DNA of 64,000 nucleotides from Chamaelirium japonicum (lineage: Eukaryota; Streptophyta; Magnoliopsida; Liliales; Melanthiaceae): contig CANTAL010000134.1 in assembly GCA_947650365.1 (NCBI GenBank), positions 310,001 to 374,000 on the forward strand, in the 5' to 3' direction. A program made the translations under genes and the position numbers. Below are positions 1 to 64,000 of this stretch, in pieces; the first letter of the stretch is position 1; each line of letters opens with the position of its first letter. The notes under the pieces were generated by a model. That model did not search any database, was not told the DNA's origin, and was given only the letters and a program-made list of their open reading frames with translations.

Positions 1-531
1 AATTAGAATGTATCGGACGAATGAATTAGAATGGATCGTACGAATGAATTAGAATGGATCAAATAAATGAATTAGAATGGATCGTACGAATGAATTAGAA
101 TGCATCGTACGAAAGAATTAGAATGGATATATTCGTGCGAATGAATTAGAATGGATCGTACGAATGAATTAGAATAGATCGTATGAGTGAATTAGAACGG
201 ATAGTACGAATGAAGTATAATGGATCGTATGAATGAATTAGAATGGATACATTCGTGCGAATGAATTAGAATGGATCGTATGAATAAATTAGAATAGATT
301 GTGCGAATGAATTAGAATGGATCGTACGAATGAATTAGAATGGATACATTCGTGCGAATAAATTAGAATGGATTGAATGAATGAATTAGAATGGATCGTA
401 CGAATGAATTAGAATGGATCGTACGAATGAATTAGAATAGATTGCGCGAATGAATTAGAATAGATCGTGCGAATGAAATAGAATGGATACAAATGAATTA
501 GAATGGATAATACGAATGAATTAGAATGAAG
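1..531 (+). repeat. Satellite block, + orientation
   Basis: Window opens inside a '+' block. It includes the GAACGGATAGTACG/GAAGTATAATGG variant pair (near 196) also seen near 29110, 32957 and 52752. It ends at GAATGAAGATCCATTC. Confidence 0.9.
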
Positions 532-698
532 ATCCATTCTTACTCATTCGTATGATCCATTCTAATTTATTCGCACGAATGTATCCATTCTAATTCATTC
601 GTACGTCTAATTCATTCGTACGGTCCATTCTAATTCATTCGCACAATCCATTCTATTTCATTCGTATGATCCATTCTTACTCATTCGTATGATCCATT
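532..698 (-). repeat. Satellite block, - orientation
   Basis: Short '-' block closing on ATCCATTATGGAT, a 13-base palindrome used at five flips in this window. Confidence 0.88.
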
Positions 699-1247
699 AT
701 GGATACATTCGTGCGAATGAATTAGAATGGATCATACGAATGAGTAAGAATGGATCGTACGAATGAAATAGAATGGATTGTGCGAATGAATTAGAATGGA
801 TCGTACAAATGAATTAGAATGGATCGTGTGAAAGAATTAGAATGGATTGTATGAATGAATTAGGATAGATCGTATGAATGAATTAGAATGGATCGTACGG
901 ATAAATTAGAATGGATCGTACGAATGAATTAGAATGGATCGTACGAAAGAATTAGAATAGATACATTCGTGCGAATGAATTAGAATGGATACATTCGTGC
1001 GAAAGAATTAGAATAGATCGTATGAATGAATTAGAATGGATCCTATGAATGAATTAGAATGGATCGTGCGAATGAATTAGAATGGATCGTACGAATGAAT
1101 TAGAATGGATCGTGCTAATGAATTAGAATTGATCGAACGAATGAATTAGCATGGATCGTGCTAATGAATTAGAATGGAACGTACGAATGAATTATAATGG
1201 ATCGTGTGAAAGAGTTAGAATGGATTGTATGAATGAATTAGAATGAA
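699..1247 (+). repeat. Satellite block, + orientation
   Basis: Contains GTGTGAAAG and TTGTATG variants and ends at the reversed GAATTC junction (1245..1250). Confidence 0.88.
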
Positions 1248-1770
1248 TTCGTACGATCCATTCGAATTCATTCGCACGATCTATTCTAATTCATTCATAC
1301 GATCCATTCTAATTCATTCATACAATCCATTCTCATTCTTTCACACAATCCATTCTAATTCATTCATAGGATCCATTCTAATTCATTCGTACAATCTATT
1401 CTATTTCATTCGTACGATCCATTCTTACTCATTCGTATGATCCATTCTAATTCATTCGGACGAATGTATCCATTCTAATTTATTCGTACGATCCATTCTA
1501 ATTCATTCGTACGATCCATTCTAATTCATTCGTACGATCCATTCTTACTCATTCGTATGATCCATTCTAATTCATTCGTACGATCCATTCTAATTCATTC
1601 GTACGATCGATTCTAATTCATTCGCACTATCTATTCTAATTCATTCGTACGATCCATTCAAATTCATTCGTATGATCCACTGAAATTTATTCGTTCAAAT
1701 ATATTCATTCGTACGATCAATTCTAATTCATTCGCACGAATGTATCCATTCTAATTCATTCGTACGATCC
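1248..1770 (-). repeat. Satellite block, - orientation
   Basis: A 65-codon open frame across the left junction arises because TAATTC is TATTTC or otherwise changed in several monomers; it is not a gene. Ends at GATCC joined to TGAATTAG. Confidence 0.88.
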
Positions 1771-1936
1771 TGAATTAGAATGGATCGTACGAATGAATTA
1801 GAATGGATACCTTTGTGCATATGAATTAGAATGGATCGTACGAATGAATTAGAATGGATCATATTAATGAATTAGAATGGATCGTACGAATGAATTAGAA
1901 TGGATATATTCGTGCGAATGAATTAGAATGGATCGT
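1771..1936 (+). repeat. Satellite block, + orientation
   Basis: Left arm and spacer of the 115-base inverted repeat, with the CCTTTGTGCATATG and CATATTAATG variants. Confidence 0.88.
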
Positions 1937-2051
1937 GCACGAATGTATCCATTCTAATTCATTCGTACGATCCATTCTAATTCATTAATATGATCCATTC
2001 TAATTCATTCGTACGATCCATTCTAATTCATATGCACAAAGGTATCCATTC
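1801..2051. repeat. Long inverted repeat, 115-bp arms, 21-bp spacer
   Basis: Left arm 1801..1915, spacer 1916..1936, right arm 1937..2051. The arms are complementary with one mismatch that I can find (GGATATATTC against GGATACATTC). Both carry the same rare monomer variants in mirror order: CCTTTGTGCATATG and CATATTAATG. This is a real fold-back duplication, not chance pairing of repeats. Related, less complete forms flank the flips near 16511 and 39158. Confidence 0.88.
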
Positions 2052-4588
2052 TAATCCATTCGTAGGATCCATTCTAATCCATTTGTACGATCCATTCTAA
2101 TTCATTCGTACGATCCATTCTAATTCATTCGCTCGAATGTATCCATTCTAATCCATTCGTACGATCCATTCTAATCCATTCGTACGATCCATTCTAATTC
2201 ATTCGCATGAATGTAACCATTCTAATTCATTCATTTGATCCATTCTAATTCATTCGTACGATCCATTCTAATTCATTCGTCCGATCCATTCTAATTCATT
2301 CGCACGAATGTATCCATTCTAATTCATTCGTACAATCCATTCTAAATCATTTGTATGATCCATTCTAATTCATTCGTAAGATCCATTCTAATTCATTCGT
2401 ACGATCCATTCTAATTCATTCGTACGATCCATTCTAATTCATTCGCACGAATGTATCCATTCTAGTTCATTCGTACGATCCATTCTAATTCATTCGTACG
2501 ATCCATTCTAATTCATTCGCACGATCCATTCTAATTCATTCGTACGATCAATTCTAATTCATTCGCATGAATGTATCCATTCTAATTCATTCATACGATC
2601 CATTCTAGTTCATTCGTACGATCCATTCTAATTCATTCGTACGATCCATTCTAATTCATTCGTCCGATCCATTCTAATTCATTCGCACGAATGTATCCAT
2701 TCTAATTCATTCGTACGATCCATTCTAATTCATTCGTACGATCTATTCTAATTCATTCGCACAAATGTATCCATTCTAGTTCATTCGTACGATCCATTCT
2801 AATTCATTCGTACAATCTATTCTAATTCATTCGCACGATCCATTCTAATTCATTCGTACGATCAATTCTAATTCATTCGTACGATCCATTCTAATTCACT
2901 CATACGATCCATTCTAATACATTCATACGATCCATTCTAATTCATTTGCATGAATATATCCATTCTAATTCATTCGTACGATCCATTCTAATTCATTCGT
3001 ACGATCCATTCTAATTCATTTGCACGATCCATTCTTACTCATTCGTATGATCCATTCTAATTCATTCGGTCGAATGTATCCATTCTAATTCATTCGCACG
3101 ATCTATTCTAATTCATTCGTAGGATCCATTCTAATTCATTCGTACAATCTATTCTATTTCATTCGTACGATCCATTCTTACTCATTCGTATGATCCATTC
3201 TAATTCATTCGGACGAATGTATCCATTCTAATTTATTTGTACGATCCATTCTAATTCATTCGTGCGATCCATTCTAGTTCATTCGTACGATCCATTCTAA
3301 TTCATTCGTACGATCCATTCTAATTCCTTCATACGATCCATTCTAATTCATTCGTACGATCCATACTAATTCATTCATACGATCCATTCTAATTCATTCG
3401 TCCGATCACAAAGGTATCCATTCTAATCCATTCGTAGGATCCATTCTAATCCATTCGTACGATCCATTCTAATTCATTCGTACGATCCATTCCAATTCAT
3501 TCGCTAGAATGTATCCATTCTAATCCATTCGTATGATCCATTCTAATCCATTCGTACGATCCATTCTAATTCATTCGCATGAATGCAACCTTTCTAATTC
3601 ATTCATTTGATCCATTCTAATTCATTCGTACGATCCACTCTAATTCATTCGTCCGATCCATTCTAATTCATTCGCACGAATGTATCCATTCTAATTCATT
3701 CGTATGATCCATTCTAATTCATTCGTACGATCCATTCTAACTCATTCGTACGATCCATTCTAATTCATTCGCACGATCTGTTCTTATTCATTCGCTGTAT
3801 CCATTCTAATTCATTCGCACGAATGTATCCATTCTAATTCATTCGTACGATCCATTCTAATTCATTCGCACGAATGTATCCATTCTAGTTCATTCGTACG
3901 ATCCATTCTAATTCATTCGTACGATCCATTCTAATTCATTCGCACGATCCATTCTAATTCATTCGTACGATCCATTCTAATTCATTCATATGATCCATTC
4001 TAATTCATTCGTACGATCCATTCTTACTCATTGGTACGATCCATTCTAATTCATTCGTACGATCCATTCGAATTCATTCGCACGATCCATTCTAATTCAT
4101 TCATACGATCCATTCTAATTTATTCGCACGATCCATTCTAATTCATTCGCACGAATGTGTCCATTCTAATTCATTCGTACGATCTATTCTAATTCATTCG
4201 CACGATCCATTCTAATTCATTCGTACGATCCATTCTAATTCTTTCACACGATCCATTCTAATTCATTCGTACGATCCATTCTAATTCATTCGCACGATCC
4301 ATTCTAATTCATTCGTACGATCCATTCTAATTCATTCATACGATCCATTCTAATTCATTCGTACGATCCATTCTAATTCATTCGCACAAATGTATCCATT
4401 CTAATTCATTCGTACGATCCATTCTAATTCATTCTAATTCATTCGCACGAATGTATCCATTCTAATTCATTCGTACGATCCATTCTAATTCATTCGTAGG
4501 ATCCATTCTAATTCCTTCGTACGATCCATTCTAATTCATTCGTACGATCCATTCTAATTCATTCGTACAATCTATTCTAATTCATTCG
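1937..4588 (-). repeat. Satellite block, - orientation
   Basis: Long '-' block rich in 28-base variants. It carries a second, truncated CACAAAGGTATCC marker near 3410, evidence of an internal duplication of about 1.4 kb. Confidence 0.9.
2445..2804 (-). repeat. 120-bp higher-order unit, example array
   Basis: The 28-base variant (GCACGAATGTATCC or GCATGAATGTATCC) recurs at 2445, 2565 and 2685, exactly 120 bases apart, which is four 23-mers plus one 28-mer. Other spacings nearby (74, 97, 143) also equal 28 plus a multiple of 23. Confidence 0.85.
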
Positions 4589-5700
4589 TACGAATGGATA
4601 CATTCGTGTGAATGAATTAGAATGGATCGTACGAATGAGTAAGAATGGATCGTACGAATGAAATAGAATGGATTGCACGAATGAATTAGAATGGATCGTA
4701 CAAATGAATTAGAATGGATCGTGTGAAAGAAATAGAATGGATTGTATGAATGAATTAGAATGGATCGTACGAAGGAATTAGAATGGATCGTACGAATGAA
4801 TTAGAATGGATCGTACGAATGAATTAGAATAGATCGTACAAATGAATTAGAATGGATCGTACGAAGGAATTAGAATGGATCGTACGAATGAATTAGAATG
4901 GATATATTCGTGCAAATGCATTAGAATGGATCCTATGAATGTTTTAGAATGGATCGTATGAGTGAATTAGAATGGATCGTACGAATGAATTAGAATGGAT
5001 CGTATGAATGAATTAGAATGGATACATTCGTGTGAATGAATTAGAATGGATCGTATGAATGAATTAGAATAGATTTTGTGAATGAATTAGAACTGATCGT
5101 ACGAATGAATTAGAATGGATACATTCGTGCGAATGAATTAGAATGGATTGTATGAATGAATTAGAATGGATCGTACGAATGAAGTAGAATGGATACATTC
5201 GTGCGAATGAATTAGAATGGATCGTACGAATGAATTAGAATGGATCGTACGAATGAATTAGAATGGATCTTACAAATGAATTAGAATGGATCGTACGAAT
5301 GAATTAGAATGGATCGTACGAATGAATTAGAATGGATACATTCGTGCGAATGAATTAGAATGGATCGGACGAATGAATTAGAATGGATTGTACGAATGAA
5401 TTAGAATGGATCGTACGAATAAATTAGAATGGATACATTCGTCCGAATGAATTAGAATGGATCATACGAATGAGTAAGAATGGATCGTACGAATGAAATA
5501 GAATAGATTGTACGAATGAATTAGAATGGATCGTACGAAGGAATTAGAATGGATCGTATGAATGAATTAGAATGGATCGTACGAAGGAATTAGAATGGAT
5601 CATACGAATGAATTAGAATGGATCGTACGAAAGAATTAGAATGGATCGTATGAATGAATTAGAATGGATCGTGTGAATGAATTCGAATGGATCATACGAA
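4589..5700 (+). repeat. Satellite block, + orientation
   Basis: Opens at CATTCGTACGAATGG. Ends in the GAATTC junction at 5698..5703. Confidence 0.88.
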
Positions 5701-7494
5701 TTCATTCTAATTCATTCATTCAATCCATTCTAATTCTTTCACACGATCCATTCTAATTCATTCGTACGTTCCATTCTAATTCATTAGCACGATCCATGCT
5801 AATTCATTCGTTCGATCAATTCTAATTCATTAGCACGATCCATTCTAATTCATTCGTACGATCCATTCTAATTCATTCGCACGATCCATTCTAATTCATT
5901 CATAGGATCCATTCTAATTCATTCATACAATCCATTCTAATTCATTCGCACGAATGTATCCATTCTAATTCATTCGTACGATCAGTTCTAATTCATTCAC
6001 AAAATCTATTCTAATTCATTCATACGATCCATTCTAATTCATTCACACGAATGTATCCATTCTAATTCATTCATACGATCCATTCTAATTCATTTGTACG
6101 ATCCATTCTAATTCACTCATACGATCCATTCTAATACATTCATACGATCCATTCTAATTCCTTCGTACGATCCATTCTAATTCATTCGTACGATCTATTC
6201 TATTTCATTCGTACGATCCATTTTTACTCATTCGTACGATCCATTCTAATTCATTCGTCCGATCCATTCTAATTCATTCGCACGAATGTATCCATTCTAA
6301 TTCATTCGTTCGATCAATTCTAATTCATTAGCACGATCCATTCTAATTCATTCGTACGATCCATTCTAATTCATTCGCACGATCCATTCTAATTCATTCA
6401 TGGGATCCATTCTAATTCATTCGTACGATCCATTCTAATTCATTCGTACGATCCATTCTAATTCATTCATACGAATCCATTCTAATTCATTCGTACAATC
6501 TATTCTATATCATTCGTACGATCCATTCTTACTCATTCGTATGATCCATTCTAATTCATTCGGACGAATGTATCCATTCTAATTTATTCGTACGATCCAT
6601 TCTAATTCATTCGTATGATCCATTCTAATTCATTCGTACGATCCATTCTAATTCATTCGTCCGATCCATTCTAATTCATTCGCACGAATGTATCCATTCT
6701 AATTCATTCGTACGATCCATTCTAATTCATTCGTACGATCCATTCTAATTCATTCGTATGATCCATTCTAATTCATTCGTACGATCCATTCTAATTCATT
6801 CGTACGATCCATTCTAATTCATTCGCACGAATGTATCCATTCTAATTCATTCGTACAATCCATTCTATTTCATTCGTACGATCCATTCTTACTCATTCGT
6901 ATGATCCATTCTAATTCATTCGTATGATCCATTCTAATTCATTCGTACGATCCATTCTAATTCATTCGCACGATCCATTCTAATTCATTCATACGATCCA
7001 TTCTAATTCATTCATATAATCCATTCTAATTCATTCATACAATCCATTCTAATTCATTCGCCCGATCCATTCTAATTCATCCATACGATCCATTCTATTC
7101 GAATGGATCATGCGATCCATTCGAATTCATTTGCACGATCCATTCTAATTCATTCATACGATCCATTCTAATTCATTCATACAATGCATTCTAATTCTTT
7201 CACACGATCCATTCTATTTCATTCATACAATGCATTCTAATGCATTTCATTCATGCGATCCATTCTAATTCATTCGTATGATCCATTCTAATTCATTCGT
7301 ACGATCCATTCTAATTCATTTGTACGATCCATTCTAATTCATTCGTACAATCCATTCTATTTCATTCGTACGATCCATTCTTACTCATTCGTATAATCCA
7401 TTCTAATTCATTCGCACGAATATATCAATTCTAATTCATTCATACAATCCATTCTAATTCATTCTGTACGATCCATTCTAATTCATTCGTACGA
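5701..7494 (-). repeat. Satellite block, - orientation
   Basis: Begins with the junction module (CGTACGTTCC, TAGCACGATCCATGC, CGTTCGATCAATTC) repeated 2222 bases later. Contains the mini-hairpin at 7099. Confidence 0.88.
7099..7122. repeat. Mini-inversion hairpin CGAATGGATC-ATGC-GATCCATTCG
   Basis: Ten-base perfect arms and loop ATGC inside '-' satellite. It recurs at 15467, 38091 and 48691, with a degenerate form near 25968. Confidence 0.88.
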
Positions 7495-7922
7495 TCGTAC
7501 GAATGAATTAGAATAAATTGTACGAATGAATTAGAATAGATTGTGCGAATGAATTAGAATGGATCGTACGAATGAATTAGAATGGATCGTACGAATGAAT
7601 TAGAATGGATCATACGAATGAGTAAAAATGGATCGTACGAATGAATTAGAATGGATCATACGAATGAATTAGAATGGATCGTACGAATAAATTAGAATGG
7701 ATACATTCGTCCGAATGAATTAGAATGGATCATACGAATGAGTAAGAATGGATCGTACGAATGAAATAGAATAGATTGTACGAATGAATTAGAATGGATC
7801 CTACGAATGAATTAGAATGGATCGTGTGAAAGAATTAGAATGGATTGTATGAATGAATTAGAATGGATCGTATGAATGAATTAAAATGGATCGTGCGAAT
7901 GAATTCGAATGAATCGTACGAA
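7495..7922 (+). repeat. Satellite block, + orientation
   Basis: Opens at the 14-base palindrome CGTACGATCGTACG (7488..7501). Carries the CATTCGTCCG, GAGTAAGAATGG, GGATCCTACG, GTGTGAAAG marker order shared with blocks ending near 30094, 34124, 49909, 53870, 58729 and 62059. Confidence 0.88.
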
Positions 7923-9037
7923 TTCATTCTAATTCATTCATATAATCCATTCTAATTCTTTCACACGATCCATTCTAATTCATTCGTACGTTCCATTCTA
8001 ATTCATTAGCACGATCCATGCTAATTCATTCGTTCGATCAATTCTAATTCATTAGCACGATCCATTCTAATTCATTCGTACGATCCATTCTAATTCATTC
8101 GCACGATCCATTCTAATTCATTCATAGGATCCATTCTAATTCATTCATACAATCTATTCTAATTCTTTCGCACGAATGTATCCATTCTAATTCATTCGCA
8201 CGAATGTATCCATTCTAATTCATTCGTACGATCCATTCTAATTTATTCGTACGATCCATTCGAATTCATTCGCACGATCCATTCTAATTCATTCATATGA
8301 TCCATTCTAATTCATTCATATAATCCATTCTAATTCTTTCACCCGATCCATTCTAATTCATTCGTACGATCCATTCTAATTCATTCGTACGATCCATTCT
8401 ATTTCATTCGTACGATCCATTCTAATTCATTCGTACGATCCATTCTAATTCATTCGTACGATCCATTCTAATTCATTCGTACGATCCATTCTAATTCATT
8501 CGTACAAATGTATCCATTCTAATTCATTCCTATGATCTATTCTAATTCATTTGTACGATCCATTCTAATTCATTCGTACGATCCATTCTACGGTCCACTC
8601 TAATTCATTCATACGATCCATTCTAATTCATATGCACAAAGGTATCCATTCTAATCCATTCGTAGGATCCATTCTAATCCATTCGTACGATCTATTCTAA
8701 TTCATTCGTACGATCCATTCTAATTCATTCGCTCGAATGTATCCATTCCAATCCATTCGTACGATCCATAATAATCCATTCGTACGATCCATTCTAATTC
8801 ATTCTCATGAATGTAACCATTCTAATGAATTCATATGATCCATTCTAATTCATTCGTACGATCCATTCTATTTCATTCGTCCGATCCATTCTAATTCATT
8901 CGCACGAATCTATCCATTCTAATTCATTCGTACGATCCATTCTAATTCATTCCTACGATCCATTCTAATTCATTCATAAGATCCATTCTAATTCATTCGT
9001 ACGATCCATTCTAATTCTTTCTAATTCATTCGTACGA
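7923..9037 (-). repeat. Satellite block, - orientation
   Basis: Second copy of the module that opens the 5701 block. Also has CATATGCACAAAGG at about 8630. Confidence 0.88.
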
Positions 9038-9964
9038 TCGTACGAATGAATTAGATTGGATCGTACGGAATGAATTAGAATGGATCGTACGAATGAATTA
9101 GAATGGATCGTACGAATGAACTAGAATGGATGCATTCGTGCGAATGGATTAGAATGGATCGTACGAATGAATTAGAATGGATCGTACGAATGAATTAGAA
9201 TGGATCCTACGAATGAATTAGAATGGATCGTACGAATGAATTACAATGGATCGTACGAATGAATTAGAATGGATACATTCGTGCGAATGAATTAGAATGG
9301 ATCGGACGAATGAATTAGAATGGATCGTACGAATGAATTAGAATAGATCAAATGAATAAATTAGAATGGATCGTACGAATGAATTAGAATGCATCGTACG
9401 AAAGAATTAGAATGGATATATTCGTGCGAATGAATTAGAATGGATCGTACGAATGAATTAGACTGGATCGTACGAATGAATTTGAATGGATACATTTGTG
9501 CGAATGAATCTAAATGGATTGTATGAATGAATTTCAATGGATCGTACGAATGAATTAGAATGGATCGTACAAATGAATTAGAATAGCTCATACGAATGAA
9601 TTAGAATGAATCGTATGAATGAATTAGAATGGTTACATTCGTGCGAATGAAAAAGAATAGATCATACGAATGAATTAGAATGGATCGTACGAATAAATTA
9701 GAATGGATCGTGGGAATGAATTAGAATGGATCGTACGAATGAATTAGAATGGATCCACCGAACGAGTTAGAATAGATCATACAAATGAATTAGAATGGAT
9801 TGTACGAATGAATTAGAATGGATTGTGCGAATGAATTAGAATGGATCGTATGAATGGATAAGAATGGATCGTACGAATGAATTAGAATGGATCATGCGAA
9901 TGAATTAGCATGAATCGTACGAATGTATTAGAATGGACCGTACGAATGAATTAGAATGAATCGT
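9038..9964 (+). repeat. Satellite block, + orientation
   Basis: Opens at CGATCGTACG. Carries the AGCTCATACG / GGTTACATTCG / ATCGTGGG / GGATCCACCG variant string (near 9586 to 9760) that recurs near 25245 and 47970. Confidence 0.9.
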
Positions 9965-10240
9965 ACGATCCATTCTAATTCATTCGTACGATCCATTCTA
10001 ATTCATTCGCACGAATGTATCCATTCTAGTTCATTCGTACGATCCATTCTAATTCATTCGTACGATCCATTCTAATTCATTCGTATGATCCATTCTAATT
10101 CATTCATTTGATCCATTCGAATTCATTCGTACGATTCATTCTAATTCATTCGTACGATCCATTCTAATTCATTCGTACGATCCATTCTAATTCATTCGTA
10201 CGATCCATTCTAATTCATTCGCACGAATGTATCTATTCTA
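9965..10240 (-). repeat. Satellite block, - orientation
   Basis: Opens at GAATCGTACGATCC and ends at ATTCTAGAAT, a 10-base palindrome used only at this flip. Confidence 0.88.
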
Positions 10241-10785
10241 GAATGAATTAGAATGGATCGTATGAATGAATTAGAATGGATCGTACGAATGAATTAGAAA
10301 GGATCGTGCGAATGAATTAGAATGGATCGTACGAATGAATTAGAATGGATCGTACGAATGAACTAGAATGGATACATTCGTGCGAATGAATTAGAATGGA
10401 TCGTACGAATGAATTAGAATGGATCGTACGAATGAATTAGAATGGATCGTACAAATGGATTAGAATGGATCATACGAATGAATTAGAATGGATCGTGCGA
10501 ATGAATTAGAATGGATCGAACGAATGAATTAGAATGGATATATTCGAGCGGATGAATTAGAATAGATCGTAGGAATGAATTAGAATGGATCATACGAATG
10601 AATTACAATGGATCGTACGAATGAATTAGAATGGATCGTACGAATGAATTAGAATGGATCGTGTGAAAGAATTAAAATGGATTGTATGAATGAATTAGAA
10701 TAGATCGTATGAATGAATTAGAATGGATATATTCGTGCGAATGAATTAGAATGGATCGTACGAATGAATTAGAATGCATCGTACG
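10241..10785 (+). repeat. Satellite block, + orientation
   Basis: Shares the CATTCGAGCG and CGTAGGAATG variants with blocks near 59580 and 63010. Confidence 0.87.
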
Positions 10786-12863
10786 ATTCATTCTAATTCA
10801 TTCGTACGATCCATTCTAATACATTCGTACGATTCATTCTAATTCATTCGCACGATCCATTCTAATTCATTCGTACGATCCATTCTTATTCATTCATACA
10901 ATCCATTCTAATTCATTCGCACAATCCATTCTAATTAATTCATACAATCCATTCTAATTCATTCGTATGATCCATTCTGACTCATTCGGTGGATCCATTC
11001 TAATTCATTCGTACGATCCATTCTAATTCATTCCCACGATCCATTCTAATTTATTCGTACGATCCATTCTAATTCATTCGTACGATCTATTCTAATTCAT
11101 TCGCACGAATGTAACCATTCTAATTCATTCATACGATTCATTCTAATTCATTCGTATGAGCTATTCTAATTCATTCGTACGATCCATTCTAATTCATTCG
11201 TACGATCCATTGTAATTCATTCATACAATCCATTTAGATTCATTCGCACAAAATGTATCCATTCAAATTCATTCGTACGATCCAGTCTAATTCATTCCTA
11301 CGATCCATTCTAATTCATTCGCACGAATATATCCATTCTAATTCTTTCGTACGATGCATTCTAATTCATTCGTACGATCCATTCTAATTCATTCGTACGA
11401 TCCATTCTAATTCATTCGTACGATCCATTCTAATTCATTCGCACGAATGTATCCATTCTAATTCATTCGTACAATCCATTCTATTTCATTCGTACGATCC
11501 ATTCTTACTCATTCGTATGATCCATTCTAATTCATTCGTACGATCCATTCTAATTCATTCGTACGATCCATTCTAATTCATTTGCACGATCCATTCTAAT
11601 TCATTCATATGATCCATTCTAATTCATTCATACAATCCATTCTAATTCTTTCACACGATCCATTCTAATTCATTCGTACGATCCATTCTAATTCATTCGT
11701 ACAATCCATTCTATTTCATTCGTACGATCCATTCTTACTCATTCGTATGATCCATTCTAATTCATTCGTACGATCCATTCTAATTCATTCGTACGATCCA
11801 TTCTAATTCATTCATACGATCCATTCTAATTCATTCGCACGATCCATTCTAATTCATTCATAGGATCCATTCTAATTCATTCATACAATCTATTCTAAAT
11901 CTTTCGCACGAATGTATCCATTCTAATTCATTCACACGAATGTATCCATTCTAATTTATTCGTACGATCCATTCTAATTCATTCGTACGATCCATTCTAA
12001 TTCATTCGTACGATCCATTCTAATTCATTAGTACGATCCATTCAAATTCATCCGCACGATCCATTCTAATTCATTCGTACAATCCATTCTATTTCATTCG
12101 TACGATCCATTCTTACTCATTCGTATGATCCATTCTAATTCATTCGCACGAATGTATCCATTCTAATCCATTCGTACGATCCATTCTAATCCATTCGTAC
12201 GATCCATTCTAATTCATTCGCATGAATGTAACCATTCTAATTCATTCATTTGATCCATTCTAATTCATTCGTATGATCCATTCTAATTCATTCGTCCGAT
12301 CCATTCTAATTCATTCGCACGAATGTATCCATTCTAAACCATTCATACGATCCATTCTAATTTATTCGTATGATCCATTCTAATTCATTCGTAAGATCCA
12401 TTCTAATTCATTCGTACGATCCATTCTAATCCATTCTAATTCATTCGTACGATCCATTCTAATTCCTTCGTACGATCCATTCTAATTCCTTTGTACGATC
12501 CATTCTAATTCCTTCGTACGATCCATTCTATTTCATTCGTATGATCCATTCTAATTAATTCGTACGATCCATTCTAATTCATTCGTATGATCCATTCTAA
12601 TTCATTCGTACGATCCATTCTTACTCATTCGTACGATCCATTCTAATTCATTCATACAATCCATTCTAATTCATTCGTACGATCCATTCTTACTGATTCG
12701 TATGATCCATTCTAATTCATTCGTACGATCCATTCTAATTCATTCGCACGAATGTATCCATTCCATTCGTACGATCCATTCTAATTCATTCATACAATCC
12801 ATTCTAATTCTTTCACACGATCCATTCTAATTCATTCGTACGATCCATTCTAATTCATTAGCA
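10786..12863 (-). repeat. Satellite block, - orientation
   Basis: Contains 11204..11530, the empty-site counterpart of the LTR insertion locus, and CATTCGGTGGATCC near 10984, shared with 37932. Ends in the hairpin at 12844. Confidence 0.9.
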
Positions 12864-12890
12864 TGGATCGTGCTAATGAATTAGAATGGA
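12844..12890. repeat. Hairpin junction, 20-bp arms, 7-base loop, copy 1
   Basis: Arms 12844..12863 and 12871..12890 are perfectly complementary around TGGATCG, switching '-' to '+'. They include the rare TTAGCA/TGCTAA variant and are followed by GAATATACG. Confidence 0.9.
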
Positions 12891-13239
12891 ATATACGAAT
12901 GAATTAGAATGGATCGTACGAATGAATTAGAGTGAATTAGAATGGATCGTACGAATGAATTAGAATGGATCGTACGAATGAATTAGAATGGATCGTACGA
13001 ATGAAATAGAATGGATCGTGTGAAAGAATTAGAATGGATTGTATGAATGAATTAGAATGAATCGTACAAATGGAATGGATACATTCGTGCGAATGAATTA
13101 GAATGGATCGTACGAATGAATTAGAATGGATCATACGAATGAGTAAGAATGGATCGTACGAATGAATTAGAATGGATCGTATGAATGAATTAGAATGGAT
13201 ACATTCGTCCGAATGAATTAGAATGGATCATACGAATGC
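12871..13239 (+). repeat. Satellite block, + orientation
   Basis: Starts in the right arm of the 20-base hairpin. Ends near GAATGCATTC. Confidence 0.87.
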
Positions 13240-13665
13240 ATTCTAATTCCTTCGTACGATCCATTCTAATTCCTTCGTACGATCCATTCTATTTCATTCG
13301 TATGATCCATTCTAATTCCTTCGTATCCATTCTAATTCACTCATACGATCCATTCTAATCCATTCGTACGATCCATTCTAATTCATTCGCATGAATGTAA
13401 CCATTCTAATTCATTCATTTGATCCATTCTAATTCATTCGTACGATCCATTCTAATTCATTCGTACGATCCATTGTAATTCATTCATACAATCCATTTTG
13501 ATTCATTCGCACAAATGTATCCATTCAAATTTATTCGTACGATCCAATCTAATTCATTCGTACGATCCATTCTAATTCATTCACACGAATATATCCATTC
13601 TAATTCTTTCGTACGATGCATTCTAATTCATTCGTACGATCCATTCTAATTCATTCGTACGATCC
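13240..13665 (-). repeat. Satellite block, - orientation, left of LTR
   Basis: From 13461 it matches 11204 onward with an offset near 2264 (ATTGTAATTC, ATCCATTCAAATT, GATGCATTC), up to the LTR. Confidence 0.9.
13660..13665. other. Left target-site duplication (CGATCC)
   Basis: CGATCC of a satellite monomer directly before the LTR. The same hexamer follows the LTR. Removing the LTR and one copy restores an in-phase monomer. Confidence 0.65.
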
Positions 13666-13784
13666 GTGTGGTCGTGGATTCGAGAGGCAGGTGAATCGGG
13701 CCGTAGTTAATACTCGAGCGTGCCTAACAAGGCGACACGCTGATGGTTGAAGCGACAGCTCGGCTTTCTCCAATCAGGCAGTGC

Positions 13785-13790
13785 CACGTG
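13785..13790. promoter_or_regulatory. G-box core CACGTG in LTR
   Basis: CACGTG inside GTGCCACGTGGACC, with CCAAT at 13770..13774 just upstream. G-boxes bind plant bZIP and bHLH factors; a role in this LTR is inferred from the motif alone. Confidence 0.35.
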
Positions 13791-13863
13791 GACCACGCAT
13801 GGGAAAAGGCTGCGCCGGTGCCGACGATGTCCTTTATTGAAAGGAAAAGGAACAAATAAGGAG

Positions 13864-13877
13864 GAGACACGTGTCTC
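13864..13877. promoter_or_regulatory. 14-bp palindrome with G-box, GAGACACGTGTCTC
   Basis: Perfect 14-base palindrome centred on a second CACGTG. ACGTGTC also resembles an ABRE-type plant element. It lies in the presumed U3 part of the LTR, about 1.07 kb upstream of the TATA box, so a promoter role is uncertain. Confidence 0.4.
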
Positions 13878-13984
13878 GCGCCGATCGGGATCTCATGATG
13901 AGATTCATTGTATCAACATCGAGCCTCTCGCCGCATTTAAGATGAAGCGACCGTTGGAGATTTAGTGCGATACCCAAGTCACAA

Positions 13985-14302
13985 GATCGCCTACGGCTGG
14001 TGCCCGCAGCTCGCTCGACGCAGACCCTGACCGCGTGTGGCAAGCTCGCACCGGAAGGAGATCGCTTGTGGCTGACGCTCCCGGCCCGCCCAGTATTTGT
14101 GAAATACTGGGAGTCAAAACTCTCGACGCAGATCGCCCACGGCTGGTGCCCGCAGCTCGCCCGACGCAGACCCTGACCGCGTGTGGCAAGCTCACACCGG
14201 AAGGACATCGCTCGTGGCTGACGCTCCCGGCCCGCCCAGCGTTTATGAAATACTGGCAGTCAAAGCTCCCGGCACAGACCGCCCACGGCAGGTGCCCGCA
14301 AC
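13985..14302 (+). repeat. 146-bp tandem repeat inside the LTR, about 2.2 copies
   Basis: Copies run 13985..14130, 14131..14276 and a partial third from 14277 to about 14302. The first two differ at roughly 13 of 146 positions by eye (about 91% identical). Each starts GATCGCC or GACCGCC and contains the segment GGTGCCCGCA. The repeat carries a small hairpin around CAGTATTT. Tandem repeats in the U3 part of plant LTRs are common. Confidence 0.85.
14089..14111. other. Hairpin, 10-bp arms and GTG loop
   Basis: CCCAGTATTT and AAATACTGGG are perfect inverted arms around GTG. The equivalent site in the second 146-base copy (14235..14257) has lost perfect pairing through CG and A substitutions, so the hairpin is not conserved between copies. 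No U-tract follows, so it is not a terminator. Confidence 0.6.
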
Positions 14303-14518
14303 CCACAAGGTGGAGGTCGCCAATGACTGGTACTCCCAATCCAACCGTCGTGTGCGATAAGACTCCTGAGCAAGCGTCAAAGTCTCTTTGGTCGCTCTCT
14401 CAGGAGGGGGTAATATTGGGGGTAGCTGAAACCCGCCCAGGAGTTCGCCCACCCGTGCTCACCAAACCATCTTGGTAGGGAGCGAGATCCACATTGGGCT
14501 GAAGGGGTCATAGGCAAA

Positions 14519-14626
14519 GAGCTCGCCCAAGCTCGCTAGGGAGCTCGCCCAAGCTCGCTCGGGAGCTCACCCAAGCTCGCTCGGGAGCTCGCCCAAGCTC
14601 GCTCAGGAGCTCGCCCGAGCTCGCCC
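14519..14626 (+). repeat. 22-bp GAGCTCGCCCAAGCTCGCTC-type tandem repeat, 5 copies
   Basis: Five units start at 14519, 14541, 14563, 14585 and 14607, each beginning GAGCTC. Internal differences are few (CGCCC/CACCC, TAGG/TCGG/TCAG), and the last unit is a shortened variant. This is a GC-rich minisatellite within the LTR. Confidence 0.9.
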
Positions 14627-14747
14627 AGACCCCTGTTTATCGAAGAGGTTGCTCCCGCGAGGTCCGACTCTTGATAGATATGGACGAAAGGATGGAGCAG
14701 TGCAGGGCGAGCTTGCCTTAGCTTCCTCCCGGAGACCGCTCAGACTT

Positions 14748-14760
14748 GAACATTCTAGAA
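14748..14760. promoter_or_regulatory. Perfect heat-shock element GAAcaTTCtaGAA
   Basis: Three alternating nGAAn/nTTCn pentamers in the exact HSE spacing, about 190 bases upstream of the TATA box. Heat-shock factor sites of this kind drive the heat-activated plant retrotransposon ONSEN, so a heat-responsive LTR promoter is plausible. The function is inferred from the motif only. Confidence 0.5.
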
Positions 14761-14894
14761 TAGCCACCTGGCAGCAACAAAAAAGATGCTCTCCCCCACT
14801 CAAAACCGCCTGGCAGGCTTGACGACAAAGAATGTCAGGGGCGCGAGTACCAAGGACCGTCAGAGGCCCACGCGAGCCAGAACGTGGGGGTCTA

Positions 14895-14907
14895 GAAGGC
14901 TCTAGAA
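14895..14907. promoter_or_regulatory. Second HSE-like site GAAggCTCtaGAA
   Basis: Same three-pentamer spacing as the perfect HSE at 14748 with one mismatch (CTC for TTC). It ends about 40 bases upstream of TATAAAT. Confidence 0.35.
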
Positions 14908-14947
14908 AGAATCTCCATGTGTCGGGTCACGGTAGGTCACCGATGTC

Positions 14948-14954
14948 TATAAAT
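14948..14954 (+). promoter_or_regulatory. TATA box of the LTR promoter
   Basis: TATAAAT about 200 bases before the LTR 3' end, the usual place for the U3/R boundary region. Transcription would be expected to start about 30 bases further on and run left to right into satellite, since the internal retroelement region is gone. Confidence 0.7.
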
Positions 14955-15041
14955 GCACACCCCCAGGCTCCAGAGTACAGGTTGAAAACCCTATTCCCTT
15001 CCCCTTTCGTCCACTAAAGCTTGCCGTTGTGCACCTGAGAC

Positions 15042-15060
15042 TGACTTGAGCGTCGGAGGG
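15042..15060 (+). other. Conserved plant LTR motif TGACTTGAGCGTCGGAGGG
   Basis: The TTGAGCGTCGGAG-type sequence is found near the 3' end of LTRs in many plant Ty3/gypsy-like elements. It is the best single clue to a plant host and to the element's + orientation. The match is from memory of the family, not from a search. Confidence 0.65.
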
Positions 15061-15149
15061 TCTGCGCTCCTACGGGAGCCAGCCGTTCTAACGCTTTTTC
15101 TTTGTCTTGCAGGCAGCCCGTACGGACCAGCGAAAAAATCCCCTGAACA

Positions 15150-15155
15150 CGATCC
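15150..15155. other. Right target-site duplication (CGATCC)
   Basis: CGATCC directly after the terminal ACA of the LTR, pairing with 13660..13665. Because this hexamer occurs in nearly every monomer, it is weaker evidence than a duplication in unique DNA. Confidence 0.65.
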
Positions 15156-15466
15156 ATTTTAATTCATTCGTATGATCCATCTAATTCATTCGCACGAATG
15201 TATCCATTCTAATTCATTCGTACAATCCATTCTATTTCATTCGTACGATCCATTCTTACTCATTCGTATGATCCATTCTAATTCATTCGTACGATCCATT
15301 CTAATTCATTCGCACGATCCATTCTAATTCATTCGCACGATCTATTCTAATTCATTCATACGATCCATTCTAATTCATTCATACGATCCATTCTAATTCA
15401 TTCCTACAATCCATTCTAATTCATTCGCCCGATCCATTCTAATTAATAAATACGATCCATTCTATT

Positions 15467-15490
15467 CGAATGGATCATGCGATCCATTCG
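15467..15490. repeat. Mini-inversion hairpin, second copy
   Basis: Identical arms and loop to 7099. It marks the start of copy 1 of the 22.6 kb segment. Confidence 0.88.
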
Positions 15491-16306
15491 AATTCATTCG
15501 CACGATCCATTCTAATTCATTCATACGATCCATTCTAATTCATTCATACAATGCATTCTAATTCTTTCACACGATCCATTCTAATTCATTTGTACGATCC
15601 ATTCTAATTCATTAATATGATCCATTCTAATTCATTCGTACGATCCATTCTAATTCATATGCACAAAGGTATCCATTCTAATCCATTCGTAGGATCCATT
15701 CTAATCCATTCGTATGATCCATTCTAATTCATTCGTACGATCCATTCTAATTCATTCGCTCGAATGTATCCATTCTAATCCATTCGTACGATCCATTCTA
15801 ATCCATTCGTACGATCCATTCTAATTCATTCGCATGAATGTAACCATTCTAATTCATTCATTTGATCCATTCTAATTCATTCGTACGATCCATTCTAATT
15901 CATTCGCACGATCCATTCTAATTCATTCATAGGATCCATTCTAATTCATTCGTACAATCCATTCTAATTCGTTCACACGATCCATTCTAATTCATTCGTA
16001 CGATCCATTCTAATTCATTCATACAATCCAATCTAATTCATTCGTATGATCCATTCTAATTCACTCATACGATCCATTCTAATACATTCATACGATCCAT
16101 TCTAATTCATTTGCACGAATATATCCATTCTAATTCATTCGTACGATCCATTCTAATTCATTCGTACGATCTATTCTAATTCATTCGTACGATCCATTCT
16201 AATTCATTCGTACGATCCATTCTAATTCCTTCGTACGATCCATTCTAATTCATTCGTACGATCAATTCTAATTCATTCGTACAATCTATTCTAATTCATT
16301 TCTACG

Positions 16307-16511
16307 AATGGATACATTCATGTGAATGAATTAGAATGGATCGTACGAATGAGTAAGAATGGATCGTATGAATGAAATAGAATAGATCGTACGAATGAAT
16401 TAGAATGGATCGTATGAATGAATTAGAATGGATCATATTAATGAATTAGAATGGATCGTACGAATGAATTAGAATGGATACATTCGTGCGAATGAATTAG
16501 AATGGATCGTG
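16307..16511 (+). repeat. Satellite block, + orientation
   Basis: Short '+' block ending at GATCGTGCACGAATG. With the following block it forms a shorter, more diverged version of the 1801..2051 inverted repeat, without the CCTTTGTGCATATG left end. Pairs with 38951..39158. Confidence 0.88.
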
Positions 16512-19440
16512 CACGAATGTATCCATTCTAATTCATTCGTACGAACCATTCTAATTCATTAATATGATCCATTCTAATTCATTCGTACGATCAATTCTAA
16601 TTCATATGCACAAAGGTATCCATTCTAATCCATTCGTAGGATCCGTTCTAATCCATTCGTACGATCCATTCTAATTCATTCGTACGATCCATTCTAATTC
16701 ATTCGCTCGAATGTATCCATTCTAATCCATTCGTACGATCCATTCTAAACCATTCGTACGATCCATTCTAATTCATTCGCATGAATGTAACCATTCTAAT
16801 TCATTCATTTGATCCATTCTAATTCATTCGTACGATCCATTCTAATTCATTCATCCGATCCATTCTAATTCATTCGCACGAATGTATCCATTCTAATTCA
16901 TTCGTACGATCCATTCTAATTCATTCGTAAGATCCATTCTAATTCATTCGTACGATCCATTCTAATTCATTCGTACGATCCATTCTAATTCATTCACACG
17001 ATCCATTCTAATTCATTCGTACGATCAAATCTAATTCATTCGCACGAATGTATCCATTCTAATTCATTCATACGATCCATTCTAATTCATTCGTACGATC
17101 CATTCTATTCCATTCGTACGATCCATTCTAATTCATTCGTCCGATCCATTCGAATTCATTCGCACAAATGTATCCATTCTAGTTCATTCGTATGATCCAT
17201 TCTATTTTATTCGTACGATCCATTCTTACTCATTCGTATGATCCATTCTAATTCATTCGGAGGAATGTATCCATTCTAATTTATTCGTACGATCCATTCT
17301 AATTCATTCGTACGATCCATTCTAATTCATTCGTCCGATCCATTCTAATTCATTCGCACGAATGTATCCATTCTAATTCATTCGTACGATCCATTCTAAT
17401 TCATTCATACGATCCATTCTAATTCATTCGTAAGATCCATTCTAATTCATTCGTACGATCCATTCTAATTCATTCGTACGATCCATTCTAATTGATTCAC
17501 ACGAATGTATCCATTCTAGTTCATTCGTACGATCCATTCTAATTCATTCGTACGATCCATTCTAATTCATTCGCACGATCCATTCTAATTCATTCGTACG
17601 ATCAATTCTAATTCATTTGCACGAATGTATCCATTCTAATTCATTCATACGATCCATTCTAATTCATTCGTACGATCCATTCTAATTCATTCATACAATC
17701 CATTCTAATTCTTTCACACGATCCATTCTAATTCATTCGTAGGATCCATTCTAATTCATTCGTACAATCTATTCTATTTCATTCGTACGATCCATTCTTA
17801 CTCATTCGCATGATCTATTCTAATTCATTCGCACGAATGTATCCATTCTAATTCATTCGTACAAATCCATTCTAATTCATTCGTACAATCCATTCTATTT
17901 CATTCGTACGATCCATTCTTACTCATTCGTACGATCCATTCTAATTCATTCGTACGATCCATTCAAATTCATTCGCACGATCCATTCTAATTCATTCATA
18001 CAATCCATTCTAATTCATTCCGTACGATCCATTCTAATTCATTCGCTCGAATTTATCCATTCTAATCCATTCGTACGATCCATTCTAATTCATTCGCATG
18101 AATGTAACCATTCTAATTCATTCATTTGATCCATTCTAATTCATTCGTACGATCCATTCTAATTCATTAGCACGATCCATGCTGATTCATTCGTTCGATC
18201 AATTCTAATTCATTAGCATGATCCATTCTAATTCATTCGTATGATCCATTCTAATTCATTCGCACGATCCATTCTAATTCATTCATAGGATCCATTCTAA
18301 TTCATTCATACGATCTATTCTAATTCTTTCGCACGAATGTATCCATTCTAATTCATTCGCACGAATATATCCATTCTAATTCATTCGTACGAATCCATTC
18401 TAATTCATTCGTACAATCTATTCTATTTCATTCGTTTGATCCATTCTAGTTCATTCGTACGATCCATTCTAATTCATTCGTACGATCCATTCTAATTCAT
18501 TCGTATGATCCATTCTAATTAATTCGTATGATCCATTCTAATTCATTCGTACGATCCATTCTAATTCATTCATACAATCCATTCTAATTCATTCGCACGA
18601 ATGTATCCATTCTAATTAATTCGTACGATCCATTCTAATTCATTCGTATGATCCATTCATATTCATTCGCACGATCCAGTCTAATGGATTCGCACGATCC
18701 ATTCTAATTCATTCGCACGAATGTATCCATTCTAATTCATTCATACGATCCATTCTAATTCATTCGTACGATCCATTCTAATTCATTCGCACAAATGTAT
18801 CCATTCTAATTCATTCGTACAATCCATTCTAATTCATTCATACTATCAGTTCTAATTCATTCACAAAATCTATTCTAATTCATTCATATGATCCATTCTA
18901 ATTCATTCGCACGATCCATTCTAATTCATTCGTACGATCCATTCTAATTCTTTCACACGATCCATTCTAATTCATTCGTACGATCTATTCTAATTCATTC
19001 GCACGATCCATTCTAATTCATTCGTACGATCCATTCTAATTCATTCATACGATCCATTCTAACTCATTCGTACGATCCATTCTAATTGATTCGCACAAAT
19101 GTATCCATTCTAATTCATTCGTACGATCCATTCTAATTCATTCGCATGATCCATTCTAATTCATTCGTACGATCCATTCTAATTCATTCGTACGATCCAT
19201 TCTAATTCATTCATACAATCCATTCTAATTCATTCGCACGAATGTATCCATTCTAATTAATTCGTACGACCCATTCTAATTCATTCGTATGATCTATTCT
19301 TATTCATTCGCACGATCCAGTCTAATTGATTCGCACGATCCATTCTAATTCATTCGCACGAATGTATCCATTCTAATTCATTCGTACGATCCATTCTAAT
19401 TCATATGCACAAAGGTATCCATTCTAATTCATTCGCACGA
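16512..19440 (-). repeat. Satellite block, - orientation
   Basis: Long '-' block with 120-base units and CACAAAGG markers near 16613 and 19410. Pairs with 39159..42181. Confidence 0.9.
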
Positions 19441-20520
19441 AAGAATTAGAATGGATTGTATGAAAGAATTAGAATGGATTGTATGAATGAATTAGAATGG
19501 ATCGTACGAATGAATTAGAATGGATCGTACGAATAAATTAGAATGGATACATTCGTCCGAATGAATTAGAATGGATCATACGAATGAGTAAGAATGGATC
19601 GTACGAATGAAATAGAATGGATTGTGCGAATGAATTAGAATGGACCGTACGAATGAATTAGAATGGATACATTCGTGCGAATGAATTAGAATGGATCGGA
19701 CGAATGAATTAGAATAGGTCGTACGAATGAATTAGAATGGATCGTACAAATGAATTAGAATGGATCGTACGAATAAATTAGAATGGATACATTCGTCCGA
19801 ATGAATTAGAATGGATCATACGAATGAGTAAGAATGGATCGTACGAATGAAATAAAATTGATTGTACGAATGAATTAGAATGGATCCTACGAATGAATTA
19901 GAATGGATCGGGTGAAAGAATTAGAATGGATTGTATGAATGAATTAGAATGGATCGTATGAATGAATTAGAATGGATCGTGCGAATGAATTAGAATGGAT
20001 CGTACGAATGAATTAGAATGGATACATTCGTGCGAATGAATTAGAATGGATCATACGAATGAGTAAGAATGGATCGTACGAATGAAATAGAATCGATTAT
20101 ACAAATGAATTAGAATGGATACATTCGTGCGAATGAATTAGAATGGATCGTATGTACGAATGAATTAGAATGGATACATTCGGGCGAATGAATTAGAATG
20201 GATCGTACGAATGAATTAGAATGGATCGTGCGAATGAATTAGAATGGATCGTACGAATGAATTAGAATGGACCGAACGAATGAACTAGAATGGATACATT
20301 CGTGCGAATGAATTAGAATGGATCGTACGAATGAATTAGAATGGATCGTACGAATGAATTAGAATGGATCGTACGTACTATCCATTCTAATGGATACATT
20401 TGTGCGAATGAATCTAAATAGATTGTATGAATGAATTACAATGGATCGTACGAAGGAATTAGAATGGATCATACGAATGAATTAGAATGGATCGTGCTAA
20501 TGAATTAGAATTGATCGAAC
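19441..20520 (+). repeat. Satellite block, + orientation, with mini-inversion
   Basis: Contains a 14-base reversed fragment near 20378..20391 after GTACGTAC. Pairs with 42182..43261. Confidence 0.88.
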
Positions 20521-20523
20521 GAA

Positions 20524-22472
20524 TTCATTCTAATTCATTCATACAATCCATTCTAATTCTTTCACACGATCCATTCTAATTCATTCGTACGATCCATTCT
20601 TACGCATTGGTACGATCCATTCTAATTCATTCGCACGAATGTATCCATTCTAATTCATTCGTACGAATCCATTCTAATTCATTCGTACAATCTATTCTAT
20701 TCCATTCTAATTCATTCGTACGATCCATTCTTACTCATTCGTACGATCCATTCTAATTCATTCGTACGATCCACTCTATTCTAGTTCATTCGTACGATCC
20801 ATTCTAATTCATTCGTACGATCCATTCTTATCCATTCTTACTCATTCGTATGATCCATTCTAATTCATTCGGACGAATGTATCCATTCTAATTTATTCGT
20901 ACGATCCACTCTAATTCATTCGTACGATCCATTCTAATTCATTCGTAAGATCCATTCTAATTCATTCGTACAATCCATTCTAATTCATTCGTACGATCCA
21001 TTCTAATTCATTCGTACGATCCATTCTAATTCATTCATACGATCTATTCTAATTCATTCATTCGTACGATCCATTATAATACATTCGTACGATTCATGCT
21101 AATTCATTCGCACAATCCATTCTAATTCATTCGTACGATCCATTCTTATTCATTCATACGATCCATTCTAATTCTTTCACACGATCCATTCTAATTCATT
21201 CGTACGATCCATTCTAATTCATTCGTACGATCTATTCTAATTCATTCGTACAAACCATTCTAATTCATTCGTACGATCCATTCTAATTCCTTCGTACGAT
21301 CCTTTCTAATTCATTCATACAATCCATTCTAATTTTTTCGTACGATCCATTCTAATTCATTCGCACGAATGTATCCATTCTAGTTCATTCGCACGATCTA
21401 TTCTAGTTCATTCATACAATTCATTCTAATTCTTTCACACGATCCATTCTAATTCATTCGTACGATCCATTCTAATTCATTCGCACAATCCATTCTAATT
21501 CATTCGTACGATCCATTCTTACTCATTCGTACGATCCATTCTAATTCATTCATACAATCCATTCTAATTCATTCTGTACGATCCATTCTAATTCACTCAT
21601 ACGATCCATTCTAATTCATTCATAGGATCCATTCTAATTCATTCATACGATCTATTCTAATTCTTTCGCACGAATGTATCCATTCTAATTCATTCGCACG
21701 AATGTATCTATTCTAATTCATTCGTACGATCCATTCTAATTCATTCGCACGATCCATTCTAATTCATTCGTTCGATCAATTCTAATTCATTCGCACGAAT
21801 GTATCCATTCTAATTCATTTGTACGATCCATTCTAATTCATTCATTGGATCCATTCTAATTCATTCATACAATCCATTCTAATTCATTCGCTCGAATATA
21901 TCCATTCTTATCCATTTGTACGATCCATTCTAATTCATTCGCATGAATGTAACCATTCTATTTCATTCGTACGATCCATTCTAATTTATTCGTACGATCC
22001 ATTCTAATTCATTCAAACGATCCATTCTAATTCATTCGCACGAATGTATCCATTCTAGTTCATTCGTACGATCCATTCTAATTCATTCGTACGATCCATT
22101 CTAATTCATTCATACAATCCATTCTAATTCTTTCACACGATCCATTCTAATTCATTTGTAGGATCCATTCTAATTCATTCGTACGATCCATTCTAATTCA
22201 TTCGTACGATCCATTCTAATTCATTCGTACGATCCATTCTAATTCATTCGTAAGATCCATTCTAATTCATTCGTACGATCCATTCTAATTCATTCGTACG
22301 ATCTATTCTAATTCATTCGCACGAATGTATCTATTCTAGTTCATTCGTACGATCCATTCTAATTCATTCGTACGATCCATTCTAATTCATTCGCACGATC
22401 CATTCTAATTCATTCGTACAATCCATTCAATTTCATTCGTACGATCCATTCTTACTCATTCGTATGATCCAT
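20524..22472 (-). repeat. Satellite block, - orientation
   Basis: Opens at GAATTC (20521..20526) and ends at CCATTATGG. It has more out-of-phase monomer joins than its partner 43262..45049, for instance TCTATTCCATTC near 20695 and TCTTATCCATTC near 20825. Confidence 0.88.
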
Positions 22473-22675
22473 TATGGATACATTCGTGCGAATAAATTAG
22501 AATGGATCATACGAATGAGTAAGAATGGATCGTACGAATGAAATAGAATGGATTGTGCGAATGAATTAGAATGGATCGTAGAATGGATCAGAATAGATCG
22601 TGTGAAAGAATTAGAATGGATCGTATGAATGAATTAGAATGGATCGTGCGAATGAATTCAAATGGATCGTACGAA
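22473..22675 (+). repeat. Satellite block, + orientation
   Basis: Bounded by CCATTATGG on the left and GAATTC (22673..22678) on the right. Pairs with 45050..45251. Confidence 0.87.
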
Positions 22676-22846
22676 TTCATTCTAATTCATTCATACAATC
22701 CATTCTAATTCTTTCACACGATCTATTCTGATCCATTCTACGATCCATTCTAATTCATTCGCACAATCCATTCTATTTCATTCGTACGATCCATTCTTAC
22801 TCATTCGTATGATCCATTCTAATTCATTCGCATGAATGTATCCATA
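22676..22846 (-). repeat. Satellite block, - orientation
   Basis: Ends at TATCCATAATGGAT, the reverse complement of the ATCCATTATGGAT junction. Confidence 0.87.
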
Positions 22847-23645
22847 ATGGATTATACGAATGAGTAAGAATGGATCGTACGAATGAAATACGTACGAATG
22901 AATTAGAATGGATCATACGAATGAACTAGAATGGATCGTACGAATGAAATAGAATAGATACATTCGTGCGAATAAATTAGAATGAATACATTCGTGCGAA
23001 AGAATTAGAATAGATCGTATGAATGAATTAGAATGGATCCTATGAATGAATTAGAATGGATCGTGCGATTGAATTAGAATGGATCGTACGAATGAATTAG
23101 AATAGATCGTACGAACGAATTCGAATGGATCGTACGAAGGAATTAGAATGGATCGTACGAATGAATTAGAATGGATATATTCGTGCAAATGACTTAGAAT
23201 GGATCGTGCGAATGAATTAGAATGGATCGTACGAATGAATTAGAATGGATCGTACGAATGAATTAGAATGGATCTTACGAATGAATTAGAATGGATCGTA
23301 CGAATGAATTAGAATGGATCGTACGAATGAATTAGAATGGATACATTCGTGCGAATGAATTAGAATGGATCGGACGAATGAATTAGAATGGATCGTACGA
23401 ATGAATTAGAATGGATCAAATGAATGAATTAGAATGGTTACATTCATGCGAATGAATTAGAATGGATCGTACGAATGAATTAGAATGGATCGTATGAATG
23501 AATTAGAATGGATCGTACGAATGAATTAGAATGGATCAAATGAATGAATTAGAATGGTTACATTCATGCGAATGAATTAGAATGGATCGTACGAATGGAT
23601 TAGAATGGATCGTACGAATGGATTAGAATGGATACATTCGAGCGT
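22847..23645 (+). repeat. Satellite block, + orientation
   Basis: Holds a direct repeat of the ATCAAATGAATG ... GGTTACATTCATGCG variant string, about 120 bases apart (23416 and 23535). Ends at GAGCGTACGATCC. Confidence 0.87.
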
Positions 23646-24732
23646 ACGATCCATTCTAATTCATTCGTCCGATCCATTCTAATTCATTCGCACGAATTTA
23701 TCCATTCTAATTCATTCGTACGATCCATTCTAATTCATTCGTACGATCCATTCTAATTCATTCGTAAGATCCATTCTAATTCATTCGTACGATCCATTCT
23801 AATTCATTCGTACGATCCATTCTAATTCATTCGCACGAATGTATCCATTCTAGTTCATTCGTACGATCCATTCTAATTCATTCGTATGATCCATTCTAAT
23901 TCATTCGCACGATCCATTCTAATTCATTCGTACGACCCATTCTAATTCATTCATACGATCCATTCTAATTCATTCGTACGATCCATTCTAATTCATTCGC
24001 ACAAATGTATCCATTCTAATTCATTCGTACGATCCATTCTAATTCATTCGCACGATCCATTCTAATTCATTCATACAATCCATTCTAATTCTTTCACACG
24101 ATCCATTCTATATCATTCTTACGATCCATTCCAATTCATTCGCACGATCCATTCTAATTCATTCGTACGATCCATTCTAATTCATTCATACGATCCATTC
24201 TAATTCATTCGTACGATCCATTCTAATTCATTCGCACAAATATATCCATTCTAATTCATTTGTACAATCCATTCTAATTCATTCGCACGATCCATTCTAA
24301 TTCATTCGAACGATCCATTCTAATTCATTCGTATGATCCATTCTAATTAATTCGTACGATCCATTCTAATTCATTCGCACGAATGTATCAATTCTAATTC
24401 ATTCGTACAATCCATTCTATTTAATTCGTACGATCCATTCTTACTCATTTGTATGATCCATTCTAATACATTCGTACGATTCATGCTAATTCATTCGTAC
24501 GATCCATTCTAATTCATTCGTACGATCCATTTTTATTCATTCATACGATCTATTCTAATTCATTCGCACAATCCATTCTAATCCATTCTAATTCATTTGT
24601 AAGATCCATTCTAATTTATTCGTAAGATCCATTCTAATTCATTCACACGATCCATTCTAATTCATTCGTACGATCTATTCTAAATCATTCGTGCAATCCA
24701 TTCTATTTCATTCGTACGATCAATTCTAATTA
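23646..24732 (-). repeat. Satellite block, - orientation
   Basis: Ends at TCTAATTAATTAGAATGG, an AATT-centred palindrome. Pairs with 46268..47345, which ends in TCATTAGAATGG instead. Confidence 0.87.
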
Positions 24733-25622
24733 ATTAGAATGGATCGTACGAATGAATTAGAATGGATATATTCGTGCAAATGAATTAGAATGGATCGTAT
24801 GAATGAATTAGAATGGATCGTACGAATGAATTAGAATGGATATATTCGTGCAAATGAATTAGAATGGATCGTATGAATGTATTAGAATGGATCGTATGAG
24901 TGAATTAGAATGGATACATTCGTGCGAATGAATTAGAATGGATCGTACCAATGAGTAAGAATGGATCGTACGAGTGAAATAGAATGGATTGTGCGAATGA
25001 ATTAGAATGGATCGTACGAATGAATTAGAATGGATCGTGTGAACGAATTAGAATAGATTGTATGAATGAATTAGAATAGATCGTATGAATTAATTAGAAT
25101 GGATCGTACGAATGAATTAGAATGTATCGTACGAATGAATTTGAATGGATACATTTGTGCGAATGAATCTAAATGGATTGTATGAATGAATTACAATGGA
25201 TCGTACGAATGAATTAAAATGGATCGTACAAATGAATTAGAATAGCTCATACGAATGAATTAGAATGAATCGTATGAATGAATTAGAATGGTTACATTCG
25301 TGCGAATGAATTAGAATAGATCGTACGAATGAATTAGAATGGATCGTACGAATAAATTAGAATGGATCGTGGGAATGAATTAGAATGGATCGTACGAATG
25401 AATTAGAATGGATCCACCGAATGAGTTAGAATGGATCATAAGAATGAATTAGAATGGATTGTACGAATGAATTAGAATGGATTGTGCGAATGAATTAGAA
25501 TGGATCGTATGAATGAATAAGAATGGATCGCACGAATGAATTAGAATGGATCGTGCGAATGAATTAGCATGAATCGTACGAATGTATTAGAATGGATCGT
25601 ACGAATGAATTAGAATGAATCG
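24733..25622 (+). repeat. Satellite block, + orientation
   Basis: Second occurrence of the AGCTCATACG / GGATCCACCG variant string (25245 to 25422). Confidence 0.9.
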
Positions 25623-26729
25623 TACGATCCATTCTAATTCAATCGTCCGATCCATTCTAATTTATTCGCATGAATGTATCCATTCTAATTCATTCGTACA
25701 ATCCATTCTATTTCATTCGTACGATCCATTCTTAGTCATTCGTATGATCCATTCTAATTCATTCGTATGATACATTCTAATTCATTCGTATGATCCATTC
25801 TAATTCATTCGTACGATCCATTCTAATTCATTCGCACGATCTATTCTAATTCATTCATACGATCCATTCTAATTCATTCATACGATCCATTCTAATTCAT
25901 TCCTACAATCCATTCTAATTTATTCGCCCGATCCATTCTAATTCATTCATACGATCCATTCTATTCGAATGCATCATTCGATCCATTCGAATTCATTCGC
26001 ACGATCAATTCTAATTCATTCATACGATCCATTCTAATTCATTCATACAATGCATTCTAATTCTTTCGCACGATCCATTCTAATTCATTCATACGATCCA
26101 TTCTAATTCATTCGTACGATCCATTCTAATTCACTCATGCGATCCATTCTAATCCATTCGTACGATCCATTCTAATTCATTCGTTCGATCTATTCTAATT
26201 CATTCGCACGAATGTATCCATTCTAATTCATTCGTACGATCCATTCTAATTCATTCGTACGATCCATTCAAATTCATTTGTAAGATCCATTCTAATTCAT
26301 TCGTACGATCCATTCTAATTCATTCGTACGATCCATTCTAATTCATTCGCACGAATGTATCCATTCTAGTTCATTTGTACGATCCATTCTGATTCATTCG
26401 TACGATCCATTCTAATTCATTCATACGATCTATTCTAATTCATTCATACAATCCATTCCAATTCTTTCACACGATCCATTCTAATTCATTCGTACGATCC
26501 ATTCTAATTCATTCGTACGATCCATTCTAATTCCTTCGTACGATCTATTCTAATTCATTCGTACAATCTATTCTAATTCATTCGTACGATCTATTCTAAT
26601 TCATTCGTACGATCCATTCTAATTCATTCGTACGATCCATTCTAATTCCTTCGTACGATCCATTCTAATTCTAATTCTATTCTAATTCATTCATACAATC
26701 CATTCTAATTCATTCGCACGAATGTATCC
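25623..26729 (-). repeat. Satellite block, - orientation
   Basis: Opens at GAATCGTACGATCC, contains the degenerate mini-hairpin near 25968, and ends at the GC-rich island. Confidence 0.88.
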
Positions 26730-26810
26730 GCACCTCCACCACCTTCTCGCCCGGACGCCGGCCTAAGTCAGCCACCTGCCCCACTTCCCATTGTTCGCCA
26801 CAAGATTCAA
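26730..26810. other. 81-bp GC-rich non-satellite island, copy 1
   Basis: Unique-looking sequence from GCACCTCC to AGATTCAA, with no monomer motif. It sits exactly at a strand flip: '-' satellite on its left, '+' on its right. The copy at 49346 differs at three positions (A/G, T/C, A/G), all with A or T here and G or C there, as expected of transition decay in this copy. Origin unknown; it may be a fragment of a transposon or of captured DNA. Translation gives nothing recognisable. Confidence 0.85.
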
Positions 26811-27147
26811 ATGTATCGTATGAATGAATTAGAATGGATCGTACGAATGAATTAGAATGGATACATTCGTGCGAATGAATTAGAATGGATACATTCGTGC
26901 GAAAGAATTAGAATAGATCGTATGAATGAATTAGAATGGATCCTATGAATGAATTAGAATGGATCGTGCGAATGAATTAGAATGGATCGTATGAATGAAT
27001 TAGAATGGATCGTGCGAATGAATTAGAATTGATCGAACGAATGAATTAGAATCGATCGTGCTAATGAATTAGAATGGAACGTACGAATGAATTAGAATGG
27101 ATCGTGTGAAAGAATTAGAATAGATTGTATGAATGAATTAGAATAAA
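26811..27147 (+). repeat. Satellite block, + orientation
   Basis: Starts right after the island and ends at a reversed junction whose centre is AAATTC rather than GAATTC (27145..27150). Most of this block is absent from copy 2. Confidence 0.87.
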
Positions 27148-28236
27148 TTCGTACGATCCATTCGAATTCATTCGCATGATCCATTCTAATTCATTCATAC
27201 GATCCATTCTAATTCAATCGTACGATCCATTCTAATTCATTCGCACAAATGTATCCATTCTAATTCATTCGTATGATCCATTCTAATTCATTCGCACGAT
27301 CCATTTTAATTCATTCGTACGATCCATTCTAATTCATTAGCACGATCCATGCTAATTCATTCGTTCGATCAATTCTAATTCATTAGCACGATCCATTCTA
27401 ATTCATTCGTACGATCCATTCTAATTCATTCGCACAAATATATCCATTCTAATTCATTCGTACGATCCATTCTAATTCATTCGCACGATCCATTCTAATT
27501 CATTCGTATGATCCATTCTAATTCTTTCACACGATCCATTCTAATTCATTCGTACGATCCATTCTAATTCATTCGCACGATCCATTCAAATTCATTCGTA
27601 CGATCCATTCTAATTCATTCATACGATCCATTCTAATTCATTCATACGATCCATTCTAATTCATTCGCACAAATGTATCCATTCTAATTCATTCGTACGA
27701 TCCATTCTAATTCATTCGCACGATCCATTCTAATTCATTCGTACGATCCATTCTAATTCATTCGCACGATCTGTTCTTATTCATTCGCACAATCCATTCT
27801 AATTCATTCGCACGAATGTATCCATTCTAATTCATTCGTACGATCTATTCTAATTCATTCGTACGATCCATTCTAATTCATTCGTACGATCCATTCTAAT
27901 TCATTCGTACGATCCATTCTAATTCATTCATACAATCCATTCTAATTCATTCGTACGATCCATTCTAATTCACTCATACCATCCATTCTAATACATTCAT
28001 ACGATCCATTCTAATTCATTTGCACGAATATATCCATTCTAATTCATTCGTACGAACCATTCTAATTCCTTCGTACGATCCATTCTAATTCATTCGTACG
28101 ATCTATTCTAATTCATTCGTACGATCTATTCTAATTCAATCGTACGATCCATTCTAATTCCTTCGTACGATCCATTCAAATTCATTCGTACGATCCATTC
28201 TAATTCATTCGTACAATCTATCCTAATTCATTCGTA
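27148..28236 (-). repeat. Satellite block, - orientation
   Basis: Part of the stretch of about 2.8 kb missing from copy 2. Resembles the 1248..4588 region in marker content (TCTGTTCTTATTC at about 27767 and 3779). Confidence 0.86.
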
Positions 28237-30094
28237 CGAATGGATACATTCGTGTGAATGAATTAGAATGGATCGTACGAATGAGTAAGAATGGATCGTA
28301 CGAATGAAATAGAATGGATTGCACGAATGAATTAGAATGGATCGTACGAATGAATTAGAATGGATCGTGTGAAAGAATTAGAATGGATTGTATGAATGAA
28401 TTAGAATGGATCGTACGAATGAATTAGAATGGATCGTACAAAGGAATTAGAATGGATCATACGAATGAATTAGAATGGATCGTACGAATGAATTAAAATA
28501 GATCGTACGAATGAATTAGAATGGATCGTACGAAGTAATTAGAATGGATCGTACGAATGAATTAGAATGGATATATTCGTGCAAATGAATTAGAATGGAT
28601 CGTATGAATGTATTAGAATGGATCGTATGAGTGAATTAGAATGGATCGTACGATTGAATTAGAATGGATCGTATGAATGAATTAGAATGGATACATTCGT
28701 GTGAATGAATTAGAATGGATCGTATGAATGAATTAGAATAGATTTTTTGAATGAATTAGAACTGATCGTACGAATCAATTAGAATGGATACATTCGTGCG
28801 AATGAATTAAAATGGATTGTATGAATGAATTAGAATGGATCGTACGAATGAATTAGAATGGATCGTATGAGTGAATTAGAATGGATACGAAGGAATTAGA
28901 ATGGATCGTACGAAGGAATTAGAATGGATCATACGAATGAAATAGAATGGATCGTACGAAGGAATTAGAATGGATCGTATGAAGGAATTAGAATAGATCG
29001 TACGAAGGAATTAGAATGGATCGTACGAATGAATTAGAATGGTTATATTCGTGCAAATGAATTAGAATGGATCGTATGAATGAATTAGAATGGATCGTAT
29101 GAGTGAATTAGAACGGATAGTACGAATGAAGTAGAATGGATCGTATGAATGAATTAGAATGGATACACTCGTGCGAATGAATTAGAATGGATCGTATGAA
29201 TGAATTAGAATAGATTGTGCGAATGAATTAGAATGGATCGTACGAATGAATTAGAATGGATACATTCGTGCGAATAAATTAGAATGGATTGTATGAATGA
29301 ATTAGAAAGGATCGTACGAATGAATTAGAATTGATCGTACGAATGAATTAGAATAGATTGTGCGAATGAATTAGAATGGATCGGACGAATGAATTAGAAT
29401 GGGTCGTACGAAGGAATTAGAATGGATCGTACGAATGAATTAGAATGGATCGTATGAATGAATTAGAATGGATCGTACGAAGGAATTAGAATGGATCGTA
29501 CGAATGAATTAGAATGGATCGTGCAAATGAATTAGAATGGATCGTACGAATGAATTAGAATAGATCGTACGAATGAATTAGAATGGATATATTCGTGCAA
29601 ATGAATTAGAATGGATCGTATGAATGTATTAGAATGGATCGTAGGAGTGAATTAGAATAGATCGTACGAATGAATTAGAATGGATCTTACGAATGAATTA
29701 GAATGGATCGTATGAATGAATTAGAATGGATCGTACGAATGAATTAGAATGGATACATTCGTGCGAATAAATTAGAATGGATCGGACGAATGAATTAGAA
29801 TGGATCGTACGAATGAATTAGAATGGATCATACGAATGAATTAGAATGGATCGTACGAATAAATTAGAATGGATACATTCGTCCGAATGAATTAGAATGG
29901 ATCATACGAATGAGTAAGAATGGATCGTACGAATGAAATAGAATAGATTGTACGAATGAATTAGAATGGATCCTACGAATGAATTAGAATGGATTGTGTG
30001 AAAGAATTAGAATGGATTGTATGAATGAATTAGAATGGATCGTATGAATGAATTAGAATGGATCGTGCGAATGAATTCGAATGGATCGTACGAA
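28237..30094 (+). repeat. Satellite block, + orientation
   Basis: Contains a run of CGAAGGAATTAG monomers near 28890..29010 and GAACGGATAGTACG near 29110. Ends in the GAATTC junction (30092..30097). Confidence 0.88.
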
Positions 30095-32287
30095 TTCATT
30101 CTAATTCATTCATACAATCCATTCTAATTCTTTCACACGATCCATTCTAATTCATTCGTACGTTCTATTCTAATTCATTAGCACGATCCATGCTAATTCA
30201 TTCGTTCGATCAATTCTAATTCATTAGCATGATCCATTCTAATTCATTCGTACGATCCATTCTAATTCATTCGCACGATCGATTCTAATTCATTCATAGG
30301 ATCCATTCTAATTCATTCATACAATCTATTCTAATTCTTTCGCACGAATGTATGCACTCTAATTCATTCGCACGAATGTATCCATTCTAATTCATTCGTA
30401 CAATCCATTCTAATTCATTCGTACGATCCATTCTAATTCATTCGTATGATCCATTCTAATTCATTCATACGATCTATTCTAATTCATTCATACAATCCAT
30501 TCTAATTCTTTCACACGATCCATTCTAATTCATTCGTACGATCCATTCTAATTCATTCGCACAATCCATTCTATTTCATTCGTACGATCCATTCTTACTC
30601 ATTGGTACGATCCATTCTAATTCATTCGCACGAATGTATCCAATCTAATTCATTCGTACGAATCCATTCTAATTCATTCGTACAATCCATTCTATTTCAT
30701 TCGTACGATCCATTCTTACTCATTCGTATGATCCATTCTAATTCATTCGCACGAATGTATCCATTCTAAATCATTCGTACGATCCATTCTAATTCATTCG
30801 TACGATCCATTCTAAATCATTCGTACAATCCATTCTATTTCATTCGTACGATCAATTCTAATTCATTAGCACGATCCATTCTAATTCATTCGTACGATCC
30901 ATTCAAATTCATTCGCACGATCCATTCTAATTCATTCGTACAATCCATTCTATTTCATTCGTACGATCCATTCTTACTCATTCGTATGATCCATTCTAAT
31001 TCATTCGCACGAATGTATCCATTCTAATCCATTCGTACGATCCATTCTAATCCATTCGTACGATCCATTCTAATTCATTCGCATGAATGTAACCATTCTA
31101 ATTCATTTATTTGATCCATTCTAAATCATTCGTACGATCCATTCTAATTCATTCGTCCGATCCATTCTAATTCATTCGCACGAATCTATCCATTCTAAAC
31201 CATTCATACGATCCATTCTAATTTATTCGTACGATCTATTCTAATTCATTCGTAAGATCCATTCTAATTCATTCGTACGATCCATTCTAATTCATTCGTA
31301 CGATCCATTCTAATTCATTCGTAAGATCCATTCTAATTCATTCGTACGATCCATTCTAATTCAATTGTACGATCCATTCTAATTCATTCGCACGAATGTA
31401 TCCATTCTAGTTCATTCGTACGATCCATTCTAATTCATTCGTACGATCCATTCTAATTCATTCGCACGATCCATTCTAATTCATTCGTACGATCCATTCT
31501 AATTCATTCATACGATTCATTCTAATTCATTCGTACGATCCATTCTAATTCATTCGCACAAATGTATCCATTCTAATTCATTCGTACGATCCATTCTAAT
31601 TCATTCGCACGATCCATTCTAACTCATTCGTACGATCCATTCTAATTCTTTCACACGATCCATTCTAATTCATTCGTACGATCCATTCTAATTCATTCGC
31701 ATGATCCATTCTAATTCATTCGTACGATCCATTCTAATTCATTCATACGATCCATTCTAATACATTCATACGATCCATTCTAATTCATTTGCACGAATAT
31801 ATCCATTCTAATTCATTCGTACGATCCATTCTAATTCATTCGTACGATCTATTCTAATTCATTCGTACGATCCATTCTAATTCATTCGTACGATCCATTC
31901 TAATTCCTTCGTACGATCCATTCTAATTCATTTGTACGATCCATTCTAATTCATTCATACAATCCATTCTAATTCTTTCACACGATCCATTCTAATTCAT
32001 TCGTACGATCCATTCTAATTCATTCGTGCAATCCATTCTAATTCATTCATACAATCCATTCTAATTCATTCGTACGATCCATTCTAATTCACTCATACGA
32101 TCCATTCTAATACATTCATACGATCCATTCTAATTCATTTGCACGAATATATCCATTCTAATTCATTTGTACGATCCATTCTAATTCCTTCGTAAGATCC
32201 ATTCTAATTCATTCGTACGATCTATTCTAATTTATTCGTACGATCCATTCTAATTCCTTCGTACGATCCATTCTAATTCATTCGTAC
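30095..32287 (-). repeat. Satellite block, - orientation
   Basis: Carries the rare TATGCACTCT monomer at 30351, matched at 50166. Pairs with 49910..52102. Confidence 0.9.
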
Positions 32288-33416
32288 GAATGAACTAGAA
32301 TAGATTGTACGAAGGAATTAGAATGGATCGTACGAATGAATTAGAATGGATCGTACGAATGAATTAGATTAGATCGTACGAATGAATTAGAATGGATCGT
32401 ACGAAGGAATTAGAATGGATCATACAAATGAATTAGAATGGATATATTCGTGCAAATGAATTAGAATGGATCGTATGAATGTATTAGAATGGATCGTATG
32501 AGTGAATTAGAATGGATCGTACGAATGAATTAGAATGTATCGTATGAATGAATTAGAATGGATACATTCGTGTGAATGAATTAGAATGGATCGTATGAAT
32601 GAATTAGAATAGATTTTGTGAATGAATTAGAACTAATCGTACGAATGAATTAGAACGGATCCATTCGTGCGAATGAATTAAAATGGATTGTATGAATGAA
32701 TTAGAATGGATCGTACGAATGAATTAGAATGGATCGTATGAGTGAATTAGAATGGATACGAAGGAATTAAAATGGATCGTACGAAGGAATTAGAATGGAT
32801 CATACGAATGAAATAGAATGGATCGTACGAAGGAATTAGAATGGATCGTACGAAGGAATTAGAATGGATCGTACGAAGGAATTAGAATGGATATATTCGT
32901 GCAAATGAATTTGAATGGATCGTATGAATAAATTAGAATGGATCGTATGAGTGAATTAGAAGGGATAGTACGAATGAAGTAGAATGGATCGTATGAATGA
33001 ATTAGAATGGATACATTCATGTCAATGAATTAGAATGGATCGTATGAATGAATTAGAATACATTGTGCGAATGAATTAGAATGGATCGTACGAATGAATT
33101 AGAATGGATACATTCGTGTGAATAAATTAGAATGGATTGTATGAATGAATTAGAATGGATCGTACGAATGAATTAGAATGGATCGTACGAATGAATTAGA
33201 ATAGATTGCGCGAATGAATTAGAATGGATCGTACGAATGAATTAGAATGGATCGTACGAAGGAATTAGAATGGATCGTACGAATGAATTAGAATGGATCG
33301 TATGAAGGAATTAGAATGGATCGTACGAATGAATTAGAATGGATCGTACGATTGAATTAGAATGGATCATACGAATGAGTAAGAATGGATCGTATGAATG
33401 AATTAGATTGGATCGT
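32288..33416 (+). repeat. Satellite block, + orientation
   Basis: Diverged repeat of the 28237 block (CGAAGGAATTAG run, GAAGGGATAGTACG near 32957). Pairs with 52103..53231. Confidence 0.88.
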
Positions 33417-33420
33417 ACGA

Positions 33421-33467
33421 TCCATTCTAATTCATTAGCATGGATCGTGCTAATGAATTAGAATGGA
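33421..33467. repeat. Hairpin junction, 20-bp arms, copy 2
   Basis: Arms 33421..33440 and 33448..33467, loop TGGATCG, same arms and same AATATACG flank as at 12844. Here it stands inside '+' satellite, preceded by GGATCGTACGATCC. Confidence 0.9.
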
Positions 33468-34124
33468 ATATACGAATAAATTAGAATGGATCGTAGAATG
33501 AATCGTACGAATGAATTAGAATGGATCGTACGAATGAATTAGAATAGATCATATGAATGAATTAGAATGGATCGTGCAAATGAATTAGAATGGATACATT
33601 CGTGCGAATGAATTAGAATAGATCGTGCGAATGAATTAGAATGGATCGTACGGATGAATTAGAATGGATATATTTGAACGAATAAATTAGAATGGATCAT
33701 ACGAATGAATTAGAATGGATCGTACGAATGAATTAGAATGGATAGTGCGAATGAATTAGAATCGATAGTACGAATGAATTAGAATGGATCGTACGAATGA
33801 ATTAGAATGGATCATACGAATGAGTAATAATGGATCGTACGAATGAATTAGAATGGATCGTACGAATGAATTAGAATGGATCGTACGAATAAATTAGAAT
33901 GGATACATTCGTCCGAATGAATTAGAATGGATCATACGAATGAGTAAGAATGGATCGTACGAATGAAATAGAATAGATTGTACGAATGAATTAGAATGGA
34001 TCCTACAAATGAATTAGAATGGATCGTGTGAAAGAATTAGAATGGATTGTATGAATGAATTAGAATGGATCGTATGAATGAATTAGAATGGATCATGCGA
34101 ATGAATTCGAATGGATCGTACGAA
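33448..34124 (+). repeat. Satellite block, + orientation
   Basis: Follows the hairpin at 33421. Carries three more monomers than its partner 53263..53870 (69 bases around 33800..33870). Ends at GAATTC 34122. Confidence 0.88.
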
Positions 34125-34532
34125 TTCATTCTAATTCATTCATACAATCTATTCTAATTCTTTCACACGATCCATTCTAATTCATTCGTACGTTCCATTC
34201 TAATTCATTAGCACGATCCACGCTAATTCATTCGTTCGATCAATTCTAATTCATTAGCACGATCTATTCTAATTCATTCGTACGATCCATTCTAATTCAT
34301 TCGCACGATCTATTCTAATTCATTCATATGATCCATTCTAATTCATTCATACGATCTATTCTAATTCTTTCGCACGAATGTATCCATTTTAATTCATTCG
34401 CACGAATGTATCCATTCTAATTCATTCGTACGATCCATTCTAATTCATTCGTACGATCCATTCTAATTCATTCGCACAATCCATTCTATTTCATTCGTAC
34501 GATCCATTCTTACTCATTCGTATGATCCATTA
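34125..34532 (-). repeat. Satellite block, - orientation
   Basis: Module-type start (CGTACGTTCC at about 34196) about 4040 bases after the same module at 30156. Ends at CCATTATGG. Confidence 0.88.
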
Positions 34533-36215
34533 TGGATACATTCGTGCGAATGAATTAGAATGGATCATACGAATGAGTAAGAATGGATCGTACGAATGAA
34601 ATAGAATGGATTGTGCGAATGAATTAGAATGGATCGTACGAATGAATTAGAATGGATCGTGTGAAAGAATTAGAATGGATTATATGAATGAATTAGAATA
34701 GATCGTATGAATGAATTAGAATGGATCGTACGAATGAATTAGAATGGATCGTACGAATGAATTAGAATGGATACATTCGTGCGAATGAATTAGAATGGAT
34801 ATATTCGTGCGAAAGAATTAGAATAGATCGTATGAATGAATTAGAATGGATCCTATGAATGAATTAGAATGGATCGTGCGAATGAATTAGAATGGATCGT
34901 ACGAATGAATTAGAATGGATCATGCCAATGAATTAGAATTGATCGAACGAATGAATTAGATTGGATACATTCGTGCGAATGAATTAGAATGGATCGGACG
35001 AATGAATTAGAATGGATCGTACGAATGAGTAAGAGTGGATCATACGAATGAAATAGAATAGATCATACGAATGAATTAGAATGGATCGTACGAAGGAACT
35101 AGAATGGATCGTACGAATGTATTAGAATGGATCGTATGAGTGAATTAGAATGGATCGTACGAATGAATTAGAATGGATCGTATGAATGAATTAGAATGGA
35201 TACATTCGTGTGAATGAAATAGAATGGATCGTATGAATCAATTAGAATAGATTTTGTGAATGAATTAGAACTGATCGTACGAATGAATTAGAATGGATAC
35301 ATTCGTGCGAATGAATTAGAATGGATTGTATGAATGAATTAGAATGGATCCTATGAATGAATTAGAATGGATCGTACTAATGAATTAGAATGGATCGTAC
35401 GAATGAACTAGAATGGATACATTTGTGCGAATGAATTAGAATGGATCGTACGAATGAATTAGAATGGATCTTACGAATGAATTAGAATAGATCGTACGAA
35501 TGAATTAGAATGGATACATTCGTGCGAATGAATTAGAATGGATCGGACGAATGAATTAGAATGGATCGTACGAATGAATTAGAATGGATAAAATGAATGA
35601 ATTAGAATGGTTACATTCATGCGAATGAATTGGAATAGATCGTACGAATGGATTAGAATGGATACATTCGAGCGAATGAATTAGAATGGATCGTACGAAT
35701 GAATTAGAATGGATCGTATGAATGGATTAGAATGGATCCTACGAATGGATTAGAATGGATACCTTTGTGCATATGAATTAGAATGGATCGTACGAATGAA
35801 TTAGAATGGATCATATTAATGAATTAGAATGGATCATACGAATGAATTAGAATGGATACATTCGTGCGAATGAATTAGAATGGATCGTGCGAATCAATTA
35901 GACTGGATCGTGCGAATAAATAAGAATAGATCATAGGAATGAATTAGAATGGATCGTACGAATTAATTAGAATGGATCGTACGAATAAATTAGATTAGAT
36001 CAGACGAATAAATTAGAATGGATCGTACGAATGAATTAGAATGGATCGTACGAATGAAATAGAATAGATTGTACGAATGAATTAGAATGGATCCTACGAA
36101 TGAATTAGAATGGATCGTGTGAAAGAATTAGAATGGATTGTATGAATGAATTAGAATGGATCGTATGAATGAATTAGAATGGATCGTGCGAATAAATTCG
36201 AATGGATCGTACGAA
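34533..36215 (+). repeat. Satellite block, + orientation
   Basis: Homology with copy 2 ends inside this block near 35185. Beyond it lies a forward copy of the CCTTTGTGCATATG marker (35762). Ends at GAATTC 36213. Confidence 0.88.
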
Positions 36216-37512
36216 TTCATTCTAATTCATTCATACAATCCATTCTAATTCTTTCACACGATCCATTCTAATTCATTCGTACGTTCCATTCTAATTCATT
36301 AGCACGATCCATGCAAATTCATTCGTTCGATCAATTCTAATTCATTAGCACGATCTATTCTAATTCATTCATACGATCCATTCTAATTCATTCGCACGAT
36401 CTATTCTAATTCATTCATAGGATCCATTCTAATTCATTCATACGATCTATTCTAATTCTTTCGCACGAATGTATCCATTCTAATTCATTCGTATGATCCA
36501 TTCTAATTCATTCGTATGATCTATTCTAATTCATTCATACGATCTATTCTAATTCATTCATACAATCCATTCTAATTCTTTCACACGATCCATTCTAATT
36601 CATTCGTACGATCCATTCTAATTCATTCGTACAATCCATTCTATTTCATTCGTATGATCCATTCTTACTCATTGGTACGATCCATTCTAATTCATTCGCA
36701 CGAATGTATCCATTCTAATTCATTCGTACGAATCCATACTAATTCATTCGTACAATCCATTCTATTTCATTCGTACGATCCATTCTTACTCATTCGTATG
36801 ATCCATTCTAATTCATTCGCACGAATGTATCCATTCTAAATTATTCGTACGATCCATTCTAATTCATTCGTACGATCCATTCTAAATCATTCGTACAATC
36901 CATTCTATTTCATTCGTACGATCAATTGTAATTCATTAGCACGATCCATTCGAATTCATTCGTACGATCCATTCAAATTCATTCGCACGATCCATTCTAA
37001 TTCATTCGTACAATCCATTATATTTCATTCGTACGATCCATTCTTACTCATTCGTATGATCCATTCTAATTCATTCGCACGAATGTATCCATTCTAATCC
37101 ATTTGTACGATCCATTCTAATCCATTCGTACGATCCATTCTAATTCATTCGCATGAATGTAACCATTCTAATTCATTCATTTGAACCATTCTAATTCATT
37201 CGTACGATCCATTCTAATTCATTCGCCCGATCCATTCTAATTCATTCACACGAATGTATCCATTCTAAACCATTCATACGATCCATTCTAATTTATTCGT
37301 ACGATCCATTCTAATTCATTCGTAAGATCCATTCTAATTCATTCGTACGATCCATTCTAATTCATTCGTACGATCCATTCTAATTCATTCTCACGAATGT
37401 ATCCATTCTAGTTCATTCGTACGATCCATTCTAATTCATTCGTACGATCCATTCTAATTCATTCGCACGATCCATTCTAATTCATTCGTACGATCCATTC
37501 TAATTCATTCGT
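36216..37512 (-). repeat. Satellite block, - orientation
   Basis: Near copy of 30095..31500, offset about 6121. The 61-codon open frame at 36654 results from TAATTC changes and is not a gene. Confidence 0.87.
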
Positions 37513-37906
37513 ACGAATGAATTAGAATGGATACATTCGTGCGAATGAATTAGAATGGATCGTACCAATGAGTAAGAATGGATCGTACGAATGAAATAGA
37601 ATGGATTGTGCGAATGAATTAGAATGGATCGTACGAATGAATTAGAATGGATCGTGTGAAAGAATTAGAATGGATTGTATGAATGAATTAGAATAGATCG
37701 TATGAATGAATTAGAATAGATCGTATGAGTGAATTAGAATGGATACGAAGGAATTAGAATGGATCGTACGAAGGAATTAGAATGGATCATACGAATGAAA
37801 TAGAATGGATCGTACGAAGGAATTAGAATGGATCGTACGAATGAATTAGAATGGATATATTCGTGCAAATGAATTAGAATGGATCGTATGAATGAATTAG
37901 AATGGA
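37513..37906 (+). repeat. Satellite block, + orientation
   Basis: Opens at CATTCGTACGAATG; has another CGAAGGAATTAG run near 37745..37825. Confidence 0.87.
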
Positions 37907-38950
37907 TCATTCGTATGATCCATTCTAACTCATTCGGTGGATCCATTCTAATTCATTCGTACGATCCATTCTAATTCATTCCCACGATCCATTCTAATTT
38001 ATTCGTACGATCTATTCTAATTCATTCGTACGATCTATTCTAATCCATTCGCACGATCAATTCTAATTCATTCATACGATCCATATTATTCGAATGGATC
38101 ATGCGATCCATTCGAATTCATTCGCACGATCCATTCTAATTCATTCATACGATCCATTCTAATTCATTCATACAATGCATTCTAATTCTTTCACACAATC
38201 CATTCTAATTCATTCGTACGATCCATTCTAATTCATTAATATGATCCATTCTAATTCATTCGTACGATCCATTCTAATTCATATGCATAAAGGTATCCAA
38301 TCTAATCCATTCGTAGGATCCATTCTAATCCATTCGTACGATCCATTCTAATTCATTCGTACGATCCATTCTAATTCATTCGCTCAAATGTATCCATTCT
38401 AATCCATTCGTACGATCCATTCTAATCCATTCGTACGATCCATTCTAATTCATTCGCATGAATGTAACCATTCTAATTCATTCATTTGATCCATTCTAAT
38501 TCATTCGTACGATCCATTCTAATTCATTCGCACGATCCATTCTAATTCATTCATAGGATCCATTCTAATTCATTCGTACAATCCATTCTAATTCTTTCAC
38601 ACGATCCATTCTAATTCATTCGTACGATCCATTCTAATTCATTCATACAATCCATTCTAATTCATTCGTATGATCCATTCTAATTCACTCATATGATCCA
38701 TTCTAATACATTCATACGATCCATTCTAATTCATTTGCACGAATATATCCATTCTAATTCATTCGTACGATCCATTCTAATTCCTTCGTACGATCCATTC
38801 TAATTCATTCGTACTATCTATTCTAATTCATTCGTACGATCTATTATAATTCATTCGTACGATCCATTCTAATTCCTTCGTACGATCGATTCTAATTCAT
38901 TCGTACGATCAATTCTAATTCATTCGTACAATCTATTCTAATTCATTTGT
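37907..38950 (-). repeat. Satellite block, - orientation
   Basis: First about 170 bases match 10970..11130 (CATTCGGTGGATCC). From 38091 the second 22.6 kb copy begins. Confidence 0.88.
38091..38114. repeat. Mini-inversion hairpin, third copy
   Basis: Identical arms and ATGC loop; marks the start of copy 2 of the 22.6 kb segment. The preceding bases differ (ATATTATT here, TTCTATT elsewhere), which suggests the duplication breakpoint is close by. Confidence 0.88.
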
Positions 38951-39158
38951 ACGAATGGATACATTCATGTGAATGAATTAGAATGGATCGTACGAATGAG
39001 TAAGAATGGATCGTATGAATGAAATAGAATAGATTGTACGAATGAATTAGAATGGATCATACGAATGAATTAGAATGGATCATATTAATGAATTAGAATG
39101 GATCGTACGAATGAATTAGAATGGATACATTCGTGCGAATGAATTAGAATGGATCGTG
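38951..39158 (+). repeat. Satellite block, + orientation
   Basis: Partner of 16307..16511, ending at the same GTGCAC flip. Confidence 0.88.
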
Positions 39159-42100
39159 CACGAATGTATCCATTCTAATTCATTCGTACGATCCATTCTA
39201 ATTCATTAATATGATCCATTCTAATTCATTCGTACGATCCATTCTAATTCATATGCACAAAGGTATCCATTCTAATCCATTCGTAGGATCCATTCTAAAC
39301 CATTCGTACGATCCATTCTAATTCATTCGTATGATCCATTCTAATTCATTCGCTCGAATGTATCCATTCTAATCCATTCGTACGAACCATTCTAAACCAT
39401 TCGTACGATCCATTCTAATTCATTCGCATGAATGTAACCATTCTAATTCATTCATTTGATCCATTCTAATTCATTCGTACGATCCATTCTAATTCATTCA
39501 TCCGATCCATTCTAATTCATTCGCACGAATGTATCCATTCTAATTCATTCGTACGATCCATTCTAATTCATTCGTAAGATCCATTCTAATTCATTCGTAC
39601 GATCCATTCTAATTCATTCGTACGATCCATTCTAATTCATTCGCACGAATGTATCCATTCTAGTTCATTCGTACGATCCATTCTAATTCATTCGTACGAT
39701 CCATTCTAATTCATTCGCACGATCCATTCTAATTCATTCGTACGATCAAATCTAATTCATTCGCACGAATGTATCCATTCTAATTCATTCATACGATCCA
39801 TTCTAATTCATTCGTACGATCCATTCTATTCCATTTTTACGATCCATTCTAATTCATTCGTCCGATCCATTCTAATTCATTCGCACAAATGTATCCATTC
39901 TAGTTCATTCGTATGATCCATTCTATTTTATTCGTACGATCCATTCTTACTCATTCGTATGATCCATTCTAATTCATTCGGACGAATGTATCCATTCTAA
40001 TTTATTCGTACGATCCATTCTAATTCATTCGTATGATCCATTCTAATTCATTCGTACGATCCATTCTAATTCATTCGTCCGATCCATTCTAATTCATTCG
40101 CTCGAATGTATCCATTCTAATTCATTCGTACGATCCATTCTAATTCATTCATACGATCCATTCTAATTCATTCGTAAGATCCATTCTAATTCATTCGTAC
40201 GATCCATTCTAATTCATTCGTACGATCCATTCTAATTGATTCGCACGAATGTATCCATTCTAGTTTATTCGTACGATCCATTCTAATTCATTCGTACGAT
40301 CCATTCTAATTCATTCGCACGATCCATTCTAATTCATTCGTACGATCAATTCTAATTCATTTGCACGAATGTATCCATTCTAATTCATTCATACGATCCA
40401 TTCTAATTCATTCGTATGATCCATTCTAATTCATTCATACAATCCATTCTAATTCTTTCACACGATCCATTCTAATTCATTCGTAGGATCCATTCTAATT
40501 CATTCGTACAATCTATTCTAATTCATTCGTACGATCCATTCTTACTCATTCGTATGATCTATTCTAATTCATTCGCACGAATGTATCCATTCTAATTCAT
40601 TCGTACAAATCCATTCTAATTCATTCGTACAATCCATTCTATTTCATTCGTACGATCCATTCTTACTCATTCGTACGATCCATTCTAATTCATTCGTACG
40701 ATCCATTCTAATTCATTCGCACGATCCATTCTAATTCATTCATACAATCCATTCTAATTCATTCCGTACGATCCATTCTAATTCATTCGCTCGAATGTAT
40801 CCATTCTAATCCATTCGTACGATCCATTCTAATTCATTCGCATGAATGTAACCATTCTAATTCATTCATTTGATCAATTCTAATTCATTCGTACGATCCA
40901 TTCTAATTCATTAGCACGATCCATGCTGATTCATTCGTTCGATCAATTCTAATTCATTAGCACGATCCATTCTAATTCATTCGTATGATCCATTCTAATT
41001 CATTCGCACGATCCATTCTAATTCATTCATAGGATCCATTCTAATTCATTCATACGATCTATTCTAATTCTTTCGCACGAATGTATCCATTCTAATTCAT
41101 TCGCACGAATATATCCATTCTAATTCATTCGTACGAATCCATTCTAATTCATTCATACAATCTATTCTATTTCATTCGTACGATCCATTCTAGTTCATTC
41201 GTACGATCCATTCTAATTCATTCGTACGATCCATTCTAATTCATTCGTATGATCCATTCTAATTAATTCGTATGATCCATTCTAATTCATTCGTACGATC
41301 CATTCTAATTCATTCATACAATCCATTCTAATTCATTCGCACGAATGTATCCATTCTAATTAATTCGTACGATCCATTCTAATTCATTCGTATGATCCAT
41401 TCATATTCATTCGCATGATCCAGTCTAATGGATTCGCACGATCCATTCTAATTCATTCGCACGAATGTATCCATTCTAATTCATTCATACGATCCATTCT
41501 AATTCATTCGTACGATCCATTCTAATTCATTCGCACAAATGTATCCATTCTAATTCATTCGTACGATCCATTCTAATTCATTCGTACTATCAGTTCTAAT
41601 TCATTCACAAAATCTATTCTAATTCATTCATACGATCCATTCTAATTCATTCGCACGATCCATTCTAATTCATTCGTACGATCCATTCTAATTCTTTCAC
41701 ACGATCCATTCTAATTCATTCGTACGATCTATTCTAATTCATTCGCACGATCCATTCTAATTCATTCGTACGATCCATTCTAATTCATTCATACGATCCA
41801 TTCTAATTCATTCGTACGATCCATTCTAATTGATTCGCACAAATGTATCCATTCTAATTCATTCGTACGATCCATTCTAATTCATTCGCACGATCCATTC
41901 TAATTCATTCGTACGATCCATTCTAATTCATTCGTACGATCCATTCTAATTCATTCATACAATCCATTCTAATTCATCGCACGAATGTATCCATTCTAAT
42001 TAATTCGTACGACCCATTCTAATTCATTCGTATGATCTATTCTTATTCATTCGCACGATCCAGTCTAATTGATTCGCACGATCCATTCTAATTCATTCAC

Positions 42101-42181
42101 ACGAATATATCCATTCTAATTCATTCGTACGATCCATTCTAATTCATATGCACAAAGGTATCCATTCTAATTCATTCGCAC
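39159..42181 (-). repeat. Satellite block, - orientation
   Basis: Longest single-orientation block, about 3.0 kb. Contains the best 120-base unit run. Confidence 0.9.
39523..39910 (-). repeat. 120-bp higher-order unit, longest run
   Basis: 28-base variants at 39523, 39643, 39763 and 39883, all 120 bases apart. The equivalent run in copy 1 (16876, 17042, 17162) has gaps of 166 and 120, so the two copies differ here by whole-monomer losses or gains. Confidence 0.85.
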
Positions 42182-43261
42182 GAAAGAATTAGAATGGATT
42201 GTATGAAAGAATTAGAATGGATTGTATGAATGAATTAGAATGGATCGTACGAATGAATTAGAATGGATCGTACGAATAAATTAGAATGGATACATTCGTC
42301 CGAATGAATTAGAATGGATCATACGAATGAGTAAGAATGGATCGTACGAATGAAATAGAATGGATTGTGCGAATGAATTGGAATGGACCGTACGAATGAA
42401 TTAGAATGGATACATTCGTGCGAATGAATTAGAATGGATCGGACGAATGAATTAGAATGGATCGTACGAATGAATTAGAATGGATCGTACGAATGAATTA
42501 GAATGGATCGTACGAATAAATTAGAATGGATACATTATTCCGAATGAATTAGAATGGATCATATGAATGAGTAAGAATGGATCGTACGAATGAAATAAAA
42601 TAGATTGTACGAATGAATTAGAATGGATCCTACGAATGAATTAGAATGGATCGGGTGAAAGAATTAGAATGGATTGTATGAATGAATTAGAATGGATCGT
42701 ATGAATGAATTAGAATGGATCGTGCGAATGAATTAGAATGGATCGTACGAATGAATTAGAATGGATTGTATGAATGAATTAGAATAGATCGTATGAATGA
42801 ATTAGAATGGATCGTACGAATGAAATAGAATGGATTATACAAATGAATTAGAATGGATACATTCGTGCGAATGAATTAGAATGGATCGTATGTACGAATG
42901 AATTAGAATGGATACATTCGGGCGAATGAATTAGAATGGATCGTACGAATGAATTAGAATGGATCGTGCGAATGAATTAGAATGGATCGTACGAATGAAT
43001 TAGAATGGATCGTACGAATGAACTAGAATGGATACATTCGTGCGAATGAATTTGAATGGATCGTACGAATGAATTAGAATGGATCGTACGAATGAATTAG
43101 AATGGATCGTACGTACGATCCATTCTAATGGATACATTTGTACGAATGAATCTAAATAGATTGTATGAATGAATTACAATGGATCGTACAAAGGAATTAG
43201 AATGGATCATACGAATGAATTAGAATGGATCGTGCTAATGAATTAGAATTGATCGAACGAA
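42182..43261 (+). repeat. Satellite block, + orientation, with mini-inversion
   Basis: Holds GTACGTACGATCC near 43109 with a short reversed fragment, as at 20371. Ends at GAATTC 43259. Confidence 0.88.
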
Positions 43262-45049
43262 TTCATTCTAATTCATTCATACAATCCATTCTAATTCTTT
43301 CACACGATCCATTCTAATTTATTTGTACGATCCATTCTTACTTATTGGTACGATCCATTCTAATTCATTCGCACGAATGTATCCATTCTAATTCATTCGT
43401 ACGATCTATTCTATTCCATTCTAATTCATTCGTACGATCCACTCTATTCTAGTTCATTCGTACGATCCATTCTAATTCATTCGTACGATCCATTCTTATT
43501 CATTCTTACTCATTCGTATGATCCATTCTAATTCATTCGGACGAATGTATCCATTCTAATTTATTCGTACGATCCATTCTAATTCATTCGTACGATCCAT
43601 TCTAATTCATTCGTACGATCCATTCTAATTCATTCGTACGATCCATTCTAATTCATTCATACGATCTATTCTAATTCATTCATTCGTACGATCCATTATA
43701 ATACATTCGTACGATTCATGCTAATTCATTCGCACAATCCATTCTAATTCATTCGTACGATCCATTCTTATTCATTCATACGATCCATTCTAATTCTTTC
43801 ACACGATCCATTCTAATTCATTCGTATGATCCATTCTAATTCATTCGTACGATCTATTCTAATTCATTCGTACGATCCATTCTAATTCATTCGTACGATC
43901 CATTCTAATTCCTTCGTACGATCCATTCTAATTCATTCATACAATCCATTCTAATTCTTTCGTACGATCCATTCTAATTCATTCGCACGAATGTATCCAT
44001 TCTAGTTCATTCGCACGATCTATTCTAGTTCATTCATACAATCCATTCTAATTCTTTCACACGATCCATTCTAAGTCATTCGTACGATCCATTCTAATTC
44101 ATTCGCACAATCCATTCTAATTCATTCGTACGATCCATTCTTACTCATTCGTACGATCCATTCTAATTCATTCATACAATCCATTCTAATTCATTCCGTA
44201 CGATCCATTCTAATTCACTCATACGATACATTCTAATTCATTCATAGGATCCATTCTAATTCATTCATACGATCTATTCTAATTCTTTCGCACGAATGTA
44301 TCCATTCTAATTCATTCGCACGAATGTATCCATTCTAATTCATTCGTACGATCCATTCTAATTCATTCGCACGATCCATTCTAATTCATTCGTTCGATCA
44401 ATTCTAATTCATTCGCACGAATGTATCCATTCTAATTCATTCGTACGATCCATTCTAATTCATTCATTGGATCCATTCTAATTCATTCATACAATCCATT
44501 CTAATTCATTCGCTCGAATATATCCATTATAATCCATTCGTACGATCCATTCTAATTCATTCGCATGAATGTAACCATTCTAATTCATTCGTACGATCCA
44601 TTCTAATTCATTCGTACGATCCATTCTAATTCATTCGCACGAATGTATCCATTCTAGTTCATTCGTACGATCCATTCTAATTCATTCGTACGATCCATTC
44701 TAATTCATTCATACAATCCATTCTAATTCTTTCACACGATCCATTCTAATTCATTTGTAGGATACATTCTAATTCATTCGTACGATCCATTCTAATTCAT
44801 TCGTACGATCCATTCTAATTCATTCGTAAGATCCATTCTAATTCATTCGTACGATCCATTCTATTTCATTCGTACGATCCATTCTAATTCATTCGCACGA
44901 ATGTATCTATTCTAGTTCATTCGTACGATCCATTCTAATTCATTCGTACGATCCATTCTAATTCATTCGCACGATCCATTCTAATTCATTCGTACAATCC
45001 ATTCTATTTCATTCGTACGATCCATTCTTACTCATTCGTATGATCCATT
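43262..45049 (-). repeat. Satellite block, - orientation
   Basis: Partner of 20524..22472, ending at the same CCATTATGG flip. Confidence 0.88.
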
Positions 45050-45251
45050 ATGGATACATTCGTGCGAATGAATTAGAATGGATCATACGAATGAGTAAGA
45101 ATCGATCGTACGAATGAAATAGAATGGATTGTGCGAATGAATTAGAATGGATCGTAGAATGGATCAGAATAGATCGTGTGAAAGAATTAGAATGGATCGT
45201 ATGAATGAATTAGAATGGATCGTGCGAATGAATTCAAATGGATCGTACGAA
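45050..45251 (+). repeat. Satellite block, + orientation
   Basis: Contains the truncated monomer join CGTAGAATGGATCAG shared with about 22578. Ends at GAATTC 45249. Confidence 0.87.
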
Positions 45252-45419
45252 TTCATTCTAATTCATTCATACAATCCATTCTAATTCTTTCACACGATCT
45301 ATTCTGATGCATTCTACGATCCATTCTAATTCATTCGCACAATCCATTCTATTTCATTCGTACGATCCATTCTTACTCATTCGTATGATCCATTCTAATT
45401 CATTCGCACAAATGTATCC
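45252..45419 (-). repeat. Satellite block, - orientation
   Basis: Ends at TATCCATAATGGATC, as at 22846. Confidence 0.87.
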
Positions 45420-46267
45420 ATAATGGATCATACGAATGAGTAAGAATAGATCGTACGAATGAAATACGTACGAATGAATTTGAATGGATCTTACGAATGA
45501 ACTAGAATGGATCGTACGAATGAAATAGAATAGATTGTACGAATGAATTAGAATGGATTCGTACGAATGAATTAGAATGGATACATTCGTGCGAATGAAT
45601 TAGAATGGATACATTCGTGCGAAAGAATTAGAATAGATCGTATGAATGAATTAGAATGGATCCTATGAATGAATTAGAATGGATCGTGCGAATGAATTAG
45701 AATGGATCGTACGAATGAATTAGAATAGATCGTACGAATGAATTAGAATGGATCGTACGAAGGAATTAGAATGGATCGTACGAATGAATTAGAATGGATA
45801 TATTCGTGCAAATGAATTAGAATGGATCGTGCGAATGAATTAGAATGGATTGTACGAATCAATTAGAATGGATCGTACGAATGAATTAGAATGGATCTTA
45901 CGAATGAATTAGAATGGATTGTACGAATGAATTAGAATGGATCGTACGAATGAATTAGAATTGATACATTCGTGCGAATGAATTAGACTGGATCGGACGA
46001 ATGAATTAGAATGGATCGTATGAATGAATTAGAATGGATCAAATGAATGAATTAGAATGGTTACATTCATGCGAATGAATTAGAATGGATCGTACGAATG
46101 AATTAGAATGGATAGTATGAATGAATTAGAATGGATCGTACGAATGAATTAGAATGGATCAAATGAATGAATTAGAATGGTTACATTCATGCGAATGAAT
46201 TAGAATGGATCGTACGAATGGATTAGAATGGATCGTACGAATGGATTAGAATGGATACATTTGAGCG
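45420..46267 (+). repeat. Satellite block, + orientation
   Basis: Has the paired ATCAAATG / GGTTACATTCATGCG strings (46039 and 46158), like 23416 and 23535. Confidence 0.87.
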
Positions 46268-47345
46268 TACGATCCATTCTAATTCATTCGTCCGATCCAT
46301 TCTAATTCATTCGCATGAATATATCCATTCTAATTCATTCGTACGATCCATTCTAATTCATTCGTACGATCCATTCTATTTCATTCGTAAGATCCATTCT
46401 AATTCATTCGTACGATCCATTCTAATTCATTCGTACGATCCATTCTAATTCATTCGCACGAATGTATCCATTCTAGTTCATTCGTACGATCCATTCTAAT
46501 TCATTCGTATGATCCATTCTAATTCATTCGCACGATCCATTCTAATTCATTCGTACGACCCATTCTAATTCATTCATACGATCCATTCTAATTCATTCGT
46601 ACGATCCATTCTAATTCATTCGCACAAATGTATCCATTCTAATTCATTCGTACGATCCATTCTAATTCATTCATACGATCCATTCTAATTCTTTCACACT
46701 ATCCATTCTAATTCATTCTTACGATCCATTCCAATTCATTCGCACGATCCATTCTAATTCATTCGTACGATTCATTCTAATTCATTCATACGATCCATTC
46801 TAATTCATTCGTACGATCCATTGTAATTCATTCGCACAAATATATCCATTCTAATTCATTCGTACGATCCATTCTAATTCATTCGCACGATCCATTCTAA
46901 TTCATTCGAACGATCCATTCTAATTCATTCGTATGATCCATTCTAATTAATTCGTACGATCCATTCTAATTCATTCGCACGAATGTATCAATTCTAATTC
47001 ATTCGTACAATCCATTCTATTTCATTCGTACGATCCATTCTTACTCATTCGTATGATCCATTCTAATACATTCGTACGATTCATGCTAATTCATTCGTAC
47101 GATCCATTCTAATTCATTCGTATGATCCATTTTTATTCATTCATACGATCCATTCTAATTCATTCGCACAATCCATTCTAATCCATTCTAATCCATTCTA
47201 ATTCATTTGTAAGATCCAATCTAATTTATTCGTAAGATCCATTCTAATTCATTCACACGATCCATTCTAATTCATTCGTACGATCCATTCTAAATCATTC
47301 GTGCAATCCATTCTATTTCATTTGTACGATCAATTCTAATTCATT
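46268..47345 (-). repeat. Satellite block, - orientation
   Basis: The 65-codon open frame spanning its left edge is satellite read-through, not a gene. Has CTAATCCATTC slippage duplicated once more than copy 1 (near 47180). Confidence 0.87.
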
Positions 47346-48345
47346 AGAATGGATCGTACGAATGAATTAGAATGGATCATATTAATGAATTAGAATGGAT
47401 CGTATGAATGAATTATAATGGATCGTACGAACGAATTAGAATGGATCGTACGAAGGAATTAGAATGGATCGTACGAATGAATTAGAATGGATATATTCGT
47501 GCAAATGAATTAGAATGGATCGTATGAATGAATTAGAATGGATCGTACGAATGAATTAGAATGGATATATTCGTGCAAATGAATTAGAATGGATCGTATA
47601 AATGTATTAGAATGGATCGTATGAGTGAATTAGAATGGATACATTCGTGCGAATGAATTAGAATGGATCGTACCAATGAGTAAGAATGGATCGTACGAGT
47701 GAAATAGAATGGATTGTGCGAATGAATTAGAATGGATCGTACGAATGAATTAGAATGGATCGTGTGAAAGAATTAGAATGGATTGTATGAATTAATTAGA
47801 ATAGATCATATGAATTAATTAGAATGGATCGTACGAATGAATTAGAATGGATCGTACGAATGAATTTGAATGGATACATTTGTGCGAATGAATCTAAATG
47901 GATTGTATGAATGAATTACAATGGATCGTACGAATGAATTAAAATGGATCGTACGAATGAATTAGAATAGCTCATACGAATGAATTAGAATGAATCGTAT
48001 GAATGAATTAGAATGGTTACATTCGTGCGAATGAATTAGAATAGATCGTACGAATGAATTAGAATGGATCGTACGAATAAATTAGAATGGATCGTGGGAA
48101 TGAATTAGAATGGATCGTACGAATGAATTAGAATGGATCCACCGGATAAGTTAGAATGGATCATACGAATGAATTAGAATGGATTGTACGAATGAATTAG
48201 AATGGATTGTGCGAATGAATTAGAATGGATCGTATGAATGAATAAGAATGGATCGCACGAATGAATTAGAATGGATCGTGCGAATGAATTAGCATGAATC
48301 GTACGAATGTATTAGAATGGATCGTACGAATGAATTAGAATGAAT
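47346..48345 (+). repeat. Satellite block, + orientation
   Basis: Third occurrence of the AGCTCATACG / GGATCCACCG string (47970 to 48147). Its left end has about 100 bases of extra monomers relative to copy 1. Confidence 0.9.
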
Positions 48346-49345
48346 CGTACGATCCATTCTAATTCAATCGTCCGATCCATTCTAATTCATTCGCATGAAT
48401 GTATCCATTCTAATTCATTCGTACAATCCATTCTATTTCATTCGTACGATCCATTCTTACTCATTCGTATGATCCATTCTAATTCATTCGTATGATCCAT
48501 TCTAATTCATTCGTACGATCCATTCTAATTCATTCGTACGATCCATTCTAATTCATTCGCACGATCTATTCTAATTCATTCATACGATCCATTCTAATTC
48601 ATTCATACGATCCATTCTAATTCATTCCTACAATCCATTCTAATTCATTCGCCCGATCCATTCTAATTCATTCATACGATCCATTCTATTCGAATGGATC
48701 ATGCGATCCATTCGAATTCATTCGCACGATCAATTCTAATTCATTCATACGATCCATTCTAATTCATTCATACAATGCATTCTAATTCTTTCGCACGATC
48801 CATTCTAATTCAATCATACGATCCATTCTAATTCATTCGTACGATCCATTCTAATTCACTCATGCGATCCATTCTAATTCATTCGTACGATCCATTCTAA
48901 TTCATTCGTTCGATCTATTCTAATTCATTCGCACGAATGTATCCATTTTAATTCATTCGTACGATCCATTCTAATTCATTCGTACGATCCATTCAAATTC
49001 ATTTGTAAGATCCATTCTAATTCATTCGTACGATCCATTCTAATTCATTCGTACGATTCATTCTAATTCATTCGCACGAATGTATCCATTCTAGTTCATT
49101 TGTACGATCCATTCTAAGTCATTCGTACGATCCATTCTAATTCATTCATACGATCTATTCTAATTCATTCATACAATCCATTCCAATTCTAGTTCATTTG
49201 TACGATCCATTCTAATTCATTCGTACGATCCATTCTAATTCATTCGTACGATCCATTCTAATTCCTTCGTACGATCCATTCTAATTCTAATTCTATTCTA
49301 ATTCATTCATACAATCCATTCTAATTCATTCGCACGAATGTATCC
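48346..49345 (-). repeat. Satellite block, - orientation
   Basis: Partner of 25623..26729, about 100 bases shorter because monomers near 49195 are missing. Ends at the second island. Confidence 0.88.
48691..48714. repeat. Mini-inversion hairpin, fourth copy
   Basis: Identical arms and loop. Its partner in copy 1, near 25968, has decayed (GCATCATTCG). Confidence 0.85.
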
Positions 49346-49426
49346 GCGCCTCCACCACCTCCTCGCCCGGACGCCGGCCTAGGTCAGCCACCTGCCCCAC
49401 TTCCCATTGTTCGCCACAAGATTCAA
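49346..49426. other. 81-bp GC-rich non-satellite island, copy 2
   Basis: Same length as the island at 26730 with 78 of 81 bases identical, offset 22616. It has the same flanks: '-' satellite ending GTATCC on the left and ATGTATCGTATGAATG on the right. It anchors the 22.6 kb duplication independently of the satellite repeats. Confidence 0.88.
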
Positions 49427-49909
49427 ATGTATCGTATGAATGAATTAGAATGGATCGTGTGAAAGAATTAGAATCGATTGTATGAATGAATTAGAATAGA
49501 TCGTATGAATGAATTAGAATGGATCGTACGAATGAATTAGAATGGATCGTACGAATGAATTAGAATGGATACATTCGTGCGAATGAATTAGAATGGATCG
49601 GACGAATGAATTAGAATGGATCGTACGAATGAATTAGAATGGATCATACGAATGAATTAGAATGGATCGTACGAATAAATTAGAATGGATACATTCGTCC
49701 GAATGAATTAGATTGGATCATACGAATGAGTAAGAATGGATCGTACGAATGAAATAGAATAGATTGTACGAATGAATTAGAATGGATCCTACGAATGAAT
49801 TAAATGGATTGTGTGAAAGAATTAGAATGGATTGTATGAATGAATTAGAATGGATCGTATGAATGAATTAGAATGGATCGTGCAAATGAATTCGAATGGA
49901 TCGTACGAA
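49427..49909 (+). repeat. Satellite block, + orientation, across the 2.8 kb deletion
   Basis: Starts like 26811 but after a few monomers matches about 29.7 kb onward. The deletion joint lies within about 100 bases of 49450. Ends at GAATTC 49907. Confidence 0.88.
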
Positions 49910-52102
49910 TTCATTCTAATTCATTCATACAATCCATTCTAATTCTTTCACACGATCCATTCTAATTCATTCGTACGTTCCATTCTAATTCATTAGCACG
50001 ATCCATGCTAATTCATTCGTTCGATCAATTCTAATTCATTAGCATGATCCATTCTAATTCATTCGTACGATCCATTCTAATTCATTCGCACGATCTATTC
50101 TAATTCGTTCATAGGATCCATTCTAATTCATTCATACGATCTATTCTAATTCTTTCGAACGAATGTATGCACTCTAATTCATTCGCACGAATGTATCCAT
50201 TCTAATTCATTCGTACAATCCATTCTAATTCATTCGTACGATCCATTCTAATTCATTCGTACGATCCATTCTAATTCATTCATACGATCTATTCTAATTC
50301 ATTCATACAATCCATTCTAATTCTTTCACACGATCCATTCTAATTCATTCGTACGATCCATTCTAATTCATTCGCACAATCCATTCTATTTCATTCGTAC
50401 GATCCATTCTTACTCATTGGTACGATCTATTCTAATTCATTCGCACGAATGTATCCAATCTAATTCATTCGTACGAATCCATTCTAATTCATTCGTACAA
50501 TCCATTCTATTTCATTCATACGATCCATTCTTACTCATTCGTATGATCCATTCTAATTCATTCGCACGAATGTATCCATTCTAAATCATTTGTACGATCC
50601 ATTCTAATTTATTCGTACGATCCATTCTAAATCATTCGTACAATCCATTCTATTTCATTCGTACGATCAATTCTAATTCATTAGCACGATCCATTCTAAT
50701 TCATTCGTACGGTCCATTCAAATTCATTCGCACGATCCATTCTAATTCATTCGTACAATCCATTCTATTTCATTCGTACGATCCATTCTTACTCATTCGT
50801 ATGATCCATTCTAATTCATTCGCACGAATGTATCCATTCTAATCCATTCGTACGATCCATTCTAATCCATTCGTACGATCCATTCTAATTCATTCGCATG
50901 AATGTAACCATTCTAATTCATTCATTTGATCCATTCTAAATCATTCGTACGATCCATTCTAATTCATTCGTCTGATCCATTCTAATTCATTCGCACGAAT
51001 GTATCCATTCTAAACCATTCATACGATCCATTCTAATTTATTCGTACGATCTATTCTAATTCATTCGTAAGATCCATTCTAATTCATTCGTACGATCCAT
51101 TCTAATTCATTCGTACGATCCATTCTAATTCATTCGTAAGATCCATTCTAATTCATTCGTACGATCCATTCTAATTCATTCGTACGATCCATTCTAATTC
51201 ATTCGCACGAATGTATCCATTCTAGTTCATTCGTACGATCCATTCTAATTCATTCGTACGATCCATTCTAATTCATTCGCACGATCCATTCTAATTCATT
51301 CGTACGATCCATTCTAATTCATTCATACGATCCATTCTAATTCATTCGTACGATCCATTCTAATTCATTCGCACAAATGTATCCATTCTAATTCATTTGT
51401 ACGATCCATTCTAATTCATTCGCACGATCCATTCTAATTCATTCGTACGATCCATTCTAATTCTTTCACACGATCCATTCTAATTCATTCGTACGATCCA
51501 TTCTAATTCATTCGCACGATCCATTCTAATTCATTCGTACGATCCATTCTAATTCATTCATACGATCCATTCTAATACATTCATACGATCCATTCTAATT
51601 CATTTGCACGAATATATCCATTCTAATTCATTCGTACGATCCATTCTAATTCATTCGTACGATCTATACTAATTCATTCGTACGATCCATTCTAATTCAT
51701 TCGTACGATCCATTCTAATTCCTTCGTACGATCCATTCTAATTCATTTGTACGATCCATTCTAATTCATTCATACAATCCATTCTAATTCTTTCACACGA
51801 TCCATTCTAATTAATTCGTACGATCCATTCTAATTCATTCGTGCAATCCATTCTAATTCATTCATACAATCCATTCTAATTCATTCGTACGATCCATTCT
51901 AATTCACTCATACGATCCATTCTAATACAATCATACGATCCATTCTAATTCATTTGCACGAATATATCCATTCTAATTCATTCGTACGATCCATTCTAAT
52001 TCCTTCGTAAGATCCATTCTAATTCATTCGTACGATCTATTCTAATTCATTCGTACGATCCATTCTAATTCCTTCGTACGATCCATTCTAATTCATTCGT
52101 AC
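49910..52102 (-). repeat. Satellite block, - orientation
   Basis: Partner of 30095..32287 with offset 19815; TATGCACTCT at 50166. Confidence 0.9.
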
Positions 52103-53231
52103 GAAGGAATTAGAATAGATCGTACGAAGGAATTAGAATGGATCGTACGAATGAATTAGAATGGATCGTACGAATGAATTAGAATATATCGTACGAATGA
52201 ATTAGAATGGATTGTACGAAGGAATTAGAATGGATCGTACAAATGAATTAGAATGGATATATTCGTGCAAATGAATTAGAATGGATAATATGAATGTATT
52301 AGAATGGATCGTATGAGTGAATTAGAATGGATCGTACGAATGAATTAGAATGTATCGTATGAATGAATTAGAATGGATACATTCGTGTGAATGAATTAGA
52401 ATGGATCGTATGAATGAATTAGAACTGATCGTACGAATGAATTAGAATGGATACATTCGTGCGAATGAATTAGAATGGATTGTATGAATGAATTAGAATG
52501 GATCGTACGAATGAATTAGAATGGATCGTATGAGTGAATTAGAATGGATACGAAGGAATTAGATTGGATCGTACGAAGGAATTAGAATGGATCATACGAA
52601 TGAAATAGAATGGATCGTACGAAGGAATTAGAATGGATCGTACGAAGGAATTAGAATGGATCGTACGAATGAATTAGAATGGATATATTCGTGCAAATGA
52701 ATTAGAATGGATCGTATGAATAAATTAGAATGGATCGTATGAGTGAATTAGAAGGGATAGTACGAATGAAGTAGAATGGATCGTATGAATGAATTAGAAT
52801 GGATACATTCGTGTCAATGAATTAGAATGGATCGTATGAATGAATTAGAATACATTGTGCGAATGAATTAGAATGGATCGTACGAATGAATTAGAATGGA
52901 TACATTTGTGTGAATAAATTAGAATGGATTGTATGAATGAATTAGAATGGATCGTACGAATGAATTAGAATGGATCGTACGAATGAATTAGAATAGATTG
53001 CGCAAATGAATTAGAATGGATCGTACGAATGAATTAGAATGGATCGTACGAAGGAATTAGAATGGATCGTACGAATGAATTAGAATGAATCGTACGAATG
53101 AATTAGAATGGATCGTACGAAGGAATTAGAATGGATCGTACGAATGAATTAGAATGGATCATACGATTGAATTAGAATGGATCATACGAATGAGTAAGAA
53201 TGGATCGTATGAATGAATTAGATTGGATCGT
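52103..53231 (+). repeat. Satellite block, + orientation
   Basis: Partner of 32288..33416, with the same GAAGGGATAGTACG and GGATACGAAGG variants. Confidence 0.88.
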
Positions 53232-53235
53232 ACGA

Positions 53236-53282
53236 TCCATTCTAATTCATTAGCATGGATCGTGCTAATGAATTAGAATGGA
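53236..53282. repeat. Hairpin junction, 20-bp arms, copy 3
   Basis: Arms 53236..53255 and 53263..53282 around TGGATCG. It lies exactly 19815 bases after 33421, confirming the segment pairing there. Confidence 0.9.
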
Positions 53283-53870
53283 ATATACGAATAAATTAGA
53301 ATGGACCGTAGAATGAATCGTACGAATGAATTAGAATGCATCGTACGAATGAATTAGAATAGATCATAGGAATGAATTAGAATGGATCGTGCAAATGAAT
53401 TAGAATGGATACATTCGTGCGAATGAATTTGAATGGATCGTGCGAATGAATTAGAATGGATCGTACGAATGAATTAGAATGGATATATTTGAACGAATAA
53501 ATTAGAATGGATCATACGAATGAATTAGAATGGATCGTACGAATGAATTAGAATGGATAGTGCGAATGAATTAGAATGGATCGTACGAATGAATTAGAAT
53601 GGATCGTAACAATGAATTAGAATGGATCGTACGAATAAATTAGAATGGATACATTTGTCCGAATGAATTAGAATGGATCATACGAATGAGTAAGAATGGA
53701 TCGTATGAATGAAATAGAATAGATTGTACGAATGAATTAGAATGGATCCTACAAATGAATTAGAATGGATCGTGTGAAAGAATTAGAATGGATTGTATGA
53801 ATGAATTAGAATGGATCGTATGAATGAATTAGAATGGATCGTGCGAATGAATTCGAATGGATCGTACGAA
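53263..53870 (+). repeat. Satellite block, + orientation
   Basis: Three monomers shorter than 33448..34124. Ends at GAATTC 53868. Confidence 0.88.
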
Positions 53871-54277
53871 TTCATTCTAATTCATTCATACAATCCATTC
53901 TAATTCTTTCACACGATCCATTCTAATTCATTCGTACGTTCCATTCTAATTCATTAGCACGATCCATGCTAATTCATTCGTTCGATCAATTCTAATTCAT
54001 TAGCACGATCTATTCTAATTCATTCGTACGATTCATTCTAATTCATTCGCACGATCTATTCTAATTCATTCATATGATCCATTCTAATTCATTCATACGA
54101 TCTATTCTAATTCTTTCGCACGAATGTATCCATTTTAATTCATTCGCGCGAATGTATCCATTCTAATTCATTCGTACGATCCATTCTAATTCATTCGTAC
54201 GATCCATTCTAATTCATTCGCACAATCCATTCTATTTCATTCGTACGATCCATTCTTACTCATTCGTATGATCCATT
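53871..54277 (-). repeat. Satellite block, - orientation
   Basis: Partner of 34125..34532, ending at the same CCATTATGG. Confidence 0.88.
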
Positions 54278-54954
54278 ATGGATACATTCGTGCGAATGAA
54301 TTAGAATGAATCATACGAATGAGTAAGAATGGATCGTACGAATGAAATAGAATGGATTGTGCGAATAAATTAGAATGGATCGTACGAATGAATTAGAATG
54401 GATCGTGTGAAAGAATTAGAATGGATTATATGAATGAATTAGAATAGATCGTATGAATGAATTAGAATGGATCGTACGAATGAATTAGAATGGATCGTAC
54501 GAATGAATTAGAATGGATCGTACGAATGAATTAGAATGGATACATTCGTGCGAATGAATTAGAATGGATACATTCGTGTGAAAGAATTTGAATAGATCGT
54601 ATGAATGAATTAGAATGGATCCTATGAATGAATTAGAATGGATCGTGCGAATGAATTAGAATGGATCGTACGAATGAATTAGAATGGATCGTGCCAATGA
54701 ATTAGAATTGATCGAACGAATGAATTAGAATGGATACATTCGTGCGAATGAATTAGAATGGATCGGACGAATGAATTAGAATGGATCATACGAATGAGCA
54801 AGAGTGGATCATACGAATGAAATAGAATAGATCATACAAATGAATTAGAATGGATCGTACGAAGGAATTAGAATGGATTGTACGAATATATTAGAATGGA
54901 TCGTATGAGTGAATTAGAATGGATCGTACAAATGAATTAGAATGGATCGTATGA
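54278..54954 (+). repeat. Satellite block, + orientation, end of 22.6 kb homology
   Basis: Matches 34533 to 35185, then stops at ATGAATGTATCC, where the strand flips in this copy only. Confidence 0.86.
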
Positions 54955-55946
54955 ATGTATCCATTCTAATTCATTCGTACGATCCATTCTAATTCATTCG
55001 CACAAATGTATCCATTCTAATTCATTCGTACGATCCATTCTAATTCATTCGTACGATCCATTCTAATTCATTCGCACGAATGTATCCATTCTAATTCATT
55101 CGTACGATCCATTCTAATTCATTTGTATGATCGATTCTAATTAATTCGTATGATCCATTCTAATTCATTCGTATGATCAAATCTAGTTCATTCGTACGAT
55201 CCATTCTAATTCATTCGTACGATCCATTCTAATTCATTCACACGATCCATTCTAATTCATTCGTCCGATCCATTCTAATTCACTTGCACGAATGTATCCA
55301 TTCTAATTCATTCATAAGATCCATTCTAATTCATTCGTACGATCCATTCTAATTCATTCGTACAATCCATTCTAATTCATTCGCACGAATGTATCCATTC
55401 TAATTCATTCGTACGATCCATTCTAATTCATTCGTACGATCCATTCTAATTCATTCGCACGATCTATTCTAATTCATTCGTACGATCCATTCTATTTTAT
55501 TCATACGATCCATTCTAATTCATTCGTACGATCCATTCTAATTCATTCGCACAAATGTATCCATTCTAATTCATTCGTACGATCCATTCTAATTCATTCG
55601 TACGATCCATTCTAATTCATTCGCACGAATGTATCCATTCTAATTCATTCGTACGATCCATTCTAATTCATTCGTACGATCCATTCTAATTAATTCGTAT
55701 GATCCATTCTAATTCATTCGTATGATCAATTCTAGTTCATTCGTACGATCCATTCTAATTCATTCGTACGATCCATTCTAATTCATTCATACAATCCATT
55801 CTAATTCTTTCACACGATCCATTCTAATTCATTCGTACAAACCATTCTAATTTATTCGTGCAATCCATTCTATTTCATTCGTACGATCCATTCTTACTCA
55901 TTCGTACGATCCATTCTAATTCATTCACACGAATGTATCCATTCGT
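54955..55946 (-). repeat. Satellite block, - orientation
   Basis: With the next block forms the first copy of a direct repeat of about 1.25 kb (CACACGAATGTATCCATTCG at about 55927 and 57198). Confidence 0.87.
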
Positions 55947-56421
55947 ACGAATGAATTAGAATAGATTGTACGAATGAATTAGAATGGATCGTACGAATGA
56001 ATTAGAATGGATCGTATGAATGAATTAGAATGGATTGTACGAATGAATTAGAATGGATCATGCGAATGAATTAGAATGGATCGTACGAATGAATTAGAAT
56101 GGATTATACGAATGAACTAGAATGGATACATTCGTGCGAATGAATTAGAATGGATCATACGATTGAATTAGAATGGATCGTACGAATGAATTAGAATGGA
56201 TCGTACGAATGAATTAGAATAGATCGTACGAATGAATTAGAATGGATCGTACGAATGAATTAGAATGGATCGTACGAATGAATTAGAATGGATCGTGTGA
56301 AAGAATTAGAATGGATCGTATGAATGAATTAGAATGGATCGTGCGAATGAATTCGAATGGATCGTACGAATGAATTAGAATGGATCGTACAAATGAATTA
56401 GAATGGATACATTCGTGCGAA
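55947..56421 (+). repeat. Satellite block, + orientation
   Basis: Ends at GTGCGAATCCATTC followed by a truncated join CATTCATTCGTACGATTC. Confidence 0.86.
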
Positions 56422-57217
56422 TCCATTCTAATTCATTCGTACTATCCATTCATTCGTACGATTCATTTGATCCATTCTAATTCATTCGTACGATCCATTC
56501 TAATTCATTCGTCCGATCCATTCTAATTCATTCGCCCGAATGTATCCATTCTAATTCATTCGTAAGATCCATTCTAATTCATTCGTACGATCCATTCTAA
56601 TTCATTCGTACAATCCATTCTAATTCATTCGCACGAATGTATCCATTCTAGTTCATTCGTACGATCCATTCTAATTCATTCGTACGATCCATTCTAATTC
56701 ATTCGTACGATCCATTCTAATTCATTCGTACGATCCATTCTATTTTATTCATACGATCCATTCTAATTCATTCGTACGATCAATTCTAATTCATTCGCAC
56801 AAATGTATCCATTCTAATTCATTCGTACGATCCATTCTAATTCATTCGTACGATCCATTCTAATTCATTCGCACGAATGTATCCATTCTAATTCATTCGT
56901 ACGATCCATTCTAATTCATTTGTACGATCCATTCTAATTAATTCGTATGATCCATTCTAATTCATTAGTATGATCAATTCTAGTTCATTCGTACGATCCA
57001 TTCTAATTCATTCGTACGATCCATTCTAATTCATTCGCATGATCCATTCTAATTCATTCATACAATCCATTCTAATTCTTTCACACGATCCATTCTAATT
57101 CATTCGTACGAACCATTCTAATTTATTCGTGCAATCCATTCTATTTCATTCGTACGATCCATTCTTACTCATTCGTACGATCCATTCTAATTCATTCACA
57201 CGAATGTATCCATTCGT
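56422..57217 (-). repeat. Satellite block, - orientation
   Basis: Second copy of the 1.25 kb repeat, offset 1248 to 1271 from 54955..55946. Confidence 0.87.
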
Positions 57218-57895
57218 ACGAATGAAATAGAATAGATTGTACGAATGAATTAGAACGGATCGTACGAATGAATTAGAATGGATCGTATGAATGAATTAGA
57301 ATGGATCGTACGAATGAATTAAAATGGATCATGCGAATGAATTAGAATGGATCGTACGAATGAATTAGAATGGATCGTACGAATGAACTAGAATGGATAC
57401 ATTCGTGCGAATGAATTAGAATGGATAGTACGAATGAATTAGAATGGATCGTACGAATGAATTAGAATGGATCGTACGAATGAATTAGAATGGATCCTGT
57501 GAAAGAATTAGAATGGATCGTATGAATGAATTAGAATGGATCGTGCGAATGAATTCGAATGGATCATACGAATGAATTAGAATGGATCGTACAAATGAAT
57601 TAGAATGGATACATTCGTGCGAATGAATTAGAATGGATACATTCGTGCGAAAGAATTAGAATAGATCGTATGAATGAATTAGAATGGATCCTATTAATGA
57701 ATTAGAATGGATCATGCGAATGAATTAGAATGGATCGTACGAATGAATTAGAATGTATCTTGCTAATGAATTAGAATTGATCGAACGAAGGAATTAGCAT
57801 GGATCGTGCTAATGAATTAGAATGGAACGTACGAATGAATTAGAATGGATCGTGTGAAAGAATTAGAATGGATTGTATGAATGAATTAGAATGAA
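57218..57895 (+). repeat. Satellite block, + orientation
   Basis: Ends at the reversed GAATTC junction (57893..57898); includes the start of the 3.3 kb repeat near 57620. Confidence 0.87.
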
Positions 57896-58324
57896 TTCGT
57901 ACGATCCATTCGAATTCATTCGCACGATCCATTCTAATTCATTCATACGATCCATTCTAATTCATTCATACAATCCATTGTAATTCTTTCACACGATCCA
58001 TTCTAATTCATTCGTAGGATCCATTCTAATTCATTCGTACAATCTATTCTATTTCATTCGTACGATCCATTCTTACTCATTCGTATGATCCATTCTAATT
58101 CATTCGGACGAATGTATCCATTCTAATTTATTTGTACGATCCATTCTAATTCATTCGTACGATCCATTCTAATTCATTCGTACGATCCATTCTTACTCAT
58201 TCGTATGATCCATTCTAATTCATTCGTACGATCCATTCTAATTCATTCGTACGATCCATTCTAATTTATTCGCACAATCTATTCTAATTCATTCGTACGA
58301 TCCATTCTAATTCATTCATACGAT
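57896..58324 (-). repeat. Satellite block, - orientation
   Basis: Pairs with 61249..61654; ends at CGATCGTACG. Confidence 0.87.
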
Positions 58325-58729
58325 CGTACGAATGAATTAGAATGGATCGTAAGGAATGAATTAGAATAGATTGTATGAATGTATTAGAATGGATACCTTC
58401 GTGCGAATGAATTAGAATGGATCATACGAATGAGTAAGAATGGATCGTACGAATGAAATAGAATGGATTGTACGAATGAATTAGAGTGGATCGTACAAAT
58501 GAATTAGAATGGATCGTACGAATGAATTAGAATGGATCATACGAATGAGTAAGAATGGATCGTACGAATGAAATAGAATAGATTGTACGAATGAATTAGA
58601 ATGGATCCTACGAATGGATTAGAATGGATCGTGTGAAAGAATTAGAATGGATTGTATGAATGAATTAGAATGGATCGTATGAATGAATTAGAATGGATCG
58701 TGCGAATGAATTTGAATGGATCGTACGAA
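58325..58729 (+). repeat. Satellite block, + orientation
   Basis: Pairs with 61655..62059, offset 3330; both have TTTGAATGG just before the GAATTC junction. Confidence 0.88.
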
Positions 58730-59134
58730 TTCATTCTAATTCATTCATACAATCCATTCTAATTCTTTCACACGATCCATTCTAATTCATTCGTACGTTC
58801 CATTCTAATTCATTAGCACGATCCATGCTAATTCATTCGTTCGATCAATTCTAATTCATTAGCACGATCCATTCTAATTCATTCGTACGATCCATTCTAA
58901 TTAATTCGCACGATCCATTCTAATTCATTCGTTTGATACATTCTAATTCCTTCGTAAGATCCATTCTAATTCATTCATACAATCCATTCTAATTCTTTCA
59001 CACGATCGATTCTAATTCATTCGTACGATCCATTCTAATTCATTCGTGCAATCCATTCTATTTCATTCGTACGATCCATTCTTACTCATTTGTACGATCC
59101 ATTCTAATTCATTCACACGAATGTATCCATTCGT
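58730..59134 (-). repeat. Satellite block, - orientation
   Basis: Shares CGTTTGATACATTC near 58930 with 62270. Ends at GTATCCATTCGTATG. Confidence 0.87.
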
Positions 59135-59847
59135 ATGAATGAATTAGAATTGATTGTACGAATGAATTAGAATGGATCGTACGAATGAATTAGAATGGAT
59201 CGTACGAAGGAATTAGAATGGATCGTACGAATGAATTAGAATGGATATATTCGTGCAAATGAATTAGAATGGTTCGTATGAATGTATTAGAATGGATCGT
59301 ATAAGTGAATTAGAATGGATCGTACGAATGAATTAGAATAGATCGTGCGAATGAATTAGAATGGATCGTACGAATGAATTAGAATGGATCGTACGAATGA
59401 ACTAGAATGGATACATTCGTGCGAATGAATTAGAATGGATCGTACGAATGAATTAGAATGGATCGTACGAATGAATTAGAATGGATCGTACGAATGGATT
59501 AGAATGGATCATACGAATGAATTAGAATGGATCGTGCGAATGAATTAGAATGGATCGAACGAATGAATTAGAATGGATATATTCGAGCGAATGAATTAGA
59601 ATAGATCGTAGGAATGAATTAGAATGGATCATACGAATGAATTAGAATGGATCGTCCGAACGAATTAGAATGGATCGTACGAACGAAATAGAATGGATCA
59701 TATGAATGAATTAGAATGGATCGTACGAGGTTACATTCATGAGAATGAATTAGAATGGATCGTACGAATGGATTAGAATGGATCGTACGAATGGATTAGA
59801 ATGGATACATTCGTGCGAATGAATTAGAATGGATACATTCGTGCGAA
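59135..59847 (+). repeat. Satellite block, + orientation
   Basis: Contains the odd join CGTACGAGGTTACATTCATGAG near 59725, repeated near 63160. Confidence 0.87.
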
Positions 59848-59884
59848 TACATTCTAATTCATTCGTACGATCCATTCTAATTTA
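59848..59884 (-). repeat. Very short - satellite block
   Basis: About 37 bases of reversed monomer joined to TTTAGGATCGTACG. A truncated relative lies at 63395..63412. Confidence 0.82.
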
Positions 59885-61248
59885 GGATCGTACGAATGAA
59901 CTAGAATAGATACATTCGTGCGAATGAATTAGAATTGATCGTACGAATGAATTAGTATGGATCGTGCGAATGAATTAGAATGGATCGTACGAATGAATTA
60001 GAATGGATCATACGAATGAACTAGAATGGATACATTCGTGCGAATGAATTAGAATGGATCGTACGAATGAATTAGAATGGATCGTACGAATGAATTAGAA
60101 TGGATCGTACGAATGAATTAGAATGGATCGTACGAATGAATTAGAATGGATACATTCGTGCGAATGAATTAGAATGGATCGGACGAATGAATTAGAATGG
60201 ATCGTACGAATGAATTAGAATGGATCAAATGAATGAAATAGAATGGTTACATTCATGCGAATGAATTAGAATGGATCGTACGAATGGATTAGAATGGATC
60301 GTACGAATGGATTAGAATGGATACATTCGAGCGAATGAATTAGAATGGATCGTACGAATGAATTAGAATGGATCGTACGAATGGATTAGAATGGATCCTA
60401 CGAATGGATTAGAATGGATACCTTTGTGCATATGAATTAGAATGGATCGTACGAATGAATTAGAATGGATCATATTAATGAATTAGAATGGATCATACGA
60501 ATGAATTAGAATGGATACATTCGTGCGAATGAATTAGAATGGATCGTGCGAATCAATTAGACTGGATCGTGCGAATGAATAAGAATAGATCATACGAATG
60601 AATTAGAATGGATCGTACGAATTAATTAGAATGGATACATTCGTGCGAATGAATTAGAATGGATTGTATGAATGAATTAGAATGGATCGTACGAATGAAT
60701 TAGAATGGATCATACGAATTAATTAGAATGGATCATACGAATGAATTAGAATGGATCGCACGAATGAAATAGAATGGATTGTACGAATGAATTAGAATGG
60801 ATCGTACGAATGAATTAGAATGGATCGTGTGAAAGAATTAGAATGGATTGTATGAATGAATTAGAATAGATCATATGAATGAATTAGAATGGATCGTGCG
60901 AATGAATTCGAATGGATTGTACGACTGAATTAGAATGGATCGTACGAATGAATTAGAATGGATACATTCGTACGAATGAATTAGAATGGATACATTAGTG
61001 TAAAAGAATTAGAATAGATCGTATGAATGAATTAGAATGGATCCTATGAATGAATTAGAATGGATCGTGCGAATGAATTAGAATGGATCGTACGAATGAA
61101 TTAGAATGGATCGTGCTAATGAATCAGAATTGATCGAACGAATGAATTAGCATGGATCGTGCTAATGAATTAGAATGGAACGTACGAATGAATTAGAATG
61201 GATCGTGTGAAAGAATTAGAATGGATCGTGTGAAAGAATTAGAATGAA
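59885..61248 (+). repeat. Satellite block, + orientation
   Basis: Has the CCTTTGTGCATATG marker at about 60421. Ends at the reversed GAATTC junction (61246..61251). Confidence 0.88.
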
Positions 61249-61654
61249 TTCGTACGATCCATTCGAATTCATTCGCACGATCCATTCTAATTCATTCATA
61301 CGATCCATTCTAATTCATTCATACAATCCATTCTAATTCTTTCACACGATCCATTCTAATTCATTCGTAGGATCCATACTAATTCATTCGTACAATCTAT
61401 TCTATTTCATTCGTACGATCCATTCTTACTCATTTGTATGATCCATTCTAATTCATTCGGACGAATTTATCCATTCTAATTTATTTGTACGATCCATTCT
61501 AATTCATTCGTACGATCCATTCTAATTCATTCGTACGATCCATTCTTACTCATTCGTATGATCCATTCTAATTCATTCGTACGATCCATTCTAATTCATT
61601 CGCACAATCTATTCTAATTCATTCGTACGATCCATTCTAATTCATTCGTACAAT
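61249..61654 (-). repeat. Satellite block, - orientation
   Basis: Second copy of 57896..58324 in the 3.3 kb repeat; ends CAATCGTACG. Confidence 0.87.
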
Positions 61655-62059
61655 CGTACGAATGAATTAGAATGGATCGTACGGAATGAATTAGAATGGA
61701 TTGTATGAATGAATTAGAATGGATACATTCGTGCGAATGAATTAGAATGGATCATACGAATGAGTAAGAATGGATCGTACGAATGGAATAGAATGGATTG
61801 TACGAATGAATTAGAATGGATCGTACAAATGAATTAGAATGGATCGTACGAATGAATTAGAATGGATCATACGAATGAGTAAGAATGGATCGAACGAATG
61901 AAATAGAATAGATTGTACGAATGAATTAGAATGGATCCTACGAATGAATTAGAATGGATCGTGTGAAAGAATTAGAATGGATTGTATGAATGAATTAGAA
62001 TGGATCGTATGAATGAATTAGAATTGATCGTGCGAATGAATTTGAATGGATCGTACGAA
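61655..62059 (+). repeat. Satellite block, + orientation
   Basis: Second copy of 58325..58729; ends at GAATTC 62057. Confidence 0.88.
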
Positions 62060-62454
62060 TTCATTCTAATTCATTCATACAATCCATTCTAATTCTTTCA
62101 CACGATCCATTCTAATTCATTCGTACGTTCCATTCTAATTCATTAGCACGATCCATGCTAATTCATTCGTTCGATCAATTCTAATTCATTAGCACGATCC
62201 ATTCTAATTCATTCGTACGATCCATTCTAATTAATTCGCATGATCCATTCTAATTCATTCGTTTGATACATTCTAATTCCTTCGTACGATCCATTCTAAT
62301 TCATTCATACAATCCATTCTAATTCATTCATACAATCCATTCTAATTCATTCATACGATCCATTCTAATTCATTCGTGCAATCCATTCTATTTCATTCGT
62401 ACGATCCATTCATACGATCCATTCTAATTCATTCACACGAATGTATCCATTCGT
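62060..62454 (-). repeat. Satellite block, - orientation
   Basis: Second copy of 58730..59134 with altered monomers and an out-of-phase join near 62410 (CCATTCATACGATCC). Confidence 0.87.
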
Positions 62455-63394
62455 ACGAATGAATTAGAATGGATTGTACGAATGAATTAGAATGGATCAT
62501 ACGAATGAATTAGAATGGATCGTACGAATGAATTAGAATAGATCGTACGAATGAATTAGAATGGATCGTACGAAGGAATTAGAATGGATCGTACGAATGA
62601 ATTAGAATGGATATATTCGTGCAAATGAATTAGAATGGTTCGTATAAATGTATAAGAATGGATCGTATGAGTGAATTAGAATGGATCGTACGAATGAATT
62701 AGAATGGATTGTATGAATGAATTAGAATGGATCGTACGAATGAATTAGAATGGATCGTATGAATGAATTAGAATGGATCGTACGAATGAATTAGAATGGA
62801 TCGTGCGAATGAATTAGAATGGATCGTACGAATGAATTAGAATGGATCGTACGAATGAACTAGAATGGATACATTCGTGCGAATGAATTAGAATGGATCG
62901 TACGAATGAATTAGAATGGATCGTACGAATGGATTAGAATGGATCATACGAATGAATTAGAATGGATCGTGCGAATGAATTAGAATGGATCGAACGAATG
63001 AATTAGAATGGATATATTCGAGCGAATGAATTAGAATAGATCGTAGGAATGAATTAGAATGGATCATACGAATGAATTAGAATGGATCGTACGAACGAAT
63101 TAGAATGGATCGTACGAACGAATTAGAATTGATCATATGAACAAATTAGAATGGATCGTACGAGGTTACATTCATGAGAATGAATTAGAATGGATCGTAC
63201 GAATGGATTAGAATGGATCGTACGAATGAATTAGAATGGATCGTACGAATGGATTAGAATGGATCCTACGAATGGATTAGAATGGATACCTTTGTACATA
63301 TGAATTAGAATGGATCGTACGAATGAATTAGAATGGATCATATTAATGAATTAGAATGGATCGTACGAATGAATTAGAATGGATACATTCGTGC
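62455..63394 (+). repeat. Satellite block, + orientation
   Basis: Repeats 59135..59847 and then, by a deletion of over 500 bases relative to 59.8..60.4 kb, reaches CCTTTGTACATATG at about 63290. Confidence 0.87.
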
Positions 63395-63412
63395 ACGATC
63401 CATTCTAATTCA
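63395..63412 (-). repeat. Very short - satellite block
   Basis: A single reversed partial monomer between GTGCAC and CAGGATCATACG. Confidence 0.78.
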
Positions 63413-63664
63413 GGATCATACGAATGAATTAGAATGGATACATTCGTGCGAATGAATTAGAATTGATCGTACGAATGAATTAGTATGGATCGTGCGAATG
63501 AATTAGAATGGATCGTACGAATGAATTAGAATGGATCATACGAATGAACTAGAATGGATACATTCATGCGAATGAATTAGAATGGATCGTACGAATGAAT
63601 TAGAATGGATCGTACGAATGAATTAGAATGGATCGTACGAATGAATTAGAATGGATATATTTGT
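63413..63664 (+). repeat. Satellite block, + orientation
   Basis: Matches 59885 onward (GAATTGATCG, TTAGTATGG). Ends at GATATATTTGTACGATC. Confidence 0.87.
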
Positions 63665-63936
63665 ACGATCTATTCTAATTCATTCGTACGATCAATTCTA
63701 ATTCATTCGTACGATCCATTCTAATTCCTTCGTACGATCCATTCTAATTCATTCGTACGATCCATTCTAATTCATTCATACAATCCATTCTAATTCTTTC
63801 ACACGATCCATTCTAATTCATTCGTACGATCCATTCTAATTCATTCGTGCAATCCATTCTATTTCATTCGTACGATCCATTCTTACTCATTCGTACGATC
63901 CATTCTAATTCATTCACACGAATGTATCCATTCGTA
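63665..63936 (-). repeat. Satellite block, - orientation
   Basis: Ends at CACACGAATGTATCCATTCG, the same flip as at 55946, 57217, 59134 and 62454. Confidence 0.87.
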
Positions 63937-64000
63937 CGAATGAATTAGAATAGATTGTACGAATGAATTAGAATGGATCGTACGAATGAATTAGAATGGA
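63937..64000 (+). repeat. Satellite block, + orientation, truncated by window end
   Basis: Begins CGTACGAATGAATTAG; runs off the window. Confidence 0.88.

Follow-up and report, generated by a model that had tools for sequence, protein, structure and literature searches.

Strand switches of a putative Chio-type centromeric satellite appear to be inherited largely by block copying

Introduction

Does a satellite array that keeps changing strand acquire each of its flips anew, or does it inherit them as copies? The question is raised by a 64-kb window (the whole stretch of DNA analysed here), in which the satellite changes orientation about every 840 bases. An earlier note on this DNA had proposed that one inversion junction, here called junction A, arose once, was amplified to 17 copies within a composite unit and was then inverted again. 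We present a systematic analysis of this junction and of all other strand switches, drawn entirely from the assembled sequence of the window. Our preferred explanation, which we regard as probable, is that a Chio-type array acquired its switches in a limited set of founding events and that these switches were then spread by the copying of blocks.

Results

Identity of the satellite

The orientation map of the window comprises 77 blocks separated by 76 switches. Adjacent same-orientation core pairs (n = 2494) were mostly spaced by 23 bp (2080 pairs) or 28 bp (318 pairs), and exact monomer copies on both strands numbered 577 for ATTCGTACGATCCATTCTAATTC and 76 for ATTCGCACGAATGTATCCATTCTAATTC. 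Satellite stretches are about 83% alike. According to the main texts describing them, Chio1 and Chio2 of the holocentric Chionographis japonica have 23- and 28-bp monomers in mixed forward and reverse arrays (PMC10264360, PMC12722358). The window agrees with that wording in the 5-bp deletion and single substitution separating the short form from the long, the presence of the 9-mer TTCGTACGA, the intermingling of 23-bp and 28-bp monomers, the mixture of forward and reverse arrays and the dyad symmetry. The array is therefore most likely a centromere-type 23/28-bp satellite, Chio1/Chio2 of C. japonica or a close relative, an assignment based on the length of the monomers, on how the two forms differ by indel and substitution, and on a single 9-mer, as compared with the published description. 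A literature text search with stretches of the monomer found no paper, the published letters being in a figure. The satellite was absent from the viral and prokaryote contigs searched, and the insert had no match in the plasmids searched.

Copies of junction A

All 17 sites were recovered at the positions listed in the earlier note, 13 forward and four reverse. GAATTC stands where expected in 13 of 13 forward sites, and the reverse sites at 1245, 27145 (AAATTC), 57893 and 61246 were likewise verified; the span given for the set (5620–62140) misses the copy at 1245. The neighbours described as fixed are variable, since the left GAATTCG is absent at 20521 and 43259 and reads GAATTCA at 22673 and 45249 and GAATTTG at 58727 and 62057. 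Allowing up to two mismatches, the junction 15-mer is found 70 times in the window, whereas dinucleotide shuffling predicts 0.62; shuffling is, however, a poor null model for satellite DNA, and the majority of these matches do not represent the junction. Clustering all 38 R-to-F switches on 120 bp of sequence returned exactly the 17 sites as one class at thresholds of 0.08, 0.12 and 0.15, with no pair distances in 0.10–0.12 and two in 0.12–0.14.

Nine forward copies occupy 5675–5707, 7897–7929, 30069–30101, 34099–34131, 36190–36222, 49884–49916 (duplicate of 30069–30101), 53845–53877 (duplicate of 34099–34131), 58704–58736 (right arm of a palindrome centred near 58.3 kb) and 62034–62066 (3.35-kb duplicate of the preceding one). 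Reverse copies lie at 1241–1273 (site 1245), 27141–27173 (the AAATTC copy, in the part of a large block missing from its second copy), 57889–57921 (left arm of the same palindrome) and 61242–61274 (3.35-kb duplicate of 57889–57921). The remaining forward copies form two divergent lineages. The lineage at 20498–20530, duplicated at 43236–43268, has different left-arm variants and a right flank in common for 68–77 bp (143 bp with its duplicate), while that at 22650–22682, duplicated at 45226–45258, has short common flanks and two arms that mirror each other.

Common descent of junction A

A right-arm 97-mer occurs with 0–4 mismatches at 13 of the 17 junctions and with at least five everywhere else in the window, the margin at 27145 being a single mismatch (4 versus 5). 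Over the 136 junction pairs, the mean identity of 100-bp flanks, which counts the shared GAATTC, was 0.922 on the left and 0.948 on the right against 0.833 for 595 random same-phase pairs. Because lenient homology extension reached into background similarity of the satellite, a stricter extension with its own null was used. The strict extents have medians of 178 and 201 bp, compared with largest set medians of 92 bp (left) and 127 bp (right) among 60 random sets of 17, although only 53 of 136 pairs on the left and 57 of 136 on the right lie above the null's 95th percentile. The same monomer variants recur in both flanks of the aligned copies. The alignment of about 500 bases and the tree proposed in the earlier note were also carried out: long flanks are common to 13 of the 17 copies on at least one side, yet the mean identity over 500 bp (0.820 and 0.814) is no higher than background (0.838) because the flanks change orientation or content, and five of the 14 inner branches of the tree, which ignores recombination, are well supported.

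Common descent of these 13 copies is thus well supported by sequence, and independent origin was rejected for them on the common 97-mer and the flanks beyond the junction. On each side, the other four copies (20521/43259 and 22673/45249) have only about 48–155 bp of flank in common with the remaining copies; a single origin that includes them is likely. Because right-side sharing of 20521/43259 is short and largely a variant present 59 times in the window, this lineage may have originated separately. Hence the reading of shared monomer variants as common descent, and of a junction that arose once, holds for 13 copies, extends with likelihood to the two other lineages and is least firm for 20521/43259. 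Two recent block duplications supplied six of the 17 as second copies (43259, 45249, 49907 and 53868 in one; 61246 and 62057 in the other), and 11 junction A lineages remain once recent duplicates are collapsed.

Block duplications and switch classes

The larger duplication involves 15164–35201 (forward, 21 switches) and 37907–54957 (forward, 19 switches), a block of about 20 kb in which 18 of the 19 switches of the second copy match the first in order by class label. Ten pieces of this block are 95.8–98.5% identical by global alignment (aligned bases, gaps left out), which was used in place of a first comparison whose uneven identities were partly a gap-scoring effect. About 2.8 kb of the first copy holding two switches (26815–29615, forward) is missing from the second, which both begins and ends inside strand switches (37905–37920 and 54945–54961) that are one-copy classes at threshold 0.12; at 0.15, those at 37905 and 54945 join 63654 as one class. 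A 3.35-kb tandem duplication joins 57229–59698 to 60582–63013, both forward. The older junction A set has up to about 1 kb in common in both orientations, as exemplified by 29660–30749 (forward), which matches 7493–8576 at 94.2%, and by 29665–30642, which matches 700–1672 reversed at 95.9%.

The amplified unit accordingly includes the strand switch, as claimed earlier, with copies located in both the roughly 20-kb and the 3.35-kb duplications. The "composite unit" survives as blocks that contain a switch and were copied, and not as a single fixed unit: the array is no regular higher-order repeat of one unit head to tail, since homology ends differ among junction A copies and the two larger duplications differ in size.

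Altogether the 76 switches fall into about 29 classes, a slight overcount because FR15 (45401) duplicates by position an FR13 switch, and 62 of the 76 belong to multi-copy classes (32 of 53 when each of the two recent duplications is counted only once). Class numbers vary with the clustering threshold: at 0.08, 0.12 and 0.15 there are 14, 14 and 11 R-to-F classes and 20, 15 and 14 F-to-R classes, the latter with no clean distance separation. Five blocks rest on a single core, and merging them leaves 66 switches (counted by eye). Many flips, including most junction A copies, look like inherited copies of older flips carried in larger duplicated blocks.

Palindromes and breakpoints

Two palindromes, at 57696–58929 (94.5% match with its reverse complement, centred near 58312) and 60887–62411 (92.1%, centre near 61649), join reverse to forward copies of junction A (57893/58727 and 61246/62057). 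In a mirror-arm test of 75 of the 76 switches (63911 was omitted because its arm runs off the window), the switch at 61643 scored above all 600 null pairs and that at 58313 had a null fraction of 0.003. The second inversion claimed earlier is visible only at these palindromes near 58.3 and 61.6 kb; the number of reversals behind 1245 and 27145 is not resolved by the tree. Mirror similarity of the arms was not found at 15 of the 17 junction A copies (null fractions 0.098–0.67), which therefore give no demonstration of a long fold-back at junction A. A two-monomer variant on both arms was considered as proof of fold-back and rejected, as its 46-mer occurs 59 times at one mismatch or fewer.

The core-to-core gap is 10–19 bp in 13 of 14 R-to-F classes, a concentration beyond random joins by scan (p = 0.0002, with the scan width of 10 taken from the data) and spread (p = 0.0001) tests. 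These tests replaced a binomial p for the range, which had been chosen after seeing the data. F-to-R classes showed no breakpoint clustering against random joins (p = 0.16), and the dyad was no more frequent at junctions than at random joins (11 of 14, p = 0.24; 12 of 15, p = 0.16). The gap pattern suggests that switches may be founded at the self-complementary part of the monomer, in the R-to-F polarity only. Junction A could form a hairpin with 11-bp arms and an 11-base loop. That hairpin-forming classes are copied more than plain satellite, the hairpin inviting breakage and ectopic copying, is a doubtful proposition; it is just as speculative that a switch would thereby promote the dispersal of the block that carries it and cause orientation to alternate so densely in these holocentromere arrays.

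Discussion

Under the preferred explanation, strand switches would have been founded a limited number of times, possibly through fold-back or a template switch located in or beside the self-complementary TTCGTACGA segment, a step to which the R-to-F breakpoints alone lend some support. Self-copying of the array, in blocks that exceed the distance between neighbouring switches, would then have spread them. The palindromes would be products of inverted duplication by fold-back, and later spread would have proceeded by non-allelic homologous recombination, whether unequal exchange, gene conversion or break-induced replication.

Alternatively, the reverse copies could stem from crossovers between satellite stretches of opposite orientation, which would invert the DNA in place, and not from inverted copying. 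Stretches that are about 83% alike could recombine, and the switches beside 1245 (682 and 1757) lack mirror arms (null fraction 0.69 for each); against this, 57893 and 61246 are each paired with a forward copy on the far side of a palindrome whose arms match, an arrangement that simple inversion does not produce, and the switch at 28229, between 27145 and 30092, carries a weak mirror signal (null fraction 0.010), so that we consider this route rather unlikely. Circular DNA that is excised, amplified by rolling-circle copying and reinserted, a route suggested for Chio arrays in the main text of a 2023 paper (PMC10264360) to explain their spread, might likewise have dispersed composite units, and the second copy of the large block starts and ends inside one-copy switches as a non-homologous insertion might. 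In some places homology nevertheless stops within same-orientation satellite, for example +201 bp from 58727 and 62057 and about −430 bp from 30092, a pattern expected of homologous recombination, and circular intermediates seem improbable as the main path. Elsewhere homology stops at a switch, as it does about −410 bp from 7920 and about +326 bp from 27145.

Repeated independent flips at a preferred sequence, by which a self-complementary part of the monomer would remake the same junction, would fit the concentration of R-to-F breakpoints in the spacer that holds the dyad, the occurrence of the left-arm variant (at most three mismatches) at 12 places off junctions versus 11 at junctions, and the little that the 20521/43259 lineage shares beyond the junction and a common variant. 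Given a right-arm string confined to 13 junctions and flanks common well beyond them, we judge it very unlikely as the general explanation, although such flips may account for the founding of separate classes and of two junction A lineages. It is more improbable still that fold-back chimeric reads or collapsed repeats created false switches and duplicates. Satellite arrays with inverted repeats are difficult to assemble and the evidence here is assembled sequence, but the duplicated pieces differ by about 1.5–8% with indels of their own, which is more than read errors should give. The mixed orientation of Chio arrays is, moreover, already in print.

Related inversions have been described in other systems. 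In the text consulted, the satellites of the beetle Tribolium madens contain conserved inversion sites, INV_1a and INV_1b, with 2044 copies at 98.9% and 3486 at 98.2% similarity (PMC13081366), and thus likewise hold multi-copy inversion-site sequences inside arrays. Those arrays have subunits of about 110 bp and mostly two opposite subarrays several kb long (PMC13081366), whereas here a switch occurs every ~0.84 kb, with about 29 classes in 64 kb. The 1061-bp satellite of Tribolium brevicornis, with inverted segments of about 470 bp, is mentioned in the same paper (PMC13081366) and similarly contains its own inversion in the repeat unit; it is a regular monomer, whereas the common stretches here have several sizes and no fixed ends. 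Yeast foldback inversions from DNA hairpins, as far as the consulted text goes, likewise proceed through inverted duplication via short hairpins and subsequent homology-mediated rearrangement (PMC7467729), in an experimental system, whereas fold-back is here only inferred from sequence. For Chio itself, the main texts of PMC10264360 and PMC12722358 describe mixed orientation but do not sort individual switches into classes, copies or a genealogy, and no such genealogy was found in the literature searched. Since mixed Chio orientation and amplified beetle inversion sites are both in print, the present finding is an extension and not a new kind of observation.

Conclusions

In the Chionographis literature, as far as its main texts go, the large arrays of the sister genus are reported as consistently oriented, and frequent alternation of orientation has been published as a characteristic of these holocentromere arrays. 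Should most switches prove to be inherited copies, this alternation would arise chiefly as a by-product of block copying that followed rarer founding events, and every class of switch would serve as a marker for tracing the movement of array blocks between centromere units.

The satellite array

The window consists, a few inserts aside, of tandem repeats of a 23-bp unit. Orientation blocks were defined by searching both strands for a 12-base core, CCATTCTAATTC, at up to 2 mismatches; the 1534 forward and 1037 reverse matches in 64 kb were grouped into 77 blocks and therefore into 76 strand switches, one per ~840 bases. Spacing between neighbouring same-orientation cores was 23 bp for 2080 of the 2494 pairs and 28 bp for 318. 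The 28-bp monomer has 5 additional bases and one substitution relative to the 23-bp monomer, within which the 9-mer TTCGTACGA is present. In the portions covered here, Kuo et al. 2023 described the intermingled Chionographis japonica satellites Chio1 and Chio2 with matching monomer features and mixed forward and reverse arrays (PMC10264360), and a 2025 paper prints this 9-mer and contrasts the frequently alternating Chio arrays with those of Chamaelirium luteum, whose orientation is consistent (PMC12722358). The array is taken to be the Chio satellite, matched to the published description of the monomers rather than to printed letters.

A further level of repeat structure is a 46-mer, a two-monomer variant with 59 occurrences throughout the window, counting both orientations and allowing 1 mismatch. 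The core search also revealed five single-core blocks in opposite orientation (20382-20393, 33422-33433, 43120-43131, 53237-53248 and 63400-63411), possibly one-monomer inversions.

Common descent of most copies of junction A

The strand-switch sequence junction A had been reported at 17 sites in an earlier note, and all 17 were confirmed; they form one class among the 38 switches from reverse to forward satellite (R-to-F). Over the 136 pairs, 100-bp flank identity, which includes the shared GAATTC, averaged 0.922 on the left and 0.948 on the right against 0.833 for random same-phase sequence (n = 595); the means were 0.864 and 0.858 at 300 bp (random 0.837) and 0.820 and 0.814 at 500 bp, below the random 0.838. 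Strict extension gave median common lengths of 178 bp left and 201 bp right, compared with highest set medians of 92 and 127 among 60 random sets of 17, and 53/136 pairs on the left and 57/136 on the right exceeded the null 95th percentile. A 97-base right-arm string occurs with 0-4 mismatches at 13 of the 17 copies, its nearest matches elsewhere having 5 mismatches (8 places). Flank sharing and the right-arm string thus indicate that one ancestral junction is behind these 13 copies, or 9 lineages without recent duplicates. The left-arm string, found at up to 3 mismatches at 11 junctions and 12 other places, is probably pre-switch sequence.

The older copies 7920, 30092, 34122, 1245, 57893 and 61246 mostly share 0.4-0.45 kb on the left and 0.34-0.66 kb on the right, and for copies 5698, 27145, 36213 and 58727 the shared length is smaller on one side or both; homology ends within same-orientation satellite around some copies and at switches around others. 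Under strict extension, the stretch that 20521 and its duplicate 43259 have in common with the other copies is 68-95 bp long on the left, where it includes several mismatches and lacks the GAATTCG variant, and 48-77 bp long on the right; for 22673 and its duplicate 45249 the lengths are 68-155 bp left and 48-155 bp right. In the mirror test, which scores the similarity of the two arms flanking a switch, the arms at 22673 and 45249 were closer than every one of 600 null pairs. Both lineages probably came from junction A and had their flanks replaced later; a separate origin retains some likelihood, above all for 20521/43259.

Block duplications, palindromes and inserts

The block at ~15.16-35.2 kb (copy 1) recurs at 37.9-54.96 kb (copy 2) with 95.8-98.5% identity across the aligned bases of ten pieces. 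Copy 1 carries 21 switches and copy 2 carries 19, of which 18 agree in order by class label; the unmatched one belongs to sequence class FR15, where copy 1 has FR13. Copy 2 lacks ~2.8 kb with two switches, including reverse junction A copy 27145, and each of its ends lies within a strand switch whose class, at threshold 0.12, has a single member. In a tandem duplication of 3.35 kb, the sequence at 57.2-59.7 kb recurs at 60.6-63.0 kb with 93-94% identity. With the second copies of both duplications removed, 53 switches are left; 32 belong to multi-copy classes, and 11 lineages of junction A persist.

Reverse copies 57893 and 61246 each lie opposite a forward copy across a palindrome, with self-matches of 94.5% near 58.3 kb and 92.1% near 61.65 kb; in the mirror test the former match was offset by ~17 bp and the latter was in register (arms 2-399 and 2-400). 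Both probably arose through a single inverted duplication followed by the 3.35-kb duplication. The test found no mirror arms at switches adjoining reverse copy 1245, and the signal at 28229, between reverse 27145 and forward 30092, was weak (null fraction 0.010; 75 switches in the test). The four reverse copies share no common clade in a tree of poor resolution.

Non-satellite DNA comprises ~1.5 kb at 13.65-15.15 kb and ~75 bp each at 26.7 and 49.3 kb. The former (13653-15153), the window's only non-satellite segment of such length, directly precedes the large block and contains internal tandem repeats of 146 bp and 22 bp and a TATA-like stretch; it resembles a solo LTR of a plant retrotransposon, and a search among plasmids gave no match. 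The GC-rich ~75-bp insert sits at a strand switch in both block copies (26712-26825 and 49328-49441).

Founding of the switches

The core-to-core gap is 10-19 bp in 13 of 14 R-to-F classes, and the breakpoints therefore fall in the spacer that holds a self-complementary segment. Their clustering exceeds that of random joins (scan test p = 0.0002; spread test p = 0.0001); forward-to-reverse classes showed no comparable clustering (p = 0.16), and dyad presence at switches was not raised. In junction A, 11-bp arms in inverted repeat flank an 11-base loop, perfectly so in 8 of the 17 copies and at up to 1 mismatch per arm in 15. Such a repeat would result from a short fold-back and a subsequent template switch, although direct joining onto a satellite variant reading GATTCATTCTAATTC, which occurs 17 times, would have written junction A nearly as well; the founding mechanism is an inference.

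The single R-to-F switch at 13211-13243, of a different class, has the same 11-bp gap and the hairpin pattern of junction A at up to 1 mismatch per arm, and may be a distantly related switch or one that arose independently.

That Chio arrays are mixed in orientation is already published (PMC10264360), and no genealogy of individual switches in them was found in the literature searched, which included parts of the main texts of two Chionographis papers. The conserved, strongly amplified inversion sites described for Tribolium madens satellites, in the part of that paper covered (PMC13081366), are a feature of the same kind as the copied switches here.
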